Below, one piece after another: positions 1 through 64,000 of a stretch of DNA of 64,000 nt. Every line of letters begins with the position of its first letter. The stretch's first letter is position 1. A program made the translations under genes and the position numbers. This stretch comes from Hanleya hanleyi. Lineage: Eukaryota > Mollusca > Polyplacophora > Lepidopleurida > Hanleyidae. A model generated the notes under the pieces. The model was not told where the DNA came from and did no database searches. It saw only the letters and a list, made by a program, of their open reading frames with translations. The stretch spans positions 16,640 through 80,639 of the forward strand of contig JAVTVY010018829.1 of the NCBI GenBank assembly GCA_036873755.1, in the 5' to 3' direction.

Positions 1-432
1 ACGACGAATTACTTTATAAACTTTAGATTGGCATTATGTAGCCAGTGGACATGTCATGGTATCATTTGTTGAATTTACTGGATTAATTGATTTATTAATT
101 GAAAAATTAAAATTATGTTTTGATTCTGTGTTCTAGCTTTATTGGGGATTGATGTTAATTTTCATGGAAAACTGTCCATAAAGTTTGAAAATGTTACAAG
201 TAACCCACTCAGATCTATTGTCTGGAAATGGTTCCGAATGCGTTTCCAGCAATCTAGGACCCCAGAGCTTCCGGGGCCTAAGCCGCCCCTGGACCCCCAC
301 CTAAACTGCTAGGATAGTAATTTTGGGGGTCGGGACCCATCTTCAAAGTCTGGATCTATGACCCTGCAATGCGTGATAAAGTCTCAAGATTTTAAGCTAA
401 TTCAGGCTAAATAAGCCCAAACGGACTAAATT
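1..432. other. No gene seen; AT-rich unassigned sequence
   Basis: I see no open reading frame of note, no RNA gene and no recognisable repeat here. The segment ends where the terminal inverted repeat of the next element begins. Confidence 0.5.
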
Positions 433-1459
433 AGGCCTCTGTTAATTAATCTTTAGCTTCTCGTGACCTTGGAAGGAAATTATGATGATGCTGAATGCTG
501 TAATTATTAATTATTTCGCTGCATTAAGACATTGCAATAAAAAAAGAAGTGTTAATCTTATGTATGTGGTAAACTTCAAGCACCAATGGAAAGTTGATGT
601 CAACTTTGATATGTCAAAGACAACTATTTCCCCTATTTTCTGCAATTAGAACTGCCAAAAGCTTTGTTGCTGACTAAATCATGTGAAATTTAGATGGCAC
701 CTGTGGCATTATCATGTCATAGAATTTAGATTCAAGTAACACCTTTTTTAAAGAATGAAAATTTGAGGGGAGTTAACCAGTATCCCAACTATATTTACTT
801 ATATTTATCAAAAGTCTCCCCTTGTAAATTGCTGATTCCAATAAATTAGAATCAGCCACCAGAGTCCCATTGGAATTATCAATTAGCTGAAATGTCTGCA
901 TAGAAAAACTTCAGCTTGTGAATAGAAGCCCAAGAAAAGAAGCCAACAATATTATTTACCATCAGTACTAACTGGAAAAACAGATAGTCCGATTCCGTGT
1001 CGTAACAGGTCCGACTTTTGCATGCACCGGACTACCGCACAAGGATTGACGTGCAACTGGAAGTCAAATTGGCGCAGGAAATGTTGACTGAGAAGACTAA
1101 CAACAATGGCCAAAGATCGGCTTGAAATAAATTTTCAATGGGTTATTTCTTGGATTGTCCGTTCCTGCAGATAGATCTAGACTTCTAAATGGTATTTACG
1201 AAAATTGATCGCATTTTATCGTTTTTGCTAGATGAAATCCTACTTGCTGCATGTGACAGGTAGATTTTTTTTGCAACTTGTTGCCGGAGAAATTCACTGC
1301 TGGCGGCAGGTAGGCAGGCGTTTTTTCGACCGCTGCCTTGTTCTGCAGAATGTTTTTGCAGCAAAAAATGCCAAATAATTAAAACAATGCATAATTATTG
1401 TTACGACAAAAAACAAGCGGGCGGGTCATGAGAAGCTAAAGATTAATTAACAAAGGCCT
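433..1459. mobile_element. Non-autonomous DNA transposon with about 36 bp terminal inverted repeats
   Basis: The left end (433-468) reads AGGCCTCTGTTAATTAATC and continues to CTTCTCGTGACC. The reverse complement of 1424-1459 reads AGGCCTTTGTTAATTAATC and continues to CTTCTCATGACC. The ends therefore form near-perfect inverted repeats about 1 kb apart. No transposase frame is visible between them, so this is a non-autonomous (MITE-like) element. The terminal AGGCCT is itself palindromic, which hides the exact ends, and I could not define a target-site duplication. Superfamily unknown. Confidence 0.7.
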
Positions 1460-1489
1460 TAGCTCGAAATGCATTTGTGTCCAACCTGT

Positions 1490-2025
1490 TCATTAATGTA
1501 CACACTCACAAAGTCCTCACGAAGGCACAGAGGGTAGGAGAAAATAAGTGACCCGGGGTGGTTGTTGTTTCTCGGGACAAAATTAACATCCTCCTTGCTC
1601 AACTTCATAGACCCGTGTTGTTTGCGGAAGCTCGGATGGATCCTGAGACTCTCGGCGAGAGGTTACCAAAAACGCAAACCACACACGTGTTCGGCAAGAT
1701 AGGCTCATCAATTGCCAAGGCCATGTACGATCCAAGTCTCATTACATGCCAATTCGGACATACCGGAATCGATTGTCCTCCTTAGATCGTACATGGCCTT
1801 GGCAATTGATGAGCGTATCTTGCCGAACACGTGTGTGGTTTGCGTTTTTGGTAAACCTCTCGCCGAGAGTCTCGAACTTCCATCCAGGCTTCCGCAAAAC
1901 AATGTGTGTCTATGAAGTTGAGTAGGGAGGACGTTAATTTTGTCCCGAGAAACAAGAACCCTGATCCACTTATTTTCTCCTACCCTCTGTGCCTTCATGA
2001 GGAGTTTGTGTGTGTATATTAATGA
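1490..2025. repeat. Large imperfect palindrome (foldback element), arms about 240 bp
   Basis: The left arm 1490-1733 is matched in inverted orientation by 1785-2025, with a loop of about 50 bp. Shared blocks include CACAGAGGGTAGGAGAAAAT, CTCGGGACAAAATTAAC, CTCTCGGCGAGAGGTT and the GTACATGGCCTTGGCAATTG block. Short frames on both strands encode the same peptide because the arms mirror each other, so I do not call them genes. It could be a foldback element or two head-to-head copies of one insertion. The arms differ at scattered sites, so the structure is not very recent. Confidence 0.8.
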
Positions 2026-2827
2026 AGCCAATGGTATAAGGTAGGTTGTATATGGCAGATTCCACGATAACCTAGTCCACTAACATACATTTCCGTCAAT
2101 CATTGACGGAACATGACATTTGCAACACCTATAAATTCAAAAATATCGTGAACAAACAATGTGCCCAGGCCCTGTATCATACTATCTGAAACATGTCAAT
2201 GAATTGCATAAGATGTACATAAACAGGTGACCCTATGAATTCTTTGTACAGTTTTTAATTTAGCGGGACAAAACAAGAATGACATCTGCAACATTTGTGT
2301 TTTTCCGTCAAAATCTACTTTGTATATGTTCAAGAAATTTTTTATAAGACAAGCACTTGCATATGCTCAGTGGCATTAGGCCAATTGTATTGATGTATCT
2401 GTACCCTTGTCAGTGTATGACATCACCCATGCTTTAATACACGGTCTTTTCAAAATTTTACTAATGTCATTTCCGTCACGGGAGTTGGACGGAAATGACA
2501 TTAGCAACATTTTCAAACACTTGTAGTATCCCTGTATTGTTATTTAACACACTGGCAATGGTACATATCTTAATAAGGTCAAGCTAGTATCACTGTAAAT
2601 CTTTTTTTGAATAATTTAGTTGACATTTGATTTGTGGTGATTATTGCAAAAAAAAGTGTGACGGAAATATGACATTAGCACAAATGACATTAGCAACATT
2701 TACATTTATGACTCTCTATTATACTTGGATAAGAAATATACCGAGTAAAACTGTCCCTATACAGGGTAAAACTGTTACACAACCTTGGTGGGTTTGGCAA
2801 ACATGTACATGACAAGGATTTAGTTTT

Positions 2828-4290
2828 TTGGTATTTTTACCCCTCAGCCTATTAGGCTGCGGGGTCTTGTCGTTGGCATGTACGTCCGGTTGTCCGGTCG
2901 TCCGGTCGTTCGTCCGGTCGTCAACAATTCTTGTGATCGATCTAGAAACCGAACCGTTGCTTCTAGAGACTTCAAATTTGGTATACAGAATTGTTGGGTG
3001 GTCAACCACAAGCCTATTGAATCTGGACCCGATTGGTTGGAAACTTTGGCGGCCATCTTTAATTTATGCGAAACCATCACAGCTTTCTCATTACCAAGCT
3101 TTTTTTAGAACGACTTACCCTAGGCACACCAAACTTGCCGTGCACATCCATATGCTCATGACCCAGAACCTTATTGAATCTGGACCCAATTGGGTGGAAA
3201 CTTTGGCGGCCATCTTTAATTTATGCGAAACCATGAATCTTGTGTATCTCGGAAACCTTTTTGCTGTTCAGTGTGAAACTTTGTAGAGATTATCGATACA
3301 TCAAGAAACTTTGAAGGAATGACCAAACCAGTTTCCTGATTAGGTGAAAGCCTTGGTGGCCATGTTTAATTTATGCAGAATCTTTAATGATGTATTTCTT
3401 TGATACCATTGAAGTGTTCTATACGAAACTTCTTGTTACCAAGCTTTCTTTAGAACGACTTACCCTAGGCACACCAAACTTGCCGTGCACATCCATATGC
3501 TCATTACCCAGAACCCTATTGAATCTGGACCCGATTGGGTGGAAACTTTGGCGGCCATCTTTAATTTATGCGAAACCATGAATCTTGTGTATCTCGGAAA
3601 CCATTTTGCTGTTCAGTGTGAAACTTTGTAGAGATTATCGATACATCAAGAAACTTTGAAGGAATGACCGAACCAGTTTTCCTGATTAGGTGAAAGCCTT
3701 GGCGGCCATCTTTAATTTATGCAGAATCTTTAATGATGTATTTCTTTGATACCATTGAAGTGTTCTATACGAAACTTGGTATACAGCATCGATGTATCAA
3801 GAGACTTGACTTGCACTGAATAACCACATCAATTCTTCTGAGAGGCGGGAAGGATGGCCGGCCATTTTTAATTTATGCAAAATCATTAATGATCTCTATA
3901 TCTGATACCGTTTAAGTGCTCGATATAAAATTTGGTAAACATCATCGATGCAGCAAGATACTTATGATGAATGACAGAACTGGTTTCTCTGATTGGGTGG
4001 AAATCTTGGTGGCCATCTTTAATTTATGCAAAATCTTTAATGATATATATCTCGGATACCATTTAAGTGTTCTATATGAAGCTTGGTATACAGCATCGAT
4101 GTATCAAGACACTCGCAATGAAGATCAGTTCCTCTAAATGACCGGAAGGATAGGCGGCCATCTTTAATTTATGCAAAATCATTAATGATCTCTTGATACC
4201 GTTCAAGTGCTCGATGTAAAATTTGATATACATCATCAGTGCATCAAGAAACTTACGATGAATGACAGAAGTGGTTTCTCTGATTGGGCG
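2828..4290 (+). repeat. Degenerate tandem array (GCCATCTTTAATTTATGC family)
   Basis: The array opens with TTTTACCCCTCAGCCTATTA, a GGCTG hairpin and TGTACGTCCGGTTGTCC. It then repeats a unit of roughly 150-180 bp built around GGCCATCTTTAATTTATGC, GATACCATT and GTATACAGCATCGATG. About 3090-3432 and 3438-3778 are a nearly exact tandem duplication of a larger unit of about 345 bp. Frames of 60-150 codons across it reflect the repeat and are not genes. The same family occurs inverted at 62330-63405, and a related opening lies at 53770. Confidence 0.8.
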
Positions 4291-4582
4291 GACTTTCTAC
4301 ATCACTAAGGAGCCACTGTTCAGCGACTAATGTTGTCATACTTGGAGACTTCAACAATGACTTTGCTGTCGACTCGGCTGAAACAACCAAGATAAACGAC
4401 TTCTTCCAAGAGCATGGGCTCTTTCCCTTAATCCCCACCCCAACCACAGATCTTAGGACAACCATTGACCAGATTTTCACCAATTTCAAACTCACAGATA
4501 TACAATTTGATGTCCATGAAACATATTATTCATATCACAAGGCTGTTCGGATTGCCATCCACCCATCCTCATCCTCTGCTTG
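4284..4582 (+). pseudogene. Fragment of an endonuclease/exonuclease/phosphatase domain from a retroelement
   Basis: About 100 codons are open. The peptide contains VVILGDFNNDF, then a PTPTTDLRTTIDQIFTN block, then ETYYSYHKAVRI. In apurinic-type endonucleases of non-LTR retrotransposons the order is GDFN, then a TxIDxIF/T-type block, then a catalytic SDH. All three are recognisable, but the SDH position reads SYH. The N-terminal half of the domain and any reverse transcriptase are missing. The piece begins abruptly inside a tandem-repeat unit (about 4292), as expected of a captured or truncated copy. An EEP domain attached to a Helentron-type element is an alternative source. Confidence 0.6.
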
Positions 4583-4675
4583 ATCACAGATGGAAAGAGA
4601 CAGACAATCAACAGGTACACAGGGATTCATACAGTTATTGCTATCAAAGACTTTTATTATTGTTTAGATTATTAT

Positions 4676-4712
4676 TAGGGTTCAAAGCCAAAATGGCTTG
4701 AAGCCTTTTGTT
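4676..4712. repeat. Short hairpin GGGTTCAAAGCC / GGCTTGAAGCC
   Basis: GGTTCAAAGCC and GGCTTGAAGCC are separated by four bases and pair with one mismatch. It lies just downstream of the endonuclease fragment and may mark the end of that inserted piece. No function is assigned. Confidence 0.4.
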
Positions 4713-5057
4713 TTTGTTCAGAATATTTCTGTTCTGCCGCCATATTTTTCGCACACGCTATGTCAAATATTTATTATAATCCTTCAATGCATCCAACATC
4801 CCACACTGAATTTATCATATTGTAATCTTTTACAAGCCACTGCTAAAGCATCTTCTGCATTCAACCAAATCTTTCAGGCTTTTACATGTATGCATTTTTC
4901 ATTCATTGTGTACCAATATACACTGACTAAAACTGTCTGGCTGAGGGGTTGTTGCACCTTTTAGGTGCTGCCTCATGTTAACATTGCTAATGTCATTTTT
5001 TGGTTGGACGGAGAATTTGACGGAAAGGTGGACTAGGTTATCGTGGAATCTGCCATA

Positions 5058-7092
5058 TATATATCTATTTCTGTCGAATTACATGAAAATTTCATGGCCT
5101 GATATTTAGAGCGAAGAATTCGGTCTCGCTCTACCAGACATGCCAGAACCTCAGTGAACAATTTTTCCCATCAATTAAGACCTTGGCAAAAGCTGACCTT
5201 GCCCAACTTCCTATGTATTTCATATATGAGAGAACTACAGTCAACCCTACTAGATCACATTTTTGTTAATCTAGTTCTAAAAATACACTGATGATATTAT
5301 ACAATGCATGATTGCTGGGTGTAAGCAATAACTGATAGCAGAGGGTAGAGCCCAATGGGCTATTTTTTAAAGGAAAAAAAACATCGTTTCTTATAGAGGA
5401 TGAAATTGTTTCTTATAGAGAAATTGCATACTGAAAAGGGTGTCTTAGCATGAAGAATCACCTTTTCAAATGTAGGAAAGAAAGAAAAGTTAAACTTGTG
5501 TGACTACATGTAGCCACACAGTGTTTGGCAGAAAAAAAAAGACACAGTGTATCATTTGTGAGTAGTACCATCCACCGTCCATCGAGCATTGACTTGTCAA
5601 CGGAGTCAGTAAAACAGATATTTGTGACAGTAATGTCAACATTGACTTGTTAATGTTTACAAATACTGAAATAGAACATGGTTATTCCCTGGCTTTTTAA
5701 TTCCACTTAATTTTCCCTTCGAATGTAATTATATAACATTACTTTAACTGAGTCACGACAATCCAGTTACGCAACAAATTTGTCAGTCCGAAATTCTTAT
5801 CTTGCACTATAAAGTTTGGCTGTATAGTTGGAAACAATTTCACCTCTCATGCAGAAGATATCAAATCAAAATAAGTCTTTGGACAAAAAGATCTGCCGTA
5901 CAAGATTTTTGCATGGACGATTTGATATTCCTGCGAAGTACAGTACAGACCTCGTCACAACTTAAAAGTACCATGGTAGATACCGCACTGTTATCGTGAT
6001 ACCGTTTCAGCCTAATCACTAGACTAATTACCACCCCCCGTTGTGTCTGCATGCGCCGTAAGTGCAGACGAAACGTAGCTCCATAATATCCATTCAAGCC
6101 TTGATAGTCGACCGAGACAACAAAAGGCGCCCCGTCGTCGGGACGTGTTGACGAGCTGCTATTCAGCCAGCTTATGTCTTTATGCATACACTCAGAAGTA
6201 CCGCGATAACGGCAACAGAGCACGGAAACGCCTCTATGTTACCGCGGGAATGCCCAAGCTTACATGTATATTATCAGCTGTGAATACAAGATACGAATAC
6301 AGGGCTCGAAATTCCCACAAGCCCGGTAGCCGTGGCTGGGGAATTTAGAACTTGGCTGGTTGAATTTAATTCTAGAACAAGCTAACCAGCCCAACTGGCT
6401 TGTTATATTTCAAGAATTTTAGCGTTGCATAATGAAATCTACCAGCCTGGTCATCTAAGAAAGTTTTGTAGTAAATGCATGCCCTGGAATATATACTCCG
6501 CAAAAAAACTGAAGACCAGACAAACACGGAAATGGAAGGCTACGGAAATGGCATCATGCAAATATACATGTAGCTTAAATTTATTCAAATTGATGCATCA
6601 AAAAGTTTTGTAGCCATATTTATATCTATAGAATGAGATACTCTAATGGAATAATATTATGTTTTGTTCAGAACTGTCATTATCAGGAAATACCGGTAAT
6701 ATACGTATCAAGAAATTCATAATGGGCAACTGAATACAGCATTTACTCAACAACAGAAATTAGACTTATTAAAAGATACATAATCAACACTAAATAATAC
6801 ATTAAAGTCGGATTTTAGTTAATCTTCATCAAATAGATCAAGATACGCGACAATGCCATATATAATTAATGAAATAATTTACTTGTAATATCGATAGTGT
6901 CGCATTAAAACAAAACCAGATTTATTGCGCATTTGAAAGATTAATGTTCATAACCGTGAAAAATGTTTGATTGACATTAAACATTATCACTTGCCAGAAC
7001 CGCAAGACTCTTGGAATGATTGGCAGTTATTAATTGAAATGTACAAGACATCGAGCACCAGGACTCAGCATGAAACACTCAAAAATGAATAT
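5058..7092. other. No gene seen; contains one dispersed repeat copy
   Basis: Positions 5226-5366 closely match 11571-11705 (shared AACTACAGTCAACCCTACTA, GATGATATTATACA and GCCCAATGGGCTA), so this is a dispersed repeat. CAGGGCTCGAAATTCCC at 6301 resembles a hAT-type terminus, but I found no matching opposite end. The remainder has no supported gene. Confidence 0.5.
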
Positions 7093-7795
7093 TATAACCA
7101 GCCGTTATGTCAGTTAGTGGGGAGACTAGCTATAACGGCGCTACCACATAAATAAGAAAGTCGTAGTCCAAGTTATGTATGTACACAACCTGACTTGTCT
7201 CAGATCTTTGTGATGGGGTAAGCTCAAGAATTGACGAGAATAACTCCACAGTCAAAGTTCCAATATTTACTTCACACCGGTAGTCCAGAATATGAATATA
7301 CAGTATACAAGTTTCCAAATGTATTCCAATCATCAATTCCGGCAATCCAGAAGTTCAGTATACAGAGTTTTACACTATAGAAATATATCCTGTAGAAAGG
7401 TGTCCTCTCGTACAGTGATATTCACTTTACAAAGTCGGAATCCGAACTGTCTATAGCACAGTCAAGGTACATATTTAAAGACTCAATAAACAATGTATTT
7501 CCTGGTAAAACAATAATTCAGGTAGCAATAAACCAGTTCAACAAGATCAGGTGCCAACATGCCATCTGTGTAAGAATGGCACTGGTCAAGTTCCCACAGC
7601 AGTGCCAGACATATGTGACTGTTACAAACAATGGGATTAACAAGAACTACATGCCTACACAGTCACAGATACAAAGGGACTAAATTACAAGGGCCAATAA
7701 AGAAATAAATACATGTCTATACAGGTAATTGATATTTGAAATGAACTAACACAATCTGTACCGCAATTAATAAATAGAACTGTTGCTTGGTTACA
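7093..7795 (-). repeat. LTR (3' LTR of the minus-strand element)
   Basis: It is almost identical to 8864-9570 but lacks a 4-base AGTT insertion found in the other copy, and has TA in place of TG at its outer end. The purine tract on the minus strand abuts its inner edge at 7796. Confidence 0.88.
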
Positions 7796-7868
7796 GTTTC
7801 CTCCACTCCAACTAAGCGTTGTCCTCAACGCTTGCATAAAAACAAAATGGAATGCCAGATTTTCATAA

Positions 7869-8765
7869 CTATTTGTGATCTACAGGATGGTAGTAAGGAG
7901 GTGGGTTTTCCAACTGATTAAAACAATAATTGTCTTGCCAACTGAAATCCTCTCTAAATATCCACTCTGGCTCATATTCTCCTACCCATTTTATAAGATA
8001 TTGTTCTTTGCCTTCATGAACGCGCGAATAGCAAAACTTTTCTGGGAATTTCATAGACTGAGACTCTGTTTGTATGTCCATGCTCTCTGTAAATGCTGTA
8101 TCGGCTTCAACTCTCTCTGTTTGAGTCATGCTACTGATGATAGACACACCTTTTGTTTGTGTGAAGTGATTGTTTGTTAATTTACCCTGTCTAATTCTTT
8201 CTTTTTGGTACTGTGTCGGTTTATGCATGATCGGACATCCGTGATCTGCATCTGCCAGACTTGCTTGTTTTTGTTGTATACATGTACTCTCTCTTTCACT
8301 CAGACGATATTCACTAATATATGCCACAGTTGGAACACAATTTTCTGTGTTTTCCTCTGGATGTTTACAATTTAACATAGTCTGTGAGATTTCTTCTACT
8401 GTGTCTGCAGTTCCACTGCTATCTCTGCTCACAGAATCTGTTTCACAGGCAACTTCGACTGGATCTAAGATGTTGGCATAGTGGCTCACCTCAGGAACTG
8501 TATGAGACATACAACCGGATAAACGACCCTCAATATTTGCGTTCTTTCTCTCCAAGAAGGCTTGACGGCGTCGCTCATCTCTCTCCAGTTTAGCAGATGA
8601 CCGGCGTCTCTTCCATGGTTCACATGAGGAAAGGCTTTTACTGGACCATTTAAAACAGATCTCTGTGGAGTTGCTGTCCTGATGAAGATTCCATGACACA
8701 GGTAGTTGATTCAGGCCTTTGATGATGTTCAGAGCCGTGGATGGGAGCAGCATCGTGATGTCCAT
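7869..8765 (-). CDS. Retroelement ORF with a C-terminal chromodomain-like segment
   Basis: The 298-codon frame starts at an ATG (8765) and fills most of the internal region of the LTR element. Near residues 50-75 it has a strongly basic stretch, WKRRRSSAKLERDERRRQAF, likely a nucleic-acid-binding or helical segment. The middle is polar and low in hydrophobics. The C-terminus (about residues 245-285) reads YSRVHEGKEQYLIKWVGEY and then PEWIFREDF, fitting the second and third strands and the aromatic/acidic core of a chromodomain (YLVKWxGY...W.P..N/D). The usual first strand is weak. An upstream frame (8650-8859) is open in another phase, so the ancestral protein may have begun nearer the LTR. 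I cannot tell whether it is Gag-like, a remnant of an integrase tail, or a captured host gene. Confidence 0.6.
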   Translation of the reverse strand: MDITMLLPSTALNIIKGLNQLPVSWNLHQDSNSTEICFKWSSKSLSSCEPWKRRRSSAKLERDERRRQAFLERKNANIEGRLSGCMSHTVPEVSHYANILDPVEVACETDSVSRDSSGTADTVEEISQTMLNCKHPEENTENCVPTVAYISEYRLSERESTCIQQKQASLADADHGCPIMHKPTQYQKERIRQGKLTNNHFTQTKGVSIISSMTQTERVEADTAFTESMDIQTESQSMKFPEKFCYSRVHEGKEQYLIKWVGEYEPEWIFREDFSWQDNYCFNQLENPPPYYHPVDHK

Positions 8766-8863
8766 TATTTAGGGAGTTGATTATCTCAGTAGGCAGCGTC
8801 GCTTGAGAGGTATCGGGTCGAAGGGAATAACTAAGAAGGTATTCCAATGGGTTCTCCACTATC

Positions 8864-9570
8864 TGTAACCAGCCGTTATGTCAGTTAGTGGGGAGACTAG
8901 CTATAACGGCGCTACCACATAAATAAGAAAGTCGTAGTCCAAGTTATGTATGTACACAACCTGACTTGTCTCAGATCTTTGTGATGGGGTAAGCTAGTTC
9001 AAGAATTGACGAGAATAACTCCACAGTCAAAGTTCCAATATTTACTTCACACCGGTAGTCCAGAATATGAATATACAGTATACAAGTTTCCAAATGTATT
9101 CCAATCATCAATTCCGGCAATCCAGAAGTTCAGTATACAGAGTTTTACACTATAGAAATATATCCTGTAGAAAGGTGTCCTCTCGTACAGTGATATTCAC
9201 TTTACAAAGTCGGAATCCGAACTGTCTATAGCACAGTCAAGGTACATATTTAAAGACTCAATAAACAATGTATTTCCTGGTAAAACAATAATTCAGGTAG
9301 CAATAAACCAGTTCAACAAGATCAGGTGCCAACATGCCATCTGTGTAAGAATGGCACTGGTCAAGTTCCCACAGCAGTGCCAGACATATGTGACTGTTAC
9401 AAACAATGGGATTAACAAGAACTACATGCCTACACAGTCACAGATACAAAGGGACTAAATTACAAGGGCCAATAAAGAAATAAATACATGTCTATACAGG
9501 TAATTGATATTTGAAATGAACTAACACAATCTGTACCGCAATTAATAAATAGAACTGTTGCTTGGTTACA
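8864..9570 (-). repeat. LTR (5' LTR of the minus-strand element)
   Basis: Terminal TGTAACC...GGTTACA is intact here. The copy is nearly identical to 7093-7795 apart from a 4-base insertion near 8995. In minus-strand orientation this is the promoter-bearing LTR. Confidence 0.88.
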
Positions 9571-10280
9571 ATATTACCATGAAAACGTAAATGCTTGCCC
9601 CAAGTGGGGCACTGCTTGGCAGCTATTAACAAGGCCGAAAAATACCACAGCATGGTGATCAACGTTCACGCACTACTGTCGGCCTACATACGGAATGTTC
9701 ACGCCGCTCTCTTTTCTCATAAATTTCCTTTTGAGGCGACAGATTTCGCAAAGCCGTGATTACCGGCACTAGTCCATTACCGGTACGTCCAAACAATGGG
9801 ATAATTGGGAACCCTCCGTGTACCAATGCAAGTTGGACTATTATTATAGGCGATGGTACCCTATCTGAAGCGATTTTCGGGAGAATATGCGCTAATTAAA
9901 AGCGCATCTGGCACGCTTGGAAGAAGCTTGAACATAACTGTTTTTTTCTTTACCAGTATTAACTGACGCGGCAACATGATCATTGGGAAAATGATAAACA
10001 TGCACACATGACTGTGAACACTTATCATCTGTTTTATTTAATTTAAATGAGTACCGTAATGTATCCTGAATTACTTCTGGATGTTTTCAATCCACAAAGC
10101 TGGCCTGTATTCACGCATGGCCACATGGAGCGCTAGCCTTTGTAAACATGTAAATCACCAGTCAATGGGGGTATGAAGTCGGGACTAGCTAATGACCGCG
10201 TGGAGCACCAGCCTTTGTTACCCCTCGGGCAAATTTTGGCCAGGCATTGTGAATTCATACCACATATGTATTGGGTGAAG
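9571..10280. other. No gene seen
   Basis: There is no supported ORF. Phrases such as CACCAGTCAATGGGGGTATG recur in altered form at about 11710, suggesting old repeat debris. Confidence 0.4.
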
Positions 10281-11480
10281 GGTCAGAAGCCTATTAAAAA
10301 TGACTGACCTTGACCTATTTTATCAAGGTCAAATTCTAGTATTTGCTATATTTTTGGAAGAATTAAAGCTAGGGTCTCCAAATTCATATTATATATGCAA
10401 TTCGTGATTGACTAGAAGCTTATTCCAGTTGACTGACCTTGACCTATTTTTTATAGGTCATTTACTGTTTATTATGATATAACATGAAGAAATAAAGCTA
10501 GACTTTCCAAATTAATGCTATATGCATACATCTGGCAAAGGTCCAGAGGTATACTGAAGATGACTGACCTTGACCTATTTTATCAAGGTCAAATTATAGT
10601 ATTTGCCATGATTTTTGAAGGATTGAAGCTATGGCCTGATTGACTAGAAGTCCATCCAAGTTGACTGACCTTGACCTATTTTTTCAAGGTCATATACTGT
10701 TTATTATGGTCTAACATAAAGAAATATATCTGGGCTTCCCAAATTAATATTATGTATACATCTGGCGAAGGTCCAGAGGTGTACTGAAGATGACTGACCT
10801 TGGCGTATTTATCAAGGTCAAATTTAATATTTGCTTTATTTTATGAAGGATGGAAACTGGGGTCTCCAAATTCATATTACTTATGCAACTGGTGATTGAC
10901 TAGAAGCCTATCCCAGTTGACTGACCTTGACCTATTTTTTCAAGGATTTATTATGGTCTGTCATGAAGAAATATATCTAGGCTTTCCAAATTAATACTAT
11001 ATGTATACATCTGGCAAAGGTCCAGACATGTAGTGAAGATGACTGACCTTGACCTATTTTATCAAGGTCAAATTTTAGTATTTGCTGGGGACTCCCAAAT
11101 TCATATTGCTTATGCAACTGGTGATTGACTAGAAGCCTATCCCAGTTGACTGACTTTGACCTATTTTTTCAAGGTCATATACTGTTTATTACGATATAAC
11201 ATGAAGATTATAGCTAGGCTTTCCAAATTAATAATATGTGTACATCTGGTGATGCTCCAAAGGTGTGCTGAAGATGACTGACCTCGACCTATTTTATCCA
11301 GGTCAGATTCTATTCAGTACAATATTTCATGAAAGATTATATCTACATTGCCCAAATTTATGCCACTTATGGCTGGACCTGAAGTCTATTGAAGAATATC
11401 ACTGACCTTGACCTATTTTTAAAAGGTCAAATTCTATATGATGACTGACCTTGATCTATATTTCGAAGATAAAAGTACTT
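10280..11480 (+). repeat. Tandem array rich in TGACCTTGACCT motifs (two alternating units, about 127 and 131 bp)
   Basis: TGACTGACCTTGACCTATTTT recurs at about 10303, 10430, 10561, 10660, 10791, 10918, 11040, 11145 and 11276, with decayed forms near 11402 and 11443. Two unit types alternate. One continues ATCAAGGTCAAATTCTAGTA, the other TTCAAGGTCATATACTG, giving a higher-order period of about 250 bp. Many units hold TGACCTTGA and TCAAGGTCA in opposite orientation about 10 bases apart. These match the extended half-site bound by monomeric nuclear receptors of the ERR/SF-1 type, but a role is untested. Related single copies lie near 43020, 44810 and 46280. Confidence 0.85.
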
Positions 11481-11570
11481 GATTTGATTATAAGCTTTTT
11501 AGAAGAGTATATTTTGAGCTAAGAATTCGGTCATGCTCTACTAGAACATCAGGCCTTGGTAAAACCTGAA

Positions 11571-11705
11571 CTACAGTCAACCCTACTAGATCAGATTTTT
11601 GTTAATCTAGTTCTAAAAATACACTGATGATATTATACATTGCATGATTGCTGGGTGTAGACAATAACTGATAGCCGAGGGGTATTGAAGCCCAATGGGC
11701 TACTT
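11571..11705. repeat. Dispersed repeat copy (second copy at 5226-5366)
   Basis: Shared text includes AACTACAGTCAACCCTACTA, TTTTTGTTAATCTAGTTCTA and GCATGATTGCTGGGTGTA. Family unknown. Confidence 0.75.
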
Positions 11706-11869
11706 TTGAAAGCTCTATCACCAGTCATTGGGGGCATGCTGTCGGCACTTTTTCACAGCTGATAATATAACTTTGGGCAGTCCTGCGGTAACACAGAAGC
11801 GTTACCGTTCTCTGTTCCTGCGGTGTTATCCCGGTACACTTATGTTGTGACGAGGTCTGTACTGTAGGC

Positions 11870-12235
11870 TACCATCTGCAAATTGTCCGGTAGTCAGTGA
11901 GTGAGTAAGTCCATCTGAGTCCTTTCGTCAGCAAAATAGGAAGAACCGTTGACATTAGAACCTTGATTTTTGGCCTGAAGGTGCATTAGGGGACTGTTAC
12001 CAGCAAGTTCTGAGCTGACCCACTTTTGAAGAAAATTTCTGGTGATTTTTGATGAAAATCACTGGTGATTCTGACTTGGGCTGTGCCCATCTTAATATCG
12101 GCAGGATTTCAACTTGGGGCGGGGGGATTTCCAAGAGTTCAGTGAGCGTCGGAGTCCTTATGCCTACCCTACTTAGTAGGTCCTGTGATGTTAGTCACAC
12201 TGCCATGTTTCATGGTATAAATCAATTTTGGTAAA
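11870..12235. repeat. Dispersed repeat copy A1 (other copies at 43116 and 44529)
   Basis: Shared text includes AAATTGTCCGGTA, GAGTCCTTTCGTC, AAGAACCGTTGACATTA, TTACCAGCAAGTTCTGAG and the TAGGTCCTGTGA(C/T)GTTAGTCACAC end. This copy ends within about 40 bases of the first visible MRPL24 splice acceptor. Confidence 0.8.
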
Positions 12236-12240
12236 GTGAC

Positions 12241-12339
12241 ATTGTTTCTCTTTTGTCTTCATTCACACAGAACCGGTATTAGGAATACATGTATGAGACG
12301 GACGGCCCACTGCTTGAAGGTGTGAAATCTGGTTAGAAA
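12241..12339 (+). promoter_or_regulatory. MRPL24: Splice acceptor and 5' UTR part of MRPL24 exon with the start codon
   Basis: A pyrimidine-rich run ending TCATTCACACAG (to 12270) is a strong acceptor. The exon then carries 69 bases of leader. An in-frame TAG lies two codons before the ATG at 12340, so translation cannot start further upstream in this exon. Confidence 0.75.
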
Positions 12340-12588
12340 ATGAGATTCACGAGGGTCTGCTTCGGTTACTTCAAAAAGTATGTTGACAGGGAGGTCGCCA
12401 AGGCTACCGGCGTTCTTGTAGAAACCCCAGTACAGGGCTGGAGATTCAAGAGGATAATACCCAACTATCACTTCACCGAAGACAGACCATGGACTGAAGC
12501 TGCCAAGAATGCTAATAGGCCCCGAATAAAGCGGCCTAAATTGTACCTCGAGCCCATTAAGGAGTGGACTATATTTCTAGGAGATCGG
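12340..12588 (+). CDS. MRPL24: MRPL24 coding exon 1 (residues 1-83)
   Basis: It encodes the N-terminal 83 residues of mitochondrial ribosomal protein L24. The start is basic and lightly hydrophobic (MRFTRVCFGYFKKYV), as expected for a mitochondrial targeting region. The segment ends WTIFLGDR, which in this family leads into the KOW motif. The exon ends after a complete codon at a GTGAGC donor (12589). The frame runs on past the donor without homology. The next exon continues the same motif 35.5 kb away. Confidence 0.93.
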
Positions 12589-13019
12589 GTGAGCATTCAA
12601 TACATGTATATGCCTATTCTGTTTGTTCAATCTATGTTAGAAAAACCCATGTTTTTCTAAAAAAAAATGCCATTTATGCCAGCTGGTATTTTATCTGAAA
12701 CAATCCTGTTTGGAATATCCCAATGAAAACATGTTGTACATGTACTCAGTATATTCTGCATTCAAGGGAATGAACTCTGCCATGGTCAGTTGTTGGGTTT
12801 TTTCCCCTGATGTGAAATATTTCTTTTCAGTATGAAAAACTTGCTGGTTTGGCATGGTAATATTTACTCTGCAATAGCAGAATTTTTCTCCACTACTTCC
12901 AAACTTCCAAATAGGTGATAAAAGCTGTTGTCAAAACTGGGTCAAGTATAGGATCATAAATTTTTGCCTAAATTTTTGCAAATTTTGATTGGTTGTGTGC
13001 ATCCCGTGCATGTGCACAA

Positions 13020-13340
13020 CACATTGTTATTGTTTTCCAATTGGTTGTGTTAAGAGATGTTCAGATAATGAAAGGACACAGGAAGCTGACTGTCCGTCAA
13101 GTGACCATCATACCTACCCAGCTAATTATTCAAAGGTTGATACTATAAAGCTGTGCCCTTCCTTGCAGTACCATTTGGTTACAACTTGGTACTGTTACAG
13201 TGTGATACTGTTCTGTAACAGGTTGGTACTGGTCAGTTACAGCTCAGTACGGAGTGGTTACAGTTCAGTAGTGGATGTGTCCATCTTTCTGGTAACTGGT
13301 TGGTAACAGCTTGGTACTGTTCTGTTACAGGTCATACAGG
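13020..13340. repeat. Low-complexity GGTTGGTACTG / GGTTACAG tract
   Basis: Short degenerate repeats of TTGGTTACA, TTGGTACTGT and TAACAGGTTGGTACT. Similar text recurs in intron 3 near 49540-49670 and 50580-50770. The rest of 12589-13825 shows no gene. Confidence 0.5.
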
Positions 13341-13825
13341 TTGGTACACAACCTGTCAAAAATTGCCTGTGTAGCCTTGTCTTGCGAATACCCATCTTTT
13401 CTGCATTTAGTTACATTTGAGTATGGAATATTCAGATTTTAGATTCATTCATCAAAATTGAAAAACGAGAATTTCTGAGTTTTGTCTGTAGGTAATACTG
13501 GTGAAGTTAGGTCAGTGGTGGACAAGCATCATACAAACTATCCAATCAGATTCTGTGATTGCCTCTTCCTGTTTGCAGATTCTGACTCAGTTAACCAATC
13601 AACTGACAGATCTAAACTTATGAATGTGTCACGAGGAATGCATATAATACCTATGAGAATTATATCATTACTGAGTGAAGACAGAAGTGCTCTATCACAA
13701 AGTGATATTTTACTTTCATGAAATTGTTATATTCGGGTTAAATTGTAAGTCTGAGATACATGTATGTAGCAATTCTATATGTATTTTATGAAGTAATTAA
13801 GATTTGTAATTCATAAGACCACACT

Positions 13826-14060
13826 GTGGTAGCCTAATTAATGGTCAGAGTGTCGGCCCTGTAAGCGCTATATAACTGGGTTCAATCCCAGACAGGGTCA
13901 TACCAAAGACTTAAAAAATGGAACTTGTTGCTTCCTCGCTTACGCTCAGCATTAAGAGGATAGAACAAGGACTGGTTCGCTCGGTGTCCATATGATGTGA
14001 CTGAGTGGGATGTCATGGCTGCCTACGGCACAATATTTCTGTTCTTTGAACATTGAAGGG
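13826..14060 (+). mobile_element. tRNA-derived SINE
   Basis: The head resembles a tRNA gene with an RNA polymerase III internal promoter. A degenerate A box lies near 13830-13845, and an excellent B box, GGTTCAATCCC, at 13879-13889. The head is followed by a body with TTACGCTCAGCATTAAGAGG, GGACTGGTTCGCTCGGTGTC and GATGTGACTGAGTGGGATG. This resembles the conserved central block of metazoan SINE superfamilies such as MetaSINEs; the match is from memory and needs a database check. The 3' end is uncertain. Confidence 0.7.
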
Positions 14061-14397
14061 AGCCTCAGCCAGATATATCAAGGGAAGTTCAAAGTGGGAA
14101 CGTAGAAATTGACTTGATAAAATGGAGATGACTGTGAACATGCAAACGTTAAAGTTATGTATGGACAAATAGTTAGCAAACAGATTCAATTAATAGGAGA
14201 TGTCATTCCAGTGTGAGGATATCACAACCGATATGTTATCTGGATAGTGTAAATATATTATTTTTAACTAGTAATTACAATGTAATTATACTGAAATGAT
14301 GAACTTCTTTATATGTGCAACTTATGAACCAGCCAACCCATGATACATGTAACTCATTGTCATGCCACAAATACATAGGTATTTACATATTATAATA

Positions 14398-14760
14398 TTC
14401 AGTCTGGTAAACCCTCTAATAATTCAATCCCCCTATTAAAATTCAATCACCCCCCTTGAATTTTGTCGACAAAATTGAATCATTCGGTGTAATAAGTTTT
14501 ATCCCCCTCTAAAACTGAAGTCTTTGGAATAATTCTGGAGCAGACCTGTAGTTTACGAGAATGCGGCCCATAAACATTTTATAACCCCATTATTGGCTCA
14601 GATAGACAGCATTTATTCCTCAGGCCATTGACATGGCATGAGAGCAACAGTACATCATGGTAGATGTGTTTCAATCATCCTTAATTTTGATTGACAAAAT
14701 TCAATCGGTGGTTCTGATAAATTTGATCTCCCTGTAAAAACATTGAATTAAAGAAGAAAT
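14398..14760. mobile_element. Degenerate copy of the CCCTCTAATAATTCAATC MITE
   Basis: ACCCTCTAATAATTCAATCC at about 14411, a GACAAAATTGAAT block and, near 14690-14750, GACAAAATTCAATC with CTGATAAATTTGATC. These match fragments of the complete copy at 19938-20188. The interior carries unrelated sequence, so this copy is rearranged or itself interrupted. Confidence 0.55.
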
Positions 14761-14799
14761 AATGGATTACATATGCGTGAGTTTGAACCTTTTTTTTTT

Positions 14800-15870
14800 A
14801 ACCTGTCGTCACGCTGTCCGGCTGGCTGGCTGGCTGGCTGGATGAACGACGTGACCGCTCTAAAAGGTGAACCGTTCCAGCTAGAGTCTTCAAATTTGGT
14901 ATACTGCATTGTTGGGTGGTAAAGCACAAGCCTATTGAAACTGGGCACATTTAGTTGATTTTTGTGGTTTCCTTGGCAACATAACGAAAAATATCCATAT
15001 AACGACGTGACCGCTCTAAAAGGTGAACCGTTGCAGCTGGAGACTTCAAATTTGGTATACTGTATTGTTGGATGGTAAAGCACAAGCCTATTGAAATTGG
15101 GCGCATTTAGTTAATTTTTGTGGTTTCCATGGCAACCAATGAAAAATATCCACATGGTGACGTGACCGCTCTCAAAGGTGAACCGTTGCAGCTAGAGACT
15201 TCAAATTTGGTATACAGCATTGTTGGGTGATAAAACACAAGCCTATTGAAATTGGGGACATTTTGGTGGTTTTTGTGGTTTCCATGGCAACATAACAAAA
15301 AATATCCACATTACGACGTGCATGCTCTAAAAGCCGAACCGTTGCAGCTGGAGACTTCAAATTTGGTGTACAGCATTGTTGCATGGTAAAGCACAAGCCT
15401 GTTGAAATTGGGGACATTTTGGGGGTTTTTGTGGTTTCCATGGCAACATAACAGAAAATATCCACATTACGACGTGAATGCTCTAAAAGCCGAACCGTTG
15501 CAGCTACATGTAAAGACTTCAAATTTGGTATATACAGCAATGTTGGGTGGTAAAGCACAAGGCTATTGAAATTGGGTAAATTTGGGTGTTTTTGCTGTTT
15601 CCATGGCAACAATATGGAAAATATCCACAGAATGAGGTTAATGCTTTAGAAACAGAACCATTGCAGCTATTCACTTCAAATTTGTTAGCATTATTGTGTG
15701 CTTGGTGTTTTTGCAGTTTCCATGGCAACAAATGGAAAATATCCACAGAATGATGTTAATGCTTTAGAAACCAAACCATTGCAGCTACACACTTCGAATT
15801 TGGTAGCATATTGTGTGGTAAATCACAAGCCTATTGAAATTGGGTACATTTGTGACAATTTTTGGGTCTA
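14800..15870 (+). repeat. Tandem array of about 150-165 bp units (TTTCCATGGCAACA family)
   Basis: Six to seven units each contain GACGTGACCGCTCTAAAAG, GAACCGTTGCAGCT, GACTTCAAATTTGGTATAC, TGGTAAAGCACAAGCCTATT and TTTGTGGTTTCCATGGCAAC. The array starts after a TTTTTTTTT tract and a (GGCT)n run at 14815-14840. Minus-strand frames of 60-146 codons are repeat products. The opening with CGTC/CTGTCCGG resembles the opening of the arrays at 2828 and 53770. Confidence 0.8.
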
Positions 15871-16430
15871 TGTAAAAGTGTGCCTGGACAAAAGCCCACG
15901 ATTGGAACACTTGAGACTTACTACAGTTATCACAAACCTGTGTGGGTCAGCATCAACAAAACTGTAGATCATCTGTAACTCCTGAGAGAAGAAAACGGAC
16001 ATGGACTAAATGAGTTCCAACAATCCGGAGTACCTCACTACCTCAGTATGACATCCATGCACCCAATACCAAGGTTTGCAACAATTCCATCATCTGTATA
16101 ATACACCTGCATCTATCGTACTATGCCTTTAACATTTTACATTAACCAACAATACATGTGAACATTTCCTTACACGTAATTGAGAGCCACTTTAATGCTC
16201 CTCTTATCAGAGTGGGTGGGTGCCTGCCCCTTTTATATCTAGTTGTCTCTAGCCAACTTTCCATACAAATAAACATGACTGTTTTTCCCTCAACTACTTC
16301 TGTTTCCCCTTATTGAATGCCCTTCATCTGTCTATACCGGAGATTTATATTGCTCATGTGAAAGGGACGGCAAGTTCACACTAGGCCGATGGGATCAAGT
16401 GTGGCCGTGGCCTCTAGTTTCAACTTCCTG
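15870..16430. other. No gene seen
   Basis: No supported ORF, RNA gene or repeat. Confidence 0.4.
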
Positions 16431-16512
16431 TTCTAATAAATTTGATCACCTACAGATTTTTATGGTGGGAAATATCACTTCCTGTGATTGAATTATTGGA
16501 GGATCACCGTAG
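16430..16512. mobile_element. Half copy of the CCCTCTAATAATTCAATC MITE
   Basis: TTCTAATAAATTTGATCACC, CACTTCCTGTGATTGAATTA and TTGGAGGATCAC match one half of the 19938-20188 copy (inverted) and of the 56373 copy. Confidence 0.6.
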
Positions 16513-17121
16513 ATTTTTTTTATCATGTTGATACAGATCATCAATTTGAATTTGATAGCAATTGGTGCTTTAAGACCATCCACAATAGTATTTGTGTTCA
16601 TCAAGCTTGTCCTTAGTAAACCACAGGCTTTCCTGATCAGCTCTATGTCAAACAGTGTCAATTTGAAGGATTTAGGTGAGAAATCATCTGCTCGCCTCAA
16701 ATACCGAAATAGATGCCACATGTGGGGTTAATCACAGGAGTCCAGTCATCGATCGACTGTCACGAGACTCAGACCTCTTTGATAGCTAAACGGAGTTTGG
16801 ATACATGCCAGTCATCGATCCAGCCAATTAGCGATGAACAAACAGCCAGGCTACAGAACACTGTCACATGATCTTCACTGTCACATGATCTTCACAAGCA
16901 AAACAGGCGACTGTAAACGTGATACCTGTCAGAGAGCCCGGTTGCCCAGAGAGGACACCGGATGATGCAGTTACTGCCCACTGTACTCCTATACCAGCCC
17001 AAAGGGGCCCAGGCAAATCTCTATCGCGGTTTGATTTGACTGGGTTCGTGCAGATGAAGTAGGGTTGATAAGTGCAGTTTTAAGTCTTTTCGATGACTGA
17101 TAACCACCTACATGTACACAT

Positions 17122-17273
17122 GGGCGTCACCAGGATTTCATGAGAGGGGGTCGTTTTTTATCCTTATTTATTAGAGAGCCCAATGTTCTGTTCAACATAG
17201 GAAACTATCCTATAGTTTAGCTCTTAGAGGGAGTCGTTCGCACCCAACGACCCCCTCTAGTGATGCCCTTGGT
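17122..17273. mobile_element. Short MITE-like element, AGAGGGGGTCGTT inverted ends
   Basis: GGGCGTCACC...AGAGGGGGTCGTT at the left is mirrored by AACGACCCCCTCTAGTGATGCCC at the right, enclosing about 150 bp. There is no coding capacity. Confidence 0.55.
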
Positions 17274-17545
17274 ACAAGTGGTATTGTGAACAGTTTGAAG
17301 AAACTGGGACTGACAAGTCTTCATCAACGTTGTGTGGAGCTGCACAGTGCTCACCAGATATAGCTTGGGTAAGGTACAAACCTACAAACCTTAAACATCA
17401 CCATTACCAACCAAATTGAAAGCATTTTAGAGGTGGTTTTGAGTTCTCAAGCATCCTGTAGAAGGGCTCTACCTGTGAGTATCTCAAAACAGACTGAATA
17501 CCATGATTGACAATTTGAATGTTCATGGGCCAACCTAGACTACGT

Positions 17546-18064
17546 TCATACTACACTCCTCAGATTCATCCTCTCATTGTCCGAGTTTGTATAACCTCCT
17601 AAACTCTCGGTGTAACACTGACAGTTGGAGGTATACAACCTGATGTAATGAGAATGCCTAGATTTGGCTGCCTTTAAATTCAAGTCTGGTGGCAAAATGG
17701 TAGATTTATTTGAACACCGCAGAAACCAGTCCATGCCCTTTCTAAATCTCCTTAATTTTCAGGAAATCCACAAACTAATATTTGTTTCAGTGAGATTGCC
17801 TGATGGTATAGATGTGCTCGTCGGTGTTCTTTCTTCAAGGAACCAAGCCAATCTAGGTAAACCAAGATGGTAAATCAGGGAAATACCATCTAGACGTAAC
17901 GCTATGAAAACTTCGTGCAAAATGTTCGCCGATATTCTGCGAGATCCCATAATAACACAATCACGACCATTTCTGACTTTTCTCTCTGACAATGATTGAC
18001 GTTTACTCACAGAGATTAACGTCTTGCGCGGCACAATCTTTTGATATTTTCTACCCCCTACCAA
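17546..18064 (-). other. Unidentified minus-strand open frames (101 and 62 codons), possibly a decayed coding exon
   Basis: The frame 17759-18064 has non-repetitive, protein-like composition, with segments GRDCVIMGSRRISANILHEV and LIYHLGLPRLAWFLEERTP. After a stop, a second minus frame continues into the 62-codon frame to 17546. I do not recognise a family. It could be a remnant of a transposon or host gene, or chance. No splice model could be defended. Confidence 0.25.
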
Positions 18065-18952
18065 AGCCAGACTTTTCGCCGGAAGTAAACTCTTTGATCT
18101 TCACGGATCTGTCTGGAAATGATGCCATATTTGGATACTGTTTCCCCGATCATGTTTAATTAGTCCACGTGCTACCGTGTATAATTACTGTGGGCGTGAT
18201 TTCAACAAGCTAGTCACCTGATTGGCTAAGAAATATAGTTTCAGATTCGCATGGGATTTATATAGGGCTGAATTATAGTATAGTATTCCGTGATATTATA
18301 TTGGGAACCAAGCATGTCACATCAGCATGTATTTGAGTTAAGTGTGGAAGCCCACTTTTTGGTTAATATATTTCCCAAAGTTTCACCTTGGCAGCAGATT
18401 TTATGATGTTTATGCGTTATAATAGTAGGCCTATACAACAATGTATATTTTTCTGAGGGTAAAAAATTAGAACATTTGTTATACTTGAAATTTGTATTTC
18501 AAAATGAATTGGAGAACAATCATACATGTGTATTTATATATTTTGCAAATTATATTAACTATACTGCAATGAGATTGTTTCAAAACACACATTTGATAAG
18601 TGATACCTTGTTCCCAACAAAACAAATATGAATAAAGATAAAATCCACCTGTTTGCCTTGCTGTCCTGGTTAGCAGATGATGATAAATGAACTACTCAGT
18701 TTAATGAGACTTATCATAAATACTATCAGGGATTTGTTTGTGCATGCGATGTTTGTTACATGTATTATTCGATCATGGAAACAAACATTGAATGTTTGTA
18801 GAATCTTCCTCTCAGGTCACCATAATGCTCCATGGTGAGGGGATTTAGATCAGCTTTTACAGTTGAATACCATTCATAACAGAAACTTGGCTCACAATCA
18901 CCATGCCTCTGATATTGTTATTCTGAAACATAAATGAAATGTTTAAGTTCTT

Positions 18953-19048
18953 CCATCTATTCAATTCCATGCTAATACCCATATTTCCCAATCACACAGA
19001 CCATCTATTCAATTCCATGCTAATACCCATATTTCCCAATCACACAGA
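18953..19048. repeat. Exact 48 bp tandem duplication
   Basis: The unit starting CCATCTATTCAATTCCATGC and ending CCCAATCACACAGA occurs twice in direct succession without a visible difference. It looks like a recent local duplication. The surrounding 18065-19937 has no gene. GGGGATTTAGATCAGC also occurs twice in it (18838 and 19373). Confidence 0.85.
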
Positions 19049-19937
19049 CTGTCCTCTGTAGTACTATACTGTCAGTATGGGTATACTCTATGTGGGTCAT
19101 CTATTGATAGAACCCTGTTATGTTCACATGACCTCCAGGGGATTGACCTGCATCCTGCTTCTAAGCATGTAGGCCAGACCCATGGACCAATCAAATCGAG
19201 GCTTACAAAACAGTCTGTCTGCTTGTGTTGATCTGTCCTCTATGTAGGTCGAGTTGTTTTTTTCTGATTCAGACCAAATAAAGGTCATATCTGTTTACAA
19301 TCTAAGCATTTTTGGCTGGAGTTGTTTGCCCAGTTCTGTTTGATACAGATTTGATTCAGCAGATTTTGAGAGGGGATTTAGATCAGCAGTTTTATCACTG
19401 ATCAGCTGAACACAGCCATTTTCCCAACCCACTAGAAGTTGTTATGACTGGAATAGATCTTGTTCCCAGCCTTTGAGTGGATACATTTCATTGGTCAAAG
19501 CTGACCTCAGGGTATTAACCCATTTTCTGAGATTTATTGAAGCGGGACTTGTGTGTGCTTGAAGAAAACTGCATACATTATGCTTATATGGAAAGCCTGT
19601 GGGCAGGCGAGCACACTACTGGGGTATGGTATGTGTGTGCTGGTGCAACGCGGGACACAGGCCCTGTACAGACATGTTAACCGCTCTCCCAATTACAGGG
19701 TAAGTTTTAACCTTTTCTCTCTAATTGGTTGACTTTTCTTCACCGCGATTATGTCATAAATTACTTCTACAAATTACCAGCAAAGACACAACTGTTGTGG
19801 CGAGAAAAATTGATTCAGTGATTTCACTGTGCATAATGTTGTTATCCCGCCATCATAACATTGTGACAGTGACCCACTTTTGGTGAATCGCGTATTAAAC
19901 ACACTTGTGGGCATGTACATGTATTAATATCTTGTTA

Positions 19938-20188
19938 CGGTAATCCCTCTAATAATTCAATCGCAGGAAGTGAATTTTTTTTTATATAAAAGCAGGGGTG
20001 ATCAAATTTATTAGAACAGGAAGTTGACAAAATGGTTCAAAATCGTGCATATAATCCATTATTTTTTCATTATTTCAATGCTTTTAGATGGTGACCAAAT
20101 TTATTAGAACAGCTAAATTGAATTTTGTCCCCAAAAGGGCGGTTGATTCAATTTTGTTAGGGGGATTGAATTATTAGAGGGATTGCTG
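19938..20188. mobile_element. Complete 251 bp MITE with TA target sites
   Basis: The left end reads CGGTAATCCCTCTAATAATT and continues CAATC. The right end, inverted, reads CAGCAATCCCTCTAATAATT and continues CAATC. TA flanks both ends (19936-19937 and 20189-20190). TIRs of at least 25 bp with TA duplications suggest a Tc1/mariner-type MITE. Partial copies occur at 14398, 16430 and 56373, so the family is active or was recently amplified here. Confidence 0.8.
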
Positions 20189-20189
20189 T

Positions 20190-20830
20190 ATTAAGTTCAC
20201 ACTTGTGTCCTGAATAGTTGGTATGTATTCCGGCGCATTTACATGTATAACAGATTAGGTCACTCTGAGCTGTGATGTAATTCATGTACAAGCTGCTCTA
20301 GACCTATTCATTACATTGAAAACTGACTATAATGATATGTATTGTTTATCAAAGCATGGATAAATAGCATGTGCATGTATGTATGCACATGTTGTATCAT
20401 ATTGACCAAGGTGTAAGAACAAACCTGTAACCTCACTGTACACGGTTTATATGCCTCCTGGATATTCCTGGAATTTTAATTCCATCCTAGAAAGTGCTTA
20501 AAAGTGCATAAAAATTGGGTTTACGTCCTGGAAACTCCCTGAAAAGTCAGCATTAGGAGTGTATTGATCCCCAAGATCTCTGTCCTATCAACAGTACGTG
20601 TACATGTATATGTTAATAATCGTGTCAGAAATTGTGTAATATAGTGCTGGAAAACTGCTAGAAAATGACCTATATATCAGCTTGGAATTTTCATTGAAGG
20701 GCATTGTATGAGCCCTGACTAAAGCTGGATTGAACAAGTATACAACTAGTCTGCAGAACAGATATCAACACAAGCAGACAGTATGTGGGGTATAAATTGA
20801 TGTGAGTGTGGCATGCATTAATCAAGCCAC
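20190..20830. other. No gene seen
   Basis: AT-rich intronic sequence with scattered ACATGTA motifs and no supported gene. Confidence 0.4.
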
Positions 20831-23480
20831 CTATGAGTGTTTCTGTTTGATTCAGTTATGGAACCTGTGAGTGTGTCTGTGGTACTTGATTCAGTTATAA
20901 AGGAACCTGTGAGTATGTGGTACTTGAATCAGTTAAGGAACCCATGAATGTGTCGGTGGTACTTGATTCAGTTAAGAAACCAGTGTGTGTGTCTGTGATA
21001 CTTGATTCAGTTAAGAAACCTGTGAGTGTCAGTGGTACATGATTCAGCCAAGGAACCCATGAGTATGTCAGTGGTACTTGATTCAGTTAAGGAACCAGTG
21101 AGTCTGTCTTTGGTACTTGATTCAGTTATGGAACCAGTGACTGGGTCAGTGGAACTTGATTCAGTTAAGGAACCTGTAAAAGTGTCTGCGGTACTTGGTT
21201 CAATCAAGGAACCAGTGAATGTGTCTGTGGTACTTGATTCAGTTAAGGAACCAGTGAGTGTGTCTGTGGTACTTGATTCAGATAAGGAACCTGTGTGTCA
21301 GTGGTACCTGATTCAGTCAAGGAACCTGTGAGTGTGTTTGTGGTACTTGATTCAGTCAAGGAACCTGTGTGTGTCTGTGGTACCTGATTCAGTCAAGGAA
21401 CCTGTGAGTGTGTTTGTGGTACTTGATTCAGTCAAGGAAGCTGTGTGTGTCTGTGGTACTTGATTCAGTTAAAGGAACCTGTGAGTGTGTTTGTGGTGTG
21501 TGATTCTGCCAAGGAACCTGTGAGTGTGTTTGTGGTACTTGATTCAGTCAAGGAACCTGTGAGTGTGTCTGTTGTACTTGATCCAGTCAAGGAACCTGTG
21601 AGTGTGTCTGTGGTACTACTTGATTCAGTTATGGAACCTGTGAGTGTGTCTGTGGTACTTGATTCAGTTAAGTAACCTGTGAGTGTGTCTGTGATACTTG
21701 ATTCAGTTAAGTAACCTGTGAGTGTGTCTGTAATACTTGATTCAGTTAAGTAACTTGTGAGTGTGTTTGTGGTCTGTGATTCTGCCAAGGAACCTGTGAG
21801 TGTGTTTGTGGTACTTGATTCAGTCAAGGAACATGTGGGTGTGTCTGTGGTACTTGATTCAGTTAAGGAACCTGTGAGTGTGTCTTTGGTACTTGATAAT
21901 ATTAAGGAACCTATGAGTGTGTCAATGTTACTTGATTCAGTTAAGGAACCAGTGAGTGTGTCTGTGGTACTTGATTCAGTTAAGGAACCTGTGAGTGTGT
22001 TTGTGGTGTGTGATTCTGCCAAGGAACCTGCGAGTGTATTTGTGGTACTTGATTCTGTCAAGGAACCTGTGAGTGTTTCTGTTGTACTTGATTCAGTCGA
22101 GGAACCTGTGAGTGTGTCTGTGGTACTTGATTCAGTTATGGAACCTGTGAGTGTGTCTGTGGTAGTTGATTCAGTTAAGTAACCTGTGAGTGTGTCTGTG
22201 ATACTTGATTCAGTTAAGTAACCTGTGAGTGTGTCTGTGGTACTTGATTCAGTTATGGAACCTGTGAGAGTGTCTGTGGTACTCGATTCAGTCAAGGAAC
22301 GTGTAAGTGTGTCTGGTACTTGATTCAGTCAAGGAACATGTGAGTGTGTCTGTGGTACTTGATTCAGTTAAGGAACCTGTGAGTGTGTCTGTGGTACTTG
22401 ATTCAGTTTAGGAACCTGTGAGTGTGTTTGTGGTGTGTGATTCTGCCAAGGAACCTGTGAGTGTGTTTGTGTTACTTGATTCAGTCAAAGAACCCGTGAG
22501 TGTGTCTGTTGTACTTGATTCAGTCAAGGAATCTGTGAGTGTGTCTGTGGTACTTGATTCAGTCAAGGAACCTGTGAGTGTGTCTGTGGTACTGGATTCA
22601 GTTAAGTAACCTGTGAGTGTGTCTGTGATACTTGATTCAGTTAAGTAACTTGTGAGTGTGTTTGTGGTGTGTGATTCTGCCAAGGAACCTGTGAGTGTGT
22701 TTGTGGTACTTGATTCAGTCAAGGAACCCGTGAGTGTGTCTGTTGTACTTTATTCAGTCAAGGAACCTGTGAGTGTGTCTGTGGTACTTGATTCAGTTAA
22801 GGAACCTGTGAGTGTGTATGTGGTACTTGATTCAGTTTAGGAACCTGTGAGTGTGTTTGTGGTGTGTGATTCTGCCAAGGAACCTGTGAGTGTGTTTGTG
22901 GTACTTGATTCAGTTATGGAACCTGTGAGAGTGTCTGTGGTACTCGATTCAGTCAAGGAATGTGTAAGTGTGTCTGTGGTACTTGATTCAGTCAAGGAAC
23001 CCGTGAGTGTGTCTCCGGTACTCGATTCAGTTACTCAACTGGTTAGTGTGTCAGTGGTACTCGATTGAGTTAAGGAACCTGTGTGTTTGTGATACTTGAT
23101 CCAGTAAAGGAATCAATGAGTGTGTCTGTGCTACTTGATTCAGTTAAGGAACCTGTGAGTGTGTCTCTGATTCCTGATTCGGTTAAGGAATGTGTGAGTG
23201 TGTCTGTACTACTTAATTAAGTCAAGGAACCCATGAGTGTGTCTGTGGTACTTGATTCAGTTAAGGAACTGGTGAGTGTGTTTGTGGTATGTGGTGAAGT
23301 AGCAGGAACACAACTGGGCTGGGTGGTGCTTAGTTGGTTCGTCGTGATATAGCTAAAATATTGTTGAAAGCGACGTTAAACTCTATTCACTCACTCACTT
23401 GTGGTATGTGATTCAGTCAAGGAACCTGTGATTGTGTCTGTGGTACTTGATTCAGCTAACCTGTGAGTATGTCTGTGGTA
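20830..23480 (+). repeat. 39 bp minisatellite (about 60 units) with higher-order structure
   Basis: The core unit is GAACCTGTGAGTGTGTCTGT followed by GGTACTTGATTCAGTTAAG. Because 39 is divisible by three and the unit has no stop in one frame of each strand, both strands show long frames. The plus strand repeats EPVSVSVVLDSVK; the minus strand (276 codons at 21465-22295) repeats LTESSTTDTLTGS. A variant unit with GTGTGTGATTCTGCCAAG recurs at about 21490, 21775, 22005, 22435, 22670 and 22857, showing higher-order duplication. Frames are broken by TAA variants and indels, and no start, signal peptide or splice structure supports a gene. The array lies in MRPL24 intron 1 and resumes briefly at 23816-23920. 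Confidence 0.9.
23295..23400 (+). mobile_element. SINE 3' region inserted in the minisatellite
   Basis: GAAGTAGCAGGAACACAACT, CGTCGTGATATAGC, TGTTGAAAGCGACGTTAAA and a CACTCACTCACT tail. A near-identical piece with the same 5' limit lies at 29347-29455, and the same tail ends the element at 55780-56085. The minisatellite continues on both sides. Confidence 0.75.
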
Positions 23481-23494
23481 CGTGATTCAGTTAT

Positions 23495-23814
23495 GGGAGC
23501 TTCTTGAAATTAGGGCAGGAGTTCCTTGGTAGGAATGGCATATGCCGGTTATCCAAATGGGATACACCATGCCCAGTTTGGTGCTCTGATCTGGATGGAT
23601 TAGAGTGCCAATTAGAATGGCATACATTGTAAATTGGAATGGCATATGCCATTCCCCTCATGCCATTGCATGGTATGGCATAAGCCATCCTTTGTCTACC
23701 AAGTTCCAAAAATTATGACATGGAGTTCCTAGAAGTTTCAACTCAGTGCACCATGCCTCTCTGTTTGGAATGCCAATGCCATTTCCTAGCATGCCCTAAT
23801 TTCAAGAAGCTCCC
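23495..23814. mobile_element. 320 bp foldback element inserted in the minisatellite
   Basis: GGGAGCTTCTTGAAATTAGG at the left is mirrored by CCTAATTTCAAGAAGCTCCC at the right. The interior has multiple GGAATGGCATATGCC-like palindromic words. Minisatellite units stop at its left edge and resume (AAAGGAACCTGTG) at its right edge, so the insertion limits are clear. Confidence 0.8.
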
Positions 23815-24159
23815 AAAGGAACCTGTGATTGTGTTTGTGGTACCTGATTCAGTTATTAAGGAACCTGTGAGTGTGTCTGTGGTACCTGATTCAGTTGAGA
23901 AACCTGTGAGTGTGTGGTATGGCATATCACGTTGGGCACACCTGTGTTTGCGTGTGGGCAAATTGCTGTGCATGTACCCGGTACTGAGAAATTTAGGTGC
24001 ACACTGTGCATGTAAGGTTTTTGTCCAAATTCGAGCCTTGTACATAAATCCCACAAGAAACTGTGCATGTAGGTATACATAGAAGAATAAAGTTCATTTT
24101 CATCATTGATTCTGTGAAATATTTGCTGAGAAATGAGAGCTTTATATTTTATATTGTGT

Positions 24160-24221
24160 GTTCTTTCATGCCATTGTAGGCCAAGTCTTCAACAAGATCT
24201 GTTTGCACCAGCTCCCACAAG
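24160..24221 (+). promoter_or_regulatory. Possible splice acceptor and 5' leader of the adenosine kinase gene
   Basis: TTCTTTCATGCCATTGTAG ends at 24179 and looks like a functional 3' splice site. It would place 42 bases of leader before the ATG at 24222. If used, a 5' untranslated exon lies upstream, possibly one borrowed from the host gene. The site could also be fortuitous. Confidence 0.45.
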
Positions 24222-25280
24222 ATGGCTGAGCCCAATGCTGCCCCAGGCCAGGAGGGGATACAAGAGGGAATTCTACTGGGCATAGGGAACCCCCTGCTTG
24301 ACATATCCGTATACGGAGATGAGACAATCTTGGAGAAATACAATCTCAAGGCGGATAATGCCATCTTGGCAGAGAGCCAGCATGATGAATTGTTTCGGGA
24401 TTTGGTGGAAAACTACCAGCCAGAATATTTACCAGGAGGCGCCACCCAGAACTCCATTCGTGTGGCACAGTGGCTTTTACAAAAACCAAAGGCGACCTCA
24501 TTCATAGGTGCTGTGGGGGACGATGATTTTGGTAGGATATTACGAGAAGTAGGTCAGCGGATCGGGGTTGATGTTGTGTACGAGGTCGTGCCCAAGGAAG
24601 AAACAGGTGTCTGTGCCGCAGTGATTACAAATGAAGACCGCTCGCTCGTCTCTAAGCTGGGGGCAGCAAAAATGCTCAATCTGGACTTCGTAACGAGGCC
24701 AGACATCTGGAGTTATGTCGAGCGGGCGAAGTATTTCTACATTGGCGGATATGTGCTTCCTGTTTGTCCAGATGCCGTCAAGAAGGTGTTGGAGCATGCG
24801 GCAGCCAATGATAAAACTGTTGTGATGAATCTGCATGCCACGTACCTGTGTGAATATTTTGTCCATAAAGATCTGAACATCTTGCCTTATGTGGACGTGA
24901 TCGTGGGGAATGGACCTGAAGCCAGGAAACTTGCTGAAGGGCTGGGAATGGGGACGCAAGTGACCCCAGAGATTGCTCTCAAAACGTGCGCTCTGCCAAA
25001 GGCCAACTCAAAGCGAGGCAGAATAGTGGTGTTCACGCAAGGCAGGAAGCCAGTCTTCATGGCCCACGATGGCACAGTTAGCGAACACACCATATGTCCA
25101 CTTGACACGGCCCTAATCAAGGACACTAATGGCTGTGGGGACGCCTTTGTAGGGGGTTACCTCTCCCAGCTTGTACAGGGTAAACCCCTAGAGGATTGCA
25201 TCAGATATGGGCTATATGCCTCAAAAGTGGTTATCCAGCATTTTGGTTGTACGTACCCCACAGTACCAGACTTTGAATAA
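24222..25280 (+). CDS. ADK: Adenosine kinase, intact intronless gene nested in MRPL24 intron 1
   Basis: The 352-residue product matches adenosine kinase along its full length (family about 345), a PfkB-type sugar kinase that phosphorylates adenosine to AMP in purine salvage. Visible motifs are GNPLLD (22-27, nucleoside side), GGATQNSIRVAQWL (72-85), PYVDVIVGN (222-230) with NGPE keeping the NxxE Mg/phosphate motif, and FTQGR (271-275). The anion-hole/catalytic block DTNGCGDAFVGG (301-312) keeps the catalytic Asp307; the usual GAGD reads GCGD. The ATG follows CACAAG, with a possible splice acceptor 42 bases upstream. Animal ADK genes normally have many introns, so one open exon points to a retrocopy kept under selection. 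An AATAAA overlaps the stop codon (25276-25281). No terminal poly(A) or target duplication was seen. GC content is clearly higher than in the flanks. Confidence 0.95.
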   Translation: MAEPNAAPGQEGIQEGILLGIGNPLLDISVYGDETILEKYNLKADNAILAESQHDELFRDLVENYQPEYLPGGATQNSIRVAQWLLQKPKATSFIGAVGDDDFGRILREVGQRIGVDVVYEVVPKEETGVCAAVITNEDRSLVSKLGAAKMLNLDFVTRPDIWSYVERAKYFYIGGYVLPVCPDAVKKVLEHAAANDKTVVMNLHATYLCEYFVHKDLNILPYVDVIVGNGPEARKLAEGLGMGTQVTPEIALKTCALPKANSKRGRIVVFTQGRKPVFMAHDGTVSEHTICPLDTALIKDTNGCGDAFVGGYLSQLVQGKPLEDCIRYGLYASKVVIQHFGCTYPTVPDFE

Positions 25281-25309
25281 ATAATACCTCATATTAATTT
25301 ATATATAGA

Positions 25310-25525
25310 TACGGCATACCAGGTTCTCATCAGATCAGCGTAGTGGAGCAACACTGAGCCCAGTCAATACTTGGATGAGTGACGGGTGCTGTACTGACTG
25401 GGATCATCAGTGTCCAGGATAATAGGTTGGGTTCATGTCCTGGCACATGTAGGCACAGCCGCGACCTAAAAATTGTCGAAAACGACGTTTTTCTTACTCG
25501 CTCACTCACTCACTCACTCATGCTA
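25310..25525 (+). mobile_element. 5S-rRNA-derived SINE
   Basis: Positions 25310-25398 follow 5S rRNA: TACGGCATACCA at the start, TCATCAGATCAGCG, AGCAACACTGAGCC, then the internal-control region AATACTTGGATGAGTGACGG and GTGCTGTACTG. This head is followed by a body and by GTCGAAAACGACGTT with a (CACT)n tail. It therefore belongs to the SINE3-type class, using the 5S promoter. It starts only 30 bases after the adenosine kinase stop codon and may be part of that transcript's 3' UTR. Confidence 0.8.
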
Positions 25526-26419
25526 ATACAACAGTTTCCTAATTATTCACAAGTTCAACCTTTTCATGAAATTTGGCTCAGTTTTTGTTAACCAGAAAAT
25601 ATGGATAAAGCATTAATTCTGTAAGTTTATTTTATCTTATATGTAGGCCTATACTTAAAATTTTGAAGCAATGAGATTACTGGCAAATTAAAATAGGTTG
25701 GAACAACCTGTATGAGAGTTAGAGATGTAAATATTGATAATCCTATCCTTTCTAAATGATCTCAACATAAAGTTGAAATTAATTGTTCTCCCCAATGACT
25801 ATTTGATCTCAATTGAGTTCTATATCAATAACAGTGCATCATGGCATATTATCCAGTGCATCATGGGATATCTTCCAGTTTTTGAAAACTTTGATTGGTC
25901 AATTAATATCTTCAAATTGAAATGCGAGAATTTCATTGGCTTTTTAAGAAAATTGGAAGACCATCCAGCCAATCAGAGAGTTACCATGGTTACTGTATAG
26001 GTACATTGATAACTACATGTACCTGCATCTGTACATCAGGCCAGGGCTGATGCAGGTTAATTATGCAGCCCACATATCTGTACCTAAATCAGAAAGACTT
26101 CAGGCAAACATGGATATTATTGCCCCAAATACATGAAATATGATGTTCATTGTTGAAATTCCATGAAAGAGCTCTTATTGTGTACTTTTTCTAAACTTTT
26201 AGAGGTCAAGTTTTTGATATATTTGTTCATTATTTTTGTTTCATTTTTTTATTTTCATTTTTTAGCATTAAAAATCACTTGGTCAGGCAGGTTCCTCCTC
26301 AAATAAGTGCCATATTTGAGTCAAAGCCTGTCTAATTATGGAGTTATTTTCTCTAATTTGGGCTCAGGCCAAAATTGCCAAGCCAAATAGAGGGTGTGCC
26401 CAAATTAGGGAGATAATTA
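25526..26419. other. No gene seen
   Basis: AT-rich intronic sequence. GCATCATGG(C/G)ATAT occurs twice near 25837-25870. No supported gene. Confidence 0.4.
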
Positions 26420-26425
26420 GTCCTG

Positions 26426-27819
26426 CAGGCCTTATTTTTTGGCGCGAACGCTCGTTCAGGTTACGTGAAGGTTACGCAAATCATATTTTACGCGAACGGT
26501 CACCGTTCACGTGGGGCGAATTTGATCTGCCCGCAAGTCACAAGTCGGCATTGTCTGTCTGCACAAAGTGAAAATAAAATAAAAAGTGGCGACAGCGATA
26601 TTTCCGCGTATACCGTCCACTTTCTCTTTCTCCTTTTGTCGACTGGCAGGCTAATTTACATGGCCGTGGTTGTTCGATAAATCATGAATTGCTTATGGCC
26701 TAGTTAAATTGTTTGTGTCGGAGTGGTTTCGTTTTCACTGGCCACACAATTACGCATGCCCAGATGGAAATAGGTCGGCACTGAAACTATTTGCCGAGAA
26801 GTGGAGACTGTCTGGTCGTTGGAATGGACCAATAAATTGAAATAATGGAGGTTATTTGATGCACAATAAATCATTTTGAAACCCTGAACATACATTCAGA
26901 ACATATTTGGCATTTTACAGCTTTAGAAATATTTAGGAATCGCATTTCGGCAAAAATAATGTACCGTAAAACTCACGTAAGCACTGGAATTTTATCACGT
27001 TTAGAATACTACCGATGCCGATAGACGGTCTGTTTTGCTTCATCTCGACTAAATAACTCGTCTGAATTCTTATAGATGTCACGGTATGTATTCCTGGTTA
27101 CTCGTAGCATAACGAATATTGAATATTTATTAAAAATTCCAAGTGAATCGGTAAAAATCCTTTTGTTTACGCGACGTGTGGCTTACCTCAGCAAAACCAA
27201 ACGACATTTAACGATATTTTATGTTAATGAGCAGTTGGAGCAGTTTGACCAATCAGGAAGTCGGGTTACGTCAGGTGACCAGCATTTTCGCGCGCGGGTT
27301 TATTGGGGTTGAATGAGAAGGATTCGAAACACATGACCATTTTCACCCAATAAAATCGACGCATTTTTACTATTGACCTGAAATAAGGTTGTGTTGAAAT
27401 GAAAGCAGAGTTGTTGCCCTTCAATTTGATATCTTTAACGTGGGGAGGGGCTTCCGGGATTTCGTTGCAGAAGCTTGTAAACAAGGTGCGTTTTACGCGT
27501 TTCAACAAACTTTTCTGAATAAATGACGCTCTGTTTTACATTTGTAGACGATCTTCACATAACTAAGCGTATTTTTTAGTAATAAACACCGAACTCACGT
27601 GAAATAATTAATGAAATAATACGTTTTATTTGGAGTAAGCCGTGTCTGGTTTGATTTTTCCACACGTGGCTCCAAATTGTTTCGAAAATTTACGTAACCT
27701 TTCACGTAACCGATCGGTTACGCAACGAAGTTGGTGCGTAACCGAACGATCGGTTACGTACGCTAAAAATCACGCGAACGGTAAATCGTTCACGCCAGAT
27801 TTTGAAAAAATAAGGCCTG
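26426..27819. mobile_element. 1.39 kb non-autonomous DNA transposon, CAGGCCTTATTTTTT ends, 6 bp TSD
   Basis: The left end CAGGCCTTATTTTTTGGCGC is mirrored at the right by AAAAAATAAGGCCTG. GTCCTG flanks both ends (26420-26425 and 27820-27825). The sub-terminal regions are rich in GTTACG, GCGAACG and CGATCGGTTACG, much higher in CpG than the surroundings. No transposase is visible. Confidence 0.8.
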
Positions 27820-27954
27820 GTCCTGTCAACACCAGGCCTATCCGATGGCATCTGTATTTAAGAATTTCCCCAAATTAGGGAGACATTTTTACTTGAATTA
27901 CAATCCTGTATATCAGGTTCAGTAATTTCACAGTTTCACATTCTAGATATATTA

Positions 27955-29530
27955 TCGCATTCAAAGTTTGATGTAGGCATTGTGGTACATTTAAACTTTG
28001 ATTGTAGACATTGTGACATGTTTGAACCTTGAATATAGACATATGTGGCACATTTAAACTTTGATTGTAAACATTTTATCACATTCTGTAGACATTGTAG
28101 CACATTTAAACTTTGAATGTAGACATTTTATCACATTTTGACTTTGATGTAGACAATTATGGCACAGATAAACTTTAAATGCAGACATTATGTCACATTC
28201 AAACTTGGATGTAGACATTGAATCACACTGAAACGTTGAACATTCAATGCAGACATTGTATCACGTTCAAACATTGCATGCTGGCATTGTTTCACATTCA
28301 AACTTTGATTGCAGACCTTGTATAACATTCAAACTTTGCTTGTTGCCATTGTGTCACATTCAAACTTTGAATGTGGACATTGTATCACATCCAAACTTTG
28401 CATTTTGACATTGTATCACATTCAAACTTTGAAGGCAGACATTGTATCACATTCAAACTTTGTATGTTGACATTGTGTCACATTCAAACTTTGCATGTTG
28501 ACATTGTGTCACATTCAAACTTTGCATGTTGACATTGTGTCACATTCAAACTTTGCATGTTGACATTGTGTCACATTCAAACTTTGTATGTTGACATTGT
28601 ATCACATTCAAACTTTGTATGTTGACAATGTATCACATTCAAACTTCGTATGTTGACATTGTCACATTCAAACTTTGCATGTTGACATTGTATCACATTC
28701 AAACTTTGTATGTTGACATTGTGTCACATTCAAACTTTGCAAGTTGACATTGTGTCACATTCAGACTTTGAAAGCAGACATTGTCACATTCAAACTTTGC
28801 ATGTTGACATTGTATCACATTCAAACTTTGTATGTTGACATTGTGTCACATTCAAACTTTGCATGTTGACATTGTGTCACATTCAAACTTTGTATGTTGA
28901 CATTGTATCACATTCAAACTTTGTATGTTGACAATGTATCACATTCAAACTTTGTATGTTGACATTGTGTCACATTCAAACTTTGCATGTTGACATTGTA
29001 TCACATTCAAACTTTGCATGTTGACATTGTGTCACATTCAAACTGCATGTTGACATTGTGTCACATTCAAACTTTGTATGTTGGCATTGTTTCACATTCA
29101 AACTTTGACTGCAGACCTTGTATAACATTCAAACTTTGCTTGTTGCCATTGTGTCACATTCAAACTTTGAATGCAGACATTGTGTCACATTCAAACTTTG
29201 CATGCAGATATTGTATAACATTCAAACTCTGTGTGTTGACATTGTATCACATTCAGCCTCTTGTCTGTGTCTTGTGCGCTGTCCTCAGTGTTCTATAGGG
29301 TGGATGGAGGGTGTCTGGTTCCATGCTGCTTCAAAAATTTCTTCTTTGAAGTAGCAGGAACACAACTGGGCTGGGTGGTGCTTAGTTGGTTTGTCGTGAT
29401 ATAGCTGAAATATTGTTGAAAGCGACGTTAAATTCTATTCACTCACTCACTGACTTGTATCACATTCAAACCTTGAAGGCAGACATTGTATCACATTCAA
29501 TCTTTGAATGCATACATGATACCACATTCA
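27955..29530 (+). repeat. 31 bp minisatellite (about 45-50 units)
   Basis: The core unit is GTTGACATTGTGTCACATTC followed by AAACTTTGCAT. Units are diverged at the left edge (from about 27958), nearly uniform at 28430-29090 and diverged again at the right, the pattern expected when unequal exchange homogenises the centre. A SINE piece interrupts it at 29347-29455, and three decayed units follow (29456-29545). Apparent frames (78-103 codons) are repeat products. Confidence 0.9.
29347..29455 (+). mobile_element. SINE 3' region inserted in the 31 bp minisatellite
   Basis: Near-identical to 23295-23400, with the same left limit (GAAGTAGCAGGAACACAACT) and the same CACTCACTCACT tail. Confidence 0.75.
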
Positions 29531-29545
29531 AACTTTGAATTTAGA

Positions 29546-30813
29546 CATAGACATTACATTACCCATGATACTTTACATGTTCCTGCCAATTGTGTTGAAA
29601 TTAAAAAAAAATGTGTGCCAAAATCACTCTGATGCAACAATTACACAATGTGAACATATACAAGTGATATTATTTAATTTATCTAATGTGTGCTGTCAGG
29701 GTCGTCCATACACATTTTAATGTTTTTTTGGTTTTCTCAGGTTGCTTACATTATTATTATTTCCTGACAGGTGTTTATGTTGTGATGTTTATATTAAGAT
29801 ATGCATGTCAGAAATATTTTTGTGTGACTGTGGATACACATGATGCAAGTGACATCACATTGTGTTTGTATTAACTTATTCCATGGTGTATGTCGAATTG
29901 TATTTCCAAACCCTCACTTTGCCTATCAAAACAAGTAACATACAACTACAAAATCATATCATATATGTATTCCCAGTAGTATTGAGATTCACACTACTTC
30001 CTATCTCTCCTCCAACTGATCATTGGATAGTACCATTTCATTGCTCAGTTTATAATAGCCAGATTATTTATTATTATTAAGAGAGAAAAAAATCTCTTCT
30101 TCCTAAGGTGAGTGATCGCTCTCCAAGAGAGCGTTAGATCACTCACCTGGTAACTGCAAATGCAATTGAGCATGATATTGGAGAGACATTCGCGACTGCT
30201 CAACCTATTCTGTCGAAGTCATAGTACCTCGCGCATTAATGGTGTAAGGATTTTGCAGCTCTCAGCTGTAAACCGTGATTCGTCAGATGATGTTAATGGA
30301 ATAGATTTGTGACAACGTAGCAAATCGTCACAAGTCCGACATGCTTGTGGCGCTGTGCTCTAGTCTATCACTGAGATTGTCAAAATGAAAGCTGTAAAAC
30401 AAGAAGCAGGGTATAAAAAAAACCCTGCAATTTAGAAAATTATCTGGAATACAACAAAAACTTGCAATACTGCAGTTACAGTTTAAGCAAATTGCCCTGT
30501 ATTTATGTTTGATAACAAGAATTTTAGTCTTCATATACAAGATGTAAACTGGTACATTTAGCATGTTTAGAATAAGTACAGCGCTTGTTCCGAATCCGGA
30601 AATCCGACTCCCATCAGCACTCTTACCAAATAATACATGGGAATCCAACAGTCAAAAAAAAATATTTCCCATGAAATTTTAGCAATCTGTATTGAAATGA
30701 TACCTTTGCATTCTCGTGGAGTTGGATTGTGAGAATGTTTGGATTTCCATTTATTATGAAGTCCTAAGCCTTGTGTGCATAAAAATAAAATAATAGCATT
30801 CCGCTTCGAGGGT
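29546..30813. other. No gene seen; one hairpin
   Basis: A strong hairpin at 30109-30149 pairs GGTGAGTGATCGCTCTC with GAGAGCGTTAGATCACTCACC across a three-base loop. The remainder has no supported gene. Confidence 0.5.
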
Positions 30814-30819
30814 GATACA

Positions 30820-32141
30820 CAGGGGTTATTCTTGACAAAAAAATTTCATCTACTCAATTTCTGAATTCAATAAAACTCAATTTTTTTCGCGCGCCTTCGC
30901 CGCGCTAAATAATGCCTAAAACTCAATTTTTCCCGATTTTCATCGAATGAAGTATGAAAACTCAATTTTTTCCCAATTTTCAGCGAATGAAGTGCGAAAA
31001 CTCAATTTTTAGTGCCTTTTCATCTTAGAAATAGGAAGAATCGATCATTCAGTAGTTTTAGTCCGAGCTTAATGCAGGTGTCAAGCGAACCACTCCCGGG
31101 GTTTGGTGGGACTAATGGAATTTACACATGAATGCCTGCATAAACAATGGAATCCCACCAAGCCCCACCCCCAGAAAAGACTTAATCCAGTACGGGATGG
31201 CTTTCAGAAAAATAAAAATAAAATGCGCCCTCCATCACGTTTGTTTTCACCCCCTCTACAACATTGTGTTGTTGTTGTTGCGCAGCAATACCGAACCGAC
31301 GTGTTGTGAAAATCAAAGTTCTTGTCTCGCATTTTCGATTACATAATCTATTACAAAATATATTCATGGAGACACTTTACATTTCTTGACATTTGGCAGC
31401 TCTACATATATCATCCCGCCTACTTTCACTTTCAGCGACGTGCAAATGCCTGCGTCTGACTCTCCCCATTTACTGGAGTTTATTATTGATCATCGACGAG
31501 GAGTCAACTGTATGAATATCTCCATGCATAGATCTTTATTCAGTTCTTTATTTTTCTAAGTTCAGTTTTTCAGCATTTTAAATCCCAATCCTTGACATTT
31601 CACCTGTACATTAACATCAACTCTGGAACGATATGTTCGCAACCGCAGCACCTCCATCAGTCTCAGACGAGTTCTTCTGTCTGTGGTATTCATGGCGGGA
31701 ACTGTCGTCGATAAGGTAAACACCACATGACCACACCACATCCTGGTACCCGGAGTCGGAAATCGCCAACCCCAGTTTCCCCTCATAAAGAAATACAGGC
31801 GAGGGTTCCCCACATACACCGCATGCAAAGTGGAACAAAACGTATGCTGTGCGTATAACAACAACAACGCACACATCGCTCTTCCGCCACGTGAGTGCAG
31901 TCTTTTCTTTCTTCTCGCGAGCTGTATTATCTTTGCATTTCGTTACAGAAACTCAATTTTATTGAAGGAAACTCAATTTTTTCCGAAAAATAAAATACTC
32001 AATTTTTTCATGGTATGTCCGAAAAATAAAATACTCAAGTTTTTCATGGAAAACTCAACTTCCAAAAAACCGTCAAAACTCAATTCTTATTTGTTTTTCA
32101 TCGGGGTTACCCCGATGAAAAACTGTCAAGAAAAACCCCTG
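30820..32141. mobile_element. 1.32 kb non-autonomous DNA transposon, CAGGGGTT ends, 6 bp TSD
   Basis: The left end CAGGGGTTATTCTTGACA is mirrored by TGTCAAGAAAAACCCCTG at the right. GATACA flanks both ends (30814-30819 and 32142-32147). Both sub-terminal regions carry clustered AAAACTCAATTTTT words. Frames inside (up to 113 codons) show no known domain. Confidence 0.8.
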
Positions 32142-32147
32142 GATACA

Positions 32148-33189
32148 ATATTAGTAAGGTGGTGTCCATAAAAGTATGTACAGGTTAAAGGCTATTTGCA
32201 CTCCCTGACACCCCTATTCCAAACTGACTTGTTCCCAGAACATACTACCATGGATGCTCCAAAGGGAAAGCAAACTGCGAGTTGTTTGGTTCTAGATAAA
32301 ATGATATATTGTCAAATGGTTTGGGGAGGGGCAAAAGACACTCGGTAGATCCGAGATCATGATTTGTAAGACCCTCGGGTAAACTGTTTCATCGGTTTGT
32401 TTGTTGTTTACATGAAACTGGTGTACGTGTTAACTGTGATTGGTCAAGGAGTTGATGCTTCAGACGAAAGTGGGACTAAACCTACTTTTAGAACCCCACA
32501 TATTTTGAGGTCAAAGGTGAAGGTCACTTGGATAAAAATCTCCAGTTCCAAGTTATGGATTGTTGCCAAAGTTTGAGTATACCGTGCCAGTGGGGCAAGC
32601 ACGAAGAACCCTATTTTATCTCGAGGTCAGAAGATCATAGGTCTAGTTTGCATATGCCAGAAAACCTTTAAAAAATGAAAAATCTCCTGATCTAAGTTCA
32701 AAACTTTGGGTGTACATTGTCCATTGGGTAAAAATGAACCCTATTTATTTTTAGGCCAAGGTCAACTAGGCCAGCGCAACTTTTAATACTGTTGACCAAT
32801 CACATCAACCATCCACTACATCATTTGTAATTGCATGATAAACGTGTGACAAATTGAGGAAACGGTTTGACTGGGATCACAGCTCTGTGGTAGATACTTG
32901 TATCTTATGGATTGTGAGTAATGAACAGAGTAGACATGATGATGATGATGATGATAGATAATGCAAGAGTGAGGAGGTGATGACATCGGGATAGGACTAT
33001 GGTGATGATAAGAGTAATATAGGATGATGACAATCTCTGTGATAACACAACAGGGTGTGAGAATGCAGTGAGAGAATGACGTGTGCATGAGAAAATGATG
33101 ATATGTCAGAAAGTGTAATTTCATCAGTGTGAGAGTAAAGATGATGACATTTGCATGAGAGTAATGTGATATCTGGATAGGTTGAGGTC
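32148..33189. other. No gene seen; dispersed TGAGGTCAAAGGTGAAGGTCAC repeat and (GATGAT)n tract
   Basis: Positions 32480-32790 carry TTTTGAGGTCAAAGGTGAAG and GTCAC words shared with 41195-41245. A short GATGATGAT microsatellite lies at 32937-32953. No supported gene. Confidence 0.45.
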
Positions 33190-33480
33190 ATGGACGATAT
33201 GACATGAACTAGAGATGAGGTCTTAGAGGATATGATATGAACTAGAGATTAGGTCTTAGAGGATATTATATGACCTAGAGATGAGGTCATAGAGGATATT
33301 ATATGACCTAGAGATGAGGTCTTAGAGGATATTATATGAACTAGAGATGAGGTCATAGAGGATATGATATGAACTAGAGATGAGGTCTTAGAGGATATTA
33401 TATGAACTAGAGATGAGGTCTTAGAGGATATTTTATGACCTAGAGATGAGGTCATAGAGGATATTATATGACCTAAAGTG
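33190..33480 (+). repeat. 33 bp minisatellite (about 9 units)
   Basis: The unit is GAACTAGAGATGAGGTCTTA followed by GAGGATATTATAT, with GACC/GAAC and CATAG/CTTAG variants. The unit length is divisible by three, giving a minus-strand repeat-only frame. Confidence 0.85.
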
Positions 33481-33762
33481 AATTGAGAGATTTAGAGGCA
33501 GGGGATATCAGGACAAGAGTAAAGGTGATGAGATCTGAATGAGTAAATTGTGGTAACAAGAGTAAGGTGATGGCATATGCATTGGCGATGACATTGACAT
33601 CTCTGAGAGAGTAAAGGGGAGTACTGTAATTATGATGACATCTGAGTATAAAGAGTAAGGTGATGACATCTCGGAGATGGATTAAGATTTATAATATACT
33701 AACCTGCGGGCTCAGGTGATAATGTTTTCTCTCAGGGCGATAATCCACCATATCACCCTATA

Positions 33763-34175
33763 CTGTCTGTCTGGCTTTACGATGGGATGGGATTTTCGGC
33801 AATGTATCAGAGACAGTTCTTCTCAGACGAGTGAAATTCCCCACAGTATCTATATGTAATTTGTGCATTTTTATTCTGACACTTGAATGAAATCTGTTCA
33901 GAATCGAATAAAATCTCCAATACCTCGCATGTTATTTTCAAAGCATTTTCACGTTGGGCTTGCAATGTTGTAACATTGTGACTAGGCACCATGAAAATAA
34001 CATGCGAAGTATTGGAGATTTTCTTTGATTCTGAACAGATTTCCCTCAAATTTCAGAATAAAAATGCACAAATTACATATAGATACTGTGGGGAATTTCA
34101 CTTCTCCGAGAAGAACTGCCTCCCATATATTGCCGAAAATCACATCCCATCGTAATGTGAGACAGACAGTAGACA
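33763..34175. repeat. 410 bp foldback palindrome, arms about 180 bp
   Basis: ACTGTCTGTCTGGCTTTACG at the left mirrors CGTAATGTGAGACAGACAGT at the right. Pairing continues through GATTTTCGGCAAT, CCCCACAGTATCTATATGTA and ATAACATGCGA(A/G)GTATTGGAGAT. A loop of about 45 bases separates the arms. The words TTTTCTTTGATTCTGAA recur alone near 37180. Confidence 0.85.
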
Positions 34176-34589
34176 AAGGGCTCTATGTATATAATAACAT
34201 GGAAGTAGATGTAGTGATGACAATTGGATGAGAATAATGTGATTGTGATGACTGACATCTGGGTAAGACTAATAACGTTAAGGTGATGAAATCTCTATCG
34301 TTTTAGAGATAACATTGACGATGAGATATCTCTCAGAGAATTAGAATGAGAGTATCGTGATGAGAAGATGACATGGTTCTTTGTGAAATGAGTTATTGAT
34401 CATCATGAACATGGTGTTATGGCAGCAGTGAGAAAGTGATGTGATGATACATTAATATTTGAGAGTATGGTAGTTGTATCAGTATTGGGGAGAACGTGAG
34501 AACATAAATAGACATATCTGGGAGAACTGAGACATAGAAAGATGAGTGGTGATGAGCTTGGTGATGATATCTGAGAGACAAACAGGTGA

Positions 34590-36310
34590 GAGTAAAGTGA
34601 TACTATGGTGAGAGTGAAGTGATGACATTGTGAGTGGAGCGATGACATTGTGAGTGTGAACTGATGACATGGTGAGTGTGAAGTGATGACCTGGTGAGTG
34701 TGAAGTGATGACATTGTGAGTGTGAATTGATGACTTTGTGAGTGAAGTGATGACATGGTGAGTGTGAAGTGATGGCATTGTGAGTGTGAAGTGATGACAT
34801 GGTGAGTGTGAAGTGATGACATTGTGAGTGTGAAATGATGACATTGTGAGTGAAGTGATGACATGGTGAGTGTCAAGTGGTGACATTGTGAGTGTCAAGT
34901 GATGACATGGTGAGTGTGAAGTGATGACATTGTGAGAGTGAAGTGATGACATGGTGAGTGTGAAGTGATGACATTGTGAGCGTGAAGTGATGACATTGTG
35001 AGCGTGAAGTGATGACATGGTGAGTGTGAAGTGATGACATGGTGAGTGTGAAGTGATGACATGGTGAGTGTGAAGTGATGACATGGTGAGTGTGAAGTGA
35101 TGACATGGTGAGTGTGAAGTGATGACATGGTGAGAGTGAAGTAATGACATTGTGAGTGTGAAGTGATGACATGGTGAGAGTGAAGTAATGACATTGGGGG
35201 AGTGAAGTGATGACATCTTGAGAATAAAGTGATGACATCGTGAGAGTGAAGTGATGGTGAGAGTAAAGAGATGAGCTAGGTGAGAGTATGGTGACGACAT
35301 GGTGAGAGTGAGGTTATGACATGGTGAGAGTGAAGTGATGACATAGTGAGGGTGAAGTGATGACATAGTGAAAGGGGAATGATGACAGGGTGAGAGTGAA
35401 GTGATGACATGGTGAGAGTGAAGTGATAACCTAGTGAGAGTGAGGTGATGACTTGGTGAGAGTGATTACATTGTGAGAGTGAAGTGATGACATGGTGCGA
35501 GTGAGGTGATGGCATGGTGAGTGTGAAGTGATGACATTGTGATCGTGAAGTGATGACATTGTGTGAAGTGATGACATGGTGAGTGTGAAGTGATGACATT
35601 GTGAGTGTGAAGTGATGACATGGTGAGTGTGAAGTGATGACATGGTGAGAGTGAAGTAATGACATTGTAAGTGTGAAGTGATGACATGGTGAGAGTGAAG
35701 TAATGACATTGTGAGAGTGAAGTGATGACATCTTGAGAATAAAGTGATGACATCGTGAGAGTGAAGTGATGGTGAGAGTAAAGAGATGAAACTAGGTGAG
35801 AGTATGGTGACGACATGGTGAGAATGAAGTGGTGACATGGTGGGAGTGAGGTTATGATATGGTGAGAATGAAGTGGTGACATAGTGAGGGTGAAGTGATG
35901 ACATAGTGAAAGGGGAATGATGACATGGTGAGAGTGAAGTGATGACATGGTGAGAGTGAAGTGATAACCTAGTGAGAGTGAGGTGATGACTTGGTGAGAG
36001 TGATTACATTGTGAGAGTGAAGTGATGACATGGTGTGAGTGAAGTGATGACATGGTGAGAGTGAAGTGATGACATTGTGAGTGGAGTGATGACATTGTGA
36101 GAGTGAAGAGATGACATGGTGAGAATAAAGTGATAGTGAGGTGATGACATAATGAGTGTACGGTGATGACATGGTGAGAATGAGGTGGTGACATAATGAG
36201 TGTACGGTGATGACATGGTGAGAGCGAGGTGATAACATGGTGAGAGTGAAGTGATGACATGGTAAGATTAAAGTGATGAAATACTGAGAGTAAGGTGATG
36301 ACATCTGTAT
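34590..36310 (+). repeat. 22 bp minisatellite (about 75 units)
   Basis: The unit is GTGATGACATGGTGAGTGTG followed by AA, with TTGTGAG and GAGAGTG variants. Twenty-two bases is not a multiple of three, and on the minus strand the unit has no stop in any frame. Three overlapping minus-strand frames of up to 295 codons therefore result, all repeating MSSLHTHHVITSHSPC-like text. A block of about 500 bp (35180-35460) is repeated as 35690-36000, a higher-order duplication. I see no evidence of a gene. Confidence 0.9.
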
Positions 36311-36839
36311 GAATAATAGTGATATGAGATGAGGAAATCTGGAGAGACAGAGAAAGGGACAGAGAGAGAGAAGGGTGAATCTATCAGAGCAAGAGAAGTT
36401 GACATCTAGATAACAGTATGGTGATAATAAGAGAATGCTGAAGACTCGGTAAGAATAGCCGTAGTTTCCTCAGTGTGAGAGTAAGACAATCGGATGATGA
36501 CATGTCGGTGAGTGTGAGGGTGTGATGATGATGATATCAGTATTAAGGATGAGAAAGTAGAGATTATTCCTGACCTTACCTGATCTGTGAATACAATAAG
36601 AGGTGGATGGCTCACATGGCAGCAAAGTGTATAGATAATGAAATAATCCATTATGACTTAGTAGTACTGTAGAGAGTGAAGAACTGCAGTGTGTAATGTA
36701 GTTTCCTGTTCGTGACGTTTTTCGCCATATCGTCGCTCATTATTCTCGTAGCAACTATTTTGACTTTGCACAGGTCCTAGACTAAATTCGTGCATTATTA
36801 TTCAAAAATTACAAGAGAATCTGTCAAAAGATGGTCAAA

Positions 36840-37050
36840 CCCCCCGCTCCTCATCGCTAGCCTCACACTGCTTAACTGGCACAGGTTCGAGCCCCGCCGA
36901 GCCCCTCCAGTGCATATGTGAAGTGTGAAAGTTTGCCAGTTCCTTTCTGATGGGCGATGGATCTCTCCGGGTACTTCGGCTTCATCCACCATTCAAACTG
37001 GCTGTCACCATATGAGTGAAATAACCTTGAGTGTGACATTAAATCAAATT
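36840..37050 (+). mobile_element. tRNA-derived SINE
   Basis: A perfect pol III B box, GGTTCGAGCCC, lies at about 36883-36893, with a plausible A-box region before it. The body contains TCTCTCCGGGTACTTCGGCT and CACCATATGAGTGAAATAAC, then GTGTGACATTAAATC. The TCTCCGGGTAC block is a conserved element of many invertebrate SINEs (from memory). It is flanked by a CCCCCCACCCC run. Confidence 0.65.
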
Positions 37051-39100
37051 TTTCCCCCCACCCCACTGCTCCTCCATGGTATTTTACCATTTAAGTTGCT
37101 CTGTCAGCTCATATGCCGATGCAGGTTGATGTCATTGGCCTCTGCAATAACATGGAAGGACAGGTCAATGTATTGGCAATTTTCTTTGATTCTGAATTGA
37201 ATTATTAGAAATTTGGGGATGTAAATACTGAATTTGTTCGGCTGGTGCGTACAATGTAAATGTTCTATTACTGTAAGAATAATTGACGCTGATATAATCG
37301 AAAATGTCACGAATGAGACTTGTTACACGATGTAGACGTGTTTTCTGGGTGTGTTACCATTTAACCTCTTAGTCATTTAAGTTCTCAAGAGTGTTATCTC
37401 ATACTTTAGTAACAGTGCATGTATTAGTAGACTGTCCAAACTGAACTGTTTGCAGACTGAATTCTCACTTCCACTGGACTGGCATATAAAACTGAATTGT
37501 CACTGCCTATTTACATGTAAATAATGATTTGCCACGTGTGACAGTCATATCCTGCATAGCTGAATTTTTACGAAGTTTTGCGACTATGTATTATCAGTTA
37601 TCTGTAAGGTCAATCATACATCGGTGTATTTTTGTGATATTTGTGCATGATGTGTAGAAAATGAGAATTTTACAACTATACATGTATGTATTATCATCGG
37701 TCATTTTTCTTGTGTATAGGCATTTTTCAGTTTCACCAGTAATAATCGATTGTCAATTGATCACACAACAGCGGACATTTTGTGTTTTTATTCTTCTTTA
37801 CAAAATTCATGAAAATGAGGAAATTTCCAAAGAAAATCATCAAAACTTCTGAGTTACAGATGTCCGAATCAAGCAGTCAGCTTGTCTGCAAAAGTGGGTC
37901 AACATCCAATATATTGTAAAACAATGAAATATTGGCCAGATTCAATTTCTTAACATTTTTCCTGGACATTTTGAAATAAAACTGCATGAAGCATGTCTGG
38001 GTCTTGAGAGAAAAATCAGTGCCGAAATAGTGAGGAAAATGTGAATTTGTTTTCAGTGATATGCAATATTATTCACTGGCCGAGTGAGAAAAAGCCTGGG
38101 AAGATGCCTTCATATATATGGTTGTGTAAATGCTTGAGAGCAGCGATTTAAATTGTTACTGTACATAATGTGTAACAATGCAATTGCAGTGTGGATGTAT
38201 GTGGTTGAAAATTAAGTGGGGTTTGGTTACAAAAAGTTATTTCCCTAATATACTGTAAATTTATTCAACAGTGTATATTATATATATCTGGATTGTAGTT
38301 TGTATCAAGCTGGGACTGTTTTATTTATAAACTTTTTCAAATTCAAAGTGAACGAATTTTGTAGACCCAACCTTTTCTTTTGCTTTTTTTTTTAATATTT
38401 GGATACAGTCATTCGAGAATTATTACTATTAGGCCTTAATTGCTATGGGAATGTATTGAATCTTATTTTGGTCATCACAGCCAATGCCAGGTCTTCTTAC
38501 TATTTATTATCATTTCAGATTTTGTACTGCTCGTTACACTTACAGTAACTGTACTTATTGATTTGATGTGGAATATTCACGCTTAACAGATGAGTAAAAT
38601 GGCAATCACAGGATGCATGTACATGTAATCTCCAGATTGTTCACAATTGAATTCATTATGCGGGATTGATTATTTCAGTATTAAAATTCATTAAAATGAC
38701 AATCGAAAATACTGTTTTCATTTTCATCATAGTAAGGCTTCTGAGATGAGATTTTGTACTCGGCTGGCCGCCTTGCTCCATTCTCAGAGTTTTTCAAGAG
38801 TTTGTAATTGTTGGTGTCAACACCCTCTATGTTGGGTCAAAAAACGCTGTCTTTATTGGTTTTGATTGACAAAGGAACTGTTTATCTACATACATGTAGG
38901 CCTACATGTAAGGGAGAGTTGGAAAATGCATCCAGTATAATATGGAAGAATGAACAAGTTAGCTGTTCATCGTTTGCTATTCACTCATGAAAATATGGAC
39001 GAAAATTGGGAAATTGCAACCTTTCATTTCACCTTTAATTGTAGCAAACTTGACACAAATGTGATAATATACAATTATTGCATGTTATAGAGTGGGACAT
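37051..39100. other. No gene seen
   Basis: About 2 kb of AT-rich intronic sequence without recognisable genes or repeats, apart from TTTTCTTTGATTCTGAA near 37180, shared with the palindrome at 33763. Confidence 0.45.
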
Positions 39101-39102
39101 CA

Positions 39103-39179
39103 CGATTTGTCAGCTCTCGACAAGTGATGTACAGTGCACAGTGCGAGTTGTACATCACTTGTAGAGGGCTGACAAATCA
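39103..39179. repeat. Perfect-type hairpin, arms about 30 bp
   Basis: GATTTGTCAGC(T)CTC followed by ACAAGTGATGTACA pairs with TGTACATCACTTGT and GGCTGACAAATC across a loop of about 13 bases. It abuts the inverted-repeat element that starts at 39184. Confidence 0.7.
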
Positions 39180-39183
39180 TATT

Positions 39184-40152
39184 ATTATACCTCATGTAAA
39201 TTCGTAAAGTTTTCATTGGTTGACAGCCTGTCACGTGTCATTCTACAAATCGTGATGTTCAGTGATGATGCAGTCATATCTTGCCTAACCGTTGAATAAA
39301 TGTCATGTACCACGGCAGAGCGTTGTACATGACAAATTATTCCACGGCGACATCTGCCGGACCAAGAGTTGCCTTCCATAGTGCGCTCGCCAACGTACTC
39401 CCCGAAAGTCGACCTGATGTGTATACGTCGGCCCGTTGGTGATAGAAATTAGTGAATGTGATTTGGTAATTGACTGAAATAAATTTGGCATCTTTTAAAA
39501 AGGTACGTAAGATCACCGCAAATGTTAGTCATCCAAATTATGCGATTGAGTCGACAAACAAACTGAGATCGAACAGTTGAAATCAACAACGGTCGCGTAG
39601 TGTTGAACGTGATATGCTTATTTCACCGTACCATCCTCATTCACATGATTATAAAGTCCCCATTTTATTCAAATAGGACATTCGGTATAATAAAACAAGT
39701 ATTGCATATATAACATGCAATAATTGTATAATGTCCCACTCTATAACATGCAATAGTTGTTTTATTATACCGATGTTTTATTTTTGGTGCATATGGTAAC
39801 AGTAATTCCAGTTCTGTATCTGTCATAATTTTGAAACGCTCCCATTTGCCAGCGACATCCTTAGTCGAAACAGTTTCGATGCGACAGAGCATCCGCACTG
39901 GCAGATGACCTGAATCGGCCTGTCACCATGGGTACGCTGGACCTGAGAAACAAATGGGAGGCTAATCCTGGCTGGACCAGCTGATGTTGCCGTGGAACAA
40001 ATGTCATGTTCAACGCTCTGCCGTGGTACATGACATTTATTCAATGGTAAGGCAAGATATGACTGCATCATCACTGAATATCACGATTTGTAGAATGACA
40101 TGTGACAGGCTGTGAACCAATGAAAACATTACAAATTTACATGAGGTATAAT
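39184..40152. mobile_element. 970 bp element with about 175 bp terminal inverted repeats
   Basis: ATTATACCTCATGTAAATT at the left is mirrored by ATTTACATGAGGTATAAT at the right. The arms stay paired through ACAGCCTGTCACGTGTCATT, AATCGTGAT, GCAGTCATATCTTGCC and TACCACGGCAGAGCG to about 39360 and 39978. The interior has a second inverted pair around CCCACTCTATAACATGCAAT, also found inverted just outside at 39076-39097. No transposase. Confidence 0.8.
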
Positions 40153-41280
40153 AAATATACTTGTATTTCATTCATTCACCTTGTATGCAATACACAAGTA
40201 TCAGTCTTCCACAAGTGTCACTGATGTCATCTGCACAGTCCAGGTAATCCCTAAATCCTCGAAGAGGGTTTACCGGGACCTTTTTGGTGATTCGGATGAG
40301 TTCTCGAGTCGTTGCGTCTATTGCACAATCTCGTACATTTCATCCCTGGTGGTAATTTTGAATTGCCGCGTTGGTATCTGAAGCCTGCGCTTTTCACTTT
40401 GACACCCAATGTCGATTTCAGCCTAACTTCAAAGGTAGTCTGGCCGGCGATGAAATTCAAACCAGTCAAAACTCAAACCTCCCTGCGGATTGGCCTGATG
40501 AGCTGCTTCAGCGCGCTTACTCATTGGTTCGGTTCAGCGGAGACCCCTCCAGCTATTTATATCCAGAACTGCTATCGGTAACTAACCAAGCCAGTGTATC
40601 GATCGTAACCTATCGATTGATACACTGGCTCGCGAGGATGCACTGATGTATGTATTCGTATGTCGGGGAACCAGTCAGGACACCTACCTGTATAGTCAAT
40701 CTTCGCTTCTGTCACCTTTTGGATTCAACAGTCAACACACAAACTTTCTCAGCAACCTTGGCGAAACTGAAGATAGACTGACTGCTGGTGATAAATTGGG
40801 ACTCACTGCCATTACTGCACAGCAAAATGACATAAATGAGTCAGAATGACGACAACCCCAGCTACTACGGAATAGGAAATTATTTATAATGATGGCTTGT
40901 GGAATGAAAATAAAGATGCATTGTTACAATATAAGAAATAAGAGAATATTCCCGCATGCTGCAAATGGGAATGCCAGTTTTATGCACTTGCTGCATTACA
41001 TTCCTGTGCTCTTTGAAGTTGGCAGCGCACTGGGTCGCATCACACTACATGTGTACATGTCAACGGAATGGATGTCTTCCTTGTGAAAGTCATGCCATGG
41101 TGTGTCTTTTTATATGCCCGTCAAAGATTTGGATTGGTACCAAACTTTGTGTATACATGTAGGCCTACCTCATTCATCAGGGTAAAGAGGAACCCTATTT
41201 ATTTTGAGGTCAAATGTCAAGGTCACATTGACCGAAAATCAGTAAATCATTGAAAATTGTTATGTTTATGCTACATGTCA
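40153..41280. other. No confirmed gene
   Basis: Several short overlapping frames occur at 40180-40650 with somewhat higher GC, but none has a recognisable domain or splice sites. A hairpin pairs GCCAGTGTATCGATCG with CGATTGATACACTGGC (40590-40631). Confidence 0.4.
41195..41245. repeat. Dispersed GAGGTCAAATGTCAAGGTCAC repeat
   Basis: Shares CCCTATTTATTTTGAGGTCA-type wording with 32500-32770 and, inverted, with 50215-50580. It contains the TCAAGGTCA half-site. Confidence 0.5.
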
Positions 41281-41491
41281 CAGGGCTTCGTGTTTAGAAT
41301 TATTGCGCGAGCTAAAAATAGCTCGCATCAAAATATTTAGGAGAGAGTATTTAAAAGTCAGGCGAGTGATTGCAATATAATACAATATAAAATGTGACAG
41401 TTTACATGAGGTAAAATCACTCTCGTGGCATGAATTTACGTGAGTGTTTGCGTGCAGGTGAGCTATCACTCGCGCTAAACACGAAGCCATG
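41281..41491. mobile_element. 211 bp MITE, CAGGGCTTCGTGTTTAG ends
   Basis: CAGGGCTTCGTGTTTAG at the left is mirrored by CTAAACACGAAGCCATG at the right with one mismatch. No clear target duplication. Confidence 0.7.
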
Positions 41492-41605
41492 ATTTCACAG
41501 ATGTGCATTGTGATGGTGAAGACGAAGCCTTCTTATCCCTCTGTCAATTTTGGTCAAAGGGTATAATCTTGGTGCATCCGTCCCTCTGTCCATCTTGCTT
41601 GTTAA

Positions 41606-42943
41606 AGGAATAGACAACATTGGGCAAACGTACACTGCGACTGAAAGAACAATCCAAACAGTGCCCAAAAATATTTTTTCCCTATTTTTGAGATTCTTTC
41701 TAATGAAGAAAAATACTCCCAAACATTGTGGAAATGACCAGATGTGTTGAATGAAGGGAGCCACCATCTTTATGGTTTAACCAATGAGCGGCCGAGTGAT
41801 ATTCACGTGACAACTAGCTCATGACGTCAATGGGCCGCTCTGCTGTTAGAGAGCAAACATGGCAGCAAGTGATTTTCAACTTTTTCCAAGGGTCGCCTTG
41901 CATTTCCGAGAGTTTTAACCTGACTGATGACTGGGCCAAACCATGCTTTCATCTGCGCTGCTTGGGAGCAGTGTCGAGGGATACAACGTAGTGTCAGGCA
42001 TGTTCGAGCCCATTGAAGACGATCTACCGTAGAAATCGATCGAGGATGCATGTACCGTAGATGCCGGCCGTACGCGGATTTCATTTAATCGGCTCTGCTG
42101 TGAGATGTCCTGTTAGGAAACGATCAGATGAGCACATGTGCAAGTGCTGACATTAGCTGACAAGGATTTATTCCATAAACATTCTCAGGTAAATTTTCTC
42201 GCACGCTAGATATTTGGGTGGGTGTTTAACGGCCGTGTCATGCTAGACAGTTTCTTTCGGTAACAGTTCAACGGTGAGAGAAATCTCGGACAATCTTTTC
42301 CCGGGGTAACGGCCCTCCAGCTGAGGCAGATTTAGTTTCGTTTTCTGGCTGAGTGCCGATCTTTATTGAGGCTCGATTCTCTGAATTGGTAACACAGAAA
42401 TCAGAATCATTCACATTCTCGGTTATACATTAAACAATCTCAGTGAGTTTTACTGCCGAATTTTGTTGACGCATGTTGGCGTAGTCACCAGCTGTAAAGT
42501 ATTGGCCTGTAACGGAAGCATATTTTATCAGACAACTCGATGATGTGTTTCATTGACACTTTGACAGTCTAGACTGGCCGACAGATCAAACCCGATTTCT
42601 CAACAACAAGGATAAGATCATTGTTATTGTACAAACATCAGCCGGTATTTACAGGGTGCAGAATACAAGAATGTATAGCCACACCTGCTGGCCTATCGGG
42701 CTGCGATTATTCCAGTGCATGGCAAACTGTGCGTTTCCGCCCAGTTCACTGCAGTGTTCTGCGGCCCGGTGACGTCACTAAACTTGCCGTAATGGCGGCG
42801 CCCTTACAAGCGGCAGAATTTGTCATTAACGGCTTTCTTACTCGGTTGGAAAAAGTTGCAAAATTGAAATAAAAATCGTTTTGGGCACTCCTGGAATTGT
42901 TCTTTTATTTGCAATATACGTTTATCAAAGGTTGTCTATTCCT
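41606..42943. mobile_element. 1.34 kb non-autonomous element with TTAA target sites
   Basis: AGGAATAGACAACATTGGGC at the left matches the inverted right end AGGAATAGACAACCTTTGAT. Pairing continues imperfectly for about 90 bp through AAAAGAACAAT and AGTGCCCAAAA. TTAA flanks both ends (41602-41605 and 42944-42947). TTAA duplications are typical of piggyBac and Kolobok elements, but the termini do not clearly match either, and no transposase is present. Confidence 0.8.
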
Positions 42944-43115
42944 TTAACACAATATCATTTGAAGGATTATTGTCCGGCTTCACAAACACAACTGGTGATG
43001 GGTCAGAAGTCTATTTACGGTGACTGTACCTATTTTATCAAGATCAAATTCTAGAATTGGTGATATCTATTAGAGGATTACATCCAAGCTCTCTAATTCC
43101 TACGAAGTAGGCTAC

Positions 43116-43277
43116 AGATCGCAAATTGTCCGGTAATGAGTCAGTCAGTCCATTCGAGTCCTTTCGTCGGCAAAATAAGGAGAACCGTTGACATTATTAG
43201 AACCTTGATTTTTGGCATGAACGTGCATTAGGGCATTGTTACCAGCAAGTTCTGAGTTGACCGAATTCTGATTAAAA
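43116..43277. repeat. Dispersed repeat copy A2
   Basis: Matches 11870-12020: CAAATTGTCCGGTA, GAGTCCTTTCGTCGGC and TGTTACCAGCAAGTTCTGAG. It is preceded by a GGTGACTGTACCTATTTTATC fragment of the 10280 array, as in the region before 11870, so the two repeats travel together. Confidence 0.75.
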
Positions 43278-44528
43278 TTTGATTTATAATTATTATTGTT
43301 ATTATTTATTGATGGCTCAGCGAGTACACAGTCATGCCCATCGGGAACCCTTGGCTGTATGTTTCACTGTATATATAACACAGTGGTGGGATATGCCATC
43401 CTTAATTGTTTTTATGAAATAGGAAATGCTAATTTTCCATCATTTGTTAGTGCATTTATCTACACCGCTATGCCAGCCTCAATACACACAATTCAGTATA
43501 TTGTTATAGATATATGTAAACTGTGGCCTTTAACGTGTATCCTATTTCACATCCAAACATTTCATCACTGACCACATCAGGCTCAAATTCAGGTCAAATT
43601 ACCCACTGATGGTGAAATATCCTACATCAACCAATTAAGTCAGCCTGGTGCAATAACCCAGCAGAAGAAAGAAAGATGTGGTATCATCCTTCAGACTAGT
43701 CTGTGTGAGCGACAATGATAAAAGTTTACTGAGGGTGAAACAAAGCCATGACGGCATGTTTAAAGGGTCTTCTTTTGGTAGAATTTAACTAGATAAAGTA
43801 ACTTTGATCATGATGTGAAAATATGATAACTTGATTTTTTTTTGGTACCTCTTGAATATTGACTATATATCACACTTGGATATAATTTAAACAAAAAATT
43901 ACATGTGTAAACAAAATATGTCTAAATTTTTCTTGTCATTTCAAATCTTGATCCATTTTGATTCCTTGATTAGGGGATACAGAATCACTGCCACGGAGTG
44001 TGTTGGTGTGTCACAGCAATGCAATTCCGATTCACACAACGAAGCTGAGATGGTTTAACGTTTATCAATGAAGAAAATCACCGATCAACCGCCATAGAAT
44101 ATAATGTGAAACAAGAAAACCGGAATAGTACATTCATCAGATTGCCGATACTCAAAATGTGTTGTCTCATATATCTAGATAACAACGTGATGTAGAGACT
44201 ATTTATTCGTCTTTGTACCGGTTATGCTCAGGAGAATGACATAGAATCATTATTATCTTGTGCAGAGAAGGTATTGGTCTTGAGTTGAATTAACGTAAAC
44301 TACATAAATGCTACCTTTCTACTATGTACTATATATAAAAATTTGTTGTATTGTTGGGAAAATAATGTGATTCAAAAAGTTGTTTTGATCCTGGACAAGG
44401 GCACTGAAAACCATTAAAGAGATGTAAATGTATTTTCACACGTAACGCTTGAAATCTACTGAACCTTTATTATTCAATCTGTTTCCATTAGTTAAAAAAT
44501 TGTAAAATTAAATCGGCGATCGTTATTT
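43278..44528. other. No gene seen
   Basis: AT-rich, with a short ATTATTATT tract near 43290 and no supported gene. The 91-codon frame at 43296 shows no domain. Confidence 0.4.
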
Positions 44529-44761
44529 AATTTTGGAATGAAGGCGCATTAGAAGACTGTTACCAACAAGTTCTGAGCTGACCTACTTTTGATGAAAATT
44601 CCTGGTGATTTTTGATGAAAATCATTCTGACTTGGGCGGTGCCCATCTTAATATAGGCAGGATTTCAACTGGGGGTGGGGATTTCTAAGAGTTCCGTTCG
44701 CGTTCGAGTCCTAATGCCTACTCTACTTCGTAGGTCCTGTGACGTTAGTCACACTGCTCAT
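44529..44761. repeat. Dispersed repeat copy A3
   Basis: Matches 11965-12200: AAGGCGCATTAGAAGACTGT, CAACAAGTTCTGAGCTGACC and TAGGTCCTGTGACGTTAGTC. It is followed at 44805-44930 by a unit of the GACCTATTTTATC family. Confidence 0.75.
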
Positions 44762-44931
44762 GTTTCATAACATATAGTCAAAAGGTAGACCAGAAACACA
44801 TTCATGTTGACCAACTTCGACCTATTTTATCAGGGTACAATTCTAGTAAATCCGATACGTTAGGGTTATAGCTAGTGATGAAATTCATACTACTGGTGAC
44901 TGGCTATAAGTATAGGCCTATACAAGATGAC

Positions 44932-46276
44932 CAGGGGTAGAATTTCGCAAAATTTTGCGAGAATCAACTGGATTCTCAATGGCTTAGTTTGCGAGAATCC
45001 AAAGAATCCAAATTTGCGGACTTTGGATTCCCAGTGGCACTGTTTGTGAGAATCCAAATTTCTCACACCCAGCATTTCTTGACAAGTTGCCACTTCCATC
45101 AGAGCTGGTTACTGTGCAACTAGATGTAAACTTCTCAATGGGAAATTGATTGAAATCACTTTATTTATTTATTCTTAGGAGGGTGGTTAGCACACCTAAA
45201 ATAGCACACCCTTAAATTAGTTCAGGCGAGTGATTGGTTATCTCCATTGATGAGCAGTATTCAACCTAAACATTTTTTGCTAAGCGGTAAGTATATATAG
45301 TCTGAATCTTATTTCTTTCGTATCTTTGTATTGCAAAAAAAACAACAATTGGGATTGTTTGCATTGCAAAAAAAAAAAAAAAAATAAATAAAAAATTAAA
45401 TCTGGCCACCTGCCTCATTTCCTGGCAAGCAGTAAAACAGTTATTATTACTGAACCTTTATATAAAGACTAGGCATAACAGTTTGGCATGGGTTTATATC
45501 AGATACCGGTACGCAGCAACATTAAAAAAATAAGAAAATTCCTGATATTTTTGTCTCACATATTTTCATTTCATACCATGATGGTTTTTACAGTGAAAGA
45601 TAAAAATTACTAACAAAAATTCAAGAGTCGCAGACATATTACAAGAAGTGCAGTGCCGTTAAAGTTAAAATCTTGACCTCAAATAAACTGACTTCTGAAG
45701 AAATGCGTCTTCTCAACGCAAAGTGATAGACCGCGTTGTTGTTGTTCATGACAGGTCTCATGCAGGCAATGTCTCTGAAGAAACGATCCATTTTTATTTT
45801 CACAAATTTCCTGGGAGAGGATGATTCCCTGCGAGGACCACGTGTTAGCCGGATTCAATTCCTTCATATAGGCTGTTTTCGCCTGTTGGGTTTAACGTAG
45901 GTGGCTTTGCACCAACAGCCGAGCGAAGGAGAATACACTTGAGTCATTTGGCGCCAGTCGGGAACCATTACAGAAAGTATTCGAGGCTCCCAAAAAATAA
46001 TCTAGCTAAGGTTTCCGAGGGTTAGTTAGCGCATTACGTCATCAAAACATAGAAGACCGCCATTGTCCGTTTTGCAGCAAGATAAAAGGATATATCGGGA
46101 GTTTTCTGATTACAGGTCAGCTATTTGACTTGAATCTTCGTGAAATATCTAATAAATCTCTTTGAATGAACAACACACTGATTAAGCTAAGCTTTGCGTT
46201 GGATTCGTGCAAGTTGCATTTCAGGCGAGTCCTTGCGCGAGTCGATTCCCGGATTCGCGTCGCAATTCTACCCCTG
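44932..46276. mobile_element. 1.34 kb non-autonomous DNA transposon, CAGGGGTAGAATT ends
   Basis: CAGGGGTAGAATTTCGC at the left is mirrored by GCAATTCTACCCCTG at the right. ATGAC (GATGACC if the terminal C/G pair is counted outside) directly flanks both ends. It sits inside a repeat unit that otherwise reads AAGATGACC...AACCGTGACC, so the empty site can be inferred. The ends are rich in GCGAGAATCC words. No transposase; the 62-codon frame has no known domain. Confidence 0.8.
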
Positions 46277-46465
46277 ATGACCAACCGTGACCAATTTTTC
46301 CCAGGTCAAATTCATTTTTTACGATATTTTATAAAGAATCATAGCTACCACAATAAAAATGTGTATCTCAGACTGAATCACTGTTTGGATTTCTGCAGTC
46401 AAAAGGTGTGCATCGGCATATGGCTCTTATTGAAATACTATCGAAGGGAACTGAAGTAATTAAGC

Positions 46466-46990
46466 ATACAGAGCCCTCCTGCAGGCACTTTAGCACACCC
46501 CCTAGAATTTGTCTTTGTACCGCTAAAAGTATGCTGTATAGCTGTGGTAATGTATATATTTGTTGAAAGCGCATTTCTTATGGATTCCAAATACATCAAT
46601 TTGTTCACTATAAATCTAGGTTGTGAAGATATTCAAATTTAAACAAAATAATTTTCAAAAATGAGCCTTCTTTTTTAAATGGCTATTTTAAAGAAAGTAT
46701 TCAACTTTTCGTAACTTACATGAAATGATGAAGTAAGTTACGATAAGTTGAATAGTTTTTTGAAAATAGCGTTTAAAAAATTCAAATTTAAATTAAATCT
46801 ATTTAAAATCCAAATATCTTCAGAACATACAGGTATTCAGTGAACAAACTTATATATTTGGAATCCTCAAGGAATGTGCTTTCAAGAAATATATACATTA
46901 CCATAGCTGTGTGGCATACTTTCAGCTGTATAAAGACAATTTCAAGAGGGCACCGTGTGTAAAAGTGTGTGCAGGAGGGCTCTGTACCCT
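46466..46990. repeat. 525 bp foldback palindrome with almost no loop
   Basis: ACAGAGCCCTCCTGCA at the left mirrors TGCAGGAGGGCTCTGT at the right. The arms pair through GGTAATGTATATATT, ATTCCAAATA, TGTTCACT and AGATATT(C/T)AAAT. The centre is TCAACTTTTCGTAACTTAC mirrored by GTAAGTTACGATAAGTTGA. Arms differ at many sites, so the element is old or the arms were never identical. Confidence 0.8.
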
Positions 46991-48101
46991 TAAGGCAAAA
47001 ATTTAGCACAGCAGAATGCGATCCTCTTCAAACTGTGAAAAAAAAAGTTAAATACTATTTCTACGATTGTTTTGAGAAATATTAGTTTGCGCTTTCTATG
47101 ACCCTTCAGCCTCATGATGGACAAATTTCAGACAGACTGTCTGGCTTGGGTCAGAGTTCTCTTCCATACAAAAAATGTAAAATGGGAGTGACCACGGGGT
47201 CGGGCAACCTTGTCCAACACTATAATCTGGTCCTAAGCATGGTCGGTATAGCCATTTCCAGAAAGTGTCTGATCTCCCCTTGATTAACTGCCGCTCTTTG
47301 AGGTTAAAGGTATGTAAAGCTGCTTCCGGGAAGTAGTCGCCTCGGTTTTACATTTACCAAAGGCACTCGCAAATATTTTGAATAATATACTATTCCTGAA
47401 TATTTGCATTAAAAACTATTCTGTTAATATTTTCTACATGAACCGATACCTCCTGTATTCGTGTACATTAGGAAGTTAATTTTTTAGAAAAATAGAATTT
47501 TTTATCACTAGAACTAATTGTGAGGGCCTTTGGTACTTACCGGAAGTTCTCTGTACCAACACACCCCCAGTGGAACAAGGTACATAAAACCCTTTCCGAA
47601 TTAGGCGAATTGTATATGAGTTGTCACAGCGAAACAGCTCACCAATTACCAGTATACGAGTTGTCAGAGCATTTCCATCATAGGTCTCTAGATTTGTATC
47701 TAATACCGCTTATGCCGGTGCTAGGGGCCGTGTGGTCATATCATCCAAGTTGCCACACGAACAGGTACAATAAAAGCGTACCTGAGATACAACAGTCACA
47801 TATCACGAATCGTTAGATTCTTGGTATGTGCTTTAGAATAGGTTAACCAGAAGACTATTCTGTGAAGTCATGTGACGCAGTCAGTATGTCGGCACCTCCT
47901 CCCACTTCCCTTATATGTGTTGTAATACACCGGTTTCACTGTACTCCTCCATTTGTACATGCAGTGACATACACAAATGAGGAAGTAAATGAGATTTAAT
48001 TTTAATTAGATTGCCTGTATCAGATGATAGTTCTGAATGTTGTCATCACAATGATTATTAGGTATAATTGCTAATTAATTAATTTGTTTGCATTTTCTCA
48101 G
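46991..48101. other. No gene seen; last kilobase of MRPL24 intron 1
   Basis: The 98-codon frame at 47520-47816 has no recognised domain. The intron ends at TTTGCATTTTCTCAG (acceptor AG at 48100-48101). Confidence 0.45.
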
Positions 48102-48197
48102 GTTGAAATCCTGGTGGGAAAGGACAAAGGTAAACAAGGCATTGTCAACTCCATTATCAAAGAGAGGAACTGGTGCTATGTTGAGGGACTCAACTGT
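48102..48197 (+). CDS. MRPL24: MRPL24 coding exon 2 (residues 84-115, KOW motif)
   Basis: It encodes 32 residues beginning VEILVGKDKGKQGIV, the KOW RNA-binding motif of the L24/L26 family (V.V..GkdkGk.G.V), completed by the GDR of exon 1. It continues IKERNWCYVEGLNC, matching the conserved R.NW.VV.GLN stretch of mitochondrial L24. It is bounded by a TTTTCTCAG acceptor and a consensus GTAAGT donor (48198). Phase is 0 on both sides. Confidence 0.95.
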
Positions 48198-49059
48198 GTA
48201 AGTTTAGAGTTTCATTGACTAGAAATATTCAGATTAGTGTTGAGTAAAGGATATGGCATAGTTAGATGAGGATTTGGCCCCTGAGGTGCAATTGAATTCA
48301 GTGCCAAAATGACGTATTATGTTTGAAAGAACTGTTTCAATCTGCCTTTCACACTTTAATTCTTAGACAAAATGGCTACAGAACAGTATGGAGAATGTTT
48401 TTAATCAGTTGCTTCAATTGAATGAAGTTGACAAAACTATATTTTTAGCATAATGTTCCTTTCTTGGAATGGTGAGATAATCTGAAGCATATTTACCATA
48501 TTTGCACCAGTTACATGTATCAAGTTCAAAAGCTTCCCCATGCTGTAGATATAGGCAGGAAAGGAAGATTACAAACCACAATTTTTTGTCATTGCACAGG
48601 GCAAACCTAAGAATCAAAGTGGGAAGGGGATTGTCATAAAATACATTATTCATGTCATGTTCAGAGAAAGGGTACATTATAATTTGTAGAATATAATTTT
48701 TCAATAACCTGGCAAGAAGTTATTTCATCTGTAAATTTCAATTTCTCAAAATTATTTGGAAGGGGGGGGGGGGAGAACAAATGAATCTTTACTGATCCTT
48801 TATGATTTGTCTTCCAAGTCAAAGACAATCCTGGGTTTCTTTTTGAAAATTTGAATTGATCAATCAAATGGGTTAAAATTGAAAGATATCCCAGAATGCA
48901 AAGAGCTGTTGTTTCTATAAATCTCTAATCATTAATGTTAATACTGAATATTCGGAAACTTTTTCGCGCTAAAAATGGGATGTTCCAAGATCTTCACGGC
49001 GAGTTTTTGGAACAGGTCTCACAGCAGGATATTTATTGATCTGATTGGTTGGTTTACAG

Positions 49060-49166
49060 AAGTATGTATGGGAGAACAAAAGCCCCACAAGCCCCGGCGT
49101 GATGTTGAGATTGGAGAAACCACTATTGGTGACCACAGAAGTCGCACTTGTTGACCCCTCAGACAA
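49060..49166 (+). CDS. MRPL24: MRPL24 coding exon 3 (residues 116-151 in part)
   Basis: It encodes 35 residues plus two bases: KYVWENKSPTSPG, then RLEKPLLVTTEVALVDPSD. The family has a short basic linker, then an E.PLL...V.LVDP..R stretch, so the match is clear. The acceptor is GGTTTACAG and the donor GTATGC (49167), a weaker donor than those of the other exons. Ends in phase 2. Confidence 0.92.
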
Positions 49167-49539
49167 GTATGCCAGATTTTCATGTTACTAATTGTTTTTG
49201 TTGCCTTGGTATTGACCCAATCTAATTAAAATTAAATCCTATCTGCTCCTATATTTGGATATGTCGCTTGAAGGATCTAACAGGCTTGCAGTAACTTGAG
49301 TGTCAACCAATCCTGAGAATGCGTCATAGTGCTTTAAAGGGAACATTAATGATAGAGAAATTTTGGTTGGCTCAGTCGACTTAGACGCCGTGCTGGTAGG
49401 GTGTCTTTTTCATGTTGCTGCGGTCCCGACATTGTGGAACCATAATACGGGGTGGATATATGGACTGATCTTTGGTGTAAACATTGGGGTAAACGGACAT
49501 GGTGACCCTATCTCCCCTCCCCGACTGTATTCATGTTGG

Positions 49540-49680
49540 TAACCTCCAGGTAACCTACTGGTACTGCACAGACTGGTGCTGGTAGGTAAGCAGAAATTGG
49601 TTGGTAGCCATTCAGTAACTGAGCCATAATCAGTCAAGGTACTGATGTGTTACTGCATTGTTACCAATAGGTACCAAGTC
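49540..49680. repeat. Low-complexity GGTAACC / TTGGTAGC tract
   Basis: Degenerate words GGTAACCTCCAGGTAACC, TTGGTTGGTAGCC and GTTACCAATAGGTACC resemble 13020-13340. The rest of 49167-50210 has no gene. Confidence 0.4.
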
Positions 49681-50214
49681 TGAACAAGAGCCCAAGGGGC
49701 TCCAATATACGCCCGTATATCTGGAATTACATTGGTCCAAATTTCAAGGTTGTTTAATAGCCTTGATTCCAATTGGTAGCTAGCAATCCAGACAAAGGTC
49801 TATGATTTTGTGCTTCTGAGAATGATAAACTAAAATGGGCTTAACTCTTGGTAAGGTCAAACAAGAGCCGAGAGCTCACGTATCCCACACTGAAATCGAC
49901 AAAGGTCAAACACAAGAAACTAGTAGTTTTCCTGCAAATGGATTCCTTTCAAGCGAGAGAATTTTTCATGAAGGAAAAAGAAAGTGATGAAATAAACCTT
50001 TGTTAATAAACAGGTATGAAGTCATAAAGGACCTCTCTCCCCGTTAAATTTACTAAATGTATGGTTTTTATTCCACAACAGTTAAACTGAATGTAGCGGT
50101 TTCAAACATGGGAGACAACTCCACAGGACAAATGCCATATTCATGTATCAGTACGGGAGAGAACTCTGAATATTCCAACCTAACACACAGTCAGCTAAAC
50201 TTGATTCAGTTTTT

Positions 50215-50600
50215 AGGGACTGTGACCTTGACCTTTAAATCGATCTCAAAATGTATGGCTCCTCTTTGCCATGTGAGTAAGGTATACTCAAAGTTTGGTA
50301 CCAATCCATACCTTGAAACTAGAGATATCGCATGGACAACAAATGTTAATAGTTGAATGGACAGAACGCAACATCGCATTACACAACCTCGTCTTCGACA
50401 GCATATGAAAATGTGACTTTTAATGATTTCTTGATTTTGGGGTCGCAGTGACCTTGACCCACAGTTTGGTGTGTAACCCATGTCCCTCTAATGTATCTAC
50501 TGGCAGAAAAAAAAGTTATTTTTAATGATTTCCTGATTTTGGGGTCACTTTGACCTTGATCTAAATTTTGGCGGGTGTATAAAAATTGGATTGGTAACTG
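50215..50600. repeat. Dispersed GTGACCTTGACC repeat
   Basis: GTGACCTTGACCTTTAAATC, then two close units GGGGTC(G/A)C...TGACCTTGA(C/T)C with TTAATGATTTC(T/C)TGATTTTG about 115 bases apart. Related inverted text is at 32480-32790 and 41195. A GGTACCAATCC word links it to 41135. Confidence 0.6.
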
Positions 50601-51042
50601 CTTGGTCGCCAATCAGTAAAAAATTCATAGGATCTAATGGGTGACTAATCAGTACCCAGTTGATCTTCATCAGTTGAAAAACTGAACAATACCACAAGGA
50701 GATTATTCCTACTAGTACCAATCAGTTCTCTACCAACCAGTTACTGAGTGGTAATTGTTGATAGCTGAAGGCCAGTACCGAGGCAATACGGATGTGAACG
50801 ATTCATAACATTTTTATTAACTAACAAAATTTTCTACAATATCACTTGAGTTTATATGCGCTAAAGAAACATTTTTGTGATGAATACATCATTAAAACTA
50901 ATTATGAAACAAAATGGAATGACCTGCATCAGACCAGTCGTGTGTATTCTGCTGGAAAAACAGCATGTGTGTGACATGATTGCCCCTGACTACAGAGAGC
51001 ATGTGCAGCTGTAACTCCAGTTTTGACTTTCATGACCTCAGC

Positions 51043-51260
51043 CAATACAGATTACAACTCAGCCAATGTGGTTTATAACTCAGTAAATACGGGTTACAAC
51101 TCCCAAAATATGGGTTACAACTCGGCCACTACGGGTTACAACTCTGCCAATACAGGTTACCACTCGGCCAATACAGGGTACAACTCAGCCAATACGGGAT
51201 AAAACTCTGATAATATGGGTTACAACTCTGCCAATACGGGTTACCAGTCGACCATTACTG
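51043..51260 (+). repeat. 21-22 bp minisatellite (about 10 units)
   Basis: The unit is AATACGGGTTACAACTCTGCC with variants (CAGCCAATACAG, CGGCCACTACGG). Confidence 0.85.
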
Positions 51261-51379
51261 AGTCAGTCAATATGAGTGGTTGCTTGGTGATGATATAAGC
51301 TGGCCAGTTTCATCGTATTCAAGCAATAATGTACACAATTAGTAAAATGTGTTATACCTTTCCCTAATTACAGTGGTTC

Positions 51380-53521
51380 ATTATGTCTCCCCCAACTATG
51401 TTGGGGGGAGACATCTAGTGTTTGTGCTGTCTGTCTGGTTGGATGGATGTCTGTCTGGATGGATGTCTGTCTGTCCGTCCCCTTACCTTGTCTGCAAGAT
51501 ATCTTGAGAACTACTGGATGGAATTTCACCAAACTTGGATGGAAGCTTCATTGGGATAGCCCCCCCATTTGATTAGGTTTTGGTGTGTGTGTGTGCATTC
51601 ATCCGTGTCCGGTGTCCGTCCGTCCGTCCATCTACTGGTACATGTATATACAGGCCTTGTCTGCAAGATATCTTGAGAACTACTGGACGGAATTCCCTCA
51701 AACTTGGATAGAAGCTTCAGTGGGATAGCCCCCTCATTTGATTAGGTTTTGGTGTGTGGGCGTGCATTCATCCGTGTCCGGTGTCCGTCCGTCCGTCTAT
51801 CTACTGGTACATGTATATACAGGCCTTGTCTGCAAGATATCTTGAGAACAACTGGATGGAATTTCACCAAACTTGGATGGAAGCTTCATTGGGATAGCCC
51901 CCCCATTTGATTAGGTTTTGGTGTGTGTGTGTGCATTCATCCGTGTCCGGTGTCCGTCCGTCCGTCCATCTACTGGTACATGTATATACAGGCCTTGTCT
52001 GCAAGATATCTTGAGAACTACTGGACGGAATTCCCTCAAACTTGGATAGAAGCTTCAGTGGGATAGCCCCCTCATTTGATTAGGTTTTGGTGTGTGGGCG
52101 TGCATTCATCCGTGTCCGGTGTCCGTCCGTCCGTCTATCTACTGGTACATGTATATACAGGCCTTGTCTGCAAGATATCTTGAGAACAACTGGATGGAAT
52201 TTCACCAAACTTGGATGGAAGCTTCATTGGGATAGCCCCCCCATTTGATTAGGTTTTGGTGTGTGTGTGTGCATTCATCCGTGTCCGGTGTCCGTCCGTC
52301 CATCTACTGGTACATGTATATACAGGCCTTGTCTGCAAGATATCTTGAGAACTACTGGACGGAATTCCCTCAAACTTGGATAGAAGCTTCAGTGGGATAG
52401 CCCCCTCATTTGATTAGGTTTTGGTGTGTGGGCGTGCATTCATCCGTGTCCGGTGTCCGTCCGTCCGTCCATCTACTGGTACATGTATATACAGGCCTTG
52501 TCTGCAAGATATCTTGAGAACAACTGGATGGAATTTCACCAAACTTGGATGGAAGCTTCATTGGGATAGCCCCGTCATTTGATTAGGTTTTGGGGTGTGT
52601 GTGTGCATTCATCCGTGCCCGGTGTCCGTCCATCCGTCCATCTACTTGTACATGTATATACAGGCCTTGTCTGCAAGATATCTTGAGAACTACTGGACGG
52701 AATTTCACCAAACTTGGATGGAAGCTTCAGTGGGATAGCCCCGTCAGTTGATTAGGTTTTGGTGTGTGTGTGTGTGCATTTATCCGTGTCCGGCGTCCGT
52801 CCATCCATCTACTTGTACATGTATATACAGGCCTTGTCTGCAAGATATCTTGAGAACTATTGCACGGAATTTCACCAAACTTGGACAGAAGCTTCAGTGG
52901 GATAGCCCCCTCATTTGATTAGGTTTTGTTGTGTGTGCGTGCATTCATCTGTGTTTGGTGTCCGTCCATCTACTTGTACATGTATATACAGGCCTTGTCT
53001 GCAAGATATCTTGAAACTACTGGACGGAATTTCACCAAACTTGGATGGAAGCTTCATTGGGATAGCCTCTCATTTGTTTAGGTTTTGGTGTGTGTGTGCG
53101 TTCATCCGTGTCCATCGTCCGTCCGTCCGTCCATCTTCATGTACATGTATATACAGGCCTTGTCTGCAAGATATCTTGAGAACTACTGAACAGAATTTCA
53201 CCAAACTTGGAAGGTTCATTGGAATAGCCCCCTCATTTGATTAGATTTTGGTTTGTGCGTGCATTTATCCTTGTCCATTGTCCGTCCATCCATTCATCTA
53301 ATTGTACATGTATATACAGACCTTGTCGGCAAGATATCAGGAGAACTACATGTACTTGACACTTATTTCTACATTAATTTTATAGCACTTTCCCTTAAAT
53401 AATGTGCCCACTCAACGCAAGGTGGGAGGTTGGGGGAGACGTATGTTTTTGCTTAAAAAAACAACCAGCATAGGCTTCATGCCGGAGCGGCAACCCAAGG
53501 GTCAAAGCGGAACCTCTAGTT
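51380..53521 (+). mobile_element. Composite repeat element, copy 1, with about 11-12 internal units of about 169 bp
   Basis: It starts TTATGTCTCCCCCAACTATG with an immediate TCTCCCCCAAC...GTTGGGGGGAGA hairpin. It ends GTTGGGGGAGACGTATG, then CATGCCGGAGCGGCAAC and CGGAACCTCTAGTT. Between these, each unit holds CTTGTCTGCAAGATATCTTG, AACTTGGATGGAAGCTTCA, GATTAGGTTTTGGTGTG, GTGTCCGTCCGTCCGTC and TGGTACATGTATATACAGG. Two unit types (ACGG..CCCTCAAAC..CAGTGG and ATGG..CACCAAAC..CATTGG) alternate in the first half, a two-unit higher-order repeat. The whole lies in MRPL24 intron 3. No credible ORF. Confidence 0.85.
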
Positions 53522-53769
53522 ACTAACAGAGTTTCAGCTCAGTTTCTATATTCAGAGTTCGTACAGGTCCTTCAAAATCCTAGGTCTCCATGGAATATGA
53601 CGTTTTAATACTTCCACAGGCCTGCAAGTCGCTCACAGTGAAAATATAGGAGAAACTATAGGAAGAATTTGCCAATGTATAGGGGAAATATAGGAATTTT
53701 CTTAAAAAAATATAGGAAAATATAGGAAATAAAGGAGTGTAAGACAGGTCACTACTACATTGTATGTTC

Positions 53770-54330
53770 CAAACTTGGTAGTTTTTACCCCTCGGCCAAC
53801 TTTGGCCTAGGGGTATTGTCGTCATCATGTACGGCTGTCCGTACGTCCGTACGTCCGTTACCGCGATATCTACAGAACCGTTTCATGCATGGCAACCAAA
53901 CTTGTTACATCTATTTATCTTCACGTAAATCAGAAGCCTATCGAAAATGAGTCATCTCGGACAATATTTTGCAGAGTTATGCCCCTTTTTACAAATAAGA
54001 ATCCACTTATGATTTGTTATTGTGATAATTTCAGAACCGTTCCATATACAACATCCTAACGTGATACAGTTGTTTCTCTTGACCTGAACTAGATGCCTAT
54101 CGAAAATGAGTCGTGTCAGAAAGTATTTTATACCCCTTGTCTAATAAAATCCACTAATTCCTATGTTAAGTTTGCATATAATTTCTATATCATGTTTGTA
54201 TACTATCACATTTATTTATTGATTGGATGACTGATTTATTGATTTATTCTCTTACACAATGCGAAGAATGCCTGCAAATCTGTTTTGAAAATGACACTAG
54301 ATGCCTATCGAAAATGAGTCGTGTCGGTTC
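53770..54330 (+). repeat. Degenerate tandem repeat opening TTTTTACCCCTCGGCC
   Basis: TTTTTACCCCTCGGCCAACT with a GGCC hairpin and CATGTACGGCTGTCCGTACG opens it, as at 2840 and (inverted) at 63350-63405. Then GCCTATCGAAAATGAGTC(G/A) recurs three times (about 53937, 54093, 54302) with TCAGAACCGTT(C/T)CAT words. Confidence 0.65.
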
Positions 54331-55779
54331 ATTGAAGTTATTTATCTTTTTCCATTAAAGTTCCATTAACAGTTATTCATCCCTCTCAAAAAATGGACTG
54401 CTAACCATTCCCCCACCTGATTGATCTTATTCTACTAATATGATTCACTCATATTGTTCCATTTAACAAGATTTTTTATCAGTAATTATAATAAACAAAA
54501 TTTATTCACAACATGATTTGTAGTTTTACTTTTTTGTTTTGCTAACAACCTAACCTAACAACACTTTTTAGTTGCCACACGTCATTTTATATTCCCACCG
54601 CTTAAATGTTTCCCCAAATTTGGCTCTCTTCTAATGATTTCCATTTCAGCAATTTTAGTTGTGTTTATCAAGATATGACAAACGTATATCTATAGTGTAT
54701 GTATTTATTCCAGAAACAAATTAATTTAAGGGGAGGAAAACTTTTTTTTTTTCAAAGAAAGTACACTTACAATACCAGGGGTAAATATTTCTTCCCACAA
54801 GCCAATCAATTGGTAGAGACACCCTTACATTATAATAGCTGGGGTTCAGAGCCGACGGGTTTCGATAGCGCAGCTTCATGTTTGGTATTTAATCAATTTT
54901 CCACTGAATTCGGTCATAGTGGTGGCGATTGAGGAGACTCGTTCTGCTGCTTGGTCCAAAAAAAAGAAAGATTTAAATGTTTTCATATTTGTTTTCTGTA
55001 ATGTATTTTTTCTTGCCAATTTGACTCCTGTCAGAGCATTGGTGATAGTTTTCATGAGATAGGAGGTTTTGAGTAAAATATAGGAAAGTATAGAAATGAC
55101 TCGAAAATATAGGAGGCACTTGCAGACCTGCTGAAAATCCCAGAAGTTTAGGATTTGTGGAAAGAGTCATGGAAAATAGGAAATAGGAAACTTGATAATA
55201 CTTATGTCATATACCATTTATAAATGTAGCTCTTGAAGAGCAAATGATCTCGCAAGAACCAGAAGGTTTTGACCAGATCCTGCATAGTTATCTCCCCTGC
55301 CAGCCTAAGCGACACTTACAATGTAATGCTATCCCCAGTATAATAAATGTTGTGATATCACGATGCTTTATGTGGAGACTGACACATATGAATTCTTTGA
55401 AGCTATTTACATAAATTAGCACAGTTTTTACATAGCAGAAAAAATGAAATAAAATTCAGGGATCACCGTATCAGCTTTATGCTATGGATGTCCAATAACA
55501 TGATGGTACCCCTCGTCGCGAATTTGTTATTATCGGATATCCGGATGCTTGTGAAAAAGCAAGGCCTGAAGTGAAATCCGTGATTACCAGTGTCTGTTTT
55601 GTCCATTGTATTGTCGTCCTCTGTGTTCAGGCATATTATCAGGATTATACTGCGTGGGCATATATTGAAGCCCATCGGCTCTTGTTTACCCTGGTCACGC
55701 TCGTCTTTGCCAGGAGGATATTCTCAGTGGAGGGCGTGAATCTAGAAGACTGACAATTTGTATCATCACAGAAATACTT
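54331..55779. other. No gene seen
   Basis: Contains TATAGGAAAATATAGGAAA-type words (53640-53730 and 55070-55110) and no supported gene. Confidence 0.4.
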
Positions 55780-56085
55780 CCAACGGTTATCGAGCCCCGT
55801 GAGGCTCCCGGGGATTGACCTGGGGTGTCGTCGTGCACACTCCAGGTCATGGTAAGAATAGGTCTCGGCTCCTCAGAGAGCTTGTCATAAGAGGCGACTA
55901 ACTGGGGCACCCGTAGGGATCCCGGGTGTGAAAAGGAATAGGACCCCACCCATGGGGTATCGAGTGTTAAAATAAATAGGACCCTACACGTGTGGTTTCC
56001 GGGTGTGAAAAGGAATAGGAACCAACGTCATGATATGACTGAAATAGTGTTGAAAGCGACGTTAAATCATATTCACTCACTCATC
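55780..56085 (+). mobile_element. SINE-like repeat with CACTCACTCA tail
   Basis: The head has GTTATCGAGCCCCGTGAGGC, and the body GTCATAAGAGGCGACTAACT followed by three rounds of GGGTGTGAAAAGGAATAGGA. The tail carries GAAATAGTGTTGAAAGCGAC, GTTAAAT and CACTCACTCA. The tail is shared with 23295-23400 and 29347-29455; the head is not. The AAGAGGCGACTAAC word is abundant in molluscan SINEs (from memory). Confidence 0.6.
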
Positions 56086-56372
56086 CCTGTGTTATCGAGC
56101 TAAAAAATAACAGAATTTTTGGATTAAATTTATGGGTACCATCCAGATAGACCCTCCCTCCTCCACTGATGGACATGCTGGTTATATCATTGATAAATTA
56201 TCAATACAGGCTGCCTGAAACAGTGTTCATAGCTTTGGGGACAATATTTTAGACAGAGAGAATTAAGGTTTAACGTCGCGTTCAGCAATATTTCAGCTAA
56301 ATAGCTACCTTTATACACAGAGATGCCTTAGAATTATGATGTTGAAATCTCCCACTTTCAAAAGGTATGCTG

Positions 56373-56602
56373 CAGTAATACCTCCTATAATTCAATTCCC
56401 TTATCAAAATTCAAACACCCCCAATTTCAGGGACAAAATTTAATAGACTGTTTTAATAACTCTAAAATCATTGAAATAACGACAAAATATTGGATTGTAT
56501 GCATGATTTTGATTCATTTTGTCAACTTGCTGTTCTAATGAATTTTATCACCCCTGATTTTATAGTAGAAAATTCACTTCCTGTGATTGAATTATAACAG
56601 AA
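56373..56602. mobile_element. Copy of the CCCTCTAATAATTCAATC MITE, 47 bp from MRPL24 exon 4
   Basis: CAGTAATACCTCCTATAATT at the left and CACTTCCTGTGATTGAATTA at the right match the 19938 copy, but the right terminus is altered (ATAACAG instead of TTAGAGG). Its right edge lies about 47 bases before exon 4, so it may overlap the branch-point region. Confidence 0.7.
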
Positions 56603-56649
56603 ACTATCCTAGTCTCAGACAGTACCAGGATATCCTCTCTCTATTGTAG

Positions 56650-56789
56650 TGCAGCCACAACAATAAAATGGCGGTTCAACGAGGCTGGTGAACGTGTCCG
56701 TGTATGTACGAGAACAGGACGAATCCTACCATTAGCAAGAGAGGCAGTGGATGTTCAAGAGGATTTTGTTAACAAAAGCAAATATGTTG
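56650..56789 (+). CDS. MRPL24: MRPL24 coding exon 4
   Basis: It encodes, after completing an Asn codon, AATTIKWRFNEAGERVRVCT and then RTGRILP, the most conserved part of mitochondrial L24 (EWRFTEAGERVRV.TR.GRIIP in relatives). It continues LAREAVDVQEDFVNKSKYV. The acceptor CTCTATTGTAG and donor GTTAGT fit the phases (in 2, out 1). A second AG eight bases downstream would break the frame, so it was not chosen. Confidence 0.94.
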
Positions 56790-57190
56790 GTTAGTGGTTA
56801 CAAATCCGCATGATTACTTCGGGGACATTCAAGTATTATTTGGATATAACTACCATATTAGCCACTGTTCTTCAGGGAACATGTACATAGAATCGTGCTT
56901 TCTTGCTTCTGTATACATGTATGTATTTTGATCTGACCCGTCAGGGGATATATTATCTTATTACCCCGCAAGCAAATATCAAGGTTGTGATTGGTTAAAA
57001 GGTCGGGTCGAATAAACCCACATACCCTGAGTGATGTCTTGCTACTCAGGGTATATACATGTAAAAAACAAGTCACGTGCGATTGGAAATGATGCTCTCA
57101 CTTCAAAAGTTCAGCTGACCATATCTCAATATTTATGGAATACCTTTCGCTCACTTGTCAAAATTTAATAGAATAACGTCATAGTGCATT
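56790..57190. other. No gene seen
   Basis: Short AT-rich intron segment. ACCCTGAGT...ACTCAGGGT (57024-57053) forms a hairpin. Confidence 0.4.
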
Positions 57191-59031
57191 ATTATGTCTC
57201 CCCCAACTATGTTGGGGGGAGACATCTAGTGTTTGTGCTGTCTGTCTGTCCGTCTGTCTGTCTGGATGGATGGATGTCTGTCTCTCTGGATGGATGTCTG
57301 TCCGTCCCCTTGCCTTGTCTGCAAGATATCTTGAGAACTACTGGATGGAATTTCACCAAACTTGGATGGAAGCTTCATTGGGATAGCCCCCTCATTTGAT
57401 TAGGTTTTGGTGTATGTGCGTGCATTCATCCGTGTCCGGTGTCCGTCCGTCCGTCCATCTACTTGTACATGTATATACAGGCCTTGTCTGCAAGATATCT
57501 TGAGAACTACTGGACGGAATTTCACCCCACTTGGATGGAAGCTTCAGTGGGATAGCCCCCTCATTTGATTAGGTTTTAGTGTGTGTGCGTGCATTCATCC
57601 ATGTCCGGTGTCCGTCCGTCCGTCCATCTACTTGTACATGTATATACAGGGCTTGTCTGCAAGATATCTGGAGAACTACTGGACGGAATTTTACCAAACT
57701 TGGATGGAAGCTTCATTGGGATAGCCCCCTCATTTGATTAGGTTTTGGCGTATGTGGGTGCATTCATCCGTGTCCGGTGTCCATCCATCCGTCCATCTAC
57801 TTGTACATGTATATACAGGCCTTGTCTGCAAGATATCTTGAGAACTACTGGACGGAATTTCACCCCACTTGGATGGAAGCTTCAGTGGGATAGCCCCCTC
57901 ATTTGATTAGGTTTTGGTGTGTGTGCGTGCATTCATCCATGTCCGGTGTCCGTCCATCTACTTGTACATGTATATACAGGGCTTGTCTGCAAGATATCTG
58001 GAGAACTACTGGACGGAATTTCACCAAACTTGGACGGAAGCTTCATTGGGATAGCCCCCTCATTTGATTAGGTTTTGGTGTATGTGGGTGCATTCATCCG
58101 TGTCCAGTGTCCGTCCATCCGTCCATCTACTTGTACATGTATATACAGGCCTTGTCTGCAAGATATCTTGAGAACTACTGGACGGAATTTCACCGCACTT
58201 GGATGGAAGCTTCAGTGGGATAGCCCCCTCATTTGATTAGGTTTTGGTGTGTGTGCGTGCATTCATCCATGTCCGGTGTCCGTCCGTCCATCCATCTACT
58301 TGTACATGTATATACAAGGCTTATCTGCAAGATATCTGGAGAACTACTGGACGGAATTTCACCAAACTTGGATGAAAGCTTCATTGGGATAGCCCCCTCA
58401 TTTGACTAGGTGTTGGTGTGTGTGCATGCGTTCATCCGTGTCCGGTGTCCGTCCGTCCATCCGTCCATCTACTTGTACATGTATATACAGGCCTTGTCTG
58501 CAAGATATCTTGAGAACTACTGGACGGAATTTCACCACACTTGGATGGAAGCTTCATTGGGATAGCCCCCTCATTTGACTAGGTTTTGGTGTGTGTCCAT
58601 GCGTTCGTCCGGTGTCCGTCCATCTGCTTGTACATGTATATACAGGCCTTGTCTGCAAGATATCTTGAGAACTATTGGATGGAATTTCACCAAACTTGGA
58701 TGGAAGCTTCATTGGGATAGCCCCCACATTTGATCAGGTTTTGGTGTATGTGTGCATGCATCCATCCGTGTCCGGTGTCCGTCCATCCGTTCATCTACTT
58801 GTACATGTATGTACAATGAAAATCGCTTCTTTGTAATTAATATTTTTAGATACGCAGCTTTGTTTAAGATACTTATTGCTACATTAATTTTACAGCACTT
58901 TCCCTTAAATTATGTGCCCATTCAAGGCAAGGTGGGAGGTTGGGGGAGACGTATGTTTTTGCTCAAAAAAACAACCAGCATAGGCTTCATGCCGGAGCGG
59001 CAACTCAAGGGTCAAAGCGGAACCTCTAGTT
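57191..59031 (+). mobile_element. Composite repeat element, copy 2, with about 9 internal units
   Basis: Same start (ATTATGTCTCCCCCAACTAT), same end (CATGCCGGAGCGGCAAC...GGAACCTCTAGTT) and same internal unit as 51380-53521, in the same orientation. The internal array was amplified separately. Here units with ATATCTTGAG/CACCCCACTTGG alternate with ATATCTGGAG/CACCAAACTTGG. It lies in MRPL24 intron 4. Confidence 0.85.
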
Positions 59032-59624
59032 TTCACTGAAGTTTCCGTCACATAACTCACCAAAAGGTGACATTTGCTCCAAATATGAAAGTCTATTTCC
59101 GAACGAAAGCAGATCGAAATGGATTGTGTTTTATAACAGTGCAGTAGCAAAATGAGGACAGGTTTCGTTACCGAAACGACCTGTTGGATTTGCCCAGTGT
59201 GCCAATTTGGTTGTAAATGATAGACCTTTTTCAGTGTAAGACAGTTACGACAAAGGAAGGGTCATATGTTTCCATACACCTGGGAGAAAAGCTGAATATA
59301 GAATCACGTCATTTTTCACTGTTTCAAAGATCCTTTTGTGGGATAGGTCACTGCATTCCGAACATCAGAAGAAATTCATAGTTGCCATCTCGGATTTATC
59401 TAATTTCAACAAAAAGTTCAAATGTCTTCTTCTCGCCTACTGATCCGCACAAAACTTTGCATACGTGATGGATTGTTGGTTATGTAACTGTGCTGTTTTT
59501 CGATTATTGACACTATTATTTTGTGACAATAGCTGAATACTTTCTGATGTCTAACCAATGTTTCCTATCTTCCCAACATCCAGTAGCTAGCTCATTAAAA
59601 TGCAACTTTATCTTGTGTTTTCAG
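59032..59624. other. No gene seen; end of MRPL24 intron 4
   Basis: Unique-looking sequence ending in TCTTGTGTTTTCAG, the acceptor of exon 5. Confidence 0.45.
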
Positions 59625-59764
59625 AGAATGACGGCAAGGACACGAAGGCGAAGGAACTGACAGAAATAACATTCACGCCAAAGCTGACGACTTTCGAACA
59701 GGATATTATGGACAAAATGGGAATACAGGAGGACAGAAAACCTGCACCGACATTCTGGTATTGA
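59625..59764 (+). CDS. MRPL24: MRPL24 coding exon 5 and stop
   Basis: It completes a Glu codon and encodes NDGKDTKAKELTEITFTPKL, TTFEQDIMDKMGIQEDRK and finally TFWY before TGA. The family's C-terminus also ends in a EVM..MGI.E.RK....YWY pattern, so the end is secure. Downstream, ATTAAA lies at 60109-60114, and the first AATAAA (60193-60198) lies inside a MITE. Confidence 0.94.
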
Positions 59765-60108
59765 GTGGGACAATAGTGTAGAATAACCTGGATGGATTTC
59801 TACAGAGGCAGCTGTGGCCAAAGCTGTTGAGAAATGATCTCTTGGTCAATGGATTGCTTTTGAATCTCCAAAGAATCATGGGACTTCTTCCAACTAACAT
59901 TCACATAGATTCACTGGAGTTGATTCATTCAGTGTTGTGCCATCTTATTACAATGTAAAGTTATAAGAAATGTGATATCTGCATAGTAACTGCCGCATGT
60001 AGCCATGTTGGTTGATATTCTGTCATCACGTTTTATGTTTCGATGACATCAAACATTGTGGTCTGATCAGATAAAAATACCATAATGCATTGGAGTTTCT
60101 GATGCCAG

Positions 60109-60114
60109 ATTAAA
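60109..60114 (+). terminator. MRPL24: Possible MRPL24 polyadenylation signal (ATTAAA)
   Basis: ATTAAA is the first signal-like hexamer after the stop codon; a canonical AATAAA follows at 60193-60198 inside the MITE. Which is used cannot be read from the sequence. Confidence 0.35.
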
Positions 60115-60137
60115 CGATGAACATGGTGAGTATTATA

Positions 60138-60500
60138 CAGGTTAGGGGAATCCCGCTCTCTAAAATGGAGGTAAAAAAGGTCGTTTATGCTCAATAAATC
60201 AGTTGACATAATGAATTCAGCAAAATCCTGTTAAGGCGCACACAGGCATATATACATCTGCATCGAATGGTAGTAAAAAAAATTGTCATCTATCTAATTT
60301 GCATAATAATAGGACAAACGTCTGTCGTGCTGTTTAAACAAACATTGACTGGTTCTGCAAATGGCAAATTAATTTTTGGACATGAAACAATAGATAAATT
60401 AATGCGCCGGAAGCATTGGTTAATTTGGAATCAAAAGTTATTGGGCAAAAACGACCCTTTTTTTTACCTTCATTTTAGGGAGCGGGATCGCCCTAACCTG
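60138..60500. mobile_element. 363 bp MITE, CAGGTTAGGG ends, 5 bp TSD
   Basis: CAGGTTAGGGGAATCCCGCT at the left is mirrored by AGCGGGATCGCCCTAACCTG at the right, and pairing continues through AAAATGGAGGTAAAAAA and GGTCGTTT for about 50 bases. TTATA flanks both ends (60133-60137 and 60501-60505). The 79-codon frame inside has no domain. Confidence 0.85.
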
Positions 60501-60505
60501 TTATA

Positions 60506-62329
60506 GAAGATGTACACTGTGAAACCGTGTAAACCAACCATGCTTCGGACCAGATTATAGTGTCAGTTTTGATAGGTTTCTGGTTTATCAAGGTTCTAAA
60601 TACCTTAAATGTAACTAGTGACACCCAAGGTAATGTCAGTATTTATAGGTTGGTCAGTTTAGCCAGGTGTCGGTATTCACAGGTTTTGGTATTCACAGGT
60701 TTCACTGTACTTCCATTCTGCTAGCAGTAATATAGATAACAAGATCTCACAGCAATCCTAGAATCAATGTGAGCGAAGGCCTTGCCAGGGACAATATTGT
60801 ATCTCTCCGAGTATGGCTGTCGAGATGTGGAAATATGACGGTCACCTGCCAAATCAGGAGTCTGTGTAATTTGTATGAATAATAATGATTTACCTTTTCA
60901 TCTTTTCTCGTGGAAAACTGGTGGTCATTGTTGGTAGTCAGAATGCAGTCCTTGTCTCTATTGTCACAGGGACTATATGGCGAATGAACTATTAATAGTC
61001 TTATAGATCAGAATTTGTACAGCTTACAGTGCTAATTAAATAAACACAAGAATGGTGACAGAAATAGACTTCAGTATAATTACCCCCCTTCCCCCCCCCC
61101 CCTTTCCCTTGAATTAGAGGGGGGGTCTATATGAATCACTTTGAACATTTGTCCATCCTCCATTACCATTTGATGGACTGCTTTAACACTTACATGGAAG
61201 ATACTACTTTTCTTACTATCTTTGTCATTTTTTGGGGGGGGGGGGGAATGCTGGAATACATTGTTGTCCAGGCTGTGGCATTTATGTTTGCCGAGTGAAG
61301 TTAGATGCTTAGTATCATGTAGGTGTGCGCTGTCAGTTTCGATGATTTCTCCAGAGTTATGGCCATTTATCGTCAATATCAGTGAATGCCTACATTTTTG
61401 TCTGGACTGTAACTTGCAAAGATTGAAACATTCATGATGAATGATAACTATTATGTTGTTATGATGTGTCATGTTTTTTACCCCACAGCCACGCAAACTC
61501 TGACTTCTTCTGTGCTGTGTTTGGGTTGTGGACTGAAATTATTTTCTTTAAGTCATGGATGGGGGAAAACAGTTCATTTTCAGCACACAGGCCTTTCCTG
61601 AAACCATGGTTGAAGGACGTTAGCTGATTTCAAGATCAGTTTCTTAACTGTAGCATCTCCATGGCGGATGGTATGATATAGTGGACTGATTCAGGACAAC
61701 CACCTGTTGGTAATCGCCTGAGTTAATTCATGGGGAATATTTCACATGTTGTTTACTGCAACATTTCTAGGATATTGTCCACTCATTGATGCTCTTCTTG
61801 GTTCAAACAAGCACATGCGCGAAGTATAAATGAAATTTGAACACACCCTTACTTAGAGTGTCACCTTGGCCATATAATTTGCGTGATCAGCTTACAGACA
61901 TACTGAATTTGAGAATACTATGGCCTGGGCACGTGGGAAAGTCGCCAGAACAGAAATGTGCTATAATACCGAGGGTTATGCGTAACTGTAGTAGTGTCAT
62001 GGAGTGAAGTGTGTTGAAGCCCACATAGGTCTGGACAAACTTTACGAAAGATTTGATAAAAGACCCATGGAAATCAACTAATAAAACAATGCACCAAACT
62101 GTTAACATATCTCAGAAGACCTTCATGCCAGGCCAAAGAGTGGGAAAGACAAGATGCATGCTCTTATTAATACGAAGCTGCGCATCTGAAAACCCCTCGG
62201 CGCCAGCCATTCATAATGTATTCAATCTGAAGCAAGACTTCAGGAACACCAAGCAGTCAAGTGACAAATATACAGATTATGAAAAAATTTGCCATTAGAA
62301 ATGGCCTCTAAGGTTTATGTCCAATCAGA
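60506..62329. other. No gene seen; C-run and G-run tracts
   Basis: A CCCCTTCCCCCCCCCCCCTTTCCC tract lies at 61084-61108 and a G10-plus tract at 61236-61247. Frames here (up to 138 codons, minus strand) run through these tracts and show no domain. Confidence 0.45.
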
Positions 62330-63405
62330 GAAGTCGGTATTCATTACATAAGTCTGTTGATGCATCGATGATGTATACCAAATTTTGTCATAGAGCATTT
62401 GAAAATTATCAGAGATAGAGATCATTAATGATTTCGCATAAATTAAAGATGGCCGCCCATCCTTCCCACCACTCAGAGAAACTGATGTGGTTATTCATTG
62501 CAAGTGTCTTGATACATGGATGCTGTATACCAAGTTTCATATAGAACACTGAAATGGTATCAAAGATATACATCATCAAAGATTTTGCATAAATTGAAGA
62601 TGGCCACCAAGGTTTCCGCCCAATCAGAAACACCAGAACTGCCATTTATCGTAAGTCTATTGATGCATCGATGATATATGCCAAATTTTACAACGAGCAC
62701 TCGAACGGTATCAGAGATAGAGATCATTAATCATTTCGCATAAATTAAAGATGGCCGCCCATCCTTCCTGCCACTCAGAGGAACTGATGTGGTTATACAT
62801 TGCAGGTCTCTTGATACATCGATGCTGTATACCAAGTTTTGTATAGAACACTTGAATGGTATCAAAGATATATATCATTAAAGATTTTGCATAAATTAAA
62901 GATGGCCGCCAAGGTTTCCACCGAATCAAGGAAACTGGTTTGGTCATTCCTTTGAAGTTTCTTGATGCATCGATGATCTATACCAAGTTCACACACGGAA
63001 CAGTGAAATGGTACCTAAGATACACAAGATTAATGATTTCGCATAAATTAAATATGGCCACCAAAGTTTCCAACCAATCAGGTCCAGATTCAATAGGGTT
63101 CTGGGTCATGAGCATATGGATGTGCAGTGCAAGTTTGGTGTGCCTAGGGTAAGTCGTTCTAAAGATATCTTGGTAGCGAGAAAGCTGTGATGGTTTCGCA
63201 TAAATTAAAGATGGCCGCCCAAGTTTCCAACCAATCAGGTCCAGATTCAATAGGGTTCTGCGTCACGCGCATACGGATGTGCACTGCAAGTTTGGTGTGC
63301 CTAGGGTAAGTCGTTCTGAAGATATCTTGGTAACGAGAAAGGTGTGACGGACAGACGTACATGATGACAATACCCTTCGGCCAAATTTTGGCCGAGGGGT
63401 AATAA
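62330..63405 (-). repeat. Tandem array of the GCCATCTTTAATTTATGC family, inverted copy
   Basis: This is the reverse complement of the array at 2828-4290. Units carry GCATAAATTAAAGATGGCCG, GATGCATCGATG and AGGTCCAGATTCAATAGGG. It ends (its true start) with ACGTACATGATGACAATACC and a TTCGGCCAAATTTTGGCCGA hairpin. The last two units (about 63045-63180 and 63185-63330) are nearly identical. Confidence 0.8.
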
Positions 63406-64000
63406 AGTCGTGCATCCTGATTGCGCATAAATTTGCTAAATGAGGTCGCATCAGGTAGCCTCCCTTTGATTGCATACACTGACGTGACAGAGGTTTGAAT
63501 AATATCAGTTAAAGGGATAGTAAACCCTTGAAAAAAGTATGTTGTAAATGAAAGAATACTTCCATCACAGTCCAGAAGTATTTTTTTTCAAACCGAATAA
63601 ACGCATTTAATGTTTGTGTTTGTATGGTGGTCTGTTTTACAACCATTCCATTCTCCTATTCTCTCGATTATTGCGGATACCTCCAAAACACTCATCATTG
63701 TGCTGACCCGATAGGAAAGTATTTTGAAGGTTTAACATGGAACATTATTGCTTATTATTAAACGAATCCAAAGTGTATTGGCTTTTTGCTCAGTTAACAA
63801 AATAAATAAACTAGAGCCTATGGGCTTTAATGAGATCTGGTAGCTGGGTTATTGGGGGTTAAGTTTGTAATGAAATAAACGCACAATTATATATTTAATT
63901 TCAAGCTAGGCACAGGTGGCACCAGGCACGAATGTATGTGGCTAAAACGCAATCACAAGTTACATCCTGTGACAAGGTATATGAAGGGCCGTTCGCGCCA
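63406..64000. other. No gene seen; possible element end at 63512
   Basis: TTAAAGGGATAGTAAACCC at 63512 resembles the TTAA plus AGGAATAGAC end of the element at 41606, but the opposite end is not in the window. Confidence 0.35.

Follow-up and report, generated by a model that had tools for sequence, protein, structure and literature searches.

An adenosine kinase gene nested on the same strand within MRPL24 of the chiton Hanleya hanleyi, and a possible shared targeting exon

In grasses, the rps14 gene lies in an intron of sdh2, is spliced to the first coding exon of its host and uses its targeting peptide, and the resulting fusion precursor is processed; this transfer has been dated to roughly 80 My (PMC1543663, PMC7795075). 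The human genes CPNE1 and RBM12 are described as different genes with a common promoter (PMC2568002). Same-strand nested genes are easily mistaken for an accident. Our study analyzes a locus of this kind in the chiton Hanleya hanleyi, where an adenosine kinase (ADK) gene lies inside the gene for the mitochondrial ribosomal protein MRPL24. We refer to the whole 64-kb stretch of DNA analyzed as the window, and all coordinates are positions within it.

An ADK gene inside MRPL24 intron 1

The features of the locus are the following:

12340..12588, + strand: MRPL24 exon 1, coding for 83 aa and ending in phase 0 at GDR; proposed common first exon of MRPL24 and ADK, and putative mitochondrial presequence for both
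12589..48101, + strand: MRPL24 intron 1, 35,513 nt, GT...AG, phase 0, between GDR and VEIL
24178..24179, + strand: AG of a putative 3' splice site, TTCTTTCATGCCATTGTAG followed by GCC, with the junction between 24179 and 24180
24180..24221, + strand: 14 open codons, AKSSTRSVCTSSHK, from the acceptor to the ADK ATG, in frame with MRPL24 exon 1
24222..25280, + strand: B-type ADK, an intact single-exon ORF of 352 aa with the motif DTNGCGD
25276..25281, + strand: AATAAA overlapping the ADK stop codon, a possible poly(A) signal by consensus match alone
48102..48197, + strand: MRPL24 exon 2, carrying the KOW motif
49060..49166, + strand: MRPL24 exon 3
56650..56789, + strand: MRPL24 exon 4
59625..59764, + strand: MRPL24 exon 5, including the stop codon

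The five MRPL24 exons span 12340-59764 and join into 732 nt (243 aa plus stop), with GT/AG borders in all four introns and a KOW motif in exon 2 that scores 24.1 bits against a Pfam cut-off of 22.3. The spliced product aligns collinearly along 100% of its length with the uL24m protein of Liolophura sinensis (P0121), at 69% identity, and the five MRPL24 matches found in the 2.48-Gb assembly, among the best candidates scored, are these five exons, all on one contig. An earlier note on this DNA had proposed a 243-residue MRPL24 spread over 47 kb with phase-matched exons 1 and 2, enclosing a full-length ADK frame on the same strand; this proposal proved exact to the base, the ADK frame being the intact ORF at 24222-25280. 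This ORF matches the PfkB family (PF00294, E 4.1e-55, 187.7 bits against a cut-off of 25.8), solved ADK chains align with its residues 11-351 (E 6.4e-104), and its closest relatives are named ADK, which identifies it as an adenosine kinase of the PfkB family. The DTNGxGD motif has a catalytic role in adenosine kinases; it is intact in the translation as DTNGCGDAF, and among the 120 ADK matches listed it reads DTNGCGD in 103, DTNGAGD in 13 and DTNACGD in three, with no match in one; the B type carries C at the position where the A type carries A. There are three ADK matches in the assembly, the window ORF being the sole full-length one. The same-strand nesting of ADK in MRPL24 intron 1 is thus well supported.

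Intron 1 also contains large tandem arrays. Within the window there are no tRNA genes and no Rfam families at gathering score; a 5S-like stretch after ADK yielded no credible Rfam match, one hit having E 0.58 and reaching 16.3 bits where the gathering score is 100.

Paralogy and conservation of the nested gene

To judge from sequence comparison, the window ADK is an old lophotrochozoan paralogue, which we call the B type. In a tree of 45 rows, the B clade (36 rows) has support of 100/100 and molluscan B (27 rows) of 100/98; the window sequence groups with Liolophura B at 100/99, and Liolophura A falls outside. The nearest relative among the matches listed is LOC135472370 of Liolophura sinensis (P0001), with 66% identity. 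The assembly that contains the window also holds a multi-exon A-type ADK, seen as four exon matches on two contigs (C14925 and C36758). The coding part of the B type lacks introns and the A type of the same genome is split, the pattern expected of a retrogene, and we consider it very probable that the B type is retro-derived. A poly(A) tract and a target-site duplication would hardly have lasted over so long a time.

The nesting is almost certainly conserved across molluscs, judging from linkage and gene models. The ADK-B and MRPL24 contigs are of equal size in all seven species for which sizes of both were available among the 120 matches listed for each, namely Liolophura, Haliotis rufescens, Littorina, Aplysia (1.45 Mb), Physella (1.39 Mb), Octopus and the nemertean Lineus, and the two genes are therefore taken as linked. 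In Liolophura sinensis, for example, ADK-B (P0001) and uL24m (P0121) each have a contig of 58,388,612 bases, and ADK-A (P0109) is on another. Gene order itself can be read directly in just two cases, in the window and, through one gene model, in Batillaria attramentaria, where P0241 runs from MRPL24 exon 1 through a linker and ADK to MRPL24 exons 2-3, in the same order as in the window. In three further gene models, MRPL24 exon 1 is fused to ADK exactly at GDR: P0071 of Octopus sinensis, P0016 of Bulinus truncatus and P0056 of Pinctada imbricata. The first of these is named 'adenosine kinase isoform X2', the sole named isoform among the four fusion models, and its exon-1 part equals, by eye, the Octopus MRPL24 (P0159). 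The Bulinus, Pinctada and Batillaria fusions may represent the chaining of two nested genes by the predictor.

Exon 1 as a possible common first exon

In the window, the putative acceptor before ADK lies 42 nt 5' of the ATG in phase 0, as does the end of MRPL24 exon 1, and the frame between is open, so that the predicted splice joins exon 1, the 14 codons and ADK into an in-frame fusion of 449 aa. Among the three offsets at this acceptor, the real one alone is open, offsets 1 and 2 meeting a stop after 117 and 98 residues, and the TAG at 24177-24179, which includes the acceptor AG, is also the in-frame stop that bounds the ADK frame. The scored tract of the acceptor has pyrimidines at 11 of 15 positions, as against 9-12 in the four MRPL24 acceptors; equally good acceptors occur 1.7 times per kb on the + strand, so the quality of the site is by itself weak evidence. 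We think it likely that the acceptor at 24180 is used.

The earlier note had held that a nested ADK must have its own promoter, which does not follow, a shared first exon fitting the locus better; as an alternative it had suggested a shared untranslated exon, of which the sharing gains from the matching phases and the four molluscan models, while the exon in question would be coding. Our preferred reading, held with a slight leaning in its favor, is that the locus is one transcription unit in which ADK is an alternative terminal exon that takes over host exon 1, with its promoter and presequence. An ADK of the B type, retro-derived and intronless in its coding part, would have resided in MRPL24 intron 1 at least since the mollusc ancestor. 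All transcripts would begin at MRPL24 exon 1 and have two alternative 3' ends: splicing from 12588 to 48102 would yield MRPL24, and splicing from 12588 to 24180 with polyadenylation soon after 25280 would yield the 83-aa MRPL24 leader, 14 aa and ADK. The leader, which forms a basic N-terminus in the mitochondrial ribosomal protein, would take ADK into mitochondria and be cleaved near the exon 1/ADK joint, and in certain lineages the ADK N-terminus would come from another first exon. Exon sharing in vivo, import, cleavage and retroposition as the origin are what we infer; that exon 1 is really shared with ADK in at least some molluscs appears to us somewhat probable.

The main competing explanation is that ADK-B is a nested but independent gene: a separate promoter, located in intron 1 or upstream, would serve it, a private 5' exon would be spliced to 24180, and the fusions would result from chaining during gene prediction; we give it a substantial chance, short of even. 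The MRPL24 leader is present on three of the 116 N-termini compared out of 120 ADK matches listed, and on three of the 27 B-type ADKs named by NCBI among them, leaving 24 that lack it, and a private ADK first exon is possible. Neither Liolophura P0001 nor Haliotis P0003 has the leader as listed, and both appear as separate proteins, the former apart from uL24m. N-terminal extensions of unrelated sequence, several of which are basic, are found in Mactra (P0024), Saccostrea (P0076), Plakobranchus (P0074), Biomphalaria (P0020) and Lineus (P0084), as well as in P0025, P0031, P0042, P0046, P0049, P0052, P0054 and P0065, and a different first exon therefore likely serves ADK in those lineages. A protein search with exon 1 returned three matches, two of which (P0071 and P0016) were the query sources and the sole addition Batillaria, with no fusion among the proteins that lack a source name; the known Pinctada fusion was missed too. 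Many intact MRPL24 ORFs are present among the matches listed, so the joining of exon 1 to exon 2 is evidently usual.

Against independence stand the Octopus fusion, which is a named isoform, and the chiton locus, where the phases of exon 1 and the ADK acceptor agree although no predictor chose them. A search for private ADK first exons under highly stringent donor criteria returned none, and a looser scan with controls, run for this reason, gave 17 candidates at 12589-24179, none with a net charge of +3 or more; this carries little weight, since the controls gave three of six downstream of ADK and none of three on the reverse strand, and such a scan would overlook any 5' exon that is non-coding or that lies upstream of 12340.

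In line with the preferred reading, nine ADK proteins that lack a source name show a pyrimidine-coded run followed by Q (CAG), resembling an unspliced genomic ORF that continues through a phase-0 acceptor 5' of ADK. Such runs end in Q in nine of 25 cases in extensions and six of 114 in cores (Fisher P 1.2e-4), a value that overstates the case given the kinship among rows and the difference in composition between cores and presequences; nor are the runs independent, because many non-Q runs come from the near-identical rows P0049, P0052, P0054 and P0065. A looser version of this test was dropped in favor of the strict one, as 360 of 1059 core Q passed and it did not discriminate.

As for the destination of the enzyme, the pattern R-x-[FYL]-[STA], which is near to the -3R cleavage motif (PMC8847149), is present in 13 of the 77 extensions of B-type ADKs that have at least 8 residues, its frequency among 3850 core stretches being 1.3%. 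Some caution applies, since several of these 13 rows are kin (P0049, P0051, P0052, P0054, P0065) and cores are unlike presequences in composition. The Octopus fusion joint, GDR/NFST, creates the pattern, which is absent from the window leader. The hydrophobic moment hardly separates the groups (0.49 for window exon 1, 0.38 for Bulinus and 0.37 for the Lineus ADK against 0.42 for A-type ADK). We consider it reasonably likely that B-type ADK is mitochondrial in at least some lophotrochozoans.

Two further explanations were rejected. That ADK is a processed pseudogene or young retrocopy landed in the intron by chance would agree with its intronless coding part beside a split A type on two contigs, but is very improbable given the intact 352-aa frame, the Liolophura orthologue on a contig equal in size to that of MRPL24, and the full support of the B clade. 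An assembly artefact fusing unrelated loci, conceivable in an assembly of 52,793 contigs with tandem arrays in the intron, is close to negligible, as the window contains no N, all MRPL24 exon matches share one contig, Batillaria has the same order, and contig sizes agree in the seven other species.

Comparison with known systems

The nesting seems to have persisted in chitons, snails, one bivalve and one octopus. Such persistence demands a functional explanation, and that of a shared targeting exon can be tested. If the guest ADK is mitochondrial, the mitochondria of a large part of the animal kingdom would gain adenosine phosphorylation; we found no report of this in the open-access literature searched. 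It is also important to consider that predictors may merge MRPL24 and ADK during annotation, as in Batillaria.

The human CPNE1 and RBM12 genes have a common first exon; unlike in that pair, the exon shared by ADK and MRPL24 would be translated and form part of both proteins. The locus also resembles rps14/sdh2: in both, a foreign coding exon lies within an intron of a host gene that encodes a mitochondrial protein, and here it is on the same strand, its phase fits host exon 1, and it would be spliced to that exon. In the grasses, however, the guest is a transferred organelle ribosomal-protein gene and the host a metabolic enzyme, whereas here, in animals, the host is the ribosomal protein and the guest a duplicated metabolic enzyme. 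The mollusc classes are older than 500 My, and the ADK/MRPL24 arrangement, known here from sequence and gene models, seems older than that of the grasses, being found in several of these classes. We therefore put forward tentatively, at a little less than an even chance, that it is an animal counterpart of rps14/sdh2 more than 500 My old, in which ADK has lain within MRPL24 since the mollusc, perhaps lophotrochozoan, ancestor, exon 1 would serve as a cleavable presequence, ADK would be mitochondrial, and the mitoribosome and adenosine metabolism would be coupled by one promoter and one splicing choice.

The adenosine kinase inside MRPL24

Our study rebuilt MRPL24 (uL24m, a mitochondrial ribosomal protein gene; 243 aa) from five exons in the window DNA (G000:C16792:16640-80639; assembly of 2,481,469,871 bases in 52,793 contigs), with GT/AG at all introns, and identified an intact 352-aa adenosine kinase (ADK) ORF inside the 35,513-nt intron 1, on the strand common to both genes. 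The earlier note had claimed a same-strand intact ADK in an MRPL24 intron of about 35.5 kb, which the five exons and the ORF bear out. The relevant features are as follows.

7869-8765 (-), 298-aa ORF
12340-12588 (+), MRPL24 exon 1
20847-23289, minisatellite, 39 bp x 63, inside MRPL24 intron 1
24222-25280 (+), ADK ORF
27958-29255, minisatellite, 31 bp x 42, inside MRPL24 intron 1
34585-36134, minisatellite, 22 bp x 72, inside MRPL24 intron 1
from 48102 (+), MRPL24 exon 2
51486-53349 and 57312-58815, tandem arrays of closely alike 169-bp units, MRPL24 introns 3 and 4

Long minus-strand ORFs that overlap the minisatellite at 34585-36134 look spurious. The segment directly 3' of ADK (25335-25510) resembles a 5S-derived SINE by eye, and its comparison with Rfam gave no credible match; the C-terminus of the 298-aa ORF, EQYLIKWVGEYEPEWIFREDF, is chromodomain-like by eye, and a Pfam search of this ORF found nothing at E 10 or below.

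Among the best candidates scored, all five MRPL24 matches in the assembly are the window's five exons, and only one of three ADK matches, that at the window locus, is full length. The closest named relative of both genes, among the matches listed, is the chiton Liolophura sinensis (ADK 66%, MRPL24 69%). The same genome holds a second, conventional exon-split ADK, represented by four matches (71-82% identical) to Liolophura P0109, the A type: residues 3-30, 46-73 and 65-132 on contig C14925, and residues 300-342 on contig C36758. Two of the four contain one in-frame TAA, located, on reading the loci, where the match overruns the exon edge. Identity of the window ADK is 49% with P0109 and 66% with Liolophura P0001, the lophotrochozoan paralogue (B type). 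In a tree of 45 rows (the window ADK and 44 that we chose from 120 listed proteins), a single clade (36 rows, support 100/100) unites the B-type ADKs, which come from molluscs, annelids, nemerteans and Lingula; within it is a molluscan subclade (27 rows, 100/98), and the Liolophura A-type ADK lies outside the clade. The motif DTNGCGD occurs in 103 of the 120 proteins, and DTNGAGD in 13, including the Liolophura A type, Oscarella, Montipora and plants. Given the tree, the motif counts, the identities and the exon-split A-type gene, the nested ADK is an ancient paralogue with an intron-free coding region, and a retrocopy would be its simplest explanation. The B-type P0002, which groups with both chiton sequences in this tree (92/87), possibly comes from another aculiferan; its leader has R-N-F-T ahead of ADK.

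Age of the nesting

Seven species appear in both 120-row lists (ADK and MRPL24) with a longest_contig length on each side, and in all seven the lengths for B-type ADK and MRPL24 are equal among the matches listed, which we have taken as the same contig, linkage being deduced from the lengths. Since the matching contig measures 29-112 Mb in Liolophura, Haliotis, Littorina, Octopus and Lineus, linkage there is perhaps at chromosome level only; in Aplysia and Physella the scaffold is about 1.4 Mb, and a contig of 68,651 bases carries an additional MRPL24 protein of Physella. The gene model P0241 of Batillaria attramentaria (649 aa) runs from MRPL24 exon 1, up to GDR, through a linker and a nearly complete ADK into MRPL24 exons 2 and 3. 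A transcript chained in this way is probably an error, but the model shows that the order exon 1, ADK, exon 2 is present in a snail. The nesting of ADK in MRPL24 appears to be old.

Possible first exons of the ADK

MRPL24 exon 1 closes in phase 0 with the residues GDR. The ADK frame is open upstream of its ATG as far as a TAG at 24177, and because this TAG ends a putative acceptor (11/15 pyrimidines), the predicted start of the ADK exon is 24180, in phase 0. With 12588 joined to 24180 the frame stays open for 449 codons; both other offsets hit early stops. Annotated proteins of Octopus sinensis (P0071), Bulinus truncatus (P0016) and Pinctada imbricata (P0056) consist of MRPL24 exon 1, to the same GDR, followed by ADK; in the exon-1 part, P0071 and Octopus MRPL24 (P0159) show no difference by eye. 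A search with the exon-1 sequence among the 352 candidate proteins longer than MRPL24 gave three matches, namely the two query sources and Batillaria, and did not recover the known Pinctada fusion.

In nine ADK proteins outside the NCBI-named set, a run of residues with pyrimidine-rich codons is followed by Q; this lies 12-16 residues upstream of the ADK core in eight of them and 33 residues upstream in P0040. A genomic ORF read through ...CAG would yield such a run. Q ends 9 of 25 runs in extensions versus 6 of 114 in cores (P 1.2e-4; runs not independent). These protein sequences suggest that the phase-0 acceptor may be conserved, and ADK intronless, in further species too.

Several observations speak against a first exon shared with MRPL24: the MRPL24 leader is present in 3 of 27 NCBI-named B-type ADK rows and absent from the other 24, other N-termini occur (e.g., Mactra, Saccostrea, Plakobranchus), and Liolophura and Haliotis have ADK and MRPL24 entered as separate proteins. 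The fusion models and these observations would be reconciled if ADK used alternative first exons, MRPL24 exon 1 being one. The window ADK may also have a non-coding private 5' exon; a private basic coding exon upstream of it was found in 0 of 17 candidates in the window, where controls performed equally poorly (0/3, 3/6).

Targeting and expression

The N-terminus encoded by MRPL24 exon 1 is basic (K+R 6 versus D+E 3 in 30 residues; muH 0.49). Among B-type ADKs with other N-termini, those of P0042, P0046, P0049 and Mactra P0024 look more presequence-like (muH 0.56-0.73); less presequence-like B-type N-termini are those of P0025 (0.32), P0031 (0.29) and Biomphalaria (0.22). Because of this spread, and because the A-type ADK itself has 0.42, muH is a poor guide to targeting. 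The -3R cleavage motif is described as R-x-F/Y/L before A/S (PMC8847149). Our count, which also accepted T, identified it in 13 of 77 B-type extensions versus 1.3% of control stretches; the Octopus exon joint, GDR/NFST, itself forms the motif, and the window joint, GDR/AKSSTRSVCTSSHKM, is without it. Judged from sequence, a mitochondrial ADK is likely in part of the B-type family and no more than plausible for the window ADK. The phrase mitochondrial adenosine kinase was absent from the open-access literature searched, where titles and abstract openings contained no report of the MRPL24-ADK arrangement.

In the mechanism that we propose, two alternative 3' parts would depend on a single promoter and a single coding first exon: a splice to 48102 would discard ADK with the intron, and a splice to 24180 with polyadenylation 3' of ADK would produce the MRPL24 exon 1-ADK fusion. 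An AATAAA at 25276, overlapping the ADK stop, is a candidate poly(A) signal. A retrocopy landing behind a coding exon that bears a presequence could be expressed at once, which would account for its having both survived and stayed in place. The mode of action is probably that of rps14/sdh2 of grasses, in which, as described in PMC1543663 and PMC7795075, a promoter and a coding first exon are likewise shared by two 3' parts.
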